Under the pieces are notes generated by a model. That model saw only the letters and a list, made by a program, of their open reading frames with translations. It had not been told where the DNA came from and made no database searches. A program made the position numbers and the translations under genes. This document shows positions 1-64,000 of a DNA stretch of 64,000 nt, piece by piece. This stretch comes from Lachnospiraceae bacterium A4 (GTDB lineage Bacteria; Bacillota; Clostridia; Lachnospirales; Lachnospiraceae): positions 353,269 to 417,268 of the forward strand of contig KE159560.1 in assembly GCA_000403215.2 (NCBI GenBank). The letters run 5' to 3'. Position 1 is the stretch's first letter. Each line of letters starts with the position of its first letter.

Positions 1-511
1 TTTTTTCCGCCTTTTGGCGCAAAAACCCGAATTATACATAACGCGAATAATTCAGAGGCTACAGGAAAAGTCAGAAGAACAATGGGATTTTCTGGCTTCT
101 TAGTGGTACAAACTTTCAACTGTCAAGGATTATAGATTTATCGCGAAAAAAGCTGCAAAGACAAAAATACACCAAAATATGTTATCAAAATTTATTATTG
201 GATTGCAGATCTATAACAAAAAAACTACACAAAAAATTTGTTATCAAAAAATCTAAAAAACAAAAACTACGCAAAAAAATTTGTACCAACTAAAATTCTA
301 TATAAAAAAATATATCAATTATTCATATCATTATATTTGATTAGTACAATTATTCAAATCGCAGATTTACAGCTCCAATTGAAAATAGAAACCTAAAAAA
401 CACTTCAGTGAGTTTCTATGAAACTTTGATTTAAATCCCCAATTCAGAAACCTAAATTTACAGCCCCATTTGAAACCTCACTAAAATGTTTCACTGTTCT
501 AAAATGCTATT
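1..511. other. AT-rich gene-free stretch with degenerate repeats
   Basis: I see no credible gene here. It holds three degenerate direct repeats (161-290, listed separately). There are also two looser repeats around 365-380 and 457-473 that share a TTTACAGC[TC]CC core followed by TTGAAA. It lies 3' of the antitoxin gene, where a toxin partner might have been expected, and no toxin-like frame is visible. Confidence 0.5.
161..290. repeat. three degenerate ~30-bp direct repeats
   Basis: Units at about 161-190, 216-249 and 260-290 each read ACAAAAA, then a TAC core, then an A-rich run, then TTTGTTATC or a close variant. Spacing is roughly 45-55 bp. The composition is very AT-rich, so part of the likeness may be chance. 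Protein-binding sites or remnants of a mobile-element end are possible. Confidence 0.35.
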
Positions 512-1567
512 CTAAAAAGCTCTAATTTTCTTAGCCATGCTGTAAGGAATGATATCGCCCCGATTGGTTTGCTGAAAAGCGGCTTCCTCCTGTATGGAAT
601 CAACAAAATCAGATGCGCTATAATTTCTAAATTTTGCAGCAACCGTATCCAAAATAACCATTTCATTTTTAGACAATTCAGATCTGTCCAATGCAGTGTT
701 TGGATAAAAATGATATTTTGTATACTCATACTCCTCTTCTGCCTGAACATTGACATTTTTGAGTTGCGTCAAACTTTGGTGCCCGATAGGGAATGCACCC
801 AGCCGCTCATGCCGATATGCCAGCCCTGTCATTGAATTATTGTATGTTTTATAAAATAAGGCATCGGCGTACCAAAGCATGTTCATTAGCTGAACTTTAT
901 AAAGCTCTGAAGCCTGTTCTGCATAATAGGAAATCATACTTTCAATTTTATTGATATCGAGAAGTTTATAACCATTGTAGTCCGAAGGAATTGAAAACTT
1001 AACATATGCACTTACAAGCGGCTGCCGTGACAGATATTCTTTCCCATAAGTATCCAATTTTTCAATCATCTTGGTTCGAATCTGCATTCTCTTTGGTCCT
1101 TGAAATTTGTCGCCGTTCTTATCTAAAAATTGAATTGCCATGAGCGGATTTTCTTTGATGAGACGCAGCATCGTATCGTATGCTTCATCTTGGATTGCCT
1201 TGCTCTCATACCGGGCAATCGTCGCCTCTCCCCAGCCGAGCAGTTTTGCTAACTCCACCTGTGTCAAACCGTAATTTTCACGGACAGTTACAATCTCATC
1301 TGAGGTGAAGAGATTGTGGGCTTTTCGGTAAGCATTTCTTGCAGACATTAGATTTGCATCATCTAAAGCAACGGTTTTAAATTCATTACGTTCCTTGCGA
1401 TCTGACGCACTCCCACTATTCTTGCAACTATAAAAATGTTCTTCGTAAAATACCTTTTCACCTTTGATTGTAGTACTGGTCATTCTCGCACGTTCCTCAA
1501 CCTGATGAAATGTATTGCAGACTGGGCAATCTGTATGAACTGTCTTTACCAACGCACTTTTTGCCAT
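512..1567 (-). CDS. YgiT-type zinc finger / HTH / SocA (Panacea, DUF4065)-like antitoxin
   Basis: The protein begins with a zinc-knuckle region (TDCPVCNTFHQ near residue 14, with a later cysteine near residue 48). An XRE-type helix-turn-helix follows (about 75-130, with LTQVELAKLLGWGEATIARY). The C-terminal domain (about 180-350) has the WYADALFYKTY and GAFPIGHQSL features typical of SocA/Panacea antitoxins. Members of this family bind their own promoter and neutralise varied toxins. The ATG at 1567 is preferred because an AGGAGG lies 8 nt upstream; an in-frame GTG at 1576 overlaps that ribosome binding site. No toxin gene is visible next to it, so it may be an orphan. The family call is fairly sure; the partner is unknown. 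Confidence 0.8.
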   Translation of the reverse strand: MAKSALVKTVHTDCPVCNTFHQVEERARMTSTTIKGEKVFYEEHFYSCKNSGSASDRKERNEFKTVALDDANLMSARNAYRKAHNLFTSDEIVTVRENYGLTQVELAKLLGWGEATIARYESKAIQDEAYDTMLRLIKENPLMAIQFLDKNGDKFQGPKRMQIRTKMIEKLDTYGKEYLSRQPLVSAYVKFSIPSDYNGYKLLDINKIESMISYYAEQASELYKVQLMNMLWYADALFYKTYNNSMTGLAYRHERLGAFPIGHQSLTQLKNVNVQAEEEYEYTKYHFYPNTALDRSELSKNEMVILDTVAAKFRNYSASDFVDSIQEEAAFQQTNRGDIIPYSMAKKIRAF

Positions 1568-1589
1568 TTTTCGCACCTCCTAATGCTTT

Positions 1590-1633
1590 AAACTATCAAT
1601 TGATATTATAACAATCAATTAATAGTTTGTCAA
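1590..1633 (-). promoter_or_regulatory. promoter and palindromic operator of the SocA-like antitoxin
   Basis: On the minus strand there is a consensus sigma-A promoter: TTGACA (1633-1628), a 17-nt spacer, and TATAAT (1610-1605). An inverted repeat with AAACTAT/ATAGTTT arms (about 1590-1605 and 1613-1628) covers the -10 and spacer, as expected for autorepression by a helix-turn-helix antitoxin. Confidence 0.75.
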
Positions 1634-2038
1634 TGTATAACCCTTTATTTTACTTGCTTTTGTAAGATTTATATTAAATAATTACTGTGCTTCTGTGATT
1701 GTTTTGCACTCATGTTTTTCATTCATGTGTTAGTTGCTTTTCGCAAAGGAAGAAATAGACTTTCCTGCATAGATATGCTATATTTTATTAGATCTGGAAA
1801 ATATTTAATTGATGATTCTCACTAGCTTATACATAGCCAAATAAAGAACCTGTATTTTTCCAGAATATTGAAACAGAATATTGAAATGAACATGCTCTAT
1901 TGTTAAAACACTATTACTTCTGCTACTTAAAAAAGTATAGTGATAGCTTTATGAAGCTTCATTTTATTTAGATTTTTCGGAATTATGCGTAAAAACACTG
2001 AAAGAATGTGTATACGCTGGAATCTGGAGGGAATTGAC
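1634..2038. other. AT-rich intergenic region
   Basis: This separates the divergent antitoxin and acetyltransferase genes. No coding frame or clear RNA structure was found. The near-repeat AGAATATTGAAA around 1860-1890 is the only pattern noted. Confidence 0.4.
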
Positions 2039-2503
2039 ATGAATTTGACATATAAAAAAGCAAAGATTGAAGATATAGACATCTTAACAGAAACAAGAAT
2101 ACAAGTTTTAAGAGCAGCGAATCAGTTGTCTAACGAGGTGGATCTGAGCGAGGTTCGAAAGCAGTCTTACCACTATTATCAAAAAGCGCTTTGTGATGGT
2201 ACACATGTTGCATATTTGATATTTGATGAACATCGCTTTGCCGGTGCTGGCGGTGTTAGTTTTTTTCAGGTAATGCCAACTTATCATAACCCAAGCGGAA
2301 AGAAAGCCTATATCATGAATATGTATACGAGTCCTGAATATAGAAGAAAGGGGATTGCGTACAAGACATTAGATCTGTTAGTTGTGGAGGCAAAAAGAAA
2401 AGGTATTACCTCCATCTCCCTAGAAGCAACAACTCTAGGGCGTCCTCTGTATGAAAAATATGGATTTATTAACATGAATAATGAAATGGAGTTGCCAAAA
2501 TAA
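2039..2503 (+). CDS. GNAT family N-acetyltransferase
   Basis: A protein of about 154 residues with the GNAT fold. The acetyl-CoA-binding stretch MYTSPEYRRKGIAYKTLD lies near residue 95. It is followed by the usual LEATTLGRPLYEKYGF end, where substrate and cofactor contacts lie in this family. The start at 2039 is chosen because GGAGGG lies just upstream; an in-frame upstream ATG at 1985 lacks a ribosome binding site. The acceptor substrate cannot be inferred. It stands alone, divergent from the antitoxin and ahead of the GntR operon. Confidence 0.85.
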   Translation: MNLTYKKAKIEDIDILTETRIQVLRAANQLSNEVDLSEVRKQSYHYYQKALCDGTHVAYLIFDEHRFAGAGGVSFFQVMPTYHNPSGKKAYIMNMYTSPEYRRKGIAYKTLDLLVVEAKRKGITSISLEATTLGRPLYEKYGFINMNNEMELPK

Positions 2504-2542
2504 GTATACACAGAAAATATTGAATGGGCGAAATTTTTGGGA

Positions 2543-2590
2543 TTGACACGCGCTTCAAACCTGCTATAATGTACTTATACATTAAGTACA
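2543..2590 (+). promoter_or_regulatory. promoter and GntR operator
   Basis: TTGACA (2543-2548), a 16-nt spacer and TATAAT (2565-2570) form a good sigma-A promoter. The perfect palindrome TGTACTTA-tacat-TAAGTACA (2570-2590) lies over the start-site region. It is the expected type of operator for the GntR/YtrA-like repressor encoded immediately downstream. Confidence 0.8.
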
Positions 2591-2614
2591 CTATACAAAC
2601 CGAGGTGATACACC

Positions 2615-2989
2615 ATAGAAATCATTATCAGCAACAATGCCAGCAAACCAATCTATGAACAAATCACATCTCAAATCAAAGCGATGATTATGAGCGGTGA
2701 GCTGCGCACTGGTGAAGCAATTCCTTCCATGCGGGCTTTGGCGAAGTCTATTCACGTGAGCGTTATCACGGTACAAAAAGCCTATGAGGATTTACAAAGA
2801 GACGGCTTTATCGAGACAACTGTCGGCAGGGGAAGTTTTGTCTCAGCGCAGAACAAGGAATTTTATCAAGAGGAACAGCAGCGGATTGCGGAGGAGCATT
2901 TGCAGGCAGCCGCCGAAATCGGGCGCGTGAGCAATATTTCTCTTGAAAAACTGATAGAACTGCTGACTTTATTTTATGAGGAGGCGTGA
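2615..2989 (+). CDS. GntR family regulator (YtrA-like), apparent ATA start
   Basis: A short GntR/YtrA-type repressor: an N-terminal winged helix-turn-helix (PIYEQITSQIK, then IPSMRALAKSIHVS and a GRGSFV wing) and a short helical tail. Such proteins control adjacent ABC transporter genes. The complete domain requires translation from about 2615, where the codon in the normal start position is ATA, 8 nt after an AGGTG. The next in-frame ATG (2684) would remove the first helix of the domain. The gene either uses a rare ATA start or has lost its ATG. It ends 1 nt before the ABC ATPase start. Confidence 0.8.
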   Translation: MEIIISNNASKPIYEQITSQIKAMIMSGELRTGEAIPSMRALAKSIHVSVITVQKAYEDLQRDGFIETTVGRGSFVSAQNKEFYQEEQQRIAEEHLQAAAEIGRVSNISLEKLIELLTLFYEEA

Positions 2990-2990
2990 C

Positions 2991-3854
2991 ATGGAAAATA
3001 TTTTAGAGCTACAGCAGATTTCCAAGACCTTTCCAAAATCCAATTTTACGCTGGACAATGTGTCATTCTCACTGCCCTACGGTGCGATTGGCGGCTTTGT
3101 CGGCGAAAACGGGGCGGGCAAGACGACCACGATTGGGTGTATTTTGAACACGGTCAGGAAGGACAATGGAACTGTAAAATTATTTGGCAGGGAAATGCTG
3201 GACGTCGACACAGCGCTCCGCGAGAAAATCGGTGTCGTCTACGACGGCGATAATTTTCCCAGCTTCTGGACCGCAAAACAGTTGTCGCGCGTGATGGCAG
3301 GATTTTATGCGCAGTGGGACGATGCCTTGTTCTGGCACTATCTCAAACGGTTTCAATTATTGCCTGAGCAAAAGCTCAGGAACTATTCCAGAGGAATGAC
3401 GATGAAGCTGGCGATTGCTGTCGCGCTGTCCCACCGTCCACAGCTACTGATTTTAGATGAGGCGACCAGTGGGCTGGACCCTGTGATGCGCGATGAAATG
3501 CTGGACGTATTTCTTGAATTTGTTCAGGACGAGCGCCACTCTGTTCTTCTCTCCTCCCATATCACAAGCGATCTGGAGAAGGTAGCGGACTACATTACGT
3601 TTCTACACAATGGCAGACTCCTCATGACGGTTTCTAAAAATGATTTGGCCTATCGCTATGCGGTCATGCGATGCAGGGAAAACCAGTTTCGCGCGCTGGA
3701 CTCGGGCGATATCATTGCTTACCGAAAACGCGATTATCAGATTGACGTTCTGGTATCTGATGGGGAAGCCGCCAGAAAAAAGTATCATGATGTTGTGGTT
3801 GACCATGTTTCAATTGATGAGATGCTGCTGTTATTGATAAAGGGGATTCGATAA
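2991..3854 (+). CDS. ABC transporter ATP-binding protein (YtrB-like)
   Basis: A cytoplasmic ATPase subunit of 287 residues. It has Walker A GENGAGKTT, a degenerate signature NYSRGMTMK, Walker B LLILDEATSG, and the switch histidine in LLSSH. The ATG at 2991 follows GAGGAGG and lies right after the GntR stop. The stop codon overlaps the permease start by 1 nt, indicating translational coupling. The arrangement GntR-ATPase-permease matches YtrA-type systems that respond to cell-envelope stress; the substrate is unknown. Confidence 0.9.
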   Translation: MENILELQQISKTFPKSNFTLDNVSFSLPYGAIGGFVGENGAGKTTTIGCILNTVRKDNGTVKLFGREMLDVDTALREKIGVVYDGDNFPSFWTAKQLSRVMAGFYAQWDDALFWHYLKRFQLLPEQKLRNYSRGMTMKLAIAVALSHRPQLLILDEATSGLDPVMRDEMLDVFLEFVQDERHSVLLSSHITSDLEKVADYITFLHNGRLLMTVSKNDLAYRYAVMRCRENQFRALDSGDIIAYRKRDYQIDVLVSDGEAARKKYHDVVVDHVSIDEMLLLLIKGIR

Positions 3855-4498
3855 TGAGAGGACTTTTAAAAAATAATATCTATGCGACGCTTTCGGGCGG
3901 GAAGCTCTTTGGTATTTTTATGTGCCTTGTGGGAAGTATTGCGGTCAGCGTTGTCAGCCAGTCCCTGTTGATTGGCTACGGGCTAACCGGCATTGTTGGT
4001 TTTACGGTATGTGCATTGATTGTCGTCCAAAAAGAGTTTACATCAAAATGGGGAAAGTACAAGCTGACACTGCCTGTGCGGCGGGCAGACATTATCAAAA
4101 GCCAATTCTGGAATCATTTGATTTGGCTTTTGGTCGGGGTTGTCTTTGCCGGAGCCGGAATCGGCTTATCGTGGCTTTTTCATGGCTGTCAGTTTGACCA
4201 GCCTCTCGATATACTGATGCTGTTTGCACTTGGTGTCAGTATCAGCCTGTTTCTGGGTGCGCTGTACTTTCCTCTTTTTTATCTAATCGGCGAAGAACGA
4301 GGAGAAATCATTCTGGGGATTGCACTGCTCTGCGCCTTTGTCATGGACTGGGGACTGATCAGCATACTCAACGACTTATTCGGACCGGGGAGGACTGCAA
4401 TATTAATCGAGACAGCGGCGCTGTTTGTGTGCTCTCTGTCCGCGTTCTTCTTATCCTGTCCGCTGACAACATGGATTTACAGCAGGAAGGAATATTAA
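3854..4498 (+). CDS. ABC-2 type transporter permease
   Basis: A 214-residue membrane protein with about six hydrophobic segments, in the ABC-2 permease style. The short loop KEFTSKWGKYKLTLPVRRADII after the second segment is typical of coupling loops in this family. The start overlaps the ATPase stop (TAATG), so the two are co-translated. It presumably forms the membrane part of the transporter with the preceding ATPase. Confidence 0.85.
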   Translation: MRGLLKNNIYATLSGGKLFGIFMCLVGSIAVSVVSQSLLIGYGLTGIVGFTVCALIVVQKEFTSKWGKYKLTLPVRRADIIKSQFWNHLIWLLVGVVFAGAGIGLSWLFHGCQFDQPLDILMLFALGVSISLFLGALYFPLFYLIGEERGEIILGIALLCAFVMDWGLISILNDLFGPGRTAILIETAALFVCSLSAFFLSCPLTTWIYSRKEY

Positions 4499-4514
4499 TC
4501 CTAAGATAAAGCAG

Positions 4515-4775
4515 ATGGCAGGCTTGCGGAAAGGAAAGTGTTTGGTTTGCATTGTGCTTGGATTTTTCATTGGCGGTATGACTTTGGTCGCATTTGTATT
4601 TGCAGGAGCAGCTATGGTTACTTCAGGCAATGATTTTGCTATATCAGGGTTTCTAGGTTATGCAGCGATTAGTGCTCTTTTGCTTCTGGCAGCAGCCGGC
4701 TTTGCCATATTAAATATAAAATATATTTTCAGCAATCAGACCCAATGGAAAATGCTTATGGAAAACCACAATTAA
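4515..4775 (+). CDS. small membrane protein of the GntR-ABC operon
   Basis: An 86-residue protein with two strong hydrophobic segments (about 10-35 and 45-70) and a polar C-terminus. It begins 16 nt after the permease stop on the same strand, so it is probably the last gene of the operon. No family was recognised. Its stop codon overlaps the stop of the convergent lipoprotein gene. Confidence 0.6.
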   Translation: MAGLRKGKCLVCIVLGFFIGGMTLVAFVFAGAAMVTSGNDFAISGFLGYAAISALLLLAAAGFAILNIKYIFSNQTQWKMLMENHN

Positions 4776-6133
4776 AATCCTAACCAGCGGTCAACCACGG
4801 TTCCATCAATAGCATTGACCGTCAGCACACTTTTATTTGCATCTCTGAACGATTTCGGGGTGATTCCATCATAGGAAATGGTACACGAGCCATAAAAGTC
4901 CCAGACCGGAACAAGCTTTCCTTCGCGCTTCCCCGAATATGGATCGTAAATCCGCATATATCCCAAGGTGATTTTATCAATATGATAATTTACTGCTTGG
5001 GGCGGCGTGCCATAATCCCCTTCGTCAGCGCTTTTATCTATAAATAGCGCTGCATTCTGCACCTGCATCATTTTGTCAAACACCGCCATAATGTCAGAGA
5101 ATGGGAGCAGCTCCATCTTATTTGTATCTGGACTGCCAATATCGTATTGATTTGCAAAACAGATTTCGTCGATTCCATCTTTCGTGATGTAAATGTCTAA
5201 CGTCTCATACCCCCAGCGCACTGCATCGTTTTCCATACCCATTTTTGCACCGCCGGAAACCGCTGTGTAGGTGATGGGGACTGCGTGAAGATTTCTTGTA
5301 TAATGAAACGCGTAGCCAGCATTGATCATATCCTTTTTCTGTGGTGCACCGCTGTAGCCAAGGCGAAGCCCGAGTACAAGCTCTGACGAATGGACCTGCA
5401 TACCCGTCAGATTTAGCCTGTCCACGGCTTCATCTGCCAGCCTTTGAGCCTCCGTTTTTGTCATACCGATTTCGCCAGAAAGCTCTAACTCGTCTGGCAC
5501 CCATGCATATAACTGTTTCATGGGTGCATGCTCCGACCAGATTGCAGCGTGCTTCTCTGCCAGCGCAGCTACACTGTCTATCCTTTTTGCCCACACTTTC
5601 ATAGGAAATGCATCTGTCTTGGTGAGGTTATATCTGTAACAGCTTCCGTCCGCTGTCTCAACAAAACTGTTGATTTGCTTTACACTTCCCTGTTCAGGCG
5701 CCCACGGGTCAATTAATTCTTCCTGAAATACATAGGGCGTTTCTAATGCGGTGTAAGTATTTGCATCATATACATCTGCATCGCCAAACAATGCCTGTGT
5801 AACCGCGTCAATTTCCTTCTGTGTAAAGGAATGCTGGCTCACAGGGATAATTGGGATTGAATTTACCGGCGGAACCGTAATCTCTGCATCAACAGAAAGA
5901 CTGATTTTCCCTGTCTGGTCTGACGATTCACTTTGCCAGTGCTCAGGAACCTTTAATTTTTCACGCAAACTGACAAGTGTGTCATATTTTTGTTCTTTTA
6001 CAGTCTCCTTTGCGATCACAAGCTTGGGTTCACTCTTCTGCTGTACAAGCAAGCTTTCCGAAGCGCTGGCGCAGCCTCCTACTATCCCGATACTGATGAA
6101 TGCTGCTAATGCTGTCACATTTCTTTGATTCAT
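4772..6133 (-). CDS. DUF6034-like lipoprotein
   Basis: A 453-residue secreted lipoprotein. It has an N-terminal hydrophobic segment ending in the lipobox IVGGC (cysteine near 21). Processing and lipid anchoring on the outer face of the membrane are expected. The rest resembles the DUF6034 family and has no recognised catalytic motif. The ATG follows AGGAGG with an 8-nt spacer. It lies downstream of the histidine kinase. A response-regulator box at 6215-6232 suggests it is an output of that system, perhaps an envelope sensor or protective factor. Confidence 0.8.
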   Translation of the reverse strand: MNQRNVTALAAFISIGIVGGCASASESLLVQQKSEPKLVIAKETVKEQKYDTLVSLREKLKVPEHWQSESSDQTGKISLSVDAEITVPPVNSIPIIPVSQHSFTQKEIDAVTQALFGDADVYDANTYTALETPYVFQEELIDPWAPEQGSVKQINSFVETADGSCYRYNLTKTDAFPMKVWAKRIDSVAALAEKHAAIWSEHAPMKQLYAWVPDELELSGEIGMTKTEAQRLADEAVDRLNLTGMQVHSSELVLGLRLGYSGAPQKKDMINAGYAFHYTRNLHAVPITYTAVSGGAKMGMENDAVRWGYETLDIYITKDGIDEICFANQYDIGSPDTNKMELLPFSDIMAVFDKMMQVQNAALFIDKSADEGDYGTPPQAVNYHIDKITLGYMRIYDPYSGKREGKLVPVWDFYGSCTISYDGITPKSFRDANKSVLTVNAIDGTVVDRWLGF

Positions 6134-6214
6134 TTTGATATCCTCCTTCTCGCGTTTTCATATTTTTACCACATTCATAGTACACCAGCTTCTTTATACA
6201 AATCTTCTGTAGTT

Positions 6215-6232
6215 TGTAACCGACCTGTAAAA
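6215..6232 (-). promoter_or_regulatory. predicted response-regulator box for the lipoprotein gene
   Basis: On the plus strand this reads TGTAACCGACCTGTAA. The same pattern TGTAACCGA-nn-TGTAA recurs at 8352-8368 in front of the response-regulator gene. Tandem half-sites about 10 bp apart are the usual target of OmpR-type regulators. The site begins 3 nt after the kinase stop and about 80 nt before the lipoprotein start. Confidence 0.6.
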
Positions 6233-6234
6233 CC

Positions 6235-7638
6235 CTACCACAAAATCACAATCCGCGTGCCCTGCCCTTCTGTACTTTCAATCCTAAGTTTCCACCCATG
6301 TAACTGTACAATCTGCTGGCACAGTGCAAGTCCGAGTCCTGCACCGCCTTCTTTGCGTGAGCGGGATTTATCCACCATATAAAACGCTTCTGTCACGCGG
6401 TGAAGTTCTTCCGATGGAATCCCCTTTCCAAAATCCTCCACCACAATTTGTCCAGCCGACGCCGCTATGAAAATCCGCCCGCCTGTCTCAGACGCCTTAC
6501 ATGCATTGTCTACCAAGTTTAGCAATAACGAAATCATGAAATCTGTATCCAGCTCTTTTTTCAAATCAATGGGCACACAGCACGTTTCCAGATGCAGTTT
6601 TTTTTCCTGTAACTGACATGCAGACAACACTGTTATTCTGTCTAGTATTGTCTGAATTGTAAGCTCTCTCAATTCCAGCGGTGAATCATTAGGTTCACAG
6701 AGTCCCGAAAGCATCAGCAGCTTTTCTGACAGATGTGTCATTCTTTTCGCTTCATCTATGATAAACACAAGTGCCTTATTCTGCTCATCTGGGCTAAGAC
6801 GCAGGGTCAGCAGCATATCTGCATTGGCTAGAACTGCCGTTAGCGGAGTCCTCATTTCATGTGCCAAGCTGCCCAGAAGCTGCTTTTGCTGTCTGTTCCG
6901 CGCTGTGACAGCTTCAATATGTTCTCTGATTTGTATTGTCATCTGCTGAAAACACGCTGTCAGTTCTCCGATTTCATTCTTTTCCGAAAAAATGACACAG
7001 TTGTTATAATCTCCCTGCGCAATGCGGGTGGCAGCACATTTTAATTCATAGAGCGGCAGCAGCAGGCGGCGAATCTGACGGTAAATTATGATGCCGACAA
7101 TTCCCAGTATCATAGCACAGAAGCCTATTCCCTGCATCAATATTTTTCTGCTTCGCAGAGTTATATCCGTCACGTCCTGATAGACTGCAAGACTGTACTC
7201 GTCCATTCCGATCGGAATATTTTGTTGAAAAAAGATCAATATTTTTTTCCCGCCCACATTCTGCGGCGCACTGACCCAAATTTCACACTGGCCAGCTTCG
7301 CTGTACATCGCCTTGAGCAGACGCTGGTCAAATTCATATGGAGAGGTGTTCCGCACTTCTTTTTCCGCTCTCCACAGCACCCCCTGATCTCTGAAAATAT
7401 CAGAAAAAGCACGGATAAGAACTGCCTCCGCAACGACTTTTTCCACTTGCCCGTTTGCCTCACGCTGCACATACTCCCGAAGGCTGGAAATATTATTTTT
7501 AAATGCTTTTATTCCATAGTTCTTTGTATCAGACAAACTCTGCCGCAGCATTGCTGAGTACAAAAGAAGAAGAATACCGACTGCCAGCACGGTCATGCCA
7601 AGAAATACCTGCATATAAATCTTATGAAACAGCTTCAT
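6235..7638 (-). CDS. sensor histidine kinase (OmpR-partner type)
   Basis: A 467-residue membrane kinase. It has transmembrane segments near 10-30 and 168-190 flanking an extracytoplasmic sensor region, then a HAMP-like linker (about 190-245). The phosphoacceptor H box LAHEMRTPL, N box NLVDNACKA, G1 VEDFGKGIP and G2 GGAGLGLAL follow. The ATG overlaps the response-regulator stop by 4 nt (ATGA), so the pair is co-translated. The signal is unknown; the linked lipoprotein suggests an envelope function. Confidence 0.92.
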   Translation of the reverse strand: MKLFHKIYMQVFLGMTVLAVGILLLLYSAMLRQSLSDTKNYGIKAFKNNISSLREYVQREANGQVEKVVAEAVLIRAFSDIFRDQGVLWRAEKEVRNTSPYEFDQRLLKAMYSEAGQCEIWVSAPQNVGGKKILIFFQQNIPIGMDEYSLAVYQDVTDITLRSRKILMQGIGFCAMILGIVGIIIYRQIRRLLLPLYELKCAATRIAQGDYNNCVIFSEKNEIGELTACFQQMTIQIREHIEAVTARNRQQKQLLGSLAHEMRTPLTAVLANADMLLTLRLSPDEQNKALVFIIDEAKRMTHLSEKLLMLSGLCEPNDSPLELRELTIQTILDRITVLSACQLQEKKLHLETCCVPIDLKKELDTDFMISLLLNLVDNACKASETGGRIFIAASAGQIVVEDFGKGIPSEELHRVTEAFYMVDKSRSRKEGGAGLGLALCQQIVQLHGWKLRIESTEGQGTRIVILW

Positions 7639-8300
7639 TCGTCTGCCTCCAGCCGGTATCCGACTCTGGGAATGGTTCTTATAACCTCCTCAAATCCTAA
7701 TTTCCTGCGAATGCGCCCCACATGGGCATCTACTGTTCTCGTTTCCCCTTCAAATTCGATTCCCCAGAGCGCGCCTAATAACTGGCTTCTTGTCAGTGCC
7801 TTATTCTTATTGCGCACAAGCATCATCAGACAGTCAAATTCCTTTGGTTTGAGATAGATTTCCTTTCCGTTTTTAGTTACGGTCCGCTTTTCTGTATGGA
7901 TAATTACATCTCGAATCTGAATATCCACATCATATGTGTTGTTTCTTTTCAACACTTTATCAATTCTCACCAGCAGCTCAAGCATCTCAAAAGGCTTTGT
8001 CATATAGTCCTCTGCGCCCTCTGTTAATCCTCTCACTTTGTCAGACAGGTCACTTCGCGCCGTTAGAAAAATAACTGGTATTTCATAGCGCCGCAGTTCT
8101 GGAAGCAGCGCAAACCCATCTTTTCCCGGAAGCATAATATCGACCACTGCGCAGCCGAAGTCATGCTGTTCTGCCAGTGCCGCGCTCGCCGCCTCCCCGT
8201 CAAAAAAGGAGGTCACGCGATATCCCGTTGCCCTCAGGCTCATACTGATTACGCTATTAATTGCCTCCTCGTCCTCGATTACCAGAATTTTGATACTCAT
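7635..8300 (-). CDS. OmpR/PhoB family response regulator
   Basis: An N-terminal receiver domain with the acidic pair VIEDEE, the phosphoacceptor aspartate in VVDIMLPG and the lysine in TKPFEM. A C-terminal winged-helix DNA-binding domain ends with the TVDAHVGRIRRKLG recognition helix. The start at 8300 is chosen because AGGAGGAGG lies about 10 nt upstream; upstream in-frame codons overlap or precede it. It is co-translated with the kinase. The box at 8352-8368 implies autoregulation. Confidence 0.92.
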   Translation of the reverse strand: MSIKILVIEDEEAINSVISMSLRATGYRVTSFFDGEAASAALAEQHDFGCAVVDIMLPGKDGFALLPELRRYEIPVIFLTARSDLSDKVRGLTEGAEDYMTKPFEMLELLVRIDKVLKRNNTYDVDIQIRDVIIHTEKRTVTKNGKEIYLKPKEFDCLMMLVRNKNKALTRSQLLGALWGIEFEGETRTVDAHVGRIRRKLGFEEVIRTIPRVGYRLEADE

Positions 8301-8351
8301 CGTCACAGTCCTCCTCCTGATATTATTATGCCACAAAACAGGCGGCTGTGG

Positions 8352-8368
8352 TGTAACCGATTTGTAAC
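8352..8368 (-). promoter_or_regulatory. predicted response-regulator box upstream of the two-component operon
   Basis: TGTAACCGATTTGTAAC on the plus strand matches the box at 6215-6232. On the minus strand it is a GTTACA-N6/7-GTTACA type tandem repeat. It lies about 50 nt upstream of the regulator start, consistent with activation from a -35-proximal site. Confidence 0.6.
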
Positions 8369-8387
8369 AAAAAACTGGTGATTTGCG

Positions 8388-9944
8388 CTATTCACTTTTT
8401 TCGATCTTACAGCTATGTTTTTTTGTGGTTCTGTCATAACCGATTCCAACCAGCAGAACCTGACTGGCATACTTCCTTGCTTTTTCTAAATAATTACGGC
8501 TCTTAATCTGCGCAATCGCACTTTCACAGGTGTCATCTACTTTGAGTTCCAGTATGATTGCCGGCTTTCCGTGCTTTTTGGGCAAAAACAGATAATCACA
8601 GTATCCTTTTCCACTCTTTGCCTCCCGCTCAACAATAAAATCCTTTCGTGCATACAGATAACAAAGCGTAACGACACATGACAATGCATTCTCATCATTG
8701 TACTGCAAAAAAGGAATCTCCCTGTCATGAACATGCTCTAGCATCTGTGCGACTTTGTCCGGTGCTTCTGCCAAGGTCGCTTCTACCATCTGCCGTGAAC
8801 TGTCCACAATCTCCTTGATTTCCCCCATACTGTCCCGCGCAAGCACTCTTTGGTATTTTTCCATCAGCTCGTGGTTGGGTATGCGCAGATGCCCGTCATA
8901 ATAAGCAAGAAACCCATAAACCACCATCGCAGATAATATTTCATTCCTTGTATTGAGCTGCAATTCCGATGCGCTGTATCCGTCCAGCTCCGCTTCGACA
9001 GGGATTCCCGCCGTCATTTTCACGAGATCTTCTCTCACAGCCGCCGTATTGTGCTCAATGCAATTAGCAATCTCATTCATCGGTCCGGTCTCCGTCCAAT
9101 AGTTCAGACACACACCGCGCGACAATGCTTTCACCACAGAACGCGGATTAAACAGACTCTCACCATTATGAAAGTAATAACCATCATACCATTTTTTCAG
9201 TTCCTCAAAGGATACTGTCTTTGCGTGCTTTATACATAGCAAACGTACCTCCTCCTCAGAAAATCCAAAAAACTGATCATAGACGGTATCGTTCATAAAA
9301 TTGTATTCATCAAACATATTTAATTCAGACCCGCTGGAATATTTTGCTACCGGAAGCACGCCTGTCATATACGCAAGTTCCACATAGGGCTGGTCTTTCA
9401 ACAGATTTTTTAGGAACGAAAGATAAGCGTACTTGTCCGCATCTGTCATAAAATCCTGATGAAATACAGAATCCCACTCATCTAAGATAAAAATAAAGGA
9501 AGCCTTGCTGGCCCGAAACATCTGGCTGATAGAAGAATACTTTTTCCTGCCAAGCGCCGGAAATGCTTCCTGTAAATCCTCCCGCAGTCCTTCTATAAAC
9601 GCAGCAATGTATTCCTGATAACTACTGCAAAAATCAGGAAGCCTGCTCATGTCAGCAAAAATCACGTTATGATGATTCCTGTGCCTTTGGCACTCCTTCA
9701 CCGCTGCAATGCGCAACTGCTCAAATAAGGCAGCGCTCTCCACGCCTTTTGTATAATATGCGCCGAGCATCTGCGCATTCATGGATTTGCCAAACCGCCG
9801 CGGGCGCGTGATGCACAAATACCCGCTGTTTGTGCCGATTTTGCTTGCTACAGCATCAATCAGCATACTCTTATCTACAAAAATATCATTTCTCACTGCC
9901 TTCTGGAACAACAGATAAGGTTCCTCTGTATTGAAATAATTCAT
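8388..9944 (-). CDS. AAA-ATPase-like / PD-(D/E)XK nuclease fusion (DUF1703 type)
   Basis: A 518-residue protein. The N-terminus has TRPRRFGKS, a Walker A-like loop, near 45 and a Walker B-like FILDEWDSVF near 150. The C-terminal region carries a PD-(D/E)XK nuclease signature (CDYLF, then IILELKVD near 465). This is the abundant AAA_31-like/DUF1703 family of Clostridia and Bacteroidetes gut genomes; members are multicopy and their role is unsettled. It is a single gene downstream of the two-component operon on the opposite side of a terminator. Confidence 0.85.
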   Translation of the reverse strand: MNYFNTEEPYLLFQKAVRNDIFVDKSMLIDAVASKIGTNSGYLCITRPRRFGKSMNAQMLGAYYTKGVESAALFEQLRIAAVKECQRHRNHHNVIFADMSRLPDFCSSYQEYIAAFIEGLREDLQEAFPALGRKKYSSISQMFRASKASFIFILDEWDSVFHQDFMTDADKYAYLSFLKNLLKDQPYVELAYMTGVLPVAKYSSGSELNMFDEYNFMNDTVYDQFFGFSEEEVRLLCIKHAKTVSFEELKKWYDGYYFHNGESLFNPRSVVKALSRGVCLNYWTETGPMNEIANCIEHNTAAVREDLVKMTAGIPVEAELDGYSASELQLNTRNEILSAMVVYGFLAYYDGHLRIPNHELMEKYQRVLARDSMGEIKEIVDSSRQMVEATLAEAPDKVAQMLEHVHDREIPFLQYNDENALSCVVTLCYLYARKDFIVEREAKSGKGYCDYLFLPKKHGKPAIILELKVDDTCESAIAQIKSRNYLEKARKYASQVLLVGIGYDRTTKKHSCKIEKSE

Positions 9945-9974
9945 AGCGCCCTCCCTCCTGATATGCTTTCCAGC

Positions 9975-10009
9975 AAAAGGAAATTGCAGATTCCTCGCAA
10001 TTTCCTTTT
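9975..10009. terminator. intrinsic terminator hairpin
   Basis: AAAAGGAAATTGC, an 8-nt loop and GCAATTTCCTTTT form a long stem flanked by A and T runs, so it could work in both directions. On the minus strand it follows the stop of the gene ending at 10022. Confidence 0.75.
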
Positions 10010-10021
10010 GTAAGCTTTTGT

Positions 10022-10396
10022 TTATTTCCTGCTTGTGCTGCCGAATGTGTCATCATATATATTCTGCGTGTTATTGGTCAGCACACTCAGTTTTTCGTTT
10101 GTCTCCCGCAGATGATCGATCTGCGCGATGTTTTTATCTGGCTCTGCCAGCAATTCTGCCAGCTCGTCAAGTTCACACAGCTCAAGTTCACTCAAAGTCT
10201 GTATTCCTCCCCGCAGGTATAATGGCTGGTACGAATAAAAGATTTCATTGTTCATCAAGGCATGGAAATCCATAAACAAATACTCACAGACTCCCTCCAG
10301 TATATTGGGCGAAAACACGTCTAATTTTTTCTGGAGTGTATTTTTTCTCAAGCCAAGCCATGCCTCCGAAGCGGTCACAAACTTTCGGCGCGGCAA
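10022..10396 (-). CDS. hypothetical protein, N-terminus uncertain
   Basis: An unrecognised protein of about 124 residues with an acidic helical middle (SELELCELDELAELLAEP). The first usable start is a TTG at 10396 with no good ribosome binding site. The open frame continues upstream for about 17 codons (KLHECEQRFGYSQFDLP) to a TAA without any ATG. It may therefore be a 5'-truncated gene. A terminator follows it. Confidence 0.4.
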   Translation of the reverse strand: MPRRKFVTASEAWLGLRKNTLQKKLDVFSPNILEGVCEYLFMDFHALMNNEIFYSYQPLYLRGGIQTLSELELCELDELAELLAEPDKNIAQIDHLRETNEKLSVLTNNTQNIYDDTFGSTSRK

Positions 10397-10584
10397 GTCA
10401 AACTGGCTGTAGCCAAAACGCTGTTCACATTCATGTAATTTTCTATTTCCTCCTACTGTTTTTTAAGTAGGCGCCTGCTCTGATTTTATCCTATCAAATT
10501 AAAAAAATCACGTCAATGAAATATTTTCATATCAACAGCACAGAACTGATCGCTGCACTTGGCATTTTTTCCGTATGAAACTTT

Positions 10585-10797
10585 TTATTTTAATGGTGCT
10601 TCTGTGGTTTCTTCCGATGCCGCTTCTGTTTGCTGAGCAGCAGGTTTGGGTTGTATCCGTCTCAACATCGTCAATTTTTTGGCTCTCCGGCATTTTTCAC
10701 AATACATGGAACGTAACCGGGTGTTTTTTGGTACCTCCACTTTTGTCTTACAGTTTGGACAGATATATTGAGCCATCTCTTTCTTTTCACGCTTCAT
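10585..10797 (-). CDS. small zinc-ribbon protein
   Basis: A 70-residue protein with two CxxC knuckles (YICPNCKTKV and MYCEKCRRA) about 20 residues apart, consistent with one zinc ribbon. A low-complexity Ala/Glu/Thr tail follows. The ribosome binding site is weak for both the ATG at 10797 and the one at 10776. No function can be assigned. Confidence 0.5.
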   Translation of the reverse strand: MKREKKEMAQYICPNCKTKVEVPKNTRLRSMYCEKCRRAKKLTMLRRIQPKPAAQQTEAASEETTEAPLK

Positions 10798-10827
10798 ATT
10801 GTTTCATCTTTCTTATTTTTATGGTGC

Positions 10828-10977
10828 TTAGGAATTGTAGGAAAATAAGTGATGCAGATTGCGCAGGATATTTTTTCGAGATGAAATTTAAAGCAATTGT
10901 CAAAAAACGTAGGCGTAGCGGGCTACGGCGAGGCCTTTTGGCATACATAATCGGAGAAATATCCAAGTCAAGATGCA
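10828..10977. mobile_element. MITE copy 1, right end degenerate
   Basis: Matches the 164-bp hairpin element at 11861-12024 over nearly its whole length. It shares the left end TTAGGAATTGTAGGAAAATA and the central palindrome GTAGGCGTAGC/GGCTACG. The right terminal repeat has decayed after AAGATGC. It carries no gene; apparent frames across it are artefacts. Confidence 0.75.
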
Positions 10978-11126
10978 AAAACACAATCCTGTCATATCAA
11001 AAAAACCATAGCAACAATATCAACTGTGCTATAATACAATATATTTTTTCACGCTGATACCTCCAAATCCGATTTGTACTCCTAACAGAATACCACAATC
11101 ACACTCATATTTCTATCAAATTTCCA

Positions 11127-11345
11127 TTAAATTTCTTCCTCCCTCCGCTTAGTCCTGTTTTGTTGTCTGTTATTCTGTCGGCTCTCGTTCTGAAGCTCTC
11201 TCTCAAGATTTTTCCTGTTATAACTGATTACCTTGGCATACGCTAATTCTGTGTCTGTCTTGATCTGCTCTTTGCTTATACTGTTACACTCGGATTGCAA
11301 GGATTGAATCTCGTTTGACAGTTCCTTTAATCGGTTTAGTGTCTG
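11127..11345 (-). pseudogene. C-terminal remnant of a coiled-coil protein (relaxase-like?)
   Basis: An open frame of about 72 codons without a start codon. It encodes a strongly charged helical tail (RLKELSNEIQ ... YNRKNLERELQNESRQNNR ... TKRREEEI). Tails like this occur at the C-terminus of mobilisation relaxases, but no catalytic part is present, so the assignment is tentative. The frame runs into a stop at its 5' end. Confidence 0.4.
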
Positions 11346-11431
11346 TTAAGATAATCGCTACCTAAAGGTAAACAATATTCCATTTTCATTTCATTTTTCT
11401 GTTCTAATTTTCCCTGGCACATGGAAGTTGT

Positions 11432-11671
11432 TTATTTATCTGATTTTGAAAAAACTCCCCATAGAGAGAATATTACACCTGTTGTTAGCAAAACAGCACC
11501 TATAATCAGAACTGGAAATAAACCCATATTAGATACCGTTTGCCAATATCTTCCCAACTCAGTATGCCACTCTGTTGTATTTTCCATGCCCAGACTTGCA
11601 ATTAAAGATGAACAGCACAGCATCAATGCTCCAGTAAGTTCAAACCCTATTCCTGCAATTATTTTTTTCAT
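11432..11671 (-). CDS. small two-segment membrane protein
   Basis: 79 residues with two hydrophobic segments (about 4-24 and 50-72) and a short basic tail. The ATG at 11671 has GGCGG about 10 nt upstream. It is not recognised and stands alone between the relaxase-like remnant and a MITE. Confidence 0.5.
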   Translation of the reverse strand: MKKIIAGIGFELTGALMLCCSSLIASLGMENTTEWHTELGRYWQTVSNMGLFPVLIIGAVLLTTGVIFSLWGVFSKSDK

Positions 11672-11860
11672 AGTTATAATCCGCCTTTCTGCGAAAGGCA
11701 CCAATGCGTCATGAAACGTGTTGGCTAACTTCGCTTTCCTAATTTATCTTCCTTCTGTTATTATCTTCTTATAAGACTGACACACTACAGAACACGCGGA
11801 GGTGAGTGGCGGGGCTGTATAGCGGCGACCTCGCATTTTTATATGTTGTCGGTCATCTGT

Positions 11861-12024
11861 TAAGGAATTGTAGGAAAATAAGTGATGCAGATTGCGTAGG
11901 ATATTTCTTCGATTATGCATGACAAAAAACGTAGGCGTAGCGGGCTACGGCGAGGCTTTTGGGCATGCATAATCGGAGAAATAGCCAAGTCAAGATGCGT
12001 CAGTTATTTTTCTACAGTTCCTTA
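11861..12024. mobile_element. MITE copy 2, complete hairpin element
   Basis: 164 bp. The left end TAAGGAATTGTAG and the right end CTACAGTTCCTTA are terminal inverted repeats that match at about 25 of 29 positions. The inner parts are also complementary (GATTATGCATG with CATGCATAATC), so the whole element folds into one long hairpin around GTAGGCGTAGCGGGCTAC. It has no coding capacity. An incomplete copy lies at 10828-10977. Confidence 0.85.
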
Positions 12025-12142
12025 CCGCAGCCCGTAAACTTATCTCTTCCAAAGTCGACTCGATTTTGCCGGATGACCAGTCACTGTCAGTCTTATAAAT
12101 ATAATGTTTCAGGAGGTTATTTTATTGTCGTTTAAAATCCTA

Positions 12143-13395
12143 ACACGACTTTACAACTTTATAAATGATACCCTTGTTGCTGAATCAACTGTTTTAGAGC
12201 ATTAATTATTGTATTTGATTTTATGCGGGTTTCGATATTTTCCACGAAAGTGGTATAAAATACCTGTTCCCGGATCTGTCCGCTAAGAGCAAACCGAAAC
12301 TCCTGTACGCTTTCTGCGCGGTATTTTGAAAATGCCTCATCCTGATACGGCAGTATTTTCATGGCACAATAGGCGACGTTAATCAGATTGACCAGCATTT
12401 CAATCCCTTTACGGCTCCGCACCATGTAACTGCATGCGGTCGCTTCCCGTCCGGTTTAACGGGGATTTTTCCTGCCACGCGCAAAAAATCTGGAGCTGTT
12501 CCGGTAAAATTGTGCTAAAAAACAGGCGCCGGCTGCCAGAATCTTTTTTCGGCGCTGTCACGTATGCCATATTCCCGGATAGTTCGGGAGCCAGGTCATA
12601 AATGACGGAGTCAGCCCTGGCACTGCCAATAAGGTCAAGGTTTTTGTATTCCTCCACAAGACATACAAGGTCTTTCTTGACATACCAGCTGTCACACAGG
12701 ATGATAACATTTTTCTTCCTGGCAGGTTCCGGCATTGCCTGGCGTACCATTGATGCAGCAAGCTTCAGTTTGGATTCGCTGCCCAGCCACATACGGTAAC
12801 CCAGTGGGACGGAAACATAACGGATCCGGTTCTGGTTCCACACAGGCACGCAGAGCATGATGCTTACAAAACAATGCCCGTTGAGATAATTTGAGCCATT
12901 GTGTGCCGCATGGTCAAAAAGTTTTGATACATCCTCAAATTTCTTTCCTGATTTGGGAACCATGGTGTCATCAATACACAGAAAGACCGGCTGGGAACCG
13001 AGATCCAGGGGTATAAGGTTCAGGGCAGTGCGGGCGGTGATGTTCATAAACCTGCTATAATCTATATTTGCGTAGGAACAGGCATAATAAAAAGCATTCA
13101 GCGATTTATCCGTAATTTTTGACAGAAAATGTCTGTAAAGGAAACGGATGGAACCAGCTGATTCCAAAGCGATCACGGCAAGCAGGGAAAAGGAACAGGT
13201 TTCTGGCGGTCGTGACCTTGTACGTTAAACTTATTATACGATGAAAACAACATAAATGGTAGACTTTATAAATATTTTTCTGTTTATTTTGTTGCTATTT
13301 ATGTCACTCTCTTTCGTAAGGATTTATTTGCAAACTTATAATACTACGAAATGTGCCTTGTGCGTTACTTTTTTTCAAAAGTTGTAAAGTGGTGT
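12143..13395 (-). mobile_element. degenerate insertion sequence with DDE transposase
   Basis: Terminal inverted repeats are visible: left ACACGACTTTACAACTTT (12143-12160), and right, read on the other strand, ACACCACTTTACAACTTT (13395-13378), a 17/18 match. The single gene inside is broken. Target duplication is not clear. Confidence 0.75.
12159..13176 (-). pseudogene. broken DDE transposase (IS4/IS701-like superfamily)
   Basis: The first part carries the DDE-type stretch FLCIDDTMVPKSGKKF and, later, IILCDSWYVKK. It runs to DRMQ, changes frame (stop at 12409), and resumes as SYMVRSRKGIEMLVNL in another frame to a stop at 12159. The segment normally linking these parts, including the glutamate region, appears deleted at about 12420-12435. 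The 5' end is also short for the family. It is almost certainly inactive. Confidence 0.8.
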
Positions 13396-13459
13396 AATAA
13401 ATATAGGGGAACTGAAAAATATGCTTTTTCAGTTCCTATCGTACTCTATAAGAGTCAAT

Positions 13460-13696
13460 CTAGCCTACAACAGCAATTACATTTCCATCTTTCAAAATGC
13501 AGGCAACAGCCTTCCCTTCCCCTATAAGTTCTGCGCTACTACTGAGAATATTCTTACCTGCATTATCTGGTATTTCCAGTAAGACCTTATATTCCCATTT
13601 ATAAGTGCCATTGAGATGCTTAATAAATATCTGCTCCAATTCCTTTATGCTTATTTCCTTTGCTGGCAGCCAGGAAAGCACATTTAAAACTATCAT
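13460..13696 (-). CDS. hypothetical small protein of cluster I
   Basis: 78 residues, beginning MIVLNVLSWLPAK and ending in a beta-rich tail (KNILSSSAELIGEGKAVACIL). The start at 13696 is supported by AAGGA 8 nt upstream. It is the last gene of cluster I and lies directly after an R1 element. No family was recognised. Confidence 0.5.
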   Translation of the reverse strand: MIVLNVLSWLPAKEISIKELEQIFIKHLNGTYKWEYKVLLEIPDNAGKNILSSSAELIGEGKAVACILKDGNVIAVVG

Positions 13697-13720
13697 CCTA
13701 TCATTCCTTACCCATATATT

Positions 13721-13796
13721 TCCCCGATTCCCCAATCTGCCGAAAAGCCGGGGAGGCCTGTCCTGCCTTGTTAGGCTGTGGCATCGGAGCTATGCC
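13721..13796 (-). repeat. R1 element (copy a)
   Basis: Minus strand: CTCCGATGCC ... CCGGC-TTTT-CGG ... ATTGGGG. Its outer stem uses G-U pairs where other copies have CCCCAAT/ATTGGGG. It starts 15 nt after the stop of the gene ending at 13811 and lies just before the gene starting at 13696. Confidence 0.6.
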
Positions 13797-13810
13797 GTCC
13801 GAAAGACCAA

Positions 13811-14248
13811 CTAACAATTTATATTTTCTTTTTCGCAGTCTTTCAAGAAAAATCGTAATGACATAACTGTAACCGCAACTTTGTATTTTATATCTTCTGA
13901 CACTTTCCTGGGTGGATTTGATAACATCCTCTCAATATTCTCTACCTCTACCCCTGCCATTTTCGCCACTGCCCGTTTAGACAGACCATGATAGGAAACA
14001 AGCACTTTCAAGAATGCGCATAACTTTAAGTCTTTATCCTCCACAGCACTAAGATAAAGGAACGTAATCTTATTAAAGATGTTGAAACGGTATATAGAAT
14101 CTTCTGGCAAAAAGCCAATATCTCCCTCCGACAGTTTCCTTATCTGCTCCACGGACAACTGCAAATATTTAGAAAGTGTATCCATACTGAACTCGTATAT
14201 ATCGAGAAGTTCTTTCAGTTGATCTGCCACATTATCTCTTTGATTCAT
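13811..14248 (-). CDS. helix-turn-helix protein of cluster I
   Basis: 145 residues, helical. The N-terminal part contains SMDTLSKYLQLSVEQIRKLSEG and the middle SKRAVAKMAGVEVENIERML; both look like helix-turn-helix units. The ATG follows AGAGGT. It could be a regulator of the surrounding paralogue cluster. It sits between two R1 elements, downstream of the FDAKA-ending gene. No exact family was recognised. Confidence 0.6.
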   Translation of the reverse strand: MNQRDNVADQLKELLDIYEFSMDTLSKYLQLSVEQIRKLSEGDIGFLPEDSIYRFNIFNKITFLYLSAVEDKDLKLCAFLKVLVSYHGLSKRAVAKMAGVEVENIERMLSNPPRKVSEDIKYKVAVTVMSLRFFLKDCEKENINC

Positions 14249-14298
14249 ATCATTTTACCTCTTAATTTTATTTGATACCTACCATTCATCAAGCTTCT

Positions 14299-14365
14299 CC
14301 CTAACCCGCCGGAACGCCGGGAATGCCTGCCCTGCCGTGTCGGACTATGGCTTATTGGGGATAAG
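14299..14365 (-). repeat. R1 element (copy b)
   Basis: Minus strand: ATCCCCAATAAGCCATAG ... CCGGCG-TT-CCGG ... GTTAGGGA. The outer stem is kept by compensating T-A and G-U pairs. It starts about 23 nt after the stop of the gene ending at 14388 and precedes the helix-turn-helix gene. Confidence 0.65.
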
Positions 14366-14387
14366 AAACCGCAGAATTCATTTCCTG

Positions 14388-14993
14388 CTATGCTTTTGCG
14401 TCAAAACTATACTGCGGATTTTCCACATTAACCGCTTCTTCACCCGCCAGCGGAATGCCCCTCTTTGCGTTTCCCCATGCCTCGTTATAAATCATGCACG
14501 TTTCCGTCTGTCTGGCAGCCTCCGCATTGGTGGTATACATCGTCCACCCATTATTGGAATAAGTCGCTACCATTTCTCCGCTATTATCGTAAAACTCTAT
14601 GTAATCGCTGTTGCCCGATGGCAGTTTCTGATATTTCACTTTCCCTTCCAGCAGCGTTGCCACAAAGTCTATCGGCTTAAGCACATTCTGCCTGTTCCCC
14701 GAAACGGTTTTCAGGCCGGAAGAGATGATCCCCTTTCTGTCTGGGGACACTTCCGATGTGTAGCTTTTCATCAGCCTGTTAAAACCTTCGGATTTGTTCT
14801 GGAACTGCCCTTTTGCAAAATCCTCATATGCCTGTTCCCGAATCTGCTTCCGGTATTCCTCATCACTGATGCCGCTTTTCTTTTTGGAGAAAACATATTT
14901 ATCATTAAAGTCGGGCAGATGGATACCGCCTATGCTTCCTGTTCCTAGAAAATATCTGTTCTGCAATGAAACATTGGACGAACTGACCTGCAT
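14388..14993 (-). CDS. cluster I paralogue ending in FDAKA
   Basis: 201 residues, soluble, with no signal peptide. It has a glycine-rich N-terminus (TGSIGGIHLPDFNDKY), a charged helical region (DEEYRKQIREQAYEDFAKGQ), a beta-rich part (KLPSGNSDYIEFYD, MVATYSNNGWTMYTT) and the C-terminal motif SFDAKA. A nearly identical protein is encoded at 58075-58680, implying recent duplication or strong constraint. The ATG has AGGAGGG 7 nt upstream. The function is unknown. Confidence 0.75.
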   Translation of the reverse strand: MQVSSSNVSLQNRYFLGTGSIGGIHLPDFNDKYVFSKKKSGISDEEYRKQIREQAYEDFAKGQFQNKSEGFNRLMKSYTSEVSPDRKGIISSGLKTVSGNRQNVLKPIDFVATLLEGKVKYQKLPSGNSDYIEFYDNSGEMVATYSNNGWTMYTTNAEAARQTETCMIYNEAWGNAKRGIPLAGEEAVNVENPQYSFDAKA

Positions 14994-15018
14994 TATTTCA
15001 CCCTCCTCTGTAAATCTA

Positions 15019-15516
15019 TTATAACTGCTCCAATTTCTCCAAAAACGCCCTGTAAAATTCTCCCTCTTTGATGCGGGCCTGCTGGACCTCTATGCTCCTG
15101 GGCGTATATACCCTTGGATGCTCCAAATCGTACAGTGCCTCTTTCGTTGCCTGGATTGCAGATTCCACTGTGCTTCCAAGAATGTCAAAATTCTCCGTTT
15201 CACCCTTAAGCTGTTTATTAAGCCGATGCACCATCATCTGCGATATGTGGCTCATCATTCCGTTGCCCCGGATTCCCATGCCATTCGCATTTACTTCTTT
15301 CGCCGCCTCCATCCACGCATCTTTCACTTCCTGCGGGGCGCCCCGACCGGCCATCTCAAAGGCTTTCTCGTCCTGGTCGGCTGCTCTGCCCTGCGCCGCC
15401 TTTTCTTCCACCGTTTCCATAAATCCCACCGTTCCGGGTTCCACACTTCTTTCCATCTTCCTTGCCGTATATCCTGTCAGCGAATATCCCGCTGTCCCTA
15501 TTCCATTTATGCTCAT
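15019..15516 (-). CDS. cluster I NGIG paralogue
   Basis: About 165 residues, starting MSINGIGTAGYSLTGY. It is mostly helical and ends EFYRAFLEKLEQL. It is a paralogue of the product of 31103-31528: both share the order EV..AW, a histidine region, LG[SD]SV, LE.P and a final FY..FLE.L. The start at 15516 (GGAGG upstream) is preferred to a TTG 6 nt earlier. No enzymatic motif is seen. Confidence 0.7.
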   Translation of the reverse strand: MSINGIGTAGYSLTGYTARKMERSVEPGTVGFMETVEEKAAQGRAADQDEKAFEMAGRGAPQEVKDAWMEAAKEVNANGMGIRGNGMMSHISQMMVHRLNKQLKGETENFDILGSTVESAIQATKEALYDLEHPRVYTPRSIEVQQARIKEGEFYRAFLEKLEQL

Positions 15517-15545
15517 CTCCAAATGTCCTCCATTATTTTTTATTG

Positions 15546-15595
15546 TAGCCCCTCTGTCAGTCAGACCATATCTGTTCTTGCACAGCTACCAGTAT
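15546..15595 (-). repeat. R2 leader element, degenerate
   Basis: Retains only the 3' hairpin part (on the minus strand, CTGACTGACAGAGGGGCTAC) upstream of the NGIG gene at 15516. The GGACTTA hairpin is not recognisable. Confidence 0.4.
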
Positions 15596-15616
15596 TCTTA
15601 AAGCTGCCCACGCTTT

Positions 15617-16852
15617 CTAAGCCTCCGTTGAAATATTCAACATTTCATCCGATACTGTATCCATTCCGGTATCATCAGATGGCATATTATTATCGGTATC
15701 ATGCTCTGAATTTTCATTTGGTGCTTCTGTCGGCTTGGAAATTTCCAAACTCATTGTAGTTTCCATTCCGCCAATACTCATTGTCATTACAAGCACCCTT
15801 GAACCATCTGGCTTAACAATAATATCTGTCTTTGATTCAGATTCCTGTTTATCTGCCTGCTCCAATTCCTCATCTGATAAGATTCTTTCAAATTCCAGTC
15901 CTCTTTCTTCAAAATATTTCTCCCACTTTGAATATTCCTTGATGTCTTTCGCTTCTATATACCCCTCCGCCATTGCATTCATAATTTCCATATACATATG
16001 CGTTGCCCCTATTGGATACATGACAGCCCAGCTCTTGGATGGATTGGCATCATCCATATAGTTCATCCCATTACAGGTAATCATCATGATTCCATCTTCT
16101 GTCCTGACAGCCTGACCTGCTACTTCGGCCTGTGCAAATCCCATTGCCACACTTTCTGATTTTATAAGGTTAGGATACTTTTCCTTATACATATCCGCTA
16201 GTTCCCGCAATTTCCCCATCTGCTGCTCATCGCTGACCATGAGCCATGAACCGCCGCCTTCGTTCCCTTTGATTTTCAGGCACTCTATTCCTGTAAACGC
16301 ATTCACCTCTATCGTGTATTTTTCATTTAAGGATGATGTAGGAATACTGTCTGCATTATCGACATTTAAAAACTGTGCCAATGTCTCCATAAGCTCACTG
16401 CCAGCGGGCACGACATCCATCAGCCCTCCCCTTGGGTCAGTCGCCACAATATAATTTTTACCCGAATTGCCATCTGTTTGTACCGATGTATTATTGGGGT
16501 CAAACTCAAATGATTTATCAAGTTTCTTATCATATATACGCCAATATCCAGATATCTCATCTGAAGGTTCAATTAAATACCGCTCACTCCCTACTTTTTC
16601 AACTGGCTGCTTTGTTTCTGCCTTAAGATTATTTGTATGAAATCTTGAACCCATACTGCCCATTATGGAATATGCATCATATGCAGAAAACCTTTCTCCT
16701 GCTTTTGAATCAATGAAATTTTTACCCAAACCCTCTCTCACCATATCTGCATCTGCCATCCTGCCTGCAAAGCCCGTTCCCAAACCATTCCTCTGTGCCT
16801 TTCCCATTTCACGCCATGCGGGAAAACCCACCCCTATTCCATTTACGCTCAT
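15617..16852 (-). CDS. cluster I NGIG paralogue, large
   Basis: 411 residues, starting MSVNGIGVGFPAWREMGKA. A beta-rich middle (SGYWRIYDKKLDKSFEFDPN, then KNYIVATDPRGGL) is followed by helices. The C-terminal tail is acidic and low-complexity. There are no membrane segments or signal peptide. The ATG has GGAGG 9 nt upstream. It resembles proteins I recall as DUF6033-like, unverified. The function is unknown. Confidence 0.7.
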   Translation of the reverse strand: MSVNGIGVGFPAWREMGKAQRNGLGTGFAGRMADADMVREGLGKNFIDSKAGERFSAYDAYSIMGSMGSRFHTNNLKAETKQPVEKVGSERYLIEPSDEISGYWRIYDKKLDKSFEFDPNNTSVQTDGNSGKNYIVATDPRGGLMDVVPAGSELMETLAQFLNVDNADSIPTSSLNEKYTIEVNAFTGIECLKIKGNEGGGSWLMVSDEQQMGKLRELADMYKEKYPNLIKSESVAMGFAQAEVAGQAVRTEDGIMMITCNGMNYMDDANPSKSWAVMYPIGATHMYMEIMNAMAEGYIEAKDIKEYSKWEKYFEERGLEFERILSDEELEQADKQESESKTDIIVKPDGSRVLVMTMSIGGMETTMSLEISKPTEAPNENSEHDTDNNMPSDDTGMDTVSDEMLNISTEA

Positions 16853-16884
16853 TTTTCAAATCCTCCATTGTCATCAATTATTTT

Positions 16885-16915
16885 ATAGCAGCCCCTCTGT
16901 CGTTCAGAGCCGCAT
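16885..16915 (-). repeat. R2 leader element, 3' half
   Basis: The hairpin with loop TGAACGACAGA lies about 30 nt upstream of the 16852 start. The 5' half is replaced by the remnant of a 36102-like gene. Confidence 0.45.
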
Positions 16916-17037
16916 CCTTTCCTTCCGCAGCTTTCTGCACCTCCTCCACAAAATTCCCTGTGCCTGCCACCCTTCTGCTACTGTTTGTGTAGGCATACGG
17001 ATTAACCCCCAATGCCGCTTACATTACCGATGCTCAT
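16905..17037 (-). pseudogene. N-terminal remnant of a 36102-like gene
   Basis: ATG at 17037. The sequence matches the first ~45 codons of the gene starting at 36102 (MSIGNVSG, then NPYAYTNSSRR and EEVQKAAEGKDA). An extra G in a GGGGG run shifts the frame after about 10 codons. The rest of the gene is missing. Confidence 0.8.
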
Positions 17038-17210
17038 ACCTGTCTCCTTTCCTGTAACATCACCGTTACACTGAACTCATTTTTCTTTATCTTGATATCT
17101 ACGTCCCCCATATATTCTTGCGCTTCCCTCTTTACATTGGAAAGCCCGAACCCGTGCATGGAACCTTTCTTTCCGAAAGGCTCTTTTTCTTTTGTAATAG
17201 GCTCTCGGAA
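17034..17210 (-). pseudogene. C-terminal remnant of an AgrC-like histidine kinase
   Basis: About 58 codons matching the end of the kinase at 36099-37526: GKKGSMHG.GLSNVK, then YMGDVDIKIKKNEFSV and MLQERRQV. Its stop overlaps the ATG of the 36102-like remnant exactly as in cluster II. It shows that cluster I once had the same kinase-paralogue junction. Confidence 0.8.
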
Positions 17211-17225
17211 TCATGAGCCTATATT

Positions 17226-17275
17226 AGTCGGTCAGAGCCGCGCCCGCTCCCTCGAATAAGTCCGAGCGGTTCATT
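17226..17275 (-). repeat. R2 leader element without a following gene
   Basis: Minus strand: CCGCTCGGACTTATTCGAGG-GAGCGG, then GCGGCTCTGACCGACTAATA. The first hairpin is intact. It now precedes only the kinase/36102-like remnant. Confidence 0.6.
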
Positions 17276-17282
17276 GCCTCAC

Positions 17283-17340
17283 TTCCGGGCAGACCGCAGA
17301 GGCAAAGCATTATGCGCCTCTGCGGAATAGGGTGTAAGCA
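17283..17340 (-). repeat. R3 hairpin element (copy 1)
   Basis: Minus strand: CTTACACCCTATTCCGCAGAGGC, a 12-nt loop, and GCCTCTGCGG; a 10-bp perfect stem. It begins about 9 nt after the stop of the gene ending at 17349 and is followed by R2. Other copies are at 33888 and 61574. Confidence 0.6.
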
Positions 17341-17348
17341 ACATCTCT

Positions 17349-17953
17349 TTATGCCTTTATGTCAAAACTGCCCCCTGTGGGTGACGATGTGCCGGATACC
17401 GCCGCAACAATATTCTGTGTAATGCTTTTCACATCCGTGCCAGTGGCAGACACCGTGAACGTACCTTCCATCCTCTCTTTTCTTTCTGCCCGCCGTTCCG
17501 CTGCCTTTTCTTCCGCTGCCTTTTTCTCCTTGCGCCTCTCGGCAGCCTTCTTCTCTTTAGCCTTCCGTTCCGCATTCTCCCTGGCTATCTTCCCATCGGG
17601 GTCATTTGTGCTGCCACTCATCATGGAAATATTACCATTATCATCAATCTTGTATGTAGCATATGTCACTACTGGGCTCCCCGGAGCCATTTTCACAGAG
17701 TTACAAAGTGATTTAACGCTATCAGGAATAGCCGCCAGATTTTCTTCCAGATACTTTGCTTTTTCCGGGTCGTTCATACATTTCTTCAGGAAAACTCCCG
17801 ATACGGATACCGTTGTCGGAACGCCCTGCATGGAGGTTGTTCCCGTATTCATATAGCTGTACTTACCTTGCAGGTATTTGGTATAGTCATTGACACAGTA
17901 TTTGTGTAGCCTTTCCCATAATCGCTGTAATTGTTTGTAATCTCCATTGACAC
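17349..17953 (-). pseudogene. cluster I FDIKA paralogue, frameshifted near the N-terminus
   Basis: The ribosome binding site AAGGAGG leads to GTG at 17953 and the peptide MEITNNYSDYGKGYTNT. This matches the start of the paralogue at 61152. The rest (NDYTKYLQGKYSYMN onward) is in another frame, so about one nucleotide is missing near 17890-17900. The remainder has a long Lys/Glu/Arg coiled coil and ends VSATGTDVKSITQN ... SFDIKA, almost the same as the end of the 61635 gene. Confidence 0.7.
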
Positions 17954-17983
17954 AATTCTCATCCTCCTTCAAAAAATCTTACC

Positions 17984-18040
17984 TGCGGCCCCTCTGTCAT
18001 TCAGGGCCGCCCATGCCCCCTTGCGGTAAGTCCGGGCATG
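17984..18040 (-). repeat. R2 leader element
   Basis: Minus strand: GCCCGGACTTACCGCAAGG-GGGC, then GCGGCCC-TGAATGACAGA-GGGGCCGC. Both hairpins are strong. It lies upstream of the 17953 start. Confidence 0.7.
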
Positions 18041-18047
18041 ATCTTCC

Positions 18048-18799
18048 TTACTTCAAAATGCCCGCCGCCTCATATGCGGCAACCGAAACCGCCTTTTTGG
18101 TTATGCTGTCCTTATAATATCTCTCGTCCGCTTCCTGCTCCATCAATTTGCGTTTTAGGGCGCTTTCTTCTGCCAGCCTCTCATACTCAACGTGTTTTTC
18201 TTCCCTTGCTTTGCGGGCTTCTATGAATTCTGCCGATGACACTGACATCTTTTCACTTGTCACGCAGGCGTGCGCGATATCCCCATTTTCATCCAATGCA
18301 ATCAGATAACCTTTCCGGGGATTTGGATTCATAATATCCTGCTCTGCAATAAACCCCTCAACCTTTGCCATGACACTCTTTGCCAGTTCCGGGTCATTCT
18401 TCATCTTTTCTTCCAGTTCCGGCGGAACAACAATAGCTTTCTTGCCTATAGTGGAATTGATTTTGCCTGCACTTTAGGGTCAAGCATGGCAGGCTCCGCA
18501 CCCGATGGTTTCCAGTCCAAAACCGAAGCATCCGCATTATTGCTGAAATACTTATCCCACGGATAATCATTCCTTCCCCATAAGGAGCCGTCAATCTTGG
18601 ATGTATCCATCACGTTGTAGTATGCTCCCGGAAACCTCGCCTGCCACATACCCTTAAAACTTACATTCTCTGTTTTCCCTGCCGCTTTCGTAGCCGCAAG
18701 TTCCGCAAAACTCACCTTATTTGTATTTGTTTTCTGTGCCTTGTCTGCATACTGGTATGCGCCAGCAGCCAAAGCACCGTTTACTCCTAAAATACTCAT
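18048..18799 (-). pseudogene. cluster I paralogue (MSILGVNGALA), frameshifted
   Basis: The start at 18799 has GGAGAGG upstream and the N-terminus MSILGVNGALAAGAYQY. Reading runs to LDPKVQAK, where one A seems lost from a short A run (plus-strand T run at 18461-18464). That creates a stop at 18446. The continuation INSTIGKKAIVVPPELEE onward is in the neighbouring frame and ends AAYEAAGILK at 18048. Repaired, it would be about 250 residues. Either a mutation or an assembly error explains it. Confidence 0.75.
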
Positions 18800-18851
18800 A
18801 ATCAATCCTCTCCTTCCTGCTGATTAACTTTTTACCATGACCGACAGCGTG

Positions 18852-20034
18852 AACTTATCAAAAGAAGCGCTTTTCCACCTTTAACAATTCAATTCTCGAA
18901 TTCAAGCAATGGCTTCTCGACAATGATTGCCGTGATGTCTGTATGGAATCCACAGGCAAATACTGGATTCCTGTCTTTAACCTTCTGGAAAATGAAATCA
19001 ATGTTGTCATAGCCAATCCCAAATGGGTACAGGCGGTAAAAGGCAACAAAGACGATGCCAAAGATTCTAAATGGATTGGGGATTTGTTCCGTCTTGGACT
19101 TGTCAAAGGCAGTTATATTCCTTGCAGGAAAATCCGTATTCTCAGGGAATACTCTCGCTATCGTTATAAGCTTGTTTCCTGCCGTTCAAGTGAAAAGAAT
19201 AGATATCAGAATGCTCTTACTGTTTGCAATGTTGCATTAGATTCTGTTGTTTCCGATATCTTTGGGAAGTCATCCACATCCATTATTGACTATCTGCTTG
19301 AACAATCGGGTACATCCATTAACCACGAAGAAATCGCATCTAAACTTCTAAGGAGCCTCAAATCCAAAGAAGATGCTGTTATAGAATCCGTCGAAGGATA
19401 TCAGATGACTGATGCCCAAAAATATCGTATGCGCCTTATCCGTGCACATATGGATTATATCACAGCTGAAATCAATGATGTTGATAAAATGATTGAAAAT
19501 ATGATTTCTTCTAATCCTGATTTTGAAAATGCTGTCCGCTTTCTCTGTACCATTCCGGGTGTAAAACATGATAGTGCAGTCACTATCATCTCCGAAATTG
19601 GTACTGATATGTCTCAGTTCTCGAGTTCCAAACGCTTATGCTGCTGGGCTGGTCTACCCCCCGGCAGCAACGAATCCGCTGGTAAGAAGAAGTCTGTCCG
19701 GATTACGCGTGCCGGTGTCTGCCTCAAACCTGCATTAGTACAGTGTGCTCATGCAGCCGTAAAATCTGACAAATCTCCTTACTACAAAAAGAAATATGAT
19801 TCACTTGTTAAACGCCGTGGCAAGAAAAGAGCCATAATCGCTATTGCCCGTATGATTCTTACTGCCATCTACCAGATGCTGTCTACTGGTGAGCAGTGGA
19901 ATCCGAGCGATCTTTACAAAATCGATATGCCTGCACCTCTGCTTGAAAAACAAAAGGCAAAGGCTATCAAACAAGCCAAGAAGCTATTACAACGAGAAGG
20001 ATTACTTCCTCCTGATGAACCGTTAGCTTCTTAA
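18852..20034 (+). pseudogene. 5'-truncated IS110-family transposase
   Basis: The frame enters as TYQKKRFSTFNNSI and continues through MESTGKYWIP. The C-terminal transposase_20 part has IPGVKHDSAVTIISEIG and CCWAGLPPGSNESAGK. The N-terminal DEDD segment with the first catalytic aspartate (usually GIDVAK) is missing, with a TGA just upstream of the homology. The left end of the element is therefore lost and it cannot be autonomous. The break abuts the leader of the 18799 gene. Confidence 0.85.
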
Positions 20035-20700
20035 TCTAATTTCCTAACTCCATAGCGCTTCAAAAAGTTGCCTGCCTTAGACAGCTTATTCAAGTGCGCC
20101 AATTTATGGTTTTCCTCTACTTTCTTTCACACTATCTCCATTCCGCCGCCTTTCAGTTGGCGGCACAAATAGTTATGAAAGTGGTTCACACCTTCAAGTT
20201 TTCGTGTTATAATAGACTTGATTTTATAAGGCATTCCCGGCATCAATGTCAGATGCACCCACCCATTTGTTGTTGATGTGCAGGTGCGCCTCTTTTATCA
20301 AGGTGGGAATACTCTTATTCAGGTTCACGGTGTGAGCCTTGTTTTTGTATCTATTTCACGTTTTTGGCTTAATTTACTTTCTTTCACACTTCACTATATT
20401 TCCTTCATTCCTTTATACAAATTACGATTTTCATTATCTTACCACAAATGCGTACACAATACTAAAAATATTCTCCTTAGTTTTGACGATTCTTTTTCCG
20501 TATCATTCAACTTAAGCCTTATATTCTTTTCTATTACTTTGGCAGAAAACCGCTCTCACTAAAGCATAAGTATCCACTGAATTATACCATAAAAAATTTC
20601 TATTTTTCATCCAATGGCACGAAACGACTATTTTTCGGGAGCTGAAAGCAAAAAAGAGCCATTGAACAGCCCTTTTCCTCCCGCTAACATTTTTCAATTT
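20035..20700. other. gene-free region downstream of IS110
   Basis: About 650 bp without a credible gene. It probably includes the right end of the IS110 element. A TTGGCGG/CCGCC hairpin near 20140-20165 was noted. If the element is of the IS1111 type, a guide (seek/bridge) RNA could lie here; I cannot delimit it. Confidence 0.4.
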
Positions 20701-20706
20701 TTCTGT

Positions 20707-20939
20707 ATACTATCACGCAAAACTGCTGTATTATCACGGAAACTCATATACAAAAACGAAAACTCCATGCAGTTTCCGTGTTTGTATCATATCCCCCGTT
20801 TTCCAACAGCATTTTCCGTCAAGCTAATACACCTTTCAGCCAAAACCGCCAATATCTTACACCCTTTTACCTTTCCGTTTTATACTATCACGGAAACCCC
20901 TGACTTTTGCGTGAAAGTATACTTTTGCCTGAAAGTACG
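20707..20939. repeat. iteron-like array 1
   Basis: Repeats of the type ATACTATCACGGAAAC or its reverse TTTTGCGTGAtAGTAT occur at about 20707, 20728, 20772, 20882, 20903 and 20922. Neighbouring units are about 20-21 bp apart. The same motif occurs at 41584-41790, 42002-42085, 50818-50880 and 52619-52690. No replication initiator gene is adjacent. Confidence 0.7.
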
Positions 20940-20982
20940 ATTTTTCCCTCAATCGCCATCCTATCAGCGGCCTCCAAAAACA

Positions 20983-21022
20983 CGAAAAAAAGGGGTCCAT
21001 CACCCACCGTGATGAACCCCAT
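20983..21022 (-). terminator. intrinsic terminator (minus strand)
   Basis: On the minus strand GGGGTTCATCAC, a short loop, GTGATGGACCCC and then a run of seven T. A diverged copy follows iteron array 2b at 42123-42165. Confidence 0.7.
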
Positions 21023-21262
21023 CAAGCCTAAAAGCCTTGATTTTAAGCCATTCTTCAATACTTTCGCCTGCGAGTACCCAAATTCCTATGGCATCAATTG
21101 GAAATAGCCGCCTGTGCCGCTGTTATACTTTGATGACTTTTACCCCTCTTTACCCCATTTACCCCACCCAATTCGACATTCGACAAACAGGATTCGACAG
21201 AAAACCTTTGCTTTTTTGCGGAATCCGCTATAAAATGATTTCAGCAAAACGCTCCGCTAGAT
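21023..21262. repeat. block duplicated at 42166-42350
   Basis: Includes the shared stretches CTTGATTTTAAGCCATT, ACCCAAATTCCTATGGCATC and GCCGCCTGTGCCGCTGTTA. It has no gene. It belongs to a larger duplicated block (iterons, terminator, this segment, DUF6809). Confidence 0.65.
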
Positions 21263-21291
21263 TTGACAATTCCGTATAAATCTGCTAAGAT
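21263..21291 (+). promoter_or_regulatory. promoter of the antisense RNA
   Basis: TTGACA (21263-21268), a 17-nt spacer and TAAGAT (21286-21291), pointing toward the small toxin gene. Confidence 0.65.
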
Positions 21292-21297
21292 ATATTT

Positions 21298-21390
21298 ACA
21301 TAAAGGTACTGCCGATAGACGGCTAGTCCAAATTATTAGTTGCAAAAATAGCCGCTAAGTTTTCCAGACTGGGGCGGCTATTTTTGTGGT
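21298..21390 (+). ncRNA. candidate antitoxin RNA of a type I system
   Basis: A transcript of about 90 nt would run from the promoter at 21263 to the bidirectional terminator at 21344-21386. It would overlap the 3' end of the toxin mRNA. Its 5' part carries GGTACTGCC and GGCTAGT; the 5' part of the opposing toxin mRNA has the same two sequences. Inferred from sequence only. Confidence 0.5.
21344..21386. terminator. shared bidirectional terminator
   Basis: AAAAATAGCCGC, a 17-nt loop and GCGGCTATTTTT. The toxin stop codon lies inside the stem. It can end both the plus-strand RNA and the toxin mRNA. Confidence 0.75.
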
Positions 21391-21482
21391 TTATTATTAT
21401 CCTTGCTTCCGATGGCGTATCCGAGACCGAAGCAGGTCAGGCATAAGCCAAGCACTGAAATCAATCCTTCAATCGTCAACAT
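21378..21482 (-). CDS. small hydrophobic peptide, putative type I toxin
   Basis: A 34-residue peptide: MLTIEGLISVLGLCLTCFGL, then GYAIGSKDNNKPQK. It is one membrane helix with a polar, basic tail, typical of Fst/TxpA/holin-like toxins. AGGAGGG lies 8 nt before the ATG. The mRNA leader (promoter TTGTAG at 21625-21620 and TAAAAT at 21602-21597) has a strong CGGAGGG/CCCTCCG hairpin. Such peptides depolarise the membrane when not silenced by antisense RNA. Confidence 0.65.
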   Translation of the reverse strand: MLTIEGLISVLGLCLTCFGLGYAIGSKDNNKPQK

Positions 21483-21711
21483 CCACTTAGCCCTCCTTTC
21501 CTAGATTCCTGCAAGCAGGTTTCTATGTAATCGGAGGGTCACAGTCCCTCCGTAGAAGAACTAGCCGCCTACCGTTATGGCAGTACCCGTATGAATATTT
21601 TATCAGAAAATGTCGGACGCTACAAGATGGTTTTCCGGCTTTTTTCTTTTTCCGCTTGCAATCCCGCCAAAACAGAGGTAAGCTACGACACCACAGAGAG
21701 GAGGGATTGGA

Positions 21712-22020
21712 TTGGAAAAAGATTCTGCATTGTACCAGCTCATGGACACCCGCATGCACAGCGTCATGAACGGCATTGTAAGCGGTGACGGGGAATACCA
21801 GGCGATTCTCCGCAAGTCGGACATATACTCCGGCGAACTGGACAGGATGGATTTATCAAAAGAAATCCGGCTGCTGATCGACCGCTACGTCAGTGAGCAG
21901 AATGCGCTGGGCTCCCGGTTTGGGATGCTCGCCTACTTGTTGGGATTTTCCGACTGCAAGGCCATGTTCTTGGGGAAATGCCTGCCGACAGAAGCAAAAG
22001 AAATGAACACAGAACTGTAA
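21712..22020 (+). CDS. DUF6809 family protein
   Basis: 102 residues, helical, with MHSVMNGIVSGDGEYQAIL near residue 15 and DRYVSEQNALGSRFGM later. TTG start with AGGAGGG about 6 nt upstream. The function is unknown; the family is common on mobile elements of Lachnospiraceae. A broken second copy lies at 43333-43654. Confidence 0.75.
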   Translation: MEKDSALYQLMDTRMHSVMNGIVSGDGEYQAILRKSDIYSGELDRMDLSKEIRLLIDRYVSEQNALGSRFGMLAYLLGFSDCKAMFLGKCLPTEAKEMNTEL

Positions 22021-22084
22021 CTGCAAATCGGTGACAGGGCGGAAAGGCTGCGCCACAGCCCTTCCGCCCTGTCCCTCTTTCGTT

Positions 22085-23797
22085 TTAAATGAATATCCAC
22101 GCCTCCAGCTCCGCGTACCTGTTGGATTTCGACCACTGTGGGTGTTTCCTGAACCACGCCCGCTCGTCATCCGGCGTGACCGTTATCTTCTTGAAATAAA
22201 CGGGGGAACCGGCATCATCCAGTCCCCCTCCCGCATCGGGGCTTAAGTTTAGGAGCCACTCGAAGCGGTCTTCGTAAACCCTCACCCCTGACACATATTT
22301 ATCCATCTCCTCTTCTGAAAATTCCCCGTCCTCCGGCATGGAGAACTGCCCCATGAGCCTTTGCAGGTTTTCCAGCTTGCCGCTCACGTCCGCCTCCGTG
22401 GCGGGCTCCACATCCCCGTACTGCGCCATCCGCTGCTCCAGTTCCGCGATCTTCTCCCCCACCTCCTGCTACTTGCGGCTGAATACTTCCTTCGGTATCT
22501 CGTTGTTCATCCTCATATCGAGCAGCGTCTCATATCTGCCCCGCTCCTTTTTGAGCTGTTCTTCTATGATTTCCTTGTCCCGCAGGACTTCCGACTGCTC
22601 CACCCCCGCGATGCCGCACCCCAGCACCGCCGCCGCGTTCAGGAGCGTCCCCTCCGGGTCATCGAAAACGGCGTGGAGGACTTTCTGCGCCATCGTGTAC
22701 ATCTTCCAGTCCTGCACCAGCGGCGAGCGGCAGACGTTCTCAATGCTCAGGCCGTTTTTCAGCCTTGCCGCAATGGTCCCCGTCCGGGTCTGGTCGTAGC
22801 ATTTATAGGTGTAGGTGATGAAGTCCGTCTTGGTATGCCACTTGGTCTTTGCGAAGGCGTGTCCGCACTGGCACCGCATCTTCCTGCGCCAGAGGTCGTC
22901 CGAATGGACGCCCTTGTTCTTCCGGCGCTGCCCCATCTGCGCATCCTTTTCCGCCATCATCTTCTGCACCCGCTCGAATTCCTCTTTGGTGACGATGGGC
23001 TGGTGCTTCCCCTCCACGATGACGCGCTCCAGTTCCCCCTTGTTCTTCGCCCTTTTCTGTTCCAGGTAGTCCGGCACATATTCCTTCCGGTATTCCAGTT
23101 CGCCGCAGTAAAGTCGGTTCTTTAAGATGTGGCCGACGGTGGCGTAATGCCACATCGTCTTCCCCATCGCCGTGCGGCGGCCTTCCTTTTCAAGCTGTTT
23201 CATTATTTTATGGTAGCCGTTGCCCGCAAGGTACAGGTCGAATATCCGCCTGACCGTTTCCGCCTGTTCCTCATTGATGACGTATTCCGGCCCCACTTTA
23301 TCATATCCAAGCACGTTCCCGGTGCCGTAGACCACCCCGTTCTGGAAGGAGACCATCTGCCCCGCCTTCACCCGCATGGAGGTCTTTTTCGATTCGTTCT
23401 GCGCGAGGGTCGCCATGATGGTCAGCCGCAGCTCCCCGTCCTCATCGTTCATGGTCCATATGCCGTCCTCGGTGAAATACACCTCAATCCCCATCCGCTT
23501 CAAGAGCCTCGTCTGCTGGAGGGTGTCCACCGTGTTCCTTGCGAACCTCGATACCTCCCTCGTGACGATTAAGTCGAAATGTCCGTCCTTCGCGTCCTCC
23601 ATCATCCGCACGAAATTCTTACGTTTGGATATGGAAGTGCCGGTGATACCTTCATCGATGTACCGGCGGTACAATACCCAGTCCGGGTGCCTGTCTATCA
23701 GGTCATCGTAATACTGCACCTGGTTCTCCAATGCTGAAAGCTGTGCCTCATGCTCTGTTGACACCCTTGCATATATCGCAACTTTCCTTATGCGCAT
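22085..23797 (-). pseudogene. large serine recombinase split by an in-frame amber codon
   Basis: The resolvase domain at the N-terminus has the catalytic serine in YARVSTEHE and DEGITGTS. The recombinase domain, a zinc ribbon (MRCQCGHAFA) and a coiled coil follow. A TAG at about 22469 (after KEVFSRK) interrupts the frame. The same frame continues as QEVGEKIAELEQRM to the stop at 22085, ending YAELEAWIFI. The start at 23797 is preferred (AAGGAG 9 nt upstream). The catalytic part is intact, so partial activity cannot be excluded. It was probably the integrase of the decayed prophage. Confidence 0.8.
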
Positions 23798-23905
23798 CTG
23801 CATCCGCTCCTTTCTTTTTTGGTAGTCTATTAATCACTCTGAAAGCCCGTAAAGTCAAGCAATACGGGCGTTTTCTTCCTTATATAGATGCCGTCTTACA
23901 TCCCC

Positions 23906-24292
23906 TCAAATCCGGGTGGCGAATGCAAGCGATATCCACCCGTCCCGCTTTTCCGCATAGGCTTTGAGCAGTCCCCAGCCGTCCTGTTCCTCAACCACGG
24001 TGAAAATGCCCACACCCGTGAACTTCCCCGTCTTGGGAAAATCCGTTCCGGGTCCTTTTCGGATGTTTAAGTCGGGAATTGCCACCCGCACCATATAGGG
24101 TGCGGAAAGGGTAAGGCTCTCCATGAACTGCACTTTCCCTTCGCTGACAACGGCTTTCAGGATGGAGAGTATCTTCTCCCCATATTTCTCCCCTGCCGCC
24201 CAGCCCTTCCCCTGCGGGTTCTCCTTCTGGCCGAGCCATTCCGCATAAGGAGCGCATCCCCTTTTCACATAGCGGAAACGCGGGTCTGTGCA
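23906..24292 (-). pseudogene. C-terminal part of an endolysin amidase (SH3-like)
   Basis: Begins DPRFRYVKRGCAPYAEWLGQ and ends with an SH3-like wall-binding repeat (VRVAIPDLNIRKGPGTD ... DGWISLAFATRI). It is the continuation of the amidase whose N-terminal part lies at 25702-26627; the IS3 element separates them. Confidence 0.85.
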
Positions 24293-24349
24293 CTGGTCAA
24301 CAAAAATTGGACACTTAAATTGTATTTTTTGACATACAATCTATAAGTA

Positions 24350-25168
24350 TTATACAGTTGCATATGTTTCTCTGTACTGTTTGGGCGTTAAATACCCCAG
24401 TGAGTATGCAGGCCGTTCCTCGTTGAAGAACTTTATATATGCTTCCATCTCTTCCTGGACATTTTCGCCTTGCAGATGAAAATCTGTAAACAGTTCTGAC
24501 TTTATCCATCCATTGATCGACTCCATGGCTGCATTGTCTGTCGGTGTTCCGGCGCGTGACATAGAGTGTATGATTCCGCATGTTCCCAGCAGGTCATTGT
24601 AGTTTTTTGATGCATATACGGATCCCTGATCCGAGTGCAGCACTGTTCTGTATTCTGGATGCTGTTTCTTAAGTTCTATAAGGCTGTGCAGGCCGCTGAT
24701 GTATGTCATGCGGTCACTGCGTTTTGCAGAAAGTGAATGGCTTAATATTTCGTTATTCCAAAGATCCATATACAGTGTCAGTTCATAATAAATTCCTTTT
24801 AACCAGAATGCTGTCATGTCACTCACAATGCACTGCATTGGCCCGTCAATTTTGAGCCCTGCGAGAATCAGATTCGGATACACTTTGCGCGGTTCGCCTG
24901 GTTTTTTATACCTGTAATGCTTTGATTCACTTTTTATGCCGGCAATTTTGCAGCATTTATGCGCATACGTATCAGACACCTTCAGTCCTGTATCAAGCCT
25001 TATTTTTGCGCTCAGCCACCGGTATCCGTGTGACGGATATTTCAAATGATATTCCCTGAACAGAATGACATTGTCTGCAAGTGCTTTTATTTTAGGAGCC
25101 GGATCACAAAGGCGTTTTTTCCAATAATAGAAGCTGCTTCTGTGGATACCCATAGATTCGCACAGCAC
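24350..25168 (-). CDS. IS3-family transposase OrfB (DDE integrase domain)
   Basis: 272 residues from the first ATG. The rve-type catalytic core has D in VSDMTAFW, D in LHSDQGSVY and E in NAAMESINGW, 35 residues apart as usual. The frame extends upstream over the end of orfA (LRQLEYEIILELSGEFPVC), offset by -1. The active protein is therefore probably an OrfAB fusion made by ribosomal frameshifting; an AAAGGGG run in the overlap is a candidate slip site. Confidence 0.9.
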   Translation of the reverse strand: MLCESMGIHRSSFYYWKKRLCDPAPKIKALADNVILFREYHLKYPSHGYRWLSAKIRLDTGLKVSDTYAHKCCKIAGIKSESKHYRYKKPGEPRKVYPNLILAGLKIDGPMQCIVSDMTAFWLKGIYYELTLYMDLWNNEILSHSLSAKRSDRMTYISGLHSLIELKKQHPEYRTVLHSDQGSVYASKNYNDLLGTCGIIHSMSRAGTPTDNAAMESINGWIKSELFTDFHLQGENVQEEMEAYIKFFNEERPAYSLGYLTPKQYRETYATV

Positions 25169-25200
25169 ACAGACTGGAAATTCACCAGATAATTCCAGTA

Positions 25201-25569
25201 TTATTTCATATTCCAGCTGTCGAAGATTGTAATTGTCCTGTCTGCACCATCCCCTTTCACTTCGTATCCTTTTTTTAACCGTGCTTCACTGATCCGTGAT
25301 TTCACCAGTTCCTTAATAAGCTCCTCTTTTGTCATTGATTCGTATTCAGACAGATCCGGTTCGGAAGAATACGTGTTTATTCTTACTGTATTTTCATCTT
25401 TTTGAATCCTGTTTTTGGGCGGCAGGCCGTTCACATCCCGGTACAGTCTCATGTAATCTCTGGCTGTACCCTCGCTGATACTGTATTTTATGGCTGCATC
25501 GCTTTTGCTTAATTCATTGTTGTAAATCCGTTTTCCGATGTCCAGCCGTTCTTCCCTTGTGTAACTCAT
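25201..25569 (-). CDS. IS3-family OrfA (helix-turn-helix)
   Basis: 122 residues with an N-terminal helix-turn-helix (RIYNNELSKSDAAIKYSISEGTA region). It binds the IS ends in this family. The ATG has AGGAGG upstream. It overlaps the orfB frame at its 3' end. Confidence 0.88.
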   Translation of the reverse strand: MSYTREERLDIGKRIYNNELSKSDAAIKYSISEGTARDYMRLYRDVNGLPPKNRIQKDENTVRINTYSSEPDLSEYESMTKEELIKELVKSRISEARLKKGYEVKGDGADRTITIFDSWNMK

Positions 25570-25701
25570 TGATAAACCTCCTGTTCATTTCATGGGGAAT
25601 TATGTTTATGTATACGATAAGTAATGTTCAATCTTACCATGTACCCTGTCTAATTTCCACCCCCTCCGTGTCCAGTTTTAGTATACCACTTCACTGCCAG
25701 T

Positions 25702-26627
25702 GCGTTCCGCAGCTTATCTGTGGAGGCGTAGGCTTTGAGGTGCTGTATCTGCGCACGGATGCCAAGCTGCGGCGATTCAAAGGACAGCCCCGTTTTGCCC
25801 CTCTGCGTCACCCCAAGGCCGCAGAAATTGTTCTGCAGAAGGGTGACCGCCGAGCCGGAGAAAGTGAAATTCCCGGTTTCGAGGCAGGACTGTGCAAAGG
25901 CGATATCACCCTTCACGCCCTCCGCTTCCCCTTCCGAAAGGTACAGCGGTATCATATCCAGAACGGACTGTGGCACAGCCGGATTCTTCTTTTTCAGATA
26001 GGATGCCATCTGCCCTGCCGTGGCTTTTGCTTTCCCCATAATGGCGGTAAGGGAATCCTCCGCTGTGCTTCCCTCCATCGCCGCCTTGATATCTTTTCGG
26101 AACTGCTGCATCGACAATCCAAACTTAGACCATAAATGCTCCACGTCTCCGTGGTTGCTGGCAATGCTCCTTTTACATCCCTCGCTGTGACTGATGATAA
26201 CGCCATCCGCCATAGGGTCTAAGCCGAACTGCCCACAGAGATATGCGAATAATTCCACCGCACATTTGTAGGCGGCAAGCACATGGTTCTTCGTGTTCTT
26301 CCCATCCCCTGTCTCCGTCCAGCTTGAGCCGCCCGTATATCGGATGGTGGCAGGCTCCGTCATCTCCACGCCGATATGGGTATTGTTCGCTCCGCCTCCG
26401 CAGTGCCACCCACGGAAATCCCACGGGAGCAGTTGGTATACATCCCCGTCCGGCTCTACGATGGCATGGACGCAGGCATTTGCATCCGCCCTGTTCCAGT
26501 TCTTCATGAACACATCCGCCTTTGGCTGCGGGCATCCCACCGAATGGATCATAAGACCTTTCACGGTGATGCGCTTTCCCGCTTTATAACAGCCGGACTC
26601 CGTAAGGTAATTCTGTTTTAAATTCAT
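25702..26627 (-). pseudogene. N-acetylmuramoyl-L-alanine amidase (endolysin), N-terminal part
   Basis: The amidase_2/PGRP fold: zinc-ligand region IHSVGCPQP near residue 28, HIGVEM near 85 and ISHSEGCKRS near 145. A glucosaminidase-like helical region follows. The frame runs into the IS3 end after STDKLRNA. Together with 23906-24292 it makes a phage-type endolysin, inactive as a single protein here, although a truncated catalytic domain might still be made. Confidence 0.88.
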
Positions 26628-26694
26628 CCCATTTCCCTCTCTTTCTGCACAAAAAAGGCACCGCCGCAGCGATGCCCTTCCAAAAATTATCCTG

Positions 26695-26862
26695 TTATCT
26701 TTCCATCCGTCTCAGCATGGCGCGGCACACCTGCCTTGCCCTCTTTTTCAGCGGGCGTTTCCATCTGCGGATGGATGCCGCTCTGGTGTGATTCCTCGAC
26801 CAGCCGCCGTAATCCTCCAGCGTGTACTTCCCATGCTGTTCCATCTCTCCGTATGCCCTCAT
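26695..26862 (-). CDS. small basic phage protein
   Basis: 55 residues, starting MRAYGEMEQHGKYTLEDYGG and ending in a very basic tail (KRPLKKRARQVCRAMLRRMER). The start at 26862 has GGAGGG 7 nt upstream. It lies between the holin remnant and the amidase. An upstream ATG at 26994 overlapping the holin stop is possible but gives an unconvincing N-terminus. Confidence 0.5.
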   Translation of the reverse strand: MRAYGEMEQHGKYTLEDYGGWSRNHTRAASIRRWKRPLKKRARQVCRAMLRRMER

Positions 26863-26990
26863 CCTTAAGCCCTCCGTTCCAGTATTCCGTTTTCCCCGGT
26901 CACAGACATGTTCGCTCTGGACGGGCATAATAGCAAGCGGGAATGGAACCATAAACTGCACAAACATCATCAGAAAATTTGTGCAGCATA

Positions 26991-27146
26991 TCATTCCTCT
27001 TTTTCCTCCCGTAACTGCTCCAGCACGGCCTTTAGCTTCCCCGGAATGGGCAGCCCCGTCCGGGCGGCATTCTCCAGGATGGAAATGCCTTCATTGGAAA
27101 GGTAAAAGAAGATGACCGCCGTCCGCAGGACGCTCCCCTCCCCTCA
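26991..27146 (-). pseudogene. 3' fragment of a phage holin (TcdE/holin_4 type)
   Basis: The frame encodes VLRTAVIFFYLSNEGISILE, then LPIPGKLKAVLEQLREEKEE, the conserved C-terminal end of holin_4-family proteins. The membrane-spanning N-terminal part is absent; the IS1182 element starts here. Confidence 0.8.
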
Positions 27147-29231
27147 GGCTGTCCGAAAACCCACAATTTTTGGCCATTTTGGGCACAAAAAATGCCAGGT
27201 TTTTCGGACATTATTTGTCCGTTTATAGTTACCTGACCTCGAAAACTGAATAAAATACGCTTTTTTGTTGTTATTTTTCCCATTATGCTGCAACAAGTGC
27301 CATCAGTTCTTCAAATGAGAACATGTTACACGCCCTGGACAGGTTATATCCCATGGCCATGAGCGCAAATTCCCCACCTACTTTCTGTTTACCCTTTAAC
27401 AGAAAGCAGGCTGCTCCCATTGCTCGTTTTATTGTTCCAAACGGATGCTCTGAAATACACATCCGCTGGTTCATTTTTTCCCTGTCCGGCCTGAGTTTAA
27501 ACCTGACTACCTTTTTCTTTTCAAAATGGTACTTTGCCTTCTTCTGGTTCTTTTTTCCTGGTTTCTCTGTTTCTTCTTCTGAGTTTTCCGCTTCTTCCGG
27601 TTTCCACCACTTTGCTTTCTTTTCCAGGCTGTCTTTGCCAAAATCCGTTTCCTTCCAGTTCGTGTTTCCCTTCCCGTTCACACACTTATCACGGTATGGG
27701 CATCCCTTGCACGCCTGCCTGTTGGCATATCTTGTCGCCCCATTTTTTTTGATGCTTTTTCTCCTGAGGATTTCCCCTCCGGGACAGTAAACCAGATCCC
27801 TTTCCGGATCCCTGACAAAATACCCTTCCCCTGCACGGTTTTTCATTTCCTCTTCTGTTCCATAGGGGCTCTCCACTTTTTGTTCCGGCCCGTCCGAAAC
27901 TTTTCTCCTTACCTCTGCTACCTCCATACCTTCTATTACATCCGCATATGCTTCCGGCACCACTCCCGCATGAAGACATCTCTTCAGTTCTTCTGCATTC
28001 GTGCCTGCTGTATTTAACTCCCCTGCTTCCTCATACTCGATCTCCAGTTCATATGTGTCCTGTCCGTCTGGCAGAATGACATTAGGAATAATTCCTTTCT
28101 CAAGACATGACACCATATCTTCGGCCTGTTCGTATCCCTTATCTGCCACAGCTTCAATAATCCTGTCCCCGGCTTCCTGTTTAATGGACTCCGCTGTCGG
28201 AGCAATTAATCCATGGTCTGTTGCCTGGTTTGTCGCCAGGTAATCCATGATCAGGTGCGTCTCTGAATCCACTGCTGTCTGGACATTGTACGACACGTCC
28301 ATTCCATTTTTATTTTTCATCAGCCGCGCATCTGCATCTGTCAGTGAAATCTGCGTGTGGTTTTCTTTCTCCATCAGTTCCCTGTATGAACGGTATTTCT
28401 CCAGTCTTTCCTCTGCCTCCTTCAGTTTTGCTTCCAGTTCTTCCCTGGTCAGCGTTCCACTGGCAGCCTCCTCCTCTTTATCCGCTTCCTCTATCAGCCG
28501 CAGGTATTCCTGTGTGTGGTCTTCCAGCCACTTTATCCTGTCATCCAGTTTCATAATGGTAAAATTGCTGTCTTTTCCATTCCAGGCTTTAAACTTACTC
28601 CCATCTATAGACACGTATCCTGTTTCCAGATCTACGGTTACCCTTTTTAGAAATTCCTTAAATACTTCCTTTAAATTGTCTGCATTGTCTTTCCTGAAAT
28701 CAGATATCGTGCGGAAGTCAGGACGGAGTCCGCCAAGCATCCACATAACTTCAATGTTTGTGACGCATGCCGCCTCAAGTTTTCTGGATGACCGGATGTT
28801 ATTGCGGTATCCGTATAGATATAGTTTCAGCATACTCTGCGGATCATAACATGGCCTTCCTTCAAAACTTGGTTCTGTTTTTTCGAATCCCATCTCTTTT
28901 AAGTCTATGTGATCCACAAAACAATCGATTACTCTTGCAATACTATCCCATTCCACCATGGAATCAAGTGTATTTATTACCGCCTGGTTTCTATTGATAG
29001 GTTTTACTATATATGGCATGGAAAACACCCCGCTAAACTGGAACTTTTAAGATACTCCCATTATACCAGATATTGGTGGAAAAGTCCCACATATTTGTTT
29101 ATTTAGCGTACTTTATTCAGTTTTCAAGGTGCATTTATAAAAATCGCTCTGTAAGCGTTTTTTAGCTCTGTTTGGGCGATAATCCTACGTTTAAAATCCT
29201 GTTATCGCCTCTCAGGGGTTTTCGGACAGTC
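27147..29231 (-). mobile_element. IS1182-family insertion sequence
   Basis: Inverted ends GGCTGTCCGAAAACCC (left) and, read on the other strand, GACTGTCCGAAAACCC (right). 2085 bp with one intact transposase gene. The genes on its two sides are different, so the insertion was accompanied by a deletion. Confidence 0.88.
27283..29019 (-). CDS. IS1182-family transposase
   Basis: 578 residues and apparently intact. The N-terminal DUF772-type domain has GRPCYDPQSMLKLYLYGY and LGGLRPDFRTISDFRKDN. The DDE domain has YVSIDGSKFKA and AVADKGYEQAEDM, and a cysteine-rich insertion has CPYRDKC. The start at 29019 (MPYIVKPINRNQ) follows GGGGTG. Confidence 0.92.
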   Translation of the reverse strand: MPYIVKPINRNQAVINTLDSMVEWDSIARVIDCFVDHIDLKEMGFEKTEPSFEGRPCYDPQSMLKLYLYGYRNNIRSSRKLEAACVTNIEVMWMLGGLRPDFRTISDFRKDNADNLKEVFKEFLKRVTVDLETGYVSIDGSKFKAWNGKDSNFTIMKLDDRIKWLEDHTQEYLRLIEEADKEEEAASGTLTREELEAKLKEAEERLEKYRSYRELMEKENHTQISLTDADARLMKNKNGMDVSYNVQTAVDSETHLIMDYLATNQATDHGLIAPTAESIKQEAGDRIIEAVADKGYEQAEDMVSCLEKGIIPNVILPDGQDTYELEIEYEEAGELNTAGTNAEELKRCLHAGVVPEAYADVIEGMEVAEVRRKVSDGPEQKVESPYGTEEEMKNRAGEGYFVRDPERDLVYCPGGEILRRKSIKKNGATRYANRQACKGCPYRDKCVNGKGNTNWKETDFGKDSLEKKAKWWKPEEAENSEEETEKPGKKNQKKAKYHFEKKKVVRFKLRPDREKMNQRMCISEHPFGTIKRAMGAACFLLKGKQKVGGEFALMAMGYNLSRACNMFSFEELMALVAA

Positions 29232-29312
29232 TCCCTCCGCTTTGGCAAGTCCCCGCAGACCTTCCGCCACGATGGAGAACCCTTCCGCGATCTTCATTAA
29301 TTCACTTCCCAT
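29232..29312 (-). pseudogene. 5' fragment of a small phage gene
   Basis: 27 codons: MGSELMKIAEGFSIVAEGLR, then GLAKAEG, running into the IS1182 end. It starts directly after the stop of the DUF4406 gene. It is similar in style to the small helical protein at 29627-29785. Confidence 0.6.
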
Positions 29313-29627
29313 TTACATTCCCTCCGTTTCCTTGAATATGATTTTCTTTCCCCGCTCCGTGGCGGATGCAATCTCCGCCGCCATCCCTTCGGTGGCTTCC
29401 CCGAACACCCACACTTCGTCACACAGGGCGAGCAGCTCCATCCCCATAGCGATGCCGAGCCGCCTCTCTTCCTCTATCCCCTCGTTCAAAAACTGCGGGA
29501 ATAAAAGGTGCGGTGCGATGGGAAGATGCCCTTCCTCACACGCCATGCGGCAGTAGGCCGCCGCTTTCCTTGCATTCCCTTCCATGTCGCTACGGAAAGG
29601 GCTGCAGATAAAAACCTTCTTACGCAT
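29313..29627 (-). CDS. DUF4406 family protein
   Basis: 104 residues with a nucleoside deoxyribosyltransferase-like fold. The N-terminal FICSPFRSD, then CDEVWVFGEATEGM and a final RGKKIIF are characteristic. Common in phages of Firmicutes; the biochemical role is not established. The ATG at 29627 has GGAGG upstream and overlaps the stop of the preceding gene by 1 nt. Confidence 0.85.
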   Translation of the reverse strand: MRKKVFICSPFRSDMEGNARKAAAYCRMACEEGHLPIAPHLLFPQFLNEGIEEERRLGIAMGMELLALCDEVWVFGEATEGMAAEIASATERGKKIIFKETEGM

Positions 29628-29785
29628 CAGTGCCTCCATCCTTTCTTCATTTTCCTATCGTGCGTCGCCTTTGCGGCTTCATAGGCTTCCACTTCCTTCT
29701 CGATCTGCACCAGCTTGGCGGCGAGGCTTTTCGCCACGATGCTGATCGCCTGTAAGATGCCGATGAGCTCCTGTGATTTTTCCAT
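29627..29785 (-). CDS. small helical phage protein
   Basis: 52 residues, MEKSQELIGILQAISIVAKS and a charged helical tail. The start has AAGGAGGG upstream. It is translationally coupled to the DUF4406 gene. No known function. Confidence 0.6.
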   Translation of the reverse strand: MEKSQELIGILQAISIVAKSLAAKLVQIEKEVEAYEAAKATHDRKMKKGWRH

Positions 29786-29931
29786 TGGCTCCGTTCCCTC
29801 CTTTCCGGGGCGGATAATCTTGTACCCCTTCACTGTCGTAATGACACTTTTTTGAAAACAGGCAATGAAAAATAAAACTTTTTTGAAAACCGTTCGACAA
29901 ACATATCTTTTCCTGTCGAATATGGAGAGAA

Positions 29932-30372
29932 TCACACGTCAAACCCATGCTCCCGGAAAAAATGGCGCAGTTTCTCCATGACCTTGTTCTTGCGGAAATC
30001 AAGCGTCCGCCTGTTCCCGCCCGTCACCCGTGCATATTCATAGACGCTCATTTCCTCCCCGAACACCTTCATGGCAAGCTCCCGTTCTTCCGGCAGGAGG
30101 GAATCCATAGCGTCCTGCAGCACACCAAGCAGCATCCGCTTTTCCGCCAGTTCTTCCATGCTCTCCGCAAAAAGCTCCGTCCGCATATCGTTCTCTTTCC
30201 ATTCCTCGTAGGATTCTTCCGTGTAGCCGTTCTGCTCCATCGCCTCCCGGTTCCTCTGCTCATGCTTTTTCTGCTGCCACCACGGGCGGTAATATTTCAG
30301 ATATTCTTCTTCCGTAACTTCCAGTGTGAATTCTTCGTTTCCAGATTTGAATGTGATTTTCCTAACAGACAT
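29932..30372 (-). CDS. phage-type sigma-70-like protein
   Basis: 146 residues. The N-terminal segment ITFKSGNEEFTLEVTEEEYL is followed by a WWQQKKHEQRN helix. A C-terminal region 4-like helix-turn-helix (LLPEERELAMKVFGEEMSVY, then GNRRTLDFRKNKVMEKLRHF) follows. Such proteins control late expression in mobile elements of Clostridia. ATG with GGAAGGA upstream. Confidence 0.7.
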   Translation of the reverse strand: MSVRKITFKSGNEEFTLEVTEEEYLKYYRPWWQQKKHEQRNREAMEQNGYTEESYEEWKENDMRTELFAESMEELAEKRMLLGVLQDAMDSLLPEERELAMKVFGEEMSVYEYARVTGGNRRTLDFRKNKVMEKLRHFFREHGFDV

Positions 30373-30687
30373 AAAGCGTTCCTTCCTTTACGGCTTCGTA
30401 AAGTTAGGAACGCTTTAAAATATAGACGTGGGACTGGCTTTGATAAAATGGCAGAGAATGGCCAGGGAAAGCTATCACTATACATACACTCTTAAAACAA
30501 CTCACTAGCTTTACTCCGGCCATTCGTGACTCGACGCAATGCGGTCCCACTCGCTCGGTACTTATTCAGTTTTGCGTACAATGGAATTTCCATTTTTTTC
30601 CATTGATAGCATAAGTATGCCCATAAAAAGAACGCTTTAATCCATAAAAGCAAAAACAGCAGGATATACTCCCGCCGTTCTTTTTAT
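30373..30687. other. gene-free region with a short coding relic
   Basis: A minus-strand frame ending SEWDRIASSHEWPE (about 30508-30550) looks like a C-terminal relic. A hairpin ACGGCGGGA/TCCTGCTGT followed by TTTTT on the minus strand (30655-30682) looks like the terminator of the zinc-ribbon gene. No tRNA or att site was recognised. Confidence 0.4.
30655..30682 (-). terminator. intrinsic terminator after the zinc-ribbon gene
   Basis: Minus strand: ACGGCGGGA, a 5-nt loop, TCCTGCTGTTTTT. Confidence 0.6.
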
Positions 30688-30852
30688 CTATGTATATTTT
30701 TTCTTCTCCTTTGGTTTCCAGTACACCCGTACCACTTCTCCGCAGTGCGGACATTTCAGTTCTACTATGATCCTGAACCGTGTTATGCCGATATCAAAAA
30801 TCCGTCTTCCGCACTTATGGTTCGGGCATTTAATTTTCTGGATGACGACCAC
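30688..30852 (-). CDS. small zinc-ribbon protein
   Basis: 54 residues. CPNHKCGRRIF and LKCPHCGEVVRVYW give four cysteines of a zinc ribbon. It is similar to the proteins encoded at 52686-52868 and, as a fragment, 30931-31002. AGGAGG overlaps the only in-frame GTG, and an ATC lies 8 nt after it, so the exact start is uncertain. The function is unknown; related small ribbons occur on mobile elements. Confidence 0.55.
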   Translation of the reverse strand: MVVIQKIKCPNHKCGRRIFDIGITRFRIIVELKCPHCGEVVRVYWKPKEKKKYT

Positions 30853-30930
30853 CTCCTCTCCTAAAAATGCGGAGGCGCATATTGGTATCCCCCAATAAAC
30901 GCCTCCCCATTAAATCTGCTTTGCCGTTAT

Positions 30931-31002
30931 TTATCTGTTGTAAATTATTCGGATGTGCCGCCCACATTTCGGGTTCGGACATTTCTCCAGCCGCCTCCCC
31001 AC
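30931..31002 (-). pseudogene. truncated zinc-ribbon gene
   Basis: A short frame with GGAGGCGG then LEKCPNPKCGRHIRIIYNR and a stop. It matches only the first knuckle of the neighbouring zinc-ribbon genes. Confidence 0.45.
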
Positions 31003-31015
31003 ACTGATATGTAAC

Positions 31016-31050
31016 AAGGGAACCAGCCTGACTCTGCCGGTTCCCTTTTA
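31016..31050. terminator. intrinsic terminator hairpin
   Basis: GGGAACC, a 14-nt loop and GGTTCCC followed by TTTTATCG on the plus strand. Close relatives are at 33004-33050 and, partly, 52920-52950, each behind the shared sequence CACTGA[TC]AT. Confidence 0.65.
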
Positions 31051-31102
31051 TCGTTTGTGCATTATAGTTTTTTTCGTGTGGTGCTATCGTATTAGAAATC
31101 CA

Positions 31103-31528
31103 TTACCCCAAAAACTCTAAGAATTTCTTGTAGAATATCAATTCCTGCCCTGCAAAATCCGGGTTTGCCGCCGGGGTCAGTGGGTTCTCCAGCCTATGTA
31201 TAATCTTTTCAACCATAGATTTTGCGGAACCAACGCTGTCACCCAAAAATGTGGAACTCAAACCCTGCTGTCCACTTTCAACGTGCAGAACCAAAGCCGT
31301 TGAGATGCGGTTCATTGGAAAAGGATTTACTCCCGTTTCCGCAAGCGCCTTATCCCATGCCTGCATCACTTCATCGGAGCTCTCCGGCCTGAAAGCATTT
31401 GTTTCTTTCTTTGTTGCAGCTTTGTTTATCGCATCAGCAAATTTCCCTCCTGCCACATTTCTTTCTGTCCTTCTCGTTTCATACCCTGCCACCGGGTATC
31501 CTGCTGCTCCTATTCCATTAACATTCAT
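31103..31528 (-). CDS. cluster II NGIG paralogue
   Basis: About 141 residues, starting MNVNGIGAAGYPVAGYETRR and ending LIFYKKFLEFLG. It is a paralogue of the cluster I gene 15019-15516. Helical, with no signal peptide. The ATG at 31528 has GGAGG about 10 nt upstream and an R2 leader in front. It lies apart from the rest of cluster II because the flavodoxin/HxlR pair intervenes. Confidence 0.75.
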   Translation of the reverse strand: MNVNGIGAAGYPVAGYETRRTERNVAGGKFADAINKAATKKETNAFRPESSDEVMQAWDKALAETGVNPFPMNRISTALVLHVESGQQGLSSTFLGDSVGSAKSMVEKIIHRLENPLTPAANPDFAGQELIFYKKFLEFLG

Positions 31529-31557
31529 TTTCTTTAATCCTCCATTATTTTTAGTAT

Positions 31558-31615
31558 TGCGGCTCATCTGTCATTCAGAGCCATCTCTGCTCTCTTGATG
31601 TAAGTCCGAGCAGTC
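31558..31615 (-). repeat. R2 leader element
   Basis: Minus strand: TGCTCGGACTTACATCAAGA-GAGCA, then GGCTC-TGAATGACAGAT-GAGCC, about 15 nt before the GGAGG of the NGIG gene at 31528. Confidence 0.75.
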
Positions 31616-31682
31616 CATTGTTTCCAATATCCTAACTCCTCTTGTCAAATTCCATACTGACCTTCACCTCTTCTCGCTGCTC

Positions 31683-31757
31683 CCTGATTCCCCGATCTGC
31701 CGGAAACCGGGGAAACCTGCCCTGTCTTTGTCCGGCTGTGGCTTATTGGGGATATGC
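31683..31757 (-). repeat. R1 element (copy c)
   Basis: Minus strand: ATCCCCAATAAGCCACAGCC ... TTTCCCCGG-TTT-CCGG ... ATCGGGGAAT. Two alternative pairings of the GGGGA segment are possible. It lies about 155 nt upstream of the 31528 start. Confidence 0.7.
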
Positions 31758-31835
31758 TGCTTTAAGACCATATCAAAAAAGCATACGTATATTACTCGCA
31801 TTTCTTTTTATGGAAAACTATAGAACAGTTCACTC

Positions 31836-32489
31836 TTAATTTTCCACATATAAAGCTAATCTTTTTCCCATATCAAATGCGCTTTGACAATCTATCGGAA
31901 ATCGTTCCCTTCTTATCCTTGCTTTATGTTTCTCACTAAAGTTAGATGCCGCATATTCCGAATAATCATCAAACTGATAGCAGTCTGCCGAAACTACATA
32001 TTCCGATTGACCATTTAAAAGCTGTAAATAATTCTTATTGTTCTCAAATATATATTGATACCCAAATGATTCCAACATTTCATGTGGCAATCCCATTGTA
32101 TAAACAAAGCCAGTATGTATCACACCTGTAAAATTTGTACGTTCCGCAGAATCATAGGAAAGATTAGCAAATATCAGTCGCTCTATAAATGATTTCATTT
32201 CTCCGGTAATATTACCCAAATATACTGGCGATCCAAGCAGCAAAACATCACTTGACATTATCCGCCTCAACACTTCTGTCATATCATCCTTCATTACACA
32301 GCACTCAGCCACTTTACCTACTTTCCTCTTACAGCTAAAACAACTGCAACAGCCTTTGAACTCTAAATCATAAAGATGAACCAATTCTATCTCTGCACCT
32401 GCTGATGCCGCCCCATCAAGGGCTTTCTTTAGTAAAGTAGCTGTGTTCCAGTTTTTTCTTGGGCTTCCGTTAATTGCTATTGCCTTCAT
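31836..32489 (-). CDS. flavodoxin-family NAD(P)H-dependent oxidoreductase
   Basis: 217 residues. The FMN phosphate-binding loop NGSPRKNWNTATL is at the N-terminus; LLGSPVYLGNITGEMKSFIER in the middle is the second FMN contact. A cysteine cluster GCCSCFSCKR lies near residue 47. Such proteins reduce quinones or iron/sulfur substrates. It is divergent from an HxlR regulator, the usual pairing for redox or electrophile-responsive control. Confidence 0.88.
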   Translation of the reverse strand: MKAIAINGSPRKNWNTATLLKKALDGAASAGAEIELVHLYDLEFKGCCSCFSCKRKVGKVAECCVMKDDMTEVLRRIMSSDVLLLGSPVYLGNITGEMKSFIERLIFANLSYDSAERTNFTGVIHTGFVYTMGLPHEMLESFGYQYIFENNKNYLQLLNGQSEYVVSADCYQFDDYSEYAASNFSEKHKARIRRERFPIDCQSAFDMGKRLALYVEN

Positions 32490-32504
32490 AAAAATCCCTT
32501 TCTA

Positions 32505-32532
32505 TTTACATTTTAAAATTTTTTGCTATAAT
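32505..32532 (+). promoter_or_regulatory. promoter of the HxlR gene
   Basis: TTTACA (32505-32510), a 16-nt spacer, TATAAT (32527-32532). The intergenic region also holds the near-palindrome GCACATTTTTGTGCC (about 32568-32582), a candidate HxlR site. Confidence 0.65.
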
Positions 32533-32601
32533 CTAAGTGTAACTGTAAGATACAAAAATACAAGTACGCACATTTTTGTGCCTTAAAATAGTGAGGATAA
32601 A

Positions 32602-32961
32602 ATGTCTGACAATAACTTATACAATGGTTCATGTGAAGTCGTAAACGCCCTTAACCTTCTTAGCGGGCGCTGGAAACTGCCAATTTTGTGGAAACTATCT
32701 TATGGAAATATACGGTACAATGAACTCAAACGGCAGGTTCATGGCATTACCAATATAATGCTAACTCGTTCTCTACAGGAATTGGAAGCTCATGGTTTAG
32801 TCAGCCGCATCCAATATTCAGAGATACCTCCCCATGTAGAGTATTGCTTAACAAAATCTGGCCAAAAACTGGTTCCCGCTTTACATGAACTAAAAAAATG
32901 GGGAGAAGAACAGGCTATTCTTGAGAGACAGTTACATTCAACTTCCAATAATAAAGAATGA
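32602..32961 (+). CDS. HxlR family transcriptional regulator
   Basis: 119 residues, winged helix-turn-helix: LLSGRWKLPILWKL, then RYNELKRQVHGITNIMLTRS and IPPHVEYCLTKSG. It probably controls the divergent flavodoxin gene in response to thiol or electrophile stress. The start has GAGGA upstream. A terminator follows at 33004-33050. Confidence 0.9.
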   Translation: MSDNNLYNGSCEVVNALNLLSGRWKLPILWKLSYGNIRYNELKRQVHGITNIMLTRSLQELEAHGLVSRIQYSEIPPHVEYCLTKSGQKLVPALHELKKWGEEQAILERQLHSTSNNKE

Positions 32962-33003
32962 GCAAACTCCCATAATGCACCTCATCCCCACACTGACATA
33001 CAC

Positions 33004-33050
33004 AAGGGAACCAGACAGGCAATAGATACGCTCTGCCGGGTTCCTTTTTA
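33004..33050 (+). terminator. terminator after HxlR
   Basis: GGGAACC ... GGGTTCC followed by TTTTTATCG on the plus strand, 43 nt after the HxlR stop. Confidence 0.6.
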
Positions 33051-33069
33051 TCGTTTGTGCATCTATTCC

Positions 33070-33142
33070 GCAATTCCCTAATCTGCCGGAAACCGGGGAA
33101 GCCTGCCCTATCTTTGTCCGGCTGTGGCTTATTGTGGATATG
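33070..33142 (-). repeat. R1 element (copy d)
   Basis: Minus strand: ATCCACAATAAGCCACAGCC ... CCCCGG-TTT-CCGG ... ATTAGGGAAT. It starts 27 nt after the stop of the gene ending at 33169. The outer stem is weaker here. Confidence 0.6.
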
Positions 33143-33168
33143 CCGTCCATGAGGCAGGCTGTTTTCAA

Positions 33169-33705
33169 TCATGATTTGCTTTTACAGAAAGTCAGGATGT
33201 CATTGATCCATTTGCCATACCGCAGATACCCGTCCCAATTCCCAAGTGTTTTCATATCGTTCATAAGCTCGTGCGCCATTGCCATATAGTCTGCTTTTTC
33301 ATGGTAGGAAGTACCACTCATTTTATCCTTCAATATCGACATGGTCATGAAATTGCTGTCTGATTTATTCCCGGTATGTGCGTTTAACGCAAGCATCTCC
33401 GTATAAGAACAGCTACTCGGATTTACCTTGCTCACATCCACTATCTGCTCATACTCTTTTCCGTTTTTGTCAGTGCCCTTCACAAGATAAACCGGATTAT
33501 CCTCTGAATAATCATCCGCCCTGTATACATTTGCACTCTCCCCCGTCTTTACATGATGGATAGAAAATAATGCGTCCGGGTCAATATGTACCACATTTCC
33601 TGTTGCTTTCACATTCGCCCCGAAGTCACCCTTCGTACTGCTTTCTGCTTTTCTTGCTCCCTGCCATGCCGGATACCCTACTGTTCCTATTCCATTAACA
33701 TTCAT
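33169..33705 (-). CDS. cluster II NGIG paralogue
   Basis: 178 residues, starting MNVNGIGTVGYPAWQGARKA. A beta-rich middle has NPVYLVKGTDKNGKEYEQIV. The C-terminus is helical (DYMAMAHELMNDMKTLGN). The ATG at 33705 follows GGAGG, with an R2 leader upstream. No signal peptide or known domain. Confidence 0.75.
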   Translation of the reverse strand: MNVNGIGTVGYPAWQGARKAESSTKGDFGANVKATGNVVHIDPDALFSIHHVKTGESANVYRADDYSEDNPVYLVKGTDKNGKEYEQIVDVSKVNPSSCSYTEMLALNAHTGNKSDSNFMTMSILKDKMSGTSYHEKADYMAMAHELMNDMKTLGNWDGYLRYGKWINDILTFCKSKS

Positions 33706-33735
33706 CTCTAAATCTCCTCCATTGTTTTTAGTATT

Positions 33736-33795
33736 ACGGCTCATCTGTCATTCAGAGCCATCTCTGCTCTCTCATAATAAGTCCGAGCAGTTCAT
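33736..33795 (-). repeat. R2 leader element
   Basis: Minus strand: CTGCTCGGACTTATTATGAGA-GAGCAG, then GGCTC-TGAATGACAGAT-GAGCC; upstream of the 33705 start. Confidence 0.75.
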
Positions 33796-33858
33796 AGCTT
33801 TATTCAATCCTAACTTCCCCTATCAAACTTCATGACAAATACCTCCCTTCGCTGCTCT

Positions 33859-33935
33859 CCCGTTCAGAGCCTCCCCTGCACCCTTGCAGTCCACAGAGGC
33901 AAAGTTATATGCGCCTCTGCGGAATAGGGTGTAAA
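33859..33935 (-). repeat. R3 hairpin (copy 2) with partial R2
   Basis: Minus strand: CACCCTATTCCGCAGAGGC, loop, GCCTCTGTGG, then a degraded R2 (GAGGCTCTGAACGGGAGAGC). It begins right after the stop of the gene ending at 33938. Confidence 0.55.
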
Positions 33936-33937
33936 GG

Positions 33938-34516
33938 TTATATCTGTATATCCAGCCCTTTACTGCCTTTAGCGTACAAGGCATTTACACTGTCCTGATA
34001 GATAGCATCACCTGCAAAAATCTCATCCAGTATCTCATGGGAAATTGGCTTTCCGGCTGTCCATGTTGGGTCTTTTTCCTTTACAGCCTGTGTTACCCTT
34101 CCAGAAATTTCTAAATGGAGCTGGCTCAACGTCCACGGTGCAGCACGGCGGGTACTTAAATCTAATGACTTCACATAGGAATGAATCTTGTCATAATATG
34201 CATCCGTCTCAGCAGTATTATCACCAGACATTCCACCATACTTATAAAACCCTTTTTTAACATCTTCATAAACGTGCTGCTTCATTTCTTCTGATACGTT
34301 GACAATTCGTTTCCAATCTGTTCTTCCTGTAATTCCCATGCCCTCTACGCCATAAGAATTTTTGAAGTGTCCGGAACGCAAGTCATCAATGGTATTGCCA
34401 CAATAGTTGCCTTTCGATGCCCCATTGCCGAAAAGCATATTCGTATTTGCTTTGCCACCGTTCATCCTTGAAAAGAGCTGCCAGATTCCCTGACTGTTAT
34501 TTCCTATACGCATCAT
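33938..34516 (-). CDS. cluster II paralogue (DUF3879-like?)
   Basis: About 192 residues. It begins MMRIGNNSQGIWQLFSRMNG, followed by a glycine-rich stretch; the rest is mainly helical, ending GSKGLDIQI. The C-terminal LDIQI resembles the FDIKA-type endings of other members. GGGAGG lies 5 nt before the ATG. The function is unknown. Confidence 0.7.
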   Translation of the reverse strand: MMRIGNNSQGIWQLFSRMNGGKANTNMLFGNGASKGNYCGNTIDDLRSGHFKNSYGVEGMGITGRTDWKRIVNVSEEMKQHVYEDVKKGFYKYGGMSGDNTAETDAYYDKIHSYVKSLDLSTRRAAPWTLSQLHLEISGRVTQAVKEKDPTWTAGKPISHEILDEIFAGDAIYQDSVNALYAKGSKGLDIQI

Positions 34517-34530
34517 AAATACCTCCCTCG

Positions 34531-35154
34531 TTATATGGTCAGATCCAACCGTGCGCCTTTGCCTTCTTCCTGCACTTTTGCAGGCTGGCTTGTTCCCGCC
34601 TTTATCTGCTCCATCAGTTTTTCCACGGATTCCGCCTTTGCCAGTTTCTTCTCCTTTAAGGCTTCCTCCTCTTTTTTCTTCGCACGTTTTTCCGCAATCT
34701 GCTTCTGTACCTTTTCTTTATAGACCGTGCCGGGGTTCTCCATTGTGTCCCTGCTCCTGCCGACCATCCAGTAAGATACTTTCCCATTCTTGTCAATAAG
34801 GGCACCTGCACTGAGTATCTCGTCATTGTTCTCCCTTGCGAACTTCTCTATACGCTCCGAATTGCCGGACATTTCTGCAAAGACTTTCTCATACTTTGCC
34901 GCTGCTGCCGGGTCTGATGCCATCTTCTCTACGATGCTGGAAGAAACCGCTATGTTGTTATAGCCCCTGCTCCCAAGCATATAGGCATCTTCCTGTTTCC
35001 CATTCTTGAAATCCGCCACCGTTATGTTCACATCCGGGTATTTCTCTTTCAGACTATTCAGGTAAGCCTGCGAATCCCCATTAAGGGTGCTGCTCCCGTT
35101 TGCCCTGTCTGCCGCATAAGCGTTCGTGTAATCCGTTACTCCTGAAATTGCCAT
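34531..35154 (-). CDS. cluster II paralogue (MAISGVTDYTN type)
   Basis: 207 residues, starting MAISGVTDYTNAYAADRANG. The N-terminus matches the 62294 protein. The middle has a beta strand (KVSYWMVG) and a long Lys/Glu coiled coil (about 140-190). The C-terminus is GARLDLTI. AAGGAGG lies upstream of the ATG at 35154. Confidence 0.72.
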   Translation of the reverse strand: MAISGVTDYTNAYAADRANGSSTLNGDSQAYLNSLKEKYPDVNITVADFKNGKQEDAYMLGSRGYNNIAVSSSIVEKMASDPAAAAKYEKVFAEMSGNSERIEKFARENNDEILSAGALIDKNGKVSYWMVGRSRDTMENPGTVYKEKVQKQIAEKRAKKKEEEALKEKKLAKAESVEKLMEQIKAGTSQPAKVQEEGKGARLDLTI

Positions 35155-35185
35155 AAATATCATCCTCCTTGATAAAAATATTTCA

Positions 35186-35243
35186 ACGGCGGCTCCTCTG
35201 TCATTCGGAGCCGCCCATGCCCCCTTACGGTAAGTCCGGGCAT
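35186..35243 (-). repeat. R2 leader element
   Basis: Minus strand: GCCCGGACTTACCGTAAGG-GGGC, then GGCGGCTCC-GAATGACAGA-GGAGCCGCC. Compared with 17984-18040 the second stem differs by paired changes (CCC/GGG versus CTCC/GGAG), supporting a real RNA helix. Confidence 0.78.
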
Positions 35244-35274
35244 ATCCTGCTTTACTTCAAAATGCCCGGAATGC

Positions 35275-36102
35275 TTATATCTTCTGATTTCCAACCACGC
35301 TTTTGCTGAATGTGCTTATGTTTTCCTCATAGGCGTTTGCTGCCAATGCGCTTACACCTGCTGTCTGGAAAGCCGCCGCATCATCGCCATTCTGTATACC
35401 CTCTGCAAGGAAAGCCTGCTGCCTCTGCCTGCTTGCCATCTGGCTTTTCAGGTAATTCTCCTGTGCCGCCGCTCTCCGTGCCTGCGCCTTTTTCACCGCT
35501 TCTTTTTCCTGTTCCTCCATCAGTTCTTCCATTCTCTTATGGCGTTTCTCCCACCATGATTCTTCAGTATCTGCGGAAAACGGAGAGCCATCCTTTACGG
35601 GTATCCCTTCCCCATGACACTGTTCGGGCGTTGCCCCGATGACCTGGTAGCCGATCATCTTGGAGCCCATGATTCCGGTACAGGAATACATCTTCCTGAC
35701 CATTCCTAACACTGTTTTTTCCCATTCCGGATCAGTTTTCATCCTTTCAAAACATTCCTCCGTAATTGTCAGCGCACCACCTACGCAGGTGGAGCGGTAC
35801 CATCCGCTGACAGGCATACCCGACATTTCGTTCATAAACCACTGCTTGTATTCATCCATTGTCAATTCCTCTTTGGATTTATTGGAAATGCCGCTGTCAT
35901 ATGTAAAGCCAAAATAACTCGGCGGCTGCGGGACTACCATGTCCCCCGCCCATGCTGATGAACCGGATTTTTCCGTCGCATCCTTTCCTTCTGCGGCTTT
36001 CTGCACCTCCTCCGCAAAATTCCCTGTGCCTGCCGCCCTTCTGCTGCTGTTTGTGTAGGCATACGGATTAACCCCCATGCCGCTTACATTACCGATGCTC
36101 AT
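35275..36102 (-). CDS. cluster II paralogue, first gene after the AgrC-like kinase
   Basis: 275 residues, starting MSIGNVSGMGVNPYAYTNSS. The body includes GWYRSTCVGGALTITEECFE and an Arg/Lys/Glu coiled coil (about 180-225). Its ATG overlaps the kinase stop by 4 nt (ATGA), so it is translated with the kinase. A decayed copy of this exact junction is at 16905-17210. No signal peptide. This coupling is the strongest link between the paralogue family and the sensor system. Confidence 0.8.
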   Translation of the reverse strand: MSIGNVSGMGVNPYAYTNSSRRAAGTGNFAEEVQKAAEGKDATEKSGSSAWAGDMVVPQPPSYFGFTYDSGISNKSKEELTMDEYKQWFMNEMSGMPVSGWYRSTCVGGALTITEECFERMKTDPEWEKTVLGMVRKMYSCTGIMGSKMIGYQVIGATPEQCHGEGIPVKDGSPFSADTEESWWEKRHKRMEELMEEQEKEAVKKAQARRAAAQENYLKSQMASRQRQQAFLAEGIQNGDDAAAFQTAGVSALAANAYEENISTFSKSVVGNQKI

Positions 36103-37526
36103 ACCTGTCTCCTTTCCTGTAACATTACCGTTACACTGAACTCATTTTTCTTTATCTTGATATCTACGTCCCCCATATATTTCTTCGCCTCCATCTTTAC
36201 ATTGGAAAGCCCGATCCCGTGCATGGAACCCTTCTTTCCGAAATGCTCCTTTTCCTTTGTGGAGATTGGGAGGTTCGTATCCGCATCCATGATGATCTCC
36301 CCTTCAAACGGGTTTCTGACCTCGATCAGGAAGAACTTTCTCTTCTGCCTGCTGGAAATAAAAACATACCTGTCGCCCTGCCGCATCTTCCCGCAGGCTT
36401 CAAGGGCGTTCTGCAGCAGGTTATTTACAATGATGCCGATGTCAAAGGCATCATACCTCTCCGATTCCGGGTAGGTAAATTCTGACCGGAACCGTATGCC
36501 CTGCTTTTCCGCAGCTTTCCACCTGTCGTTTACAATCACATCTGTAACGGCATTCCCTGTCTTTATGGAAAACTCAAAGGCATCCATGCTCTCATCCATT
36601 CTGGAGATGTAATTCCCCATGTCCCCATAGTTCCCACTCTCAATCAGCCCCTTGATATTGGTCAGATGGTTTTTCATCTCATGCTTCATCCGGCGTATGC
36701 CGTCATAGAACTGATCCACTTCCGCCATCCGCTCCTGTATGGCATGAACCTGCTGCTGTTCCACAAAATATCTTTCCTTTTCCTCCTGAAGCCCCACCAT
36801 TTTCTGGTAAGATGCTATCGTAGCCAGAATCCCCACATAGAATAATGCTGCCACTACGGGCACAATGCCGATAAGCGCCGGGTACTGTTCATAAAGCTGT
36901 ATGACATGGTTTTCTGAAACCATAAGCAGAATGTGGAATATAATGTTCACAAACAGAATGCCCGTCAACGGTGTCAACAGCAGATAGCATAATTCCCTTG
37001 TATGCAGCTCCATCCTGCATTTCTTTAGCTGGCACCCTGCAATATACAGCAATACAGAAAACAGGATAAGCTGCAGCAGTTCCACCAGACAGAAATTCAA
37101 AGCGGCATTCCATAATATTTTTTCTATTCCTTCCTCCCCCTGCACAAGGTGCCTGCCCGTATAGAAATTCACACTTGCCACCACCAGCGAGCTTAGATTC
37201 CTTATGGTGAAAAACAACACCCCAAAAAGGAAGGCCGGTTTCCTGCCAACCCCTAAATACCGGGAAGCCGCTGTCAGCAGGGCTGTAACAATCACCATGC
37301 ACGCCCATTTGTCCAAATCCACCCCTATGCTTATAAAATAAACTGCCGCATAAGAGAGAAATACGATAAGCACCTTTATAAATTCCTGTGCATTTCCGCC
37401 CTTCTTCCCGGCCATATGCGGATAGAAAAAAGCTGTCAGGAAGCAGGCATATATAACAGTCTCAATCCCCATCACTGTATTTTGGAACAGCGTAAAACTT
37501 GCTTCGCTCAATGGCAGCCCCCTCAC
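36099..37526 (-). CDS. AgrC-like GHKL sensor histidine kinase
   Basis: 475 residues with about six transmembrane segments in the first ~250. The phosphoacceptor region is RRMKHEMKNHLTNIKGLIES, and the GHKL ATPase domain has NNLLQNALEACGK and GIGLSNVKMEA. This architecture (HPK10/AgrC) usually senses extracellular peptides. GTG start overlapping the response-regulator stop (GTGA). The 3' end overlaps the first paralogue gene. It likely phosphorylates the LytTR regulator encoded just upstream. Confidence 0.9.
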   Translation of the reverse strand: MRGLPLSEASFTLFQNTVMGIETVIYACFLTAFFYPHMAGKKGGNAQEFIKVLIVFLSYAAVYFISIGVDLDKWACMVIVTALLTAASRYLGVGRKPAFLFGVLFFTIRNLSSLVVASVNFYTGRHLVQGEEGIEKILWNAALNFCLVELLQLILFSVLLYIAGCQLKKCRMELHTRELCYLLLTPLTGILFVNIIFHILLMVSENHVIQLYEQYPALIGIVPVVAALFYVGILATIASYQKMVGLQEEKERYFVEQQQVHAIQERMAEVDQFYDGIRRMKHEMKNHLTNIKGLIESGNYGDMGNYISRMDESMDAFEFSIKTGNAVTDVIVNDRWKAAEKQGIRFRSEFTYPESERYDAFDIGIIVNNLLQNALEACGKMRQGDRYVFISSRQKRKFFLIEVRNPFEGEIIMDADTNLPISTKEKEHFGKKGSMHGIGLSNVKMEAKKYMGDVDIKIKKNEFSVTVMLQERRQV

Positions 37527-38227
37527 TTCATAAACCGCAGGTACGCTTTTACAAAATCTTCATACTTATATTTTGAAATCAGGAGCTTATCCCCATTTGT
37601 CAGCGTTACCTCTGTTTTGTTGTATTCATCCACATAGGACAGGTTGACCAGGTAGCCTTTGTGGACACGGCAGAACTGCCCCTGCAGTTCTTCTTCCAGA
37701 TCACTCATTTTTGCATAATATTCAAAAATCCCGTCCTTCATATGGACGGCTATTTTATGGTTCTGGCTTTCCATGTAATAGATGTCGCTTAACGGTATTG
37801 TTTTTCCCGTATTCCCATACTGGACCATCAGCACCCTTTTTCCCTGCCCGGCCTGCTGCGCCGCCCTCCTAAAAATCTCGGCAAACCGCCCTTCGTCAAT
37901 GGGTTTCAGCAGGTACTGGAAAGCCCCCACGTCAAAAGCATCATACACATATTTTTCATAGCCCGTGACAAATATGATGATGGGCTGTTTGATATCTTCC
38001 ATGCCCCTGATCCGCTTTGCCATTTCCATACCATCCATTGATGAATCCTGGCCTTTCAGCTCAACGTCAAGAAACAGCAGGTCATAATCAGCCCCCGCTA
38101 AAAGATAATCCTCTGCCGTGGCATATTCCGTGACCTCACACTCCACTCCCTGTTTCCGAACCAGCGAACAGATGTAGCTCCTTATATTTTTTTCATCATC
38201 ACAGACTGCTATTTTGATTGCCTCCAC
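37523..38227 (-). CDS. LytTR family response regulator
   Basis: About 232 residues. The receiver domain has AVCDDEK, the aspartate in LLFLDVELKG and the lysine in YLLKPID; the LytTR DNA-binding domain starts near IYYMESQNHKI. The GTG at 38227 is inside the ribosome binding site AGGAGG; an in-frame ATC at 38218 lies 8 nt after it and may be the real start. Possible LytTR sites are at 38280-38308. Confidence 0.9.
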   Translation of the reverse strand: MEAIKIAVCDDEKNIRSYICSLVRKQGVECEVTEYATAEDYLLAGADYDLLFLDVELKGQDSSMDGMEMAKRIRGMEDIKQPIIIFVTGYEKYVYDAFDVGAFQYLLKPIDEGRFAEIFRRAAQQAGQGKRVLMVQYGNTGKTIPLSDIYYMESQNHKIAVHMKDGIFEYYAKMSDLEEELQGQFCRVHKGYLVNLSYVDEYNKTEVTLTNGDKLLISKYKYEDFVKAYLRFMK

Positions 38228-38492
38228 CTCCTTCTTTCCTCACTTCATGTATCGGAAAAATAAGAATATTTTTAACTCCGATAGCGTGAATAGACGATTT
38301 GACAGCGTAACTGGATTGACGTTTTTTATCCTTAATATCCCCTCTGCCGCTCTCAATATCCCCACCAAAAGGGGCGGCTGCCCTGCAAAGTCTGCCGTGT
38401 AAGCATATTACCTCTAAGTTCCCCTCTTTCCAAGTAATTTCCGTTATCAGGCCGCCCGGCCTGCCTGCGGAAAAAAGCAGACCGCCAGAATT
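38228..38492. other. promoter region of the cluster II regulator
   Basis: Contains the 21-bp-spaced repeats at 38280-38308. The stretch GTGTAAGCATATTACCT (about 38398-38413) also occurs at 44572-44589, in the region preceding the truncated regulator gene, so it is probably a conserved leader. Confidence 0.5.
38280..38308 (-). promoter_or_regulatory. candidate LytTR binding sites
   Basis: GATAGCGT at 38280-38287 and GACAGCGT at 38301-38308, exactly 21 bp apart (two helical turns), about 60-80 nt upstream of the regulator gene. The spacing is typical of LytTR dimers; the site sequence is only a guess. Confidence 0.4.
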
Positions 38493-38494
38493 GG

Positions 38495-38524
38495 AAAAAG
38501 GGCCTGTGAGCCCTTTTCCTCTTT
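38495..38524 (-). terminator. terminator after nudC
   Basis: AAAAGGGC, a 6-nt loop and GCCCTTTT on the minus strand, followed by T residues, about 45 nt after the NudC stop. Confidence 0.7.
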
Positions 38525-38563
38525 ATCCTTAGTACAGCAAACTATCTTTATCCAGCCTTTCCT

Positions 38564-39391
38564 CTAAAGCCTCAATGATTCAATCATCTCATGGGCAATA
38601 CTGATATCCGTCAATTCATCCGGAAGTCTGGAGCGCAGGTGCCACTCTGCCTCCGCCAGCTCTTTCCTGTCAAGGCGAATTTCATCAGGACCGTCCAGCC
38701 TTGCGGTATAGCCTGCGATCACGGAATCGGAAAATCCCCACGGCTGGCTGCCAAAATACTGCAGATCCCTGATGCGGATGCCTGTCTCTTCAAAGACCTC
38801 CCTTTCCGCCGCTTCCTCCAGCGTCTCCCCTGCCTCCACGAAGCCGGATATCAGTACCCACTGTGGCAGGGAACGGCCTGCATATTTAGTCATAAGCAGC
38901 TTATCGCCGTTGATGACCGCCACCATTACCACCGGGGCGATGCAGGGATATACTGTGTTCCCGCAGTCCGGGCAGACAAGCGCCCTCTGCCCCATTTTCT
39001 TTTCCATCACGCTTCCGCATCTGCCGCAATACCTGTTCCTTTCATACCAGTGGTTTAAATGCAGGGCTGTAACTCCCGCAAAGAAAGCCCATCCCGGCAA
39101 AATGCCTTTTAACCCGCAGACCGGGAAATACCGCAGCCCCCGGCCTCCGGGCGCTGTCCCGTCCAGCAGGAAAATAGGTTCCTTATCCACCCGGAACAGG
39201 AATACAGCCTGGCGGGGCATTTCCTCCGCCGGATACTGTAAATCCCGGAAGGATGGCAGGCTCCTGCACCCATCCTCCCCTTCCCGTAAAAGTACCTTAT
39301 CTCCCCTGAAGGAAAAAACGCAGTCATCCAAGGCCGGGACTGTTTCACGGTATGCGTTATCCAGCCTGCAGGGTGAGATATCCTGTATCAT
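38564..39391 (-). CDS. nudC: NAD(+) diphosphatase / NADH pyrophosphatase
   Basis: 275 residues. It hydrolyses NAD(H) to NMN(H) and AMP and, in other bacteria, removes NAD caps from RNA. A zinc ribbon (CGRCG and CPDCG near 120-145) precedes the Nudix domain, whose box contains GFVEAGETLEEA and EREVFEETG. The NudC-specific SQPWGFSDS follows (the usual motif is SQPWPFPxS). Domain order and length fit the family. Confidence 0.9.
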   Translation of the reverse strand: MIQDISPCRLDNAYRETVPALDDCVFSFRGDKVLLREGEDGCRSLPSFRDLQYPAEEMPRQAVFLFRVDKEPIFLLDGTAPGGRGLRYFPVCGLKGILPGWAFFAGVTALHLNHWYERNRYCGRCGSVMEKKMGQRALVCPDCGNTVYPCIAPVVMVAVINGDKLLMTKYAGRSLPQWVLISGFVEAGETLEEAAEREVFEETGIRIRDLQYFGSQPWGFSDSVIAGYTARLDGPDEIRLDRKELAEAEWHLRSRLPDELTDISIAHEMIESLRL

Positions 39392-39402
39392 CCCTGCCCC
39401 CT

Positions 39403-40168
39403 TTACAGATGCCGCAGGTTCTCACGGTATCTGCGCAGCTCCTTCTCATCCACGGAGCCGATGACCTCATCCAGCCACTTTATCATTTTTTTCTTATCCT
39501 TCGGCAGGTGGCCTTCCACATTGACGCAGTTCGATGCGCCCATCGTGGCAAAATAGGTGTCAATGTCAAGTTTTTCAATCAGCGTCCTCAGTTCATACAG
39601 CTTTTCTATCTCCGTTTCCTCCATCCAGTTTCCTGCCTGGATCTCCTGGTACAGTTCCGAAGTCGGGTAGATGGTCAGCATGGAGGAAACGATGATCTTC
39701 GGGTGGAGCCTGTTGAACACCTCCGCCGTGTTCTTCACCCCGTCCTCCATATGCCCGGAGCCGTATATCCCGGCAAGGTAAAAGAAATTATAATCCATGC
39801 CCACTTCATCCAGCCTGCCGCACTCTTCTATGACCTCCTTTACCCCGAACCCTTTATGCATGAAGGACAAGGATTCCTCATCCCCCGCCTCCACGCCGAT
39901 GGTAAGGCTGTTGTACCCAAGCTCCCGCAGTTCCCTTAGCTGCTCCGTGGTCTTTGGCGTGATGTCGGTAATGCGGGCAAAGCAGCCGATGGACTCTGCC
40001 TTCGGGTAATATTTCCTTACAAGTTCTGCCAGCGTTTTCAGCTTGTCAAAACTTAAGACGAACGGGTTTGCCCCGGTAAAGAATACCCTCTTTGCGTTCC
40101 TGTAGTAGCGGCTCATTTCCTTCAGGTCCGCCTCCACCTCTGATAAGGGCGACATGCGGAACTTAAAA
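39403..40168 (-). pseudogene. 5'-truncated radical SAM protein
   Basis: The C-terminal two thirds of a radical SAM enzyme (FKFRMSPLSEVEADL, FTGANPFVLS, GCFARITDITPKT, TIGVEAGDEESL). The N-terminal part with the CxxxCxxC cluster motif is missing. Homology begins abruptly at about 40168, next to the divergent HxlR promoter. Without the iron-sulfur motif it cannot have the usual activity. Confidence 0.75.
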
Positions 40169-40229
40169 AGTACTGTCTTTTTTCGTTTATAGTGCGAAAA
40201 ATAATACCGATATCAAAAAACATAGTACC

Positions 40230-40258
40230 TTGAATTGAAAGAGCGGATATAGTATAAT
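40230..40258 (+). promoter_or_regulatory. promoter of the second HxlR gene
   Basis: TTGAAT (40230-40235), a 17-nt spacer and TATAAT (40253-40258). Confidence 0.7.
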
Positions 40259-40280
40259 GCTGGCAAAAGGAGGGAACCAC

Positions 40281-40607
40281 ATGAGCAATATGAAAGCGCC
40301 GCTGCCCCAATGTGCGGCTATGGTCAGAGTACAGAACATCCTGAGCGGGAAATGGAAGATAACGATATTATGGTACATCGCGGAATATGAAGTGCAGAGA
40401 TTCGGGGAACTGAGGCGGAGGCTTGGGAACATCACGCAGTCCACCCTTACCAAGCAGCTCCGCGAACTGGAACAGGACGGCTTTATCTCCCGCTATATCT
40501 ATCAGGAAGTGCCTCCGAAGGTGGAGTATTCCCTGACTGACCTAGGGAAAAGTTTCATCCCTATTTTGAGAGACATGAAAAAATGGAGCGACACGCATTT
40601 AATGTGA
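40281..40607 (+). CDS. HxlR family transcriptional regulator
   Basis: 108 residues, winged helix-turn-helix: ILSGKWKITILWYI, RFGELRRRLGNITQSTLTKQ, VPPKVEYSLTDLG. The ATG at 40281 follows AAAGGAGGG. It is divergent from the truncated radical SAM gene and 58 nt before the phosphoesterase gene, which it may control. Confidence 0.88.
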   Translation: MSNMKAPLPQCAAMVRVQNILSGKWKITILWYIAEYEVQRFGELRRRLGNITQSTLTKQLRELEQDGFISRYIYQEVPPKVEYSLTDLGKSFIPILRDMKKWSDTHLM

Positions 40608-40665
40608 TGCCGGGAAGTCCCTGCCTGTCCAGGGGCATAACAGTGGAAATGGGGTGAAAAAAGAA

Positions 40666-41529
40666 ATGAAAAAAAGATTTTCTCCAAAAAAGACAGCCGC
40701 ATTCTGCACGGTATCCGTGCTGCTGGCTCTGATCATATGGACAGTATGGGGAAACACTGCGCTGATGGTAAGCACCGTTGCTATTTCCAGCAGCCGGATC
40801 CCTCCTGCCTTTTCCGGGTTCCGTATCGCACAGGTATCCGACCTTCATAATGCCGAATTTGGAAAGGATAACTCCACGCTGCTGCGGATGCTGTCCGAGA
40901 GCGGGCCGGACATTATTGTGATAACCGGGGACCTTGTAGATTCTACACATACAGACATAGACACAGCCCTTTCCTTTGCAAAAGAGGCCGTCCAGATCGC
41001 ACCCGTCTACTATGTGACAGGCAACCACGAAGCCCGCCTGACAGAGTATGGGCGGCTCAGAACCGGCCTTGAAACGGCTGGCGTGACTGTTCTTGAGGAT
41101 AAAACAGTATGGCTGGAACGGGATGGTGGAAAGATTATGCTTATCGGGCTTTCCGATCCCGATTTTACAGTTAAGGGTGATATGTTCGGGGAAGTGCCTT
41201 CTATGGTCGGTACAAAATTAGAATCCCTGGCCGGCAGCGAAGGCAGCTACACAATCCTGCTCTCCCACCGCCCGGAGCTGTTTGAAACTTATGCAGACTG
41301 CGGTATTGGTTTAGTCTTAAGCGGCCATGCACATGGCGGCCAGTTCCGCCTGCCCCTCATCGGCGGGCTGATTGCACCCAATCAGGGACTGTTCCCCAAA
41401 TTTGATGCAGGGCTGTATACGGATGGCAGCACGGACATGGTCGTCAGCCGCGGCATTGGCAACAGCATCATACCGTTCCGCTTCAATAACCGTCCGGAGA
41501 TTGTATTGGTAGAGCTTTGCGCTGAATAA
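40666..41529 (+). CDS. membrane-anchored metallophosphoesterase (YkoQ/YaeI-like)
   Basis: 287 residues. One N-terminal transmembrane helix is followed by a calcineurin-like domain with all metal motifs: QVSDLHNAEF, VITGDLVD, YVTGNHEA, LLSHRPE and LSGHAHGGQF. Members cleave phosphoester bonds in lipid or wall precursors. The ATG at 40666 has GGTGA 8 nt upstream; a GTG at 40654 is an alternative. It forms a likely operon with the HxlR gene. Confidence 0.88.
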   Translation: MKKRFSPKKTAAFCTVSVLLALIIWTVWGNTALMVSTVAISSSRIPPAFSGFRIAQVSDLHNAEFGKDNSTLLRMLSESGPDIIVITGDLVDSTHTDIDTALSFAKEAVQIAPVYYVTGNHEARLTEYGRLRTGLETAGVTVLEDKTVWLERDGGKIMLIGLSDPDFTVKGDMFGEVPSMVGTKLESLAGSEGSYTILLSHRPELFETYADCGIGLVLSGHAHGGQFRLPLIGGLIAPNQGLFPKFDAGLYTDGSTDMVVSRGIGNSIIPFRFNNRPEIVLVELCAE

Positions 41530-41583
41530 AAATGTTTTTAAGAAAAAACAGTTTTACAATATATTTTTATCATTTTTATGTGT

Positions 41584-41790
41584 ACTATCACGGAAACACT
41601 GCATACTATCACGGAAACCATTATACAGACACGAAAACTCACGGGCAGTTTCCGTGTTCGTATAAGGGTTTTGCCTGCGAGTATCGACTTTTGCGTGATA
41701 GTATGGAGTTTTGCCTGCGAGTATCCGAGTTTCCGTGATAATAACCGACTTTTGCCTACGAGTATATACTATCAGGCAAAAGAACCCCAG
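41584..41790. repeat. iteron-like array 2a
   Basis: Eight units of two related types: ACTATCACGGAAAC and its reverse GTTTCCGTGATA, and TTTTGCCTGCGAGTAT or TTTTGCGTGATAGTAT. Five reverse units run in tandem with a 20-21 bp period (about 41678-41765), and then one forward unit follows. The regular helical spacing suggests cooperative protein binding. Confidence 0.75.
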
Positions 41791-42001
41791 AACAAAAGTT
41801 CGTACTCTCGTCAATGTAAAAATACCCTTAAAAGCACACGGAAATAATGTAAAATTGAAACCTATGTAGTGCCGAAAGTGCCGTGTTTACGGGCTTTCTC
41901 GGCTTTCCGTGTCCGTATCTGCCGGAAACTAAGACACCCTGACAAAATTCGATAATATCTCCCATATTTCAACAGCATTTTTCTACAAACAGGCGAAACT
42001 T

Positions 42002-42085
42002 CATATTATCACGGAAACCCTTATACTTTCACGCAAAACTCAGATACTATCAAGGAAACTGCCGACTTTTGCGTGATAGTATAAT
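42002..42085. repeat. iteron-like array 2b
   Basis: Four units at about 42005, 42023, 42044 and 42066, period about 20 bp, three forward and one reverse. Confidence 0.7.
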
Positions 42086-42122
42086 TTTTCCCCTATCGCC
42101 ATCCTATCAGCGGCATCAAAAA

Positions 42123-42165
42123 ACACAAAAATAGGGGTTCACCAACCATTCCAGTGAACCCCACC
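42123..42165 (-). terminator. intrinsic terminator (minus strand)
   Basis: Minus strand: GGGGTTCACTGG, loop, GGTGAACCCC, then TATTTTT. It is the counterpart of 20983-21022. Confidence 0.6.
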
Positions 42166-42360
42166 AAGCCCAAAATCCCTTGATTTTAAGCCATTTCTCA
42201 ATACTTTTGCCTGTTAGTACCCAAATTCCTATGGCATCATTTGGAAATTGCCGCCTGTGCCGCTGTTAGATTATGATGACTTTTACCCCCTTTTACCCCA
42301 CCCTATTTTGCGATTCGACAAATCGACAAAATCCATACTTTTCAGTGCTGCGAAATCGCA

Positions 42361-42972
42361 TTAAAGCAGCCTTAAAAGCTGTAGCAGCTCATGCGACTCC
42401 TCCGTATCTGATGCGGTCTGCCTGGTATCAAACTGCGAAAAACGGTTATCGCGGTAAAATGATAAAAGCTTTTCCTCATTTTCAGCTTCTAAGAAGGTCA
42501 CTACGCCTCCGCCCAAGTACTGTATCTCTTTAATTTTGTCCCATGCCAGTGCGAGTAATTCTTCGCCAGTTATTTTTTTGTCTGTACTATTGGTAAAATT
42601 TTTGCCAAGTTGGGCAATAAGGTATGCAGACATGGTATAAGTATCTGATTTTTCATCCCATTCACTGACACGCAGCAACTTTTTCTTTACGGTATTGCTT
42701 ACTGTTTCTCCCCTTACAGTTAAAGGTTTCAATGCAAGGGTAAAATACCCTACCAGCACCATGCTGCTTATGTCAAATACAAGATATGTAACCGACTGAT
42801 TCTTTTTCGTAAACTCTACTGAACTTTTTTTCAAAAAACGCTCGACATCCGGATTCCGCAGACAAGAAAAACCGGAGAGAACTTGAAGAAGCCTGCTCTC
42901 TCCGAGTTTTGGATTATCACTATTAAGATAGCGCCGAATGTTGATAACTAAATACCTATTTGTTTCCAACAT
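42361..42972 (-). CDS. GNAT-like toxin of a toxin-antitoxin pair
   Basis: 203 residues. An N-terminal helical part is followed by a GNAT-like core (QSVTYLVFDISSMVLVGYFT, then SAYLIAQLGKNF and a C-terminal GGGVVTFLEAENEEKLLSFY). Acetyltransferase toxins of this size often modify aminoacyl-tRNA. The ATG overlaps the upstream antitoxin frame by 17 nt. It is placed here where the other duplicated block has the type I toxin. Confidence 0.7.
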   Translation of the reverse strand: MLETNRYLVINIRRYLNSDNPKLGESRLLQVLSGFSCLRNPDVERFLKKSSVEFTKKNQSVTYLVFDISSMVLVGYFTLALKPLTVRGETVSNTVKKKLLRVSEWDEKSDTYTMSAYLIAQLGKNFTNSTDKKITGEELLALAWDKIKEIQYLGGGVVTFLEAENEEKLLSFYRDNRFSQFDTRQTASDTEESHELLQLLRLL

Positions 42973-43150
42973 ATGCTTTCTCCCATTTTGCCATAAATTC
43001 TACCAGTTCTGCTTCGTCTGTTATCTCTCTCGCAGCCACAGGTATATGAACAGGACGGTTCTTGGCAGATTCTTCAATCGCATTGACAAACATCTCCACC
43101 TGTTCCTTGCCGGAAATGACAAAATTCTTTGTGATACTTGAAGTTGCCAT
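42956..43150 (-). CDS. small antitoxin partner
   Basis: 64 residues, MATSSITKNFVISGKEQVEM, then a helical acidic tail. The start at 43150 has AAGGAGG upstream. Size, acidic character and the overlap with the GNAT gene are typical of antitoxins. No DNA-binding motif is obvious. Confidence 0.65.
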   Translation of the reverse strand: MATSSITKNFVISGKEQVEMFVNAIEESAKNRPVHIPVAAREITDEAELVEFMAKWEKAYVGNK

Positions 43151-43332
43151 GATAAACACCTCCTTTGTTAGTATGATTCTTCCGCTATAATTCATACTTT
43201 TCTATCTCTATTTTATTATCTTATATCGGTTAATGCAACAAAACATTTTATGAATTTTTTATCACTTATTTTCCACTTGCCAGCACCCAAATTCAGAGTT
43301 AAGATACGACACCACAGAGAGGAGGGATTGGA

Positions 43333-43654
43333 TTAGAAAAAGATTCTGCATTGTACCAGCTCATGGACACCCGCATGCACAGCGTCATGAACGGTATCGT
43401 GAGCGGTGACGGGGAATACCAGGCGATTCTCCGGAAGTCGGATATATACTCCGGCGAACTGGAAAGGATGGATTTATCAAAAGAAATCCGGCTGCTGATT
43501 GACCGCTACGTCAGCGAGCAGAACGCGCATAGCACTTGTGCTATTGATCCCGGTTTGGGATGCTCGCCTACCTGCTTGGCTTTCTCGACTGCAAGGCCAT
43601 TTTTTAGGGAAATGCCTGCCGACAGAAGCAAAAGAAATGAATACAGAATTGTAA
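43333..43654 (+). pseudogene. broken DUF6809 gene (second copy)
   Basis: Matches 21712-22020, but the TTG start is TTA here, and a net insertion after EQNA shifts the frame. The inserted bases include the perfect palindrome ATAGCAC-TT-GTGCTAT. The former reading frame resumes to the original stop region. Confidence 0.75.
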
Positions 43655-43716
43655 CCGCAAAAAGCCGGACAGGACGGAAAGGCTGCGCCACAGCCCTTCC
43701 GCCCTGTCTCTTTCGT

Positions 43717-43860
43717 CTAAATATAAATCCATGCCTTCAGTTCCGCATATTTGTTGGACTTTGACCACTGCGGGTGCATCTTGAACCATGCCCGCTCGTC
43801 ATCCGGCGTGACCGTCAGTCTTGTAAAATAAACGTGGGAACCGGCGTCATCCAGTTCCCC
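43717..43860 (-). pseudogene. C-terminal fragment of a serine recombinase
   Basis: GELDDAGSHVYFTRLTVTPD ... WSKSNKYAELKAWIYI matches the end of the recombinase at 22085 with few changes. It is fused in frame to a sigma-like fragment. Confidence 0.75.
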
Positions 43861-44040
43861 GCAGGCTTCGGACACACCTTCCTCATGGGCAATATCCGTA
43901 ATCTTCCGTTCTTCAAAATAGACTTTCTCCACCAGCTCCCTTTGGGATGGGGATAAAGCCTCCATAGCGGAATACAGCCGCGCCATATCCTCCCGGCGCA
44001 CCGCTTCTCCTTCCGTATCCTCCTCCGAGGCTCCCGTCCT
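43861..44040 (-). pseudogene. sigma-70 region 4-like fragment
   Basis: VRREDMARLYSAMEALSPSQ, then RELVEKVYFEERKITDIAHE and EGVSEA, the first half of a sigma region 4/ArpU-like helix-turn-helix. The recognition helix is lost at the junction with the recombinase fragment. Confidence 0.6.
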
Positions 44041-44384
44041 GCCCGGTGGAATACTTCCCGGAACTTATCTTCCTCAATCGGCTTTAGCAGATAATGGAAC
44101 GCCGCCACGTCAAACGCCTCGAAAACATATTCCCGGATGCCTGTTATGAAAATCAGTATGGTATCTTCTTCTCTCTGCCGGAGCCTTTTCGCCGTCTCAA
44201 TCCCATCCGTTCCCTCCATCTGTATGTCAAGGAACACAATGTCAAACTGCTTCCCGGCGGCAAGCAGCGCATCCCCTGTCTCGTATAATCTGGCACATAC
44301 GTCCGGCATTTCTTTTTCCGCCAGTTCCTTTATCTGTTCGCGGATAATCTTCTCATCATCACATATGGCTATGTTCAATCCCAT
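44041..44384 (-). pseudogene. receiver domain of a LytTR-type response regulator, truncated
   Basis: Receiver with IAICDDEK, the aspartate in IVFLDIQMEG and YLLKPIEEDKFREVF. The sequence then diverges at the place where the cluster II regulator continues to its LytTR domain. It may still make a DNA-binding-deficient receiver protein. Confidence 0.7.
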
Positions 44385-44434
44385 CACCTGCAATTCACTT
44401 TCCATGGGCGTGGCTTCCCCACGGACAATTCTTT

Positions 44435-44584
44435 TTACTTTTTATATCGGCAGAATTTAGGCGCAGTCAGCCGCGAGGGAACGAAATCTTTTCCTTTTCT
44501 ATAAAAATCCAAAAACAGGTCTAAAGCTTTTCGCCATTCATCCGATATAGGGGCGGCACAAACGCAAACCGCCGTGTAAGCATA
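44435..44584 (-). other. possible coding relic
   Basis: A minus-strand open stretch without a start encodes ISDEWRKALDLFLDFYRKGK, then DFVPSRLTAPKFCRYKK before TAA. The composition looks protein-like, but no family was recognised. Confidence 0.3.
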
Positions 44585-44776
44585 TTACCTGATTCCCCCG
44601 CTTTCCAACAGGCAGACCGCCGCATATGGCGGTCTGCCATAGTACGGCGATTAGCTTTTGTGTATTTCTTCATTTTTTATCTAAACGTGTGCATAACCTC
44701 ATCACACTCACTTTGCGTTTCCTCCCAATGCTCCGATATAATCAAGAAAACAACAGTAGCGTCATTGCTGAAATCC
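44585..44776. other. intergenic region with a strong hairpin
   Basis: A perfect stem GGCAGACCGCC/GGCGGTCTGCC (44611-44638) with a 6-nt loop. A related GCAGACCGCC lies at 38477-38486 in the other regulator's upstream region. No T run follows, so it is not a simple terminator. Confidence 0.45.
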
Positions 44777-45472
44777 TTATTTTATCTCGGCTTTTCTGAA
44801 AACTAAGTGTGTTGCTGTCAGTGAAATAACGATCACCGTTGCTGCAAACACCGCCGATAATGCAAGTGTTCTGTTATCGCTCGTTTGTGCAAGACTGAAA
44901 CAGGTCAGCCGGAAAACGCTCTCACTGATGAAGTTTCTAAGGATATTGCAGGACACAAAGCTGAACACAACCGTTACAGCTATTCCCGATGTAACCTTTT
45001 TGAGGGCAAAGACAATAAACATAACAATGCAGATGTTGGCACATATCTGCAATATAACAACCAGCAGCCAAACGAAATCCGTTACAGAAAATATACTGGT
45101 GTCAAACCTGTACTTAACAGCAAATCCGATAACTGTTGCAAAAACATAGGTTAAATGAAGCAGCACTGCCATGATAACGGTAGTAACAGTTCTTGCAATA
45201 AATACTGAAAAACGGCTGTACCCTGCCTTTATCTCATTATGTATCGTTCGGTTCAGAAAATCATTTCCAGCAAACCAAGCTGCAACAAGTGAAATGATAA
45301 ACATAAACGATGTATCGCAAATCGAAAGAGAAAACACCGTTGCTGTATCAAGATTTTCCGGGAGTTTAAGAAGTCCAAGGAAAAATCCTGCTGCTGCAAG
45401 AACAACCGCCGCAAGATACATGATAATAAATCTTTTCGCTTTATATTTTTCAATGATTAGCTGATTATACAT
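44777..45472 (-). CDS. ABC transporter permease (ABC-2 type)
   Basis: 231 residues with about six hydrophobic segments. The N-terminal MYNQLIIEKYKAKRFIIM and the TIHNEIKAGYSRFSVFIAR loop are typical of BcrB/ABC-2 permeases linked to lantibiotic or bacitracin resistance ATPases. The start at 45472 has GGAGGTGA upstream and overlaps the ATPase by 8 nt. Confidence 0.85.
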   Translation of the reverse strand: MYNQLIIEKYKAKRFIIMYLAAVVLAAAGFFLGLLKLPENLDTATVFSLSICDTSFMFIISLVAAWFAGNDFLNRTIHNEIKAGYSRFSVFIARTVTTVIMAVLLHLTYVFATVIGFAVKYRFDTSIFSVTDFVWLLVVILQICANICIVMFIVFALKKVTSGIAVTVVFSFVSCNILRNFISESVFRLTCFSLAQTSDNRTLALSAVFAATVIVISLTATHLVFRKAEIK

Positions 45473-46205
45473 TGCTGTCACCTCCCGTAACGCTAAGGAA
45501 GTATTCTTCAAGGCTTTGCCCCGTAACGGAAAGCTTTTCGTCAAGTTCATCATGGGTGATCGACTTAATTATCCTCCCCTTATGGATAATATAATAATCA
45601 GTGGCAAGCAGATAAAGTTCGTTAAGGATATGACTTGACAGGAACAGTGTCACGTCATTTTCCTCATTCAGCTTTTTGAGCAAGCTGCGCAGTTCGGATA
45701 TGTTTTTAGGATCAAGACCGTTTATCGGCTCGTCAAGTATAAGCAGCCTCGGCTTACCGACAAGAGCCATTGCTATGCTAAGTCTTTGCTTCATGCCCAT
45801 AGAGAATTTTCCTGCTTTCTTATCCTTAACCTCGGTCAGCCCCACCATTCCAAGCAGCTTATCACATATTGCCTTGTCGGGATTACCGATAAGGATACGC
45901 TGCAATTCAAGATTACGGTAAGCAGAGTATTCCGGATAAAGGGCAGGAGCTTCAATGGTACTGCCGATATGTCGGCGCATTTTCAGAATATCACACGGTT
46001 TATTCTTCCCGAACAGCGAAAAATCACCGTTTGTCGGATAAAGCAGCCCTGTCAGCACTTTCATCAGTGTGGTCTTACCTGCGCCGTTCTCACCGATAAA
46101 GCCGTATATATGCTTACTTTTGAGACTAATGCTTACATCATCCAGGGCAAGGAAATTACCGTATTTCACGGATATTCCGTGTGTTTGCAGGATAATGTTT
46201 TCCAT
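45465..46205 (-). CDS. ABC transporter ATP-binding protein (BcrA-like)
   Basis: 246 residues. Walker A GENGAGKTT, signature FSMGMKQR, Walker B LLILDEPINGLDP, and the H-loop LSSHI. The short C-terminal tail is typical of BcrA/immunity-type ATPases. Co-translated with the permease. Confidence 0.92.
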   Translation of the reverse strand: MENIILQTHGISVKYGNFLALDDVSISLKSKHIYGFIGENGAGKTTLMKVLTGLLYPTNGDFSLFGKNKPCDILKMRRHIGSTIEAPALYPEYSAYRNLELQRILIGNPDKAICDKLLGMVGLTEVKDKKAGKFSMGMKQRLSIAMALVGKPRLLILDEPINGLDPKNISELRSLLKKLNEENDVTLFLSSHILNELYLLATDYYIIHKGRIIKSITHDELDEKLSVTGQSLEEYFLSVTGGDSNV

Positions 46206-46223
46206 TTCGCAGCCCTCCTTTCA

Positions 46224-46445
46224 TTATCCAAATGTGCGCTTGATTTCGTCACGTTCTCTTTGTGCTTCCACCCAATTTTCCACATATCCGCAATCACAGC
46301 AGACATAGCGTATAACCGGGATTTTTTTCATCAATGTAAAGGTCGAAGTATAAATATTGTTCCCGCTGGCATGACGGTTTTGGTTATCGGGAACACGAAC
46401 AATATTTTGTGAGTTACATTTAGGACAGCGTTTTGTATTTTTCAT
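46224..46445 (-). CDS. zinc-ribbon protein of the ABC operon
   Basis: 73 residues. CPKCNSQNIV at the N-terminus and VCCDCGYVENW after about 40 residues form one zinc ribbon. It lies between the two transporter modules in the same direction. The role is unknown; similar small ribbons accompany transporter genes in Clostridia. Confidence 0.65.
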   Translation of the reverse strand: MKNTKRCPKCNSQNIVRVPDNQNRHASGNNIYTSTFTLMKKIPVIRYVCCDCGYVENWVEAQRERDEIKRTFG

Positions 46446-46449
46446 GGTA

Positions 46450-47682
46450 TTATATCCTCCTTACGACAAGTGATAAGCTTAAAACTTCAGCTATGATAAT
46501 GCAGAGCAAAACCCATATATTTATAGAACACATACCGATAAGCCCTGCAACCAAAAACATAATCAACGGTACAACATATTTTCGCGGGTGGTGCCATAAA
46601 TCATTTTCAATCTTCCAGTTACGGACGGGACAAAACCACTCCAACAGGACAGACAAAACAGCACTTTGCAGCGCGATTATAAGCGCAGTAATGATTTCTG
46701 TACTATTTACGCCGCCTTTGCCTATCTGCCAGCTAATCAGATACACACTGTTTACCGCCATATTGACAGAAAAGATAAAAAAGCAATAATTCGTGCAAAA
46801 GCGTTTTGCCTGTCTCGGTAGTGTTCGGACTGCCTGCTCTAAACCGGGGTCACAGGAAAGCAATATACAGATTGGGGTATTCAGGCATAGAACGGCAAAC
46901 CCCAGCAGCATAACATTTACTCCCTCAAATTGCCCTAATAGGAATGGCATGACACCAGCGATCACACACAATCCGGCAGTATTCAAAAGATAGTTTTTGT
47001 TTGTTATTAGATAGCGCAGCAAATATAAAAATATGCTTCCTGTCCCTTTTGTGTGTTTGATTAGAAGTTTTGCTGATACCGGATGATAGAAAATATAAGG
47101 GTCTACTTTCATTAACCTTACAAATGAAATGAGCATACTTATAAAAGCAATGAAACAAATAATCACTGTTTCCCGCACAAGGAATATTGGCGCGAAAATT
47201 GCTCCACCCCATAAAATGAAAACAGGCAGAAACTTTTTTCTATGAAACAAAGTTTCATTTTTCATGGTATACCATGCAGCAGCCGAAAAACAGCTATTAC
47301 AGGCACAGAGCAAAGACGCGGCAATTTGCGGCACACTCCATTCATGTACGGCAAAGAACAAAGCCAGCACAAGGAATGTTTTAGTAATCAACGTATAGCT
47401 TGTAAATGCCAGCACAAGAGAAAATGTCATTTCCCGGTTCCGAAATGGCAGCATAAACAGCCCGGCCATACGGTCTGCATTTCCCGAAAAATTAAGAGTC
47501 TGCCACATGATACCCATTGAAAAAGCCGTAGCTGTCAATAAGAGAATAGACGGTGCAATCTCTATTTCAATTCCTGCGGTATGGATAGCAAGAAACAGGA
47601 TAATGCAAGCAATAAGGCTTTTTACAGCACGTTCATACTTTGCGCCGAAAAGCTGTTCCCCGAGGTTTTGAAAAATAATCAT
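46450..47682 (-). CDS. large multi-span membrane protein, ABC permease-like
   Basis: 410 residues with about ten hydrophobic segments and few long loops. The start at 47682 has GGGAGG upstream and overlaps the ATPase stop by 4 nt (ATGA), so it is presumably the membrane partner of that ATPase. No exact family was recognised. Confidence 0.75.
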   Translation of the reverse strand: MIIFQNLGEQLFGAKYERAVKSLIACIILFLAIHTAGIEIEIAPSILLLTATAFSMGIMWQTLNFSGNADRMAGLFMLPFRNREMTFSLVLAFTSYTLITKTFLVLALFFAVHEWSVPQIAASLLCACNSCFSAAAWYTMKNETLFHRKKFLPVFILWGGAIFAPIFLVRETVIICFIAFISMLISFVRLMKVDPYIFYHPVSAKLLIKHTKGTGSIFLYLLRYLITNKNYLLNTAGLCVIAGVMPFLLGQFEGVNVMLLGFAVLCLNTPICILLSCDPGLEQAVRTLPRQAKRFCTNYCFFIFSVNMAVNSVYLISWQIGKGGVNSTEIITALIIALQSAVLSVLLEWFCPVRNWKIENDLWHHPRKYVVPLIMFLVAGLIGMCSINIWVLLCIIIAEVLSLSLVVRRI

Positions 47683-48392
47683 TCTTTTAATACCTCCCGT
47701 ATTTTCTCTGCTTTGATTTCCTGCCCGGCAAAACACTTTTTTATCTGCCCTTGTTCTAATACTGCTACCCGGTCGGACGTAAGGCAGATACTTTCAAGAA
47801 TATGGGACGAAAAAAGGATTGTTCCGTATTGCCGATAGCTGCTGATCTGCTGGTACAGGTATTCGGTACTCTGAAAATCAAGCCCGTTCACAGGCTCGTC
47901 CAGTATGAGCAGTTTGGGCTTCAAAGCAAAAGCTGTAATTAAATAAGCCTTTTTCAGATTGCCCGTTGACAGTTCTTTCAGCAAAACATCAGTATATTCT
48001 TCAAAGTGAAAACCGTGTATCAGTTCATCGATATCAGATAACTTCCTGCCGTAAGACGCTGCCACATAGGAAGCATACTCGCGGAACGTAAAAAACTGAA
48101 ATGAATGATCTTCGGCAAAAACAACATACCGTTCTTTCTTAAATTTCCGGTCACGGAATAGAAGTGGTTTTCCCTGCCACCAGGCAGCTTTCACTTGAAA
48201 AGTGTTAAGCAGCCCGGAAAGCGTTTTGATAAAAGTGGTCTTGCCCGCCCCGTTCAATCCAATCAGCCCGACAGCCTCATTGTTTCCCAGCTCCACGGAA
48301 AAGTGTTCAAGAACAGGCTTGCCCTTAGTGTACCAGACATTTAAATCTTTCAGAACAAGAAGTTCCCCGTTACCCATTGTGTTATTGGTCAT
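47679..48392 (-). CDS. ABC transporter ATP-binding protein
   Basis: 237 residues. Walker A GLNGAGKTT, signature LSTGNLKKA (a departure from LSGGQ), Walker B LLILDEPVNGLD, H-loop SSHI. The ATG at 48392 follows AAGGAGAAGGA and overlaps the preceding gene by 11 nt. Confidence 0.9.
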   Translation of the reverse strand: MTNNTMGNGELLVLKDLNVWYTKGKPVLEHFSVELGNNEAVGLIGLNGAGKTTFIKTLSGLLNTFQVKAAWWQGKPLLFRDRKFKKERYVVFAEDHSFQFFTFREYASYVAASYGRKLSDIDELIHGFHFEEYTDVLLKELSTGNLKKAYLITAFALKPKLLILDEPVNGLDFQSTEYLYQQISSYRQYGTILFSSHILESICLTSDRVAVLEQGQIKKCFAGQEIKAEKIREVLKE

Positions 48393-48558
48393 TATCTTTG
48401 TCCTTCTCCTTTTTCCTGATTGAATAGGCAGACCACAGGAATACAATGCCAAGCACCGCATACAGGGCGGCAAAGGAAATATTGGCTTTCACAACACTGA
48501 CAACTGCCGCAGCCAGCCAGACAATGCCAAAAGTCAGCCGAAAATAAAAGTGTCTCAT
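48382..48558 (-). CDS. small membrane protein heading the ABC operon
   Basis: 58 residues, MRHFYFRLTFGIVWLAAAVV and a second hydrophobic stretch, then a KEKDKDNDQ tail. The start at 48558 has GGAGG upstream. It is the first gene after the predicted LytTR-controlled promoter. The function is unknown. Confidence 0.65.
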   Translation of the reverse strand: MRHFYFRLTFGIVWLAAAVVSVVKANISFAALYAVLGIVFLWSAYSIRKKEKDKDNDQ

Positions 48559-48605
48559 AAACTTTCCTCCATTCAGATTGGTATATAAGTAACTGTTATG
48601 GACAT

Positions 48606-48666
48606 AGCATACCATAAAACCCATTTCCGTGCCGTTTTGTCCATGAATGGTAGGTTTTTGTCCATG
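48606..48666 (-). promoter_or_regulatory. candidate LytTR-regulated promoter
   Basis: Two repeats TTTTGTCCATG (48635-48645 and 48656-48666 on the plus strand) lie 21 bp apart, upstream of a possible -10 (TATGCT, 48611-48606). Two-turn-spaced direct repeats fit AgrA/LytTR dimers; the LytTR regulator lies in the adjacent operon. Confidence 0.55.
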
Positions 48667-48702
48667 AAAAAACAGACCGTTCAAACGTGCGGCCTGTTTT
48701 TA
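48667..48702 (-). terminator. terminator after the AgrC-like kinase
   Basis: Minus strand: AAAACAGGCCG, loop, CGGTCTGTTTTTT, just after the kinase stop. It ends the regulator-kinase operon before the ABC operon starts. Confidence 0.7.
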
Positions 48703-48714
48703 CGGAAAATATAT

Positions 48715-49995
48715 TTATTCTGCCCTTACGGGTTCATAGGATAATGTAACGACTGTACAGAACCTGCATCCTCCATACTCGGTTTCCACAATACCGTCAT
48801 AACGCTCTGCGGTGGTGCGGACGCTTTTCAACCCCCAGCCATGCAAGCCTGCATCCTTTTTTGTGGTTTTTAACTCCCCCTCTGTTATGACCGGGACGGC
48901 TTTGCACCCGTTTTCCAATTTGATAATGAGCATTTCATTGATACGGCGGATGGTCAGATTGATAAAACGCAGATTTCCCTCTGTGCCTTCTACGGCTTCA
49001 AGGGCATTATCCAGCAGGTTCCCTAAAATTGCCACCAGGTCAACACTGCGGATATTCGTATGCTGTGGATATTCAATGTTACAGTTCATCTGTATTTCCC
49101 GTGAAGCGGCAAGGGTAATCTTACTGTTAATCAGATAATCCACTGCTTCATCTCCTACCCACACTGGCTGCGTGACTGCTTCAATCGGTGAACGCAGGCT
49201 TTCCAGATAGCTGACTGCCTCCGCCGTCCTGTCCTTTTCCAGATAACGGTACAGCGCTTCGATGTGGTTATGAAAATCATGGAATAACTTTGCATTAGCA
49301 GCATAGGTGTTCCTCAACATCTGGTAATCCCGCATCAGCAATACGTTTTTCTCTTTTTCCAGATGCGCTATCTTTTTTTCCATCTCATACTGGCGGGTGA
49401 GATAAAAAAACAGGACTGCTACAAGGATCAACATAGAAAAAATGATCCATGTTGTCATCTGCTCGTCATCTATGGCTATGATGCTCTGCCCGGATAAAAA
49501 GACCACCCCGAATAAACCTGCGACTGCAACCGCAGATATGGCTCTGTTTATCCCCTCCCCGGCTTTGACGGCAAAAAAAGCAATCGCAAGCATAAGCACC
49601 CGGACAATCCAGACGGCCACCATATACTCAGGCGCATTTCTGTTGAGAAAATTCTCTGATCTAAATACAATCCCCAAGCCGGCAGATATCATAAATTCCC
49701 AAAGTGCTACCGTCATCTCGTAAAAGAACATAAGAAAAAGCGGCATCCGCAGTCCGGCTCTAAACAGATGCCGGAGGATTAACATTATGATGACCATCTC
49801 GGCACCAGCAATAAATATTGGCGGAGCTGGCAGACACGACAGCAAGGTGATAAAAACAGCCGCACAAGCTGAAAGACCCCCCGCTTTCTTCCTGTCACCG
49901 GATAACTTTAGCACCTTCATAACAAGATATAGGCATAGGAATATCCGCAGCCCATTTGTGAAAAGAAATGAAATTATCTGATACCAGCCCGTCAT
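48715..49995 (-). CDS. AgrC-like GHKL sensor histidine kinase
   Basis: 426 residues. About six transmembrane helices are followed by a coiled coil. The phosphoacceptor region is LFHDFHNHIEALYRYLEKD and the GHKL domain has NLLDNALEAVEG and GWGLKSVRTTA. The ATG at 49995 overlaps the regulator stop (ATGA) and has GGGGG upstream. The context with two exporters suggests peptide or antibiotic sensing. Confidence 0.9.
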   Translation of the reverse strand: MTGWYQIISFLFTNGLRIFLCLYLVMKVLKLSGDRKKAGGLSACAAVFITLLSCLPAPPIFIAGAEMVIIMLILRHLFRAGLRMPLFLMFFYEMTVALWEFMISAGLGIVFRSENFLNRNAPEYMVAVWIVRVLMLAIAFFAVKAGEGINRAISAVAVAGLFGVVFLSGQSIIAIDDEQMTTWIIFSMLILVAVLFFYLTRQYEMEKKIAHLEKEKNVLLMRDYQMLRNTYAANAKLFHDFHNHIEALYRYLEKDRTAEAVSYLESLRSPIEAVTQPVWVGDEAVDYLINSKITLAASREIQMNCNIEYPQHTNIRSVDLVAILGNLLDNALEAVEGTEGNLRFINLTIRRINEMLIIKLENGCKAVPVITEGELKTTKKDAGLHGWGLKSVRTTAERYDGIVETEYGGCRFCTVVTLSYEPVRAE

Positions 49996-50714
49996 ATGTG
50001 TGTCCCCCAAAACCTGTTTATCTGCTGCTTGACCGTCTGTAAATGGGAGCGGCTGATCGGCAGTGTCTCACCATTTTTGAGGGATGCCATTCCGTCAGCC
50101 ACTTTCATGATCTGTATAATATTTACGATACATCCCCTGTCAATAAAAATAAACTCCGATGCAGCCAGTTCCTCGTAAACCTGCTGCAGGCTTTTCCTGA
50201 CTTTTGATGCTCCCACATTTGAGTGTATTGCTGAATTTTTACCTCCGTCACGCTGGATATAGAAAATATCCCTGTATGGTATCTTCTCCATCCGTCCTGC
50301 CGTCTGGATAATGTATTCTTTGCCCGCTTCCAGTTCGATCAGTTTTGCCGCATCTGCCACGGCAGTTTTCAGCCTTTTCTCAAGATCATTTTTGGGCACA
50401 TAGCGGAAAATGGAAAGTTCAAACGCATCAATCGCATATTCCATATGCGAGGTTATGAAAATGATCTTAATATTCGGCAGAAACGGCTTTATCTTCCCTG
50501 CAAGCTCCATACCTGTCACATCAGGCATTTCAATATCCAGCAGGAGCAGATCATAAAAGAATCCATCCTCCGTAATGTCAGACAAAAGATTGCTGCTGTA
50601 TGTGTAAGTTGTTATTTCATAACCGATACCGCAGGACTGCAGGCTGTTCTTTATGATTTCCTCATGCAGCGTAACGGCTTCTTTCTCGTCATCACATATG
50701 GCAATCCGTACCAA
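49992..50714 (-). CDS. LytTR family response regulator
   Basis: About 240 residues. Receiver with AICDDEKEA, aspartate in LLLLDIEMPD, and FRYVPKND where the conserved lysine lies; a LytTR domain follows (IFYIQRDGGKN onward). A GTG at 50723 sits inside the GAGGTGA ribosome binding site; the TTG at 50714, 8 nt after it, is preferred. Co-translated with the kinase. Confidence 0.9.
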   Translation of the reverse strand: MVRIAICDDEKEAVTLHEEIIKNSLQSCGIGYEITTYTYSSNLLSDITEDGFFYDLLLLDIEMPDVTGMELAGKIKPFLPNIKIIFITSHMEYAIDAFELSIFRYVPKNDLEKRLKTAVADAAKLIELEAGKEYIIQTAGRMEKIPYRDIFYIQRDGGKNSAIHSNVGASKVRKSLQQVYEELAASEFIFIDRGCIVNIIQIMKVADGMASLKNGETLPISRSHLQTVKQQINRFWGTHI

Positions 50715-50756
50715 TACTGTCACCTCATTTCTTTTATGCCCCTCTATTATTTATAA

Positions 50757-51101
50757 TTTTCCAGAACAAAATACTCCCATCTCCTATTAGGCTCTATTAT
50801 ATTGTCATTTATCCATTCCGAGTTTCGGTGATAATAATCGACTTTTGCCTACGAGTATATATTATCAGGCAAAAGAACACACAAACAAAAGTTCGTACCA
50901 TCGTTAATGTAAAAACGCCCCTAAAAGCACACGGAAATAATGTAACTCTGAAAGCTATGTAGTGCCAAAAGTGCCGTGTTTACGCAAGATCAGCTCTGTT
51001 TTTTCTTGCCAATGCTGCCACTTCTTTTTTTCCTTGTCATTCAATTGATAATTATTCCATCTGACTCTTTGTATATGTATAAATCCGTTTCACCTAATTT
51101 T
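50757..51101. repeat. gene-free region: iteron-like units plus duplicated segment
   Basis: 50818-50880 has three units (GTTTCGGTGATAATA, TTTTGCCTACGAGTAT, ATATTATCAGGCAAAA). From there to 50985 it repeats 41743-41893 at roughly 85-90% identity. The rest has no feature. Confidence 0.65.
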
Positions 51102-51440
51102 TTAATTGCCCTGCCCATTGTAAGAAGTATGATTTCTATTTCCGCTCATATGTCGAACTTCCAGATATCGCTCTCTTAAATCACACTCCATTAGATCAAG
51201 ATAATCATATTGTAAAAATGTCTCTACTAAGGAATTGTTCCTAACTCTGGATTCCGCAAATTCTTCACTATCAGCACAATCTTCCCACCACCCTAATATT
51301 GCATATAACAAATATTCGTATTTAGGCTTTATATAATCTCTGATATTTGCAGAACATATTAATTCATTTAACTCATACACAGTTATTTGCATTCCAAGAT
51401 CCGTCAGCCTGCTATAATCTACTAAATCTACTTGAATCAC
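51102..51440 (-). CDS. hypothetical protein next to Fic
   Basis: 112 residues, acidic, helical (YELNELICSANIRDYI, YLLYAILGWWEDCADSEEFA). GTG start with GGGAA upstream. It starts 27 nt after the Fic gene stop and is probably co-transcribed. Not recognised; a partner or inhibitor of Fic is possible but unsupported by any motif. Confidence 0.5.
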   Translation of the reverse strand: MIQVDLVDYSRLTDLGMQITVYELNELICSANIRDYIKPKYEYLLYAILGWWEDCADSEEFAESRVRNNSLVETFLQYDYLDLMECDLRERYLEVRHMSGNRNHTSYNGQGN

Positions 51441-51467
51441 TCTGCATATTCCCTTTCCAAATTTAAC

Positions 51468-52529
51468 TTACTGTCTGTCAGCCTTTACATAATAGGTGCT
51501 TCTTCCACTCCCATACCGAATAATACTTCCTTCACCCACCAGTTTCTTTAATGCCGCCAGAGCTGATGATCTCCCTATGCTTGGACAGTGTGCAACAACT
51601 TCTGCACCTGTAAATTTCCCGATTTTTTCTTCTGTATATTTTTTTACAATATCATAAGCATTACTGGTATCTCCATTTCCCGCTATGATTCCTACACGTT
51701 CCTCAAATCTGGTGTAACAAGCCAAAATGACAGTTAGCATATAACGTATAAATGGTATCGGATCGTTTTTTTCCTCATGCCACCCTATATCTGAACTTTC
51801 AAGGACATCATAATACCTGTCTTTTGTTTTCTCAATTTGCCTCTCAATACTTATATATTTACCAACACTATACCCATTCTTATATAAAAGAAGCAAAGTA
51901 AGCAATCGACTCATCCTTCCATTTCCATCATTAAAAGGGTGAATGCACAAAAAATCACATATAAAAACAGGAATCAATATAAGAGAGTCCACCTTCTCAC
52001 TCGCAATTGCCTGCTCATAAGCCGTACATAACCGTTCCACTGCATCCGGTGTATCATACGGAGCAATCGGAGTAAACCTTGTGACTACTGTTCCATCCGG
52101 CTTTGTTTCATTAATATAGTTCTGTACGCTCTTAAAACTCCCGCCGTAAGAAAATCCCGCCCTCTTCAAAAGGTCTCTGTGTAACTGTAGTATATATGAT
52201 GGTCTGATCGGAATGTACTCATTGCTTTCGTGAATTGTGTTAAGTACATCTCTGTATCCCATAATCTCATCTTCTTCCCTGTTCCGGGGTGTTGTCTTTT
52301 CTTCAAACAACTGCTTCATCCGGGTACTTGTCGTAACAATCCCTTCTATTTTATTGGATGCCTCTGTGCTCTGAATTTTTGCAATCTCAACCAGACGTTC
52401 AAGCTCAACTGGCTTCTGCCTGATATATAAATCCTGACGCCCCTTATATTCATGTATCTTTGCGACAAGATTAAGTATATCCATATCCCACGTTTGGTCT
52501 GCAAGGCGAATATAATCAAATGTTCTCAT
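51468..52529 (-). CDS. Fic family protein (AMP-transferase type)
   Basis: 353 residues. The N-terminal inhibitory helix has STEASNKIEG; the Fic core has the active-site loop HPFNDGNGRM near residue 195; a C-terminal winged helix (GRSSALAALKKLV) follows. The complete HxFx(D/E)GNGR motif predicts nucleotide transfer to target hydroxyl groups. The inhibitory glutamate within the same chain suggests self-restraint. The ATG lies at 52529. Confidence 0.9.
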   Translation of the reverse strand: MRTFDYIRLADQTWDMDILNLVAKIHEYKGRQDLYIRQKPVELERLVEIAKIQSTEASNKIEGIVTTSTRMKQLFEEKTTPRNREEDEIMGYRDVLNTIHESNEYIPIRPSYILQLHRDLLKRAGFSYGGSFKSVQNYINETKPDGTVVTRFTPIAPYDTPDAVERLCTAYEQAIASEKVDSLILIPVFICDFLCIHPFNDGNGRMSRLLTLLLLYKNGYSVGKYISIERQIEKTKDRYYDVLESSDIGWHEEKNDPIPFIRYMLTVILACYTRFEERVGIIAGNGDTSNAYDIVKKYTEEKIGKFTGAEVVAHCPSIGRSSALAALKKLVGEGSIIRYGSGRSTYYVKADRQ

Positions 52530-52618
52530 GCTATCTCTCTTCGTCCAATGTCATTCTTTTTCATCCAATTATAAGCCTTTTTGGATGAAAAATCAATTTG
52601 TTGGACGAAAAAATTGCA

Positions 52619-52690
52619 AATTCTTTAAACAAACAGGCGAAACTGCAAACTATCGCGAAAACTCCGAGCCATTTCCGTGTTTGTATCATA
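52619..52690. repeat. iteron-like relic
   Basis: AACAGGCGAAACTGCAAACTATCGCGAAAACT and the nearby TTTCCGTGTTTGTATCATAT resemble the arrays at 20707 and 42002. Confidence 0.5.
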
Positions 52691-52868
52691 TCCCCCGTTT
52701 TTTCCTCTCATATATACCAGCTTCTATCCCATCCGGGCCGAAGTGCAGCCTTACCAGTTTTCCGCAGTGCTGGCATTTGATCTCAAGGACCGTCCTCTCC
52801 GTCTCTGTTCCCTCATCGTCCAAAATGCACCGCCTGCATTTGAGGTTGGGGCATCTGATCACTTCCAT
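52686..52868 (-). CDS. small zinc-ribbon protein
   Basis: 60 residues. CPNLKCRRCIL and IKCQHCGKLVRLHF form one zinc ribbon; related to 30688-30852. AAAGGAGG precedes the ATG. Likely mobile-element cargo. Confidence 0.6.
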   Translation of the reverse strand: MEVIRCPNLKCRRCILDDEGTETERTVLEIKCQHCGKLVRLHFGPDGIEAGIYERKKRGI

Positions 52869-52979
52869 CTGCCACCGCCTCCTTTACTCCACTCCGGCCA
52901 GTAACCGGCCTTATTTTCCGCCTCCCCGCACTGATATGTAACAAGGGATCGTCACCAACATTTTTCCTCCACCAAACAT

Positions 52980-53446
52980 CTACTCCTGCTTTTTACCAAG
53001 TTTCTTCACACATATAAAAACCACTGCGGCAGTCGCTATAAGAAATTCTGCAAAAAGTATCTCTTGGCCACCTAATACATCGAACTCATGAAAGAAAAAG
53101 CGCTCAATAAAGCATACCGCAAAAAATACCAGATATACTACAACCGAATACATGATACAGCTAAATACCTGTCGCTGTTTTTGCTCCCGCCCAAGCATCA
53201 TCTGCTGCTGTTTTTCCAGCATTTCCGTTTTTACTGACAAGTCGTCTATTTCCGATGACTTTAGCAGATAATCAGTCGTGACATTAAAAACCGCGCTCAT
53301 TGCCACTATTTTTCCAGTTCGGGGGTTGCCTGCCCGCTTTCCCATTTTGATATGGACTGTCTCGAAACATCAAGTTTTTCAGCAAGCTGCTCCTGCGTCA
53401 TGTCATTAGCTTTCCGTAATGTCAGTAATTTTTCTGAAAAATCCAT
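52980..53446 (-). pseudogene. XRE-family regulator with a frameshift
   Basis: From the ATG at 53446: an N-terminal helix-turn-helix ([35 protein letters not shown]) then TAG. One A is missing from the A run (plus-strand T run 53309-53313). In the next frame the protein goes on as [20 protein letters not shown] with two C-terminal membrane segments. The intact form would be a membrane-tethered regulator, next to a BceAB-like transporter it may once have controlled. Confidence 0.8.
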
Positions 53447-53462
53447 AATATCCTGTCCTCCC

Positions 53463-55340
53463 TTAATTTAAGTATTGTCTACCCAATGCCCTTGTTGCCA
53501 CCCGGTAAAAGCCATATTGGACTGCAGCGAATAGCAATGTTACTCCAAAAGTCACTATGACTTGCCGAAGGCTGGTTCTGCTGCTCGCAAGCAGTGCATA
53601 CATAATAGAAATAAACGAGCCTAATACAAGGGGGACAAAAAACAGTGTAGCCATCTCTTTGCGTATCTCTCCCTGTAATTGGGCATAGGTATATCCAATA
53701 GAAAAAAGGTTGCTGTACTTTCTCTTTTCCTCACTTATATCCTGATTGATCCGTAACAAAATCAGGCTCACTAATGAAAACAGCAGCAGCATGACCGCCA
53801 GCAGAATGAGGACAGATACCACAAGTTTATTTTGCGCCTGTGTTTCAAGATTCGCTGCTTTTGCTGTTATGATCGGACTGATCTCACGCAGCCGTTCATA
53901 CACTGTTGGCAGGCTGTCAGGACTGGATACAGCTATAAAATACTTCATCTGGTCATATCCGGCTTCCCTGACAATCCCCTCATAATCTTCATCCGCAATG
54001 ATATAAGTCCGCTGTGCCTGATCTTCAATGTTATATACAATCTCCCATATTTCCTTTACAATAGTCCTGGTATACACCTTACCGTCAACCAAAAAGGAAA
54101 CAGGACCGGGAGGCTGAAAGCCCCATTCCATTCCATTTTCTTCCTGAGTGCCTATATCATAGTAGTTTCGGTCAATCTGGCTCAAAACCACAATTTCACC
54201 ATTTTGTAATCCTAAGTGTTTTCCTGTCAGATCAAAATAACTGCTTTCGGGCATCACATGAACCAAACGGCTAAATTCCTGTCCTTCCCACTGAATGGCA
54301 CCATCTAATATCCTGACCAGACAGGTATCCTTTAATAATGCACCTTCCTGTGACTCAAATTCCTCTATACCTTTCAGATCATCACCGTCAACTGCATCCA
54401 TGTACACCGTAAAATCATAAGGCATTTCAAAACTATGGTCTCCATCGTCAGTCGCCAACGATACATCAATGATCAGCATAAACAATCCAAAAATGACAAT
54501 GATAGTACAGCCAGTCAATAATTTCGCATATTTTTTATAATTCGTCCGTAACTGGCTGATGTAAAATAAATTCCTGTGGTACTTCGGTGTAGAACGAATA
54601 AATATTTTGGTAAACCAGTGTGAAAAAGACATGGTGAGGCAGTATGCGCTTGCCGTCAGAGAAAGCATGGGAAAAAGGGCTGATGCAAAATTATAAGACT
54701 CTCCCTTGAAAGTAAGCAATAGCAGCCCAAATGCCAACAGTGCAAAACCAATGTTCTGATACAGGTTGGGGTAATCAATACTTTTATCCAGCTTTTTATA
54801 GTTCAGCATATCGGATATCTCCAAGCCATTCATACGATTCCTCAAAGAGACTGCATTTATGAGATAAACTGCTGCATACACTGTCCCCACCAGAATATAC
54901 CCCTGTAATGGAACTGCATGAAAATCCATATCCAGGACATGGTTGAAAATATCCAAAATGATAAAATACAGCAAGGTCCCCGCCAACAAGCCCCACAGCA
55001 AGGCCTGCAGCATTGACTTTGCCATAATCCACAGAAAGGCTTCACTTATGCGCTTTTGGTTATACCCCATACTGACCAGAATCCCATAGTCTTTCATCTT
55101 TTCGTCAAGGGTGTAAATACATAAATAGCGATAATAAACAAATGAGAATACAGCAAGGATACAGATCAGGGCAGTCATCCACACTGGCAGTGTGTACTCA
55201 ATAGAATCCATAACACTTACCATCTGTGAATCGCTGACTAATCCTGTGTAAACAAAGAACATCGCTACCCCGATAGTAAGCATAATATACATACTGTTAT
55301 GCGCTTTTGTCCTTACTGCCCTTTGAAGTATTTTTTTCAA
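53463..55340 (-). CDS. BceB-like ABC transporter permease (FtsX family)
   Basis: 625 residues with about ten transmembrane segments. A large extracytoplasmic domain lies between segments 7 and 8 (about 290-500), as in BceB-type peptide-antibiotic detoxification permeases. Two FtsX-like repeats ([20 protein letters not shown] and [20 protein letters not shown]). TTG start overlapping the ATPase stop. Confidence 0.9.
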
Positions 55341-56089
55341 ATGACTCCCCTCACTTTCGATGATACCGTCACAATTCTTTCATAAAATGGCTGTGCTGCT
55401 CCTTCCTTTCTTAAAGTATCGCATACCCTGCCGTTCTCTATAAAAACAACCGTATCACAATAGCTCGCTACAGCCGCATCGTGGGTGACAAGGACAATCG
55501 TAGTCTGCATTCTTTCTTTGATATCCATAAATGTACTTAAGATCGCTTTTGCATTTACATGATCAAGGCTCCCTGTCGGCTCGTCTGCCAATATCAGCTT
55601 TGGGGATTTAATGATTGCCCGGCAGATTGCCGCCCTCTGCTGCTCGCCACCCGATGACTGCTCCGAATAGTTATTTTCACAATAACCGACATCCACACAC
55701 CGCAATGTATCCGCATATTTTTTCTGTATTTCTGTTTCACTCAGTTTTTGCAAAGTCAGTGGCAGGATTATATTCTCTTTCAATGTCAGGCCTTCCAACA
55801 GGTTAAAGTCCTGAAACACATAACCGACTGTCATCTGGCGGTGACGGTCATAATCCTGCTGCCCATAATCCGCCATATTAGCTCCATTGATGTAGACAGT
55901 GCCGGAGGTTGGTTTTTCCATGCCTCCTAAAATCTTTAACAGTGTACTCTTACCGCTGCCGGAGGAACCCATGATACAAAAGATTTCGCCCTGCGGAATA
56001 TTGAGGGTAACATCAGATAAAGCTGTTTTTGCTGTCCCCTTTGATTGGTAAGACTTAGACAGGTTTTTGATCATTATATGGTATTGCAT
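55337..56089 (-). CDS. BceA-like ABC transporter ATP-binding protein
   Basis: About 250 residues, MacB/BceA subfamily. Walker [10 protein letters not shown], signature SSGGEQQR, Walker [14 protein letters not shown]-loop VTHD. The ATG at 56089 has GAGAG about 10 nt upstream; an ATG at 56104 is also possible. With the permease it should confer resistance to, or sensing of, cell-wall-active peptides. Confidence 0.9.
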
Positions 56090-56294
56090 ATTTATATCTC
56101 TCATTTCTTTTTTAGGTTTCAGTACAATAACCTTGCTCTGAACTATTCACTGAAATCCTTGTTTTACAATACCAAGATGGCCGGTTGCGTTCCATATAGC
56201 CCTCTATACATCTACGCAACCACTGGTAGAAATCTAAAATCAATTCGTAGAATTCCCCAAAATCAAACTTTCAAGTTTTACTTATCTCTCCCTG

Positions 56295-56370
56295 CTCCCC
56301 GATTCGCCAATCTGTAGCAACACCGGGGATGCCCGCCCTGTCTTGTCAGGCTGTGGCTTATCGTGGATAG
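56295..56370 (-). repeat. R1 element (copy e)
   Basis: Minus strand: ATCCACGATAAGCCACAGCC ... CATCCCCGGTG ... ATTGGCGAATCGGGG. It starts 13 nt after the stop of the gene ending at 56383 and lies upstream of the BceAB genes. Confidence 0.6.
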
Positions 56371-56382
56371 GGAACCACATAC

Positions 56383-57927
56383 TTATAAAACTTTCCTGAA
56401 CTGATATCTATACATATCAGAATACATATTGCCGGAAGACTGTGGTGTAAACCGGTCATCCAATGCGCCCATATCAACCGCAAAACCGCTGTCCGCCACG
56501 GAAAACGCCCCATCCTTGAACTGGAACTGTGAAGTGAAATCGGGAATCCCCAAGTCGCCGCTTATCCTGATCTTCCCTATGATATCCACCAGCGCATCCT
56601 TCATCCGTTCTATCTTGGCATTGTCCTTCGTCTTGTTGATCAGATCAGCCGCCTTGTCCGGCAGTCCTCCGATCTTCCCGTCAGGCGTCAGATAAAGATT
56701 TTCTATCGAAATGTCCTCCCCCGTAACCCCTTTCAGGTAGCGCCGGACTTCCTGTATGTCCATGGCATACCGGTATGTGCCACCGGACAGGTCTCCCACA
56801 CTGTCTGCAATCCCTATGTAATACTGGTACATCCGGTCACCGTACTTCTCATCTATCAGCTTCTGCACCTGTTCCCGGACGGCTCTGTCCTCTATCCCAT
56901 CCACGGACACATCCCCGCTGCTCCCAATCCTTACGCGCATACCCTCTATGTCGTCACGGGAAATGCCCATCCCCTCCAAATCCTTAACGAAATCATCTGA
57001 AAAGCTGTTTTTCAGCTCCGCTTTATTCTGCGCCTTTTCCATGTCTTTCAGGTTGGCAAAAATCTTCACATACTCCAGTTCCGCATCATTTAAATCCTTC
57101 CCCTCCGCCATGTCCTGCAGCAGTTCATCCACGGTGCGCCCGCCCTTATACTTCTTTTCTTCCGGCAGGCTGTCAAACTGCTTCCGGTGGAGCTGCTCCA
57201 GCTCTTTTAAATAATTCTGCTCCGTCTCCCGCAGGACTGCATTATACTGGTCAAGATATTCCCGCCAGTTTTCATCCTTCCGGCTGTATGCGTTGTGGAG
57301 ATTCCCATATGCTTCCCTGACGGCGTCAGTCTTTTCATGCTCCTTATTTTCGGAAACATGGAAACTGATCCTGTAATAATCATCCGGGGAAACTTCCTCC
57401 CCGTTTCCGTTTTCTACCTTGAGGCAGTATTTATTGGTATTGATATCCCAATTGGGGACGGTCAGCTTCTTCCGCCCTTCCCCGTCCCACTCTGCCTTCC
57501 CCACCTGGTTGCCGTATTCGTCATACAGGGTAAGGTCGTAATCACAGCCCTCCGGCATATCAATGTAAGCTTCGACACCGAAATAATTCCGTTGGAAGTT
57601 CATAAATGGGATGGAAAAGTTATAGAAATCCACATCCTTGTCATCGCTGAGATTCCCTTTCAGGCTGCTGGTCTCGTCCTTGATCAGAAAATTCAAATCC
57701 AGGAATGTGCTGCCTTTGTCCTTATCGGAAACCTCATAAGTGGTATGCTGCCTGCGGTAAGTGTTATTGCTGCTGAGGGTGCAGGTGTCCTCCCGCAGCT
57801 CCATGTTCTTTCGCAGTCTCCCGTCAAAAAAAGCCTCTGTCTCTTTTCCAGTCATGAAGTATACCGGCTTGTTCCTGAAAGCCGCTCCATATGCGGAACC
57901 TGCATCATTTACTGAATTAACTCCCAT
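56383..57927 (-). CDS. cluster III large paralogue with PPC-like domain (DUF4885-like?)
   Basis: 514 residues, starting MGVNSVNDAGSAYGAAFRNK. Residues about 80-190 look like a beta-sandwich of the bacterial pre-peptidase C-terminal type (DVDFYNFSIPF, GCDYDLTLYDEYGNQVG, NTNKYCLKVENG, YYRISFHV). The C-terminal half is helical, with GISRDDIEGMRVRIGSSGDV. No signal peptide. GGAGG precedes the ATG at 57927. The function is unknown; the PPC-like fold suggests an extracellular role. Confidence 0.75.
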   Translation of the reverse strand: MGVNSVNDAGSAYGAAFRNKPVYFMTGKETEAFFDGRLRKNMELREDTCTLSSNNTYRRQHTTYEVSDKDKGSTFLDLNFLIKDETSSLKGNLSDDKDVDFYNFSIPFMNFQRNYFGVEAYIDMPEGCDYDLTLYDEYGNQVGKAEWDGEGRKKLTVPNWDINTNKYCLKVENGNGEEVSPDDYYRISFHVSENKEHEKTDAVREAYGNLHNAYSRKDENWREYLDQYNAVLRETEQNYLKELEQLHRKQFDSLPEEKKYKGGRTVDELLQDMAEGKDLNDAELEYVKIFANLKDMEKAQNKAELKNSFSDDFVKDLEGMGISRDDIEGMRVRIGSSGDVSVDGIEDRAVREQVQKLIDEKYGDRMYQYYIGIADSVGDLSGGTYRYAMDIQEVRRYLKGVTGEDISIENLYLTPDGKIGGLPDKAADLINKTKDNAKIERMKDALVDIIGKIRISGDLGIPDFTSQFQFKDGAFSVADSGFAVDMGALDDRFTPQSSGNMYSDMYRYQFRKVL

Positions 57928-57973
57928 TTCAAATCCTCCATTATTTTCAATATTACGGCTCACTGTCCGCACT

Positions 57974-58052
57974 GCTCCCCGATTCCCCAATCTGCCGGAA
58001 CACCGGGGATTCCTGCTCCCACATTGTCGGTCTGTGGCCTTATTGGGGATAT
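57974..58052 (-). repeat. R1 element (copy f)
   Basis: Minus strand: ATCCCCAATAAGGCCACAG ... TGTGGGAG ... CCCCGGTGTTCCGG ... ATTGGGGAATCGGGG. Inner stem CCACA/TGTGG. It starts 23 nt after the stop of the gene ending at 58075; a trimmed R2 (TGAGCCG) follows before the 57927 start. Confidence 0.7.
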
Positions 58053-58074
58053 GCAACCGTAGCTTCATTTCCTT

Positions 58075-58680
58075 CTATGCCTTTGCGTCAAAGCTATTCT
58101 GCGGATTTTCCACACCCACCGTTTCTTCGCCTGCCAGCGGAATGCCCCTCTTTGCATTTCCCCATGCCTCGTTATAGATCATGCACATTTCCGTCTGCCT
58201 GGCAGCCTCCGCATTGGTGGTGTACATCGTCCACCCATTATTGGAATAAGTCGCTACCATTTCCCCGTTCTTATCGTAAAACTCTATGTAATCGCTGTTT
58301 CCCGTTGGCAGTTTCTGGTATTTCACTTTCCCTTCCAGCAACGTCGCCACAAAGTCTATGGGCTTAAGCACATTCTGCCTGTTTTTGGAAACAGCTTTCA
58401 AACCGGAAGTGATAATCCCCTTTCTGTCCGGGGATACTTCCGATGTGTAGCTTTTCATCAGCCTGTTAAACCCTTCGGATTTGTTTTGGAACTGCCCTTT
58501 TGCAAAATCCTCATATGCCTGTTCCCGAATCTGCTTCCGGTATTCCTCATCACTGATGCTGCTTTTCTTTTTGGAGAAAACATATTTATCATTGAAGTCG
58601 GGCAGATGGATACCGCCTATGCTTCCTGTTCCTGAAAAATATCTGTTCTGTAATGAACCGTTGGACGAATTGACCTGCAT
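58075..58680 (-). CDS. cluster III paralogue ending in FDAKA
   Basis: 201 residues, nearly the same as the protein of 14388-14993: identical blocks TGSIGGIHLPDFNDKYVFSK, ASAGQFQNKS-like middle and NGWTMYTTNAEAARQTE; it ends NSFDAKA. GGAGAGGG precedes the ATG. The high identity between clusters contrasts with strong divergence of other members. Confidence 0.75.
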   Translation of the reverse strand: MQVNSSNGSLQNRYFSGTGSIGGIHLPDFNDKYVFSKKKSSISDEEYRKQIREQAYEDFAKGQFQNKSEGFNRLMKSYTSEVSPDRKGIITSGLKAVSKNRQNVLKPIDFVATLLEGKVKYQKLPTGNSDYIEFYDKNGEMVATYSNNGWTMYTTNAEAARQTEMCMIYNEAWGNAKRGIPLAGEETVGVENPQNSFDAKA

Positions 58681-58694
58681 TATTTCACCCTCTC

Positions 58695-59348
58695 CTATAT
58701 AATCCCGTCTAGAGCAGTTTCCGTCATCATATTCAATTCATAGACACTGGAAGCCTTCGCCATCTGCTGCTTACTGCTCCACGCCTTTGCCAGCCTGCTT
58801 CTCTCCTGCTCCGCCTTTACAGCCTTTTCATCCAAAAGTTCCTGCTGCTGTCTCTTAGCCTGCACCCGCTTTTTCAGATATTCTTCCAGCAGTTCCTTAT
58901 TCCTGTCTTTTTTCCCACTTGTTTTCTTAAAAAAGCTGTCCTGAGAACGTGCATAAAACTCCGAATCATTGTTAACAGACCATCCATCTGCCCTATAATC
59001 TTTGGCTGTGGCTCCTACCGTAATCACCAAAGAACAGTCTGGAGCCGGGGCGACAGAGCCAGTCATATCACGCCTGATTACAGACAACATTTGTTCCCTG
59101 TACTTTGGATCAGCTTTCATATTTTTAAATGCTTCCTCCGATATATTAACTGCTACATTTGCTATGGTTCTGTCCTGTGGTATCCTATCAAGTTCTGCGT
59201 AAAATTCCTTCTTGAAAGCTGCCATTTCTTCCGCTTCTGTTAATTCCCGCATACCGCCTGTTTCTTCCGTGCCGTTCATGTTCTTTTTGTTTTTCACTGA
59301 TGTCACATTGTTCTGATAATAATTTTGTCCTACTCCGCTAATGCTCAT
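58695..59348 (-). CDS. cluster III paralogue (MSISGVGQNYY type)
   Basis: 217 residues, starting MSISGVGQNYYQNNVTSVKN. Shared blocks with the 62407 protein: ELTEAEEMAAFKKEFYAELD-like, AVNISEEAFKNMK, and DSFFKKTSGKKDRNKELLEE. A long basic/acidic coiled coil (about 150-200) near the C-terminus. GGAGG lies upstream, with R2 in front. Confidence 0.75.
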   Translation of the reverse strand: MSISGVGQNYYQNNVTSVKNKKNMNGTEETGGMRELTEAEEMAAFKKEFYAELDRIPQDRTIANVAVNISEEAFKNMKADPKYREQMLSVIRRDMTGSVAPAPDCSLVITVGATAKDYRADGWSVNNDSEFYARSQDSFFKKTSGKKDRNKELLEEYLKKRVQAKRQQQELLDEKAVKAEQERSRLAKAWSSKQQMAKASSVYELNMMTETALDGII

Positions 59349-59376
59349 CTCTAAATGTCCTCCATTATTTTTTATT

Positions 59377-59435
59377 GCAACCCCTCAGTCGTTCAGAGCC
59401 GCCTCTGCTCTCTCATGATAAGTCTGAGCAGTTCA
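59377..59435 (-). repeat. R2 leader element
   Basis: Minus strand: CTGCTCAGACTTATCATGAGA-GAGCAG, then GGCTC-TGAACGACTGA-GGGGTT, before the 59348 start. The GGA of the first loop is AGA here. Confidence 0.65.
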
Positions 59436-59510
59436 TTGCCTCATAATTACATTTTGCCTATGTTCCCCGGCCAAATTTCATACCAGCCTTCACTTCCTCT
59501 CCTTGCTCTC

Positions 59511-59545
59511 CGGTTTCCCAATCTGCCAAAAAACCTACCCTTGCT
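59511..59545 (-). repeat. R1 relic
   Basis: Only TTTCCCAATCTGCC and a shortened following part remain of the R1 pattern. Confidence 0.35.
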
Positions 59546-59588
59546 TCTTATTAAAAATATGGAACCTTAGAATTATCTCCACCTCAAT

Positions 59589-60356
59589 CTACTTGAAAAG
59601 TTTTTGCGTATTCGCCACAAAACTTGTATGCTCATTCAGTATATCCGCAAATATGCCTATCGCTGTTCCTTTTTTGTAACCAAAACTCTTGAATGCCGCC
59701 AAAAACTTTTCTCTTGTCTGCTCCATTATTGATACTGCCGAATCCCGATAATCTGTGTCGAAAAGCTGAATCCTGTCTTGTATTTTTCCTTCATTTTGGG
59801 GATTGCTTCTATTGAAAAACCATGAACTGTCCGGATTTTCAAAGGCTTTGTTTGTCTGTTGACAGGTAATATATCCTTCCAGATTTGCCAGACGCATCTT
59901 AAAAGCCTCATCCAGCCCCGCCAAATCTTCTTCAAGCGTAAGAGACCTTTTCCCCGTAAGTTCATAGGAAACTTCACGGTCTCCATTTTCATGTTCTTTG
60001 ACGATTTCATTATAACGGGCCTCATATGTATCCATGATTGATTTCATTACATCTTCCACATTATAGTTTCCGTCTTTTAATGTCTGGCTGCTGATTCCCC
60101 TCATTGCCGTATAATGTTCCCATGCTACCTCATTTGTATTTTGTATTGTCATCTCCCTTGCATTGACATAATCCGAATCAGTCTCAAATTTGTTTACCAT
60201 TTCCCGCAGCATATTTCGTCCCTCATCAGAAATGGAGAGATTAACTGGCTGCTGCGTCACTTTTCTGCCTGCATTTGTTTCAGATACCTTTTCCTGCACA
60301 TGATTTGCAACAGCCCCCATATAACAATAATTACTTCCAATTCCATTCACACTCAT
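59589..60356 (-). CDS. cluster III NGIG paralogue
   Basis: 255 residues, starting MSVNGIGSNYCYMGAVANHV. Mostly helical (ISDEGRNMLREMVNKFETDS), with NLEGYITCQQTNKAFENPDS and a C-terminal GIFADILNEHTSFVAN. The ATG at 60356 follows GGAGG, with R2 upstream. No known domain. Confidence 0.72.
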   Translation of the reverse strand: MSVNGIGSNYCYMGAVANHVQEKVSETNAGRKVTQQPVNLSISDEGRNMLREMVNKFETDSDYVNAREMTIQNTNEVAWEHYTAMRGISSQTLKDGNYNVEDVMKSIMDTYEARYNEIVKEHENGDREVSYELTGKRSLTLEEDLAGLDEAFKMRLANLEGYITCQQTNKAFENPDSSWFFNRSNPQNEGKIQDRIQLFDTDYRDSAVSIMEQTREKFLAAFKSFGYKKGTAIGIFADILNEHTSFVANTQKLFK

Positions 60357-60381
60357 TTTTAAATATCCTCCATCTTTGATA

Positions 60382-60437
60382 CAGCGGCCCATCTGTCGGT
60401 CAGAGCCACATCCGCTCCCTTATAAAGTCCGAGCAGT
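60382..60437 (-). repeat. R2 leader element
   Basis: Minus strand: CTGCTCGGACTT-TATAAGG-GAGCGG, then GTGGCTC-TGACCGACAGAT-GGGCCGC, upstream of the 60356 start. The first stem is kept although the loop is shorter. Confidence 0.7.
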
Positions 60438-60489
60438 TACTCTCGACAAAGGCGCGTGGTTTTTGCGCCCCTGCCGGAAAAAATAATAT

Positions 60490-61152
60490 TTACGCCTTTA
60501 AATCGAAACCTGTTACTGTCAGTGCTGTAGACATGGCACTGTTACCCATACCGATTTTACTTATCAAATTCTCTGTAACTTTTCCCATATCTGTTCCCAT
60601 TACAGTAATATCATACTGCCTGCCGTCTTTCTTTTCTCCCAGCTTTTCCTGCTCGGCCTTCTTTTCCTTATTCTTTTCAAGCAGCTTTTCCCATTCCTCT
60701 TTACGCTCTTTGTTTCTAGCCCTCGCCTCCTCAACCATTTTCTTGGATTCCTCTGTGCCAGGGTCAGCCTCAAAAACACCTACGCACTTTGTCGTAATAC
60801 AGTCCTCGCTGTCTATGCTGATTTCCAGACTGACCAGCCTCGCCCCATTTTTAGCAGAATTTTCACATATCTTATTGATACAGTCCGGCATTTGGGAAAG
60901 CGTATTCTCTAGCCATTCAGCCGTTTTGGGATTGGATGCCGCCTTTGAAAGCAGGCTGGAATTGATTGACACGGAACTGTCCTTTGTCGGTGTCAGGCAG
61001 GCATACTTATTATTCAGATATTCTGAATATTCCCTCCTGCTCCCATATGTGCTTTTCTTCTCCGTTTCCTTTCTTGATGCCTTTGCCTGCATTTCTTTTT
61101 CTGCATTAGCCTGTTCCACATTACTATAATTGTTTGTGATTTCCATTGCCAT
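60490..61152 (-). CDS. cluster III paralogue ending in FDLKA
   Basis: 220 residues, starting MAMEITNNYSNVEQANAEKE. A core shared with the 61635 and 17349 proteins: YLNNKYACL, SVSINSSLLSKAASNPKTAE, WLENTLSQMP. A Lys/Glu coiled coil and the end MGTDMGKVTENL ... VTGFDLKA. AAGGAGG precedes the ATG at 61152. Confidence 0.75.
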   Translation of the reverse strand: MAMEITNNYSNVEQANAEKEMQAKASRKETEKKSTYGSRREYSEYLNNKYACLTPTKDSSVSINSSLLSKAASNPKTAEWLENTLSQMPDCINKICENSAKNGARLVSLEISIDSEDCITTKCVGVFEADPGTEESKKMVEEARARNKERKEEWEKLLEKNKEKKAEQEKLGEKKDGRQYDITVMGTDMGKVTENLISKIGMGNSAMSTALTVTGFDLKA

Positions 61153-61244
61153 AATATCGTCCTCCTTAAAAAACCTTACCTGCTCCTCCCCTGTCAATCA
61201 TAGCCACCATACCCATAATATTTATTCACCGGGCATTGCTTTTT

Positions 61245-61499
61245 TCAATCCGCACTCCCTTTATGCGGTTCCGCCGAAATGATCTCCCCCTGCACGTTGG
61301 ATTCATCCGAATCCCCGTCCAGCTCATCTTCGTCAAGCTGCGGCTCCACCGCTATCGGGTCATCATCATAAACCGCCGAGCCGCCATCCTCAATCTGATG
61401 CACGGCATCCGGGGCGGGCCTTCCCTGTGTGGTGCATCCGCTGATTGTGGGAATCATCATTGCCGTAATAAGTAATGCCGGTATTCTGCTGACACGCAT
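61245..61499 (-). CDS. small acidic lipoprotein in cluster III
   Basis: 84 residues. A signal peptide with lipobox TISGC (cysteine near 22) is followed by a very acidic, low-complexity chain (DEDELDGDSDESN). It is the only cluster member with an export signal. It is placed between two coiled-coil paralogues and has an R2-like leader. A possible surface anchor or chaperone; the role is unknown. Confidence 0.65.
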   Translation of the reverse strand: MRVSRIPALLITAMMIPTISGCTTQGRPAPDAVHQIEDGGSAVYDDDPIAVEPQLDEDELDGDSDESNVQGEIISAEPHKGSAD

Positions 61500-61529
61500 T
61501 TTTCATATCCTCCGATTTCCTTTTATGTA

Positions 61530-61582
61530 ACAGCCCTCTGTCGTTAGAGCCACATTCGCTCCCATGCAATATGCCTGAGCAA
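61530..61582 (-). repeat. R2 leader element, variant
   Basis: Minus strand: GCTCAGGCATATTGCATGG-GAGC, then GTGGCTC-TAACGACAGA-GGGCTG. The GGACTTA core is altered. It lies before the lipoprotein gene. Confidence 0.5.
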
Positions 61583-61628
61583 TCCGCAGGGGCAAAGTTT
61601 TATGCACCTCTGCGGAATTGGATGTAAG
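61583..61628 (-). repeat. R3 hairpin (copy 3)
   Basis: Minus strand: CATCCAATTCCGCAGAGGTGC, loop, GCCCCTGCGG. The middle base pair differs from the other copies as U-G or C-G type changes. It begins 7 nt after the stop of the gene ending at 61635. Confidence 0.55.
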
Positions 61629-61634
61629 GATTAT

Positions 61635-62294
61635 TTACGCCTTTATATCAAAACTTTCCCCTGTGGGTGACGATGTGCCGGATACCGCCGCAACAATATT
61701 CTGTGTAACGCTTTTCACATCCGTGCCAGTGACAGATACCTTGTATGTCCCTTCCATCTGCTCTTTTCTTTCTGTCCGCCGTTCTGCTGCCTTTTCTTCC
61801 TCCCGTCTTTTTGAGGCTTTTTCCTCCTGCGCCTTCTTTTCTTCCCTTCTCTCCTTAATCTTTTCTTCCAGTTCTTCCCTTGCTTTTTCCGTTCCCGGAT
61901 CAACTTCCACCTGAGTAACAACTTCTGTGGTCATACTGTCATATCCATTCATGGTAATATCACAGCTTATCATTTTTGCGCCACGCGCTGCCGCCGCTGA
62001 TTTTATATTATCAACTACTTTCGGAATCAAAGATAAATTGTATTCCAACCATTCAGATGTTTTTTCATCACTTGTAGCTTTCGCTAAAAGCGAACTGTTT
62101 ATATTTACTGAATAATCTTTACTTTTCATACATTCGTACTTTTCAGTAAGATAGGACAATTCATCCTTTGCCGTCTTTCTGGCTGCGGCCTCCTTTGCCG
62201 TACCCGCTTCCTCTGTTGCCTGCTTTTTGCCGTTTGCAGAATTTGTGTAACCTGCATAGGTATTTGTATAATCTGTTACTCCTAAAATTGCCAT
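61635..62294 (-). CDS. cluster III paralogue ending in FDIKA
   Basis: 219 residues, starting MAILGVTDYTNTYAGYTNSA. Core YLTEKYECM, SVNINSSLLAKATSDEKTSE, WLEYNLSLIP; a highly charged coiled coil (about 140-185); C-terminus VSVTGTDVKSVTQNIVAAVS ... ESFDIKA. AGGAGG lies upstream of the ATG at 62294. It resembles proteins I recall as DUF6033, unverified. Confidence 0.75.
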   Translation of the reverse strand: MAILGVTDYTNTYAGYTNSANGKKQATEEAGTAKEAAARKTAKDELSYLTEKYECMKSKDYSVNINSSLLAKATSDEKTSEWLEYNLSLIPKVVDNIKSAAAARGAKMISCDITMNGYDSMTTEVVTQVEVDPGTEKAREELEEKIKERREEKKAQEEKASKRREEEKAAERRTERKEQMEGTYKVSVTGTDVKSVTQNIVAAVSGTSSPTGESFDIKA

Positions 62295-62337
62295 AGTCTT
62301 TATCCTCCTGATTGATAAAATTTTAGTGCATATCGTG

Positions 62338-62396
62338 GCAGCGGCCCCTCTGTCATTCGGAGCCGCCCATGCCCCCTTGTGGTAAGTCCGGGCATG
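62338..62396 (-). repeat. R2 leader element
   Basis: Minus strand: GCCCGGACTTACCACAAGG-GGGC, then GGCGGCTCC-GAATGACAGA-GGGGCCGC, before the 62294 start. Confidence 0.75.
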
Positions 62397-62406
62397 ATGC
62401 CCTTCA

Positions 62407-63075
62407 TTAACCAAGCAGCGTATCTCCGCCTGCCACAGTTTCCGTCATGACATTTGCATCATAAGCATTGGATGCCGCCGCCATCTGCTGCTTACTGCTC
62501 CACGCCTTTGCCAGCCTGCTTCTTTCCCGCTTTGCCTTTGCAGTCTTTTCATCCAACAGCTCCTGCTGCTGTCTCTTTGCCTGCGCCCGCTTTTCCAGAT
62601 ATTCTTCCAGCAGTTCCTTATTCCTGTCTTTTTGTCCGCTTGTTTTCTTATAAAAACTATCCTGTGAACGCGCAAAAAACTCTGAATCATTGTTGGGGCC
62701 AGACCATGAATCTCCCCTATAATCTTTCTCGGTTGCTCCTACCGTTATAAGCAATGACGCTTTTAGCGGGGCAAAAGATGAAGTCAAATCACGCTGAAGC
62801 GCCGACATTATCTTTGCCCTATATTCCGGATCATCTTTCATATTTTTAAACGCTTCCTCTGATATATTGACCGCCAAATTGGTGATTGTTCTATTCTTTG
62901 GTATCCTCTCAAGTTCTGCGTAAAATTCCTTCTTGAAAGCTGCCATTTCCTCCGCTTCCGATAATTCCTTTGTGTTTCCCGTTTTCTCCAATGCAAATTT
63001 TTCTGTACTGTTTGCATTTTTTGTTGTTTCCACATTGTTCCGATAAAAATTCTGTCCTACTCCACTGATAGCCAT
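62407..63075 (-). CDS. cluster III paralogue (MAISGVGQNFY type), first after the kinase
   Basis: 222 residues, starting MAISGVGQNFYRNNVETTKN; a paralogue of the 58695 protein throughout, with the same coiled-coil tail. It starts 53 nt after the stop of the AgrC-like kinase, and no R2 element intervenes, so it is probably on the kinase transcript. Confidence 0.76.
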   Translation of the reverse strand: MAISGVGQNFYRNNVETTKNANSTEKFALEKTGNTKELSEAEEMAAFKKEFYAELERIPKNRTITNLAVNISEEAFKNMKDDPEYRAKIMSALQRDLTSSFAPLKASLLITVGATEKDYRGDSWSGPNNDSEFFARSQDSFYKKTSGQKDRNKELLEEYLEKRAQAKRQQQELLDEKTAKAKRERSRLAKAWSSKQQMAAASNAYDANVMTETVAGGDTLLG

Positions 63076-63128
63076 TTTTTAATCCTCCACTTTTATCTAT
63101 TTTCGAGTTTCATTTAATACACGGTCAT

Positions 63129-64000
63129 TTACTTACCTTCTCCCACCTCCCCCTGCTGAAGCATTACCGTTACATGGAACACATCCCCTTTCACTTTTAT
63201 GTTTACACCGCCGAAATACCTCTCTGCAATATCCCGCACGTTTTCAAGCCCTATACCATGCTCCGTAATGATTCCCGGCAGGATACTCTGTTTCGTTGTA
63301 GGAGGGAGCGAACTGCCTTTGCTTACAGGGACAACTCCGTCAAAGCTATTTTCTACACACAGTATCAAAAATTGCTTTTTCCGCTTTAATGAAAGGCGTA
63401 CAAATCCTTTACCTGTTTCCAGTTTTTCACAGGCTTCTATGGCATTATCCAAAAGGTTGTTCAGTATGATCCCCATATCAAACACGGGAATTTCCCCGCC
63501 ATACCGGAAATCTGCATCAAACCGGATTCCTGCCTTTTCCGCCCTGCGGCATTTGTCATTGATGATGACATCCGTTACTGCATTCCCCGTCACATACTTA
63601 TATTCCAGTTTCTGCATGGTTTCGTCCATCCGCCGTACATAATCTTCTATCTCCCCATACTCCCCGGCTCCTGCCAGTCCTTTGATATTCGCCATATGGT
63701 TCTTCATCTCGTGCCGCACCTTTCGGATGCTTCCATAGAAATTCTCCGCTTCCTCCAGACGCTTCTTCATGGCCTTGACCTGCTGTTCCTCCACGAAATG
63801 TTTCTGCCTCTCGGCAAGCAGGACACGGTATTTCTGCCAGAAATAAATCAATGCGGTTTCCCCTACGAAAATAAGCACTGCTATCATGGGAATCTTCCAA
63901 AGCAAATCTGGCTTCTCGTCAAACAACACAAAAAATCCTGTATCTATTTTTACAGTCAGCAGCCCATTTACCACTCCTGCAATCATACTCCCCACAAAAT
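63129..64000 (-). CDS. AgrC-like GHKL sensor histidine kinase (partial, runs off the window)
   Basis: The visible part has two hydrophobic segments, a coiled coil, the phosphoacceptor region RKVRHEMKNHMANIKGLAGA, and the GHKL domain (NNLLDNAIEACEK, GIGLENVRDIA). It is closely similar in its cytoplasmic half to the kinase at 36099. The N-terminal membrane part lies beyond 64000, where a LytTR regulator gene might also be found. Confidence 0.88.
   Translation of the reverse strand, partial: FVGSMIAGVVNGLLTVKIDTGFFVLFDEKPDLLWKIPMIAVLIFVGETALIYFWQKYRVLLAERQKHFVEEQQVKAMKKRLEEAENFYGSIRKVRHEMKNHMANIKGLAGAGEYGEIEDYVRRMDETMQKLEYKYVTGNAVTDVIINDKCRRAEKAGIRFDADFRYGGEIPVFDMGIILNNLLDNAIEACEKLETGKGFVRLSLKRKKQFLILCVENSFDGVVPVSKGSSLPPTTKQSILPGIITEHGIGLENVRDIAERYFGGVNIKVKGDVFHVTVMLQQGEVGEGK

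Follow-up and report, generated by a model that had tools for sequence, protein, structure and literature searches.

The translation of the Salmonella hook protein FlgE is controlled post-transcriptionally and is tied to the stage of assembly, and flagellin mRNA is a target of CsrA, which is released by FliW; we know of no RNA in the FlgE control that is homologous to the leader RNA described here. The Agr system (AgrC/AgrA) resembles the present locus in the pairing of a GHKL kinase with a LytTR regulator, and at another locus of the same genome (L048) a DUF6033 gene has AgrB encoded upstream of it. It differs in that a phmmer search of the window ORFs with a single AgrB query found nothing AgrB-like, and to our knowledge the output genes of the clusters are not among the agr targets. 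PMC8983047 describes the signals by which early flagellar subunits are exported. Like the early flagellar type III substrates FlgD, FlgE and FliK, the proteins studied here lack a Sec signal, and all 45 genomes of our sample with DUF6033 are flhA+; they differ from such substrates in having no Pfam sequence match to the known ones and in the lack of FxxxPhi enrichment in most groups. Among structured RNAs, the Termite-flg and flg-Rhizobiales motifs, named in PMC2864571, have names pointing to flagellar genes, and no Rfam model matches the leaders found here.

The window, that is the whole stretch of 64,000 nt analysed (Lachnospiraceae bacterium A4, GCA_000403215.2, contig KE159560.1, 353,269-417,268 of the forward strand), carries three minus-strand clusters. 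A recount gave 17 family genes or pseudogenes (five in cluster I, two of them broken, five in II and seven in III) plus a remnant at 16.9-17.2 kb, in agreement with the sequence-only reading, whose description of the kinase junctions also holds: in cluster II the first gene starts at 36102 and overlaps by 4 nt the kinase, which stops at 36099; in cluster III, 53 nt separate the kinase (63129) from the first gene (63075); and the remnant in cluster I is a relic of the same junction, 94-95% identical to that of cluster II (repeats D8 and D20). The ORF at 13811-14248 encodes an HTH_60 protein and is no paralogue. Cluster II is interrupted by an FMN-reductase gene and a divergent HxlR gene, neither of them a family member. 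The leader RNA copies listed below are absent from the sequence-only reading.

18051..18805, minus: I-0, broken, in two frames; second piece DUF6033-like (PF19498 18.3 bits, pieces scanned separately)
17979..18042, minus: leader RNA of I-1 (R1 82.4 bits; R2 71.3 bits)
17349..17972, minus: I-1, broken near its start; DUF6033 (PF19498 38.6 bits)
17207..17272, minus: leader RNA upstream of the remnant (R1 41.0 bits)
16881..17210, minus: remnant of the kinase/gene-1 junction
16882..16933, minus: leader RNA of I-3, partial, with a degenerate first hairpin (R1 34.5 bits)
15617..16852, minus: I-3, 411 aa, NGIG group; FxxxPhi at residue 28
15539..15595, minus: degenerate leader RNA of I-4 (R1 21.4 bits; R2 27.9 bits, E 0.011)
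15019..15516, minus: I-4, 165 aa, NGIG group; FxxxPhi at residue 32
14388..14993, minus: I-5, 201 aa, grouped with III-7 by profile
37523..38227, minus: LytTR response regulator of cluster II (PF04397 3.4e-21, with PF00072)
36099..37526, minus: GHKL sensor kinase of cluster II (PF14501 5.4e-21)
35275..36102, minus: II-1, 275 aa, DUF6033 group (PF19498 25.7 bits); no leader RNA of its own
35183..35246, minus: leader RNA of II-2 (R1 82.7 bits)
34531..35151, minus: II-2, 206 aa, DUF6033 (PF19498 125.7 bits)
33938..34516, minus: II-3, 192 aa, DUF3879 (PF12995 55.6 bits); no leader RNA of its own
33730..33793, minus: leader RNA of II-4 (R1 78.6 bits)
33169..33705, minus: II-4, 178 aa, NGIG group; FxxxPhi at residue 28
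32602-32961, plus: HxlR regulator inside cluster II (PF01638 1.3e-28)
31836-32489, minus: FMN-reductase gene inside cluster II (PF03358 1.1e-22)
31553..31616, minus: leader RNA of II-6 (R1 75.5 bits)
31103..31528, minus: II-6, 141 aa, NGIG group; FxxxPhi at residue 30
63129..63995, minus: C-terminal part of the GHKL kinase of cluster III (PF14501 2.2e-18), the rest beyond the window (L053 1-807)
62407..63075, minus: III-1, 222 aa, first gene after the kinase; DUF6033 group by profile (PF19498 alone 10.3 bits, below cut-off)
62335..62398, minus: leader RNA of III-2 (R1 80.8 bits)
61635..62294, minus: III-2, 219 aa, DUF6033 (PF19498 34.2 bits)
61524..61585, minus: leader RNA of the lipoprotein gene (R1 51.7 bits)
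61245..61499, minus: lipoprotein-like protein, 84 aa, lipobox-like N-terminus
60490..61149, minus: III-4, 219 aa, DUF6033 (PF19498 30.8 bits); no R2 match of its own
60378..60439, minus: leader RNA of III-5 (R1 68.4 bits)
59589..60356, minus: III-5, 255 aa, a group of its own; NGIG start
59371..59434, minus: leader RNA of III-6 (R1 73.6 bits)
58695..59348, minus: III-6, 217 aa, DUF6033 group by profile (PF19498 22.1 bits, below cut-off)
58075..58680, minus: III-7, 201 aa, grouped with I-5 (D1 repeat, 92%)
56383..57930, minus: III-8, 515 aa, a group of its own by profile

The proteins had been taken for one multi-paralogue family, an idea that the profiles show to be wrong, since they split them into about six groups, including the Pfam families DUF6033 (PF19498, curated cut-off 25 bits) and DUF3879 (PF12995, 27 bits), NGIG, I-5/III-7, III-5 and III-8. 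II-1, II-2, III-2, III-4 and I-1 score above the DUF6033 cut-off and II-3 above that of DUF3879, while III-6, the I-0 piece and III-1 fall below the former and are joined to DUF6033 by their own profiles; the NGIG, I-5/III-7, III-5 and III-8 groups match neither family. The names DUF6033 and DUF3879, searched as whole words, were not found in the literature searched; both are families of unknown function. A fold search with structure models of III-1 and II-4 gave no match at E<=0.001. The N-terminal signature proposed earlier is real and persists within the profile groups, and NGIG does occur in five window proteins. In its strict form (M-x-[IVM]-x-G-[IVM], close to the N-terminus) it was found in 37 of the 136 non-redundant proteins collected by the window profiles (14/72 DUF6033, 20/29 NGIG, 3/35 others) against 2 of 732 control ORFs, and is thus above chance yet far from universal.

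The kinases of clusters II and III, both GHKL (PF14501), are 42% identical over 283 residues, and a LytTR regulator also follows that of cluster III beyond the window (L053 804-1535). The predicted recurrence of this linkage in other Lachnospiraceae was confirmed computationally: of 78 related loci, 45 have a GHKL kinase no more than 6 kb away, and GHKL/LytTR pairs are present at relatives' loci L116, L119-L123 and L125-L127. The kinase is not, however, the common denominator that a kinase-tied gene set would imply, because a BlaR1-type M56 sensor stands in its place at 19/78 loci and AgrB occurs at one locus of the genome studied here; at 14/78 neither GHKL kinase nor M56 sensor is within reach. 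A crude pattern detected no LytTR site in four regulator promoters. One locus of G106 brings together flagellin, a LytTR regulator, a GHKL kinase, family genes and fliS.

Upstream of nine of the 17 family genes stands a leader RNA of about 62 nt, present in 11 copies in the window, in which a hairpin P1 with a conserved GGA bulge and a hairpin P2 precede the ribosome-binding site. The P2 loop reads GA-N-Y-GAC-A-GA, with GAC and the flanking GA nearly invariant. Compensatory changes support this fold: the alignment used to build R2 has 202 double-change cells against 66 in shuffles, and 57 flgE/flgG leaders left out of that building but aligned to R2 show pairing in 94.2% of cells, with 290 double-change cells where shuffles give 85.5, even though two other covariation measures in this set, the pairs that show a double change (196/500) and the further pair types (336/500), are not above shuffles. 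Rfam 15 gave no match at gathering score in the whole window, lax scans of 6.9 kb of it and of 24 flgE/flgG-type loci returned nothing matching the leader, and no model matched the leaders of three loci even at E up to 10.

The same RNA precedes the hook gene flgE of this genome. Across a class and phylum survey a flgE/flgG-type rod-hook gene lies behind it in 56 of 57 fetched loci, with 11-81 nt to the start of the homologue (worst E 1.3e-38). The 7-Mb genome itself has 23 R2 matches at E<=1, located before family genes or pseudogenes (17), lipoprotein genes (2), the remnant (1), flgE (1) and no gene (2); eight of its 18 DUF6033 genes have a match directly upstream, as read off the search lists, and relatives of the 84-aa lipoprotein also lie behind the RNA. 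Co-occurrence with flagella is equally established by computation: among 150 genomes of the family (82 flhA+ and 68 flhA-), the leader was found in 60/82 against 1/68 and DUF6033 in 45/82 against 0/68, 37/82 flagellate genomes having no DUF6033, and the six DUF3879 genomes are all flhA+. Thirteen of the 45 DUF6033 genomes have no R2 match at E<=0.01. When the RNA shares a contig with flhA, 39 of 40 matches lie on the flhA strand, 4-18 kb upstream and mostly at about 10 kb. Database records titled Coprococcus comes and Blautia hansenii, species not known to be motile, contain relatives and by name may be exceptions to the flhA link.

Concerning export, a Sec-like stretch (12-residue window, mean hydropathy of at least 2) was seen in 0/136 family proteins and 148/732 controls. 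The exception are lipoproteins with Sec-type N-termini, whose genes also carry the leader, so that the RNA by itself is no export address. FxxxPhi, found at residues 36-41 of the FlgE, FlgD-like and FliK-like proteins of this genome, is clearly enriched in the NGIG group (17/29; shuffled mean 4.4, maximum 12), only mildly in DUF6033 (17/72; mean 7.7, maximum 17) and neither in the other groups (8/35 versus 5.9) nor in controls (249/732 versus 258). The earlier suggestion of possibly exported proteins is plausible, but the leader common to flgE/flgG together with the restriction of DUF6033 to flhA+ genomes of the sample points to the flagellar apparatus as the probable route.

That the proteins are kinase-controlled secreted factors with no flagellar link, as the sequence-only reading had it, agrees with the recurring GHKL linkage, but the same leader on flgE of the same genome, the flhA co-occurrence and the lack of Sec signals make it very improbable. 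They might instead act in the cytosol or at the motor, without being exported, as regulators of how the flagellum is assembled or driven, and the sensors would use them to tune it. Co-regulation alone would suffice for the shared leader and the flhA co-occurrence, the long charged terminal helix of the DUF6033 model (III-1, residues 141-216) is apt for partner binding, and FxxxPhi is unenriched in most groups; many size-variable, fast-changing copies with private sensors are nevertheless unusual among assembly factors, the low-confidence N-termini of the models (residues 1-35 in III-1, 1-40 in II-4) and the start motif are reminiscent of early export substrates, and the Sec lipoproteins within the same sets suggest a surface role, so that we consider regulators rather unlikely.

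The RNA itself could be a processing or stability element that raises downstream yield in long operons and was copied before highly expressed genes with no flagellar meaning. Its two strong hairpins, its position within operons upstream of the abundant hook gene, and the two own-genome copies and the L260 copy that precede terminator-like hairpins instead of a gene are in line with this, but a mere stabiliser would hardly need so conserved a P2 loop, and the near confinement to flhA+ genomes also speaks against a proposal that we find doubtful. Alternatively, CsrA could bridge the P1 GGA and the ribosome-binding site until released by FliW. GGA occurs in 41 of the 48 aligned copies having the P1 bulge, and CsrA in 80/82 flhA+ and no flhA- genomes; on the other hand seven of the 48 lack GGA, which is part of an internal loop whose inner stem covaries, conservation is highest in the P2 loop, where GGA is absent, and no CsrA match was obtained in the RNA-bearing flhA+ genomes G002 and G137 (completeness 94% and 81%). 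CsrA targeting is unlikely in our view.

We rather favour the explanation that the clusters encode sensor-controlled accessory proteins recruited to the leader-RNA regulon of the rod and hook genes (flgE, flgG) and probably exported via the flagellar type III apparatus. Against it count the modest or absent FxxxPhi enrichment outside the NGIG group, the leader on Sec-type lipoprotein genes, the DUF6033 genes and genomes in which no R2 match was seen, the flagellate genomes that have no DUF6033, the relatives in the Coprococcus comes and Blautia hansenii records, the negative fold searches, the two covariation measures at shuffle level and the negative pattern search for LytTR sites. The genes do sit behind sensor modules (GHKL/LytTR, M56/BlaI or AgrB); in the mechanism that we infer, the sensor would set cluster transcription and the leader RNA would set translation, read by some factor or ligand reporting rod/hook assembly, with the proteins thus made during the rod/hook phase of the export apparatus. 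Most of them would leave the cell unfolded through the flagellar apparatus. The short non-polar motif at their N-terminus, M-S-[IV]-x-G-[IV], would guide them, helped in the NGIG group by the FxxxPhi motif near residue 30. A bolder version, possible although short of likely, is that rod/hook assembly is sensed throughout the phylum by an RNA, missing from Rfam, which gates the translation of axial proteins and was copied in Lachnospiraceae onto sensor-armed gene sets, so that the flagellar export apparatus became a secretion system whose cargo is interchangeable and triggered by peptides or wall damage.

The hook-gene leader on these unexplained proteins suggests that they belong to the building and export programme of the flagellum, with the neighbouring sensors as switches. 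DUF6033, DUF3879 and the accompanying groups thereby gain a first clue to their function, in the form of a regulon, a probable route of export and the sensors by which they may be activated. A leader RNA conserved at flgE/flgG across Bacillota-type genomes would offer a handle on the timing of hook building, and if flagella do export the cargo, the Lachnospiraceae of the gut would possess an unrecognised, sensor-controlled flagellar secretome.

A new structured leader RNA precedes rod and hook genes and also heads many genes in sensor-linked protein sets. Alignment of upstream stretches reveals two hairpins (P1 and P2, about 62 nt) followed by a ribosome-binding site. The proposed pairs contain 21 double-change cells in 13 copies against 7.7 in shuffled alignments, and 202 against 66 in the 54 copies from which the search model R2 was built. 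In the P2 loop GAC and the outer GA pairs are nearly invariant, and of 48 copies with a P1 bulge 41 have GGA there; no model of Rfam 15 matches the element. The first model, R1, matches 21 places in the own genome and R2 matches 23, namely 17 family genes or pseudogenes, two lipoprotein genes, one remnant, flgE (identity confirmed with Pfam) and two sites (L048, 376-438 and 2256-2319) where terminator-like hairpins follow and no gene was found within 200 nt.

Among relatives R1 was found in 29 fetched loci, before flgE in 13 and within family loci in 14, 12 of the latter having a family-like ORF directly downstream; the matches in L102 and L106 lie in neither setting. R2 matches 61 of 150 genomes at family level and 51 of 245 at class level (both E<=0.01), and 51 of 299 at phylum level (E<=0.001). 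In 56 of the 57 fetched class and phylum loci a FlgE/FlgG homologue starts 11-81 nt 3' of the match (worst E 1.3e-38); for some of them the N-termini suggest flgG rather than flgE. The sole exception, L260, has a terminator instead, and leader copies before terminators, there and at the two L048 sites, may represent attenuation, small RNAs or leftovers. These 57 leaders, none of which entered the R2 build though all were aligned to R2, have 94.2% of cells paired and a double change in 290 cells (85.5 after shuffling); two further covariation measures were no higher than shuffles in this set.

The arrangement described by the sequence-only reading was confirmed: 17 family genes or pseudogenes (our count) and one remnant, spread over three minus-strand clusters, a first gene overlapping the kinase stop by 4 nt in cluster II, a 53-nt gap between kinase and first gene in cluster III, and in cluster I a remnant 94-95% like the cluster II junction of kinase and gene 1. 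The window kinases are both of GHKL type, and cluster II has a LytTR regulator; that of cluster III was found beyond the window edge, where the cluster continues, and 14-20 kb farther on comes a fourth cluster that also has a kinase and a regulator (L053, L054). Neither the ORF at 13811-14248, which encodes an HTH_60 protein, nor the FMN reductase/HxlR gene pair at 31.8-33.0 kb belongs to the family. The decayed cluster I is flanked by IS110-type and DDE_5 transposase genes (18943-20034 and 12409-13176). Other repeats also occur in the window, the first of them within clusters too.

Other repeats (window coordinates)
13727-13797, 14296-14366, 31687-31757, 33073-33143, 56302-56372: interspersed intergenic repeat ATTCCCC...GGGGAT, about 71 nt
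57972-58016, 59504-59535: shorter copies of the same repeat
17289-17352, 33886-33949, 61579-61642: conserved hairpin repeat CCGCAGAGGC...GCCTCTGCGG, ending I-1, II-3 and III-2
41668-42081, 50817-50984: intergenic short-unit direct repeats, GTTTTGCCTGCGAGTATC-like

The proposed tie to kinases holds in part. Of 78 loci from one genome-contig scan (ORFs by a custom caller, sensor relatives by phmmer, E 1e-4), 45 have a relative of the window kinase no more than 6 kb away; in 19 a BlaR1-type M56 relative takes its place, and neither is near in 14, some of which are cut by contig ends. These loci contain 116 R2 matches, all on the query-gene strand; 106 have an ORF downstream, in 97 a profile-group member (lipoproteins included), and the 79 distinct ORFs include 63 family and 7 lipoprotein ORFs.

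Two loci, L048 (8785-17025) and L051 (5921-14854), resemble gene sets for peptide natural products: DUF6033-type genes stand next to Cys-rich small ORFs and to genes for a radical SAM protein, an S8 protease and an ABC transporter. AgrB precedes one of them and BlaI/M56 the other; in L048, which belongs to the own genome, the DUF6033 gene has AgrB and a Cys-rich small ORF upstream. In L047 (own genome, C9) a LytTR/GHKL cluster with leader RNA adjoins a relaxase gene, which suggests spread via an integrative element. In L045 (8457-11075) the gene immediately before a DUF6033 gene encodes a sigma-70-type factor, and genes that look SpoIIAA/SpoIIAB-like, judged by N-termini only, also precede it.

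Pfam assigns DUF6033 to II-1, II-2, III-2, III-4 and I-1, and DUF3879 to II-3. Profile searches, iterated across the ORFs of all loci fetched by that stage, gave the following groups.

Profile groups
II-1, II-2, III-1, III-2, III-4, III-6: DUF6033 group
I-3, I-4, II-4, II-6: NGIG group
I-5, III-7: two-gene group
II-3: group of its own
III-5: group of its own
III-8: group of its own
84-aa lipoprotein: separate from the others

Some weak links join the groups (II-4 to III-1, 2.9e-12), perhaps through a common N-terminus. The N-terminal signature proposed for all these proteins is real but less general: its strict form occurs in 37 of 136 non-redundant members against 2 of 732 control ORFs, and most members lack it. 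AlphaFold models III-1 and II-4 with low confidence at the N-terminus (residues 1-35 and 1-40, respectively) and with confident domains after it. Relatives of III-1 are encoded in three unannotated faecal 'Bacteriophage sp.' records (MT836421.1, MT838947.1, MT837814.1).

DUF6033, DUF3879 and the leader RNA co-occur with flhA. Among 150 family genomes 82 have flhA, including all 45 with DUF6033 (hypergeometric 6.5e-16, kinship ignored) and all six with DUF3879; R2 finds the leader RNA in 60 of the 82 flhA-positive genomes versus one of the 68 flhA-negative. On flhA contigs 39 of 40 matches lie on the flhA strand, 4-18 kb upstream. In G106 flagellin is followed within one locus by a LytTR regulator, a GHKL kinase, family genes and then fliS, with a FlgEFG-type gene farther along.

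A Sec-like stretch is present in none of the 136 non-redundant members and in 148 of the 732 control ORFs. According to PMC8983047, early flagellar subunits need a gate recognition motif placed no fewer than about 26-30 residues after a non-polar N-terminus, which they need as well. Counted at residues 18-52, this motif, FxxxPhi, is enriched in the NGIG group (17/29; shuffled 4.4, maximum 12), mildly in the DUF6033 group (17/72; shuffled 7.7, maximum 17), and not in the remaining groups (8/35; shuffled 5.9) or controls (249/732; shuffled 258); therefore the motif evidence is good for the NGIG group only. Against a role as flagellar cargo, the own leader stands at just 8 of the 18 DUF6033 genes of the own genome, 13 of the 45 DUF6033 genomes have no R2 match (32 have one), and relatives, with the same DUF6033-like locus (L190, L191), occur in records whose titles name Coprococcus comes and Blautia hansenii. 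Neither genus is known to be motile.

Because Sec lipoproteins carry the same RNA, we read the leader as timing or dosage control rather than as an export address; it may be a CsrA target or a stability element, or may respond to a small-molecule ligand. The cluster proteins are, somewhat more probably than not, flagellar export cargo, which we consider the likeliest next step rather than a result.
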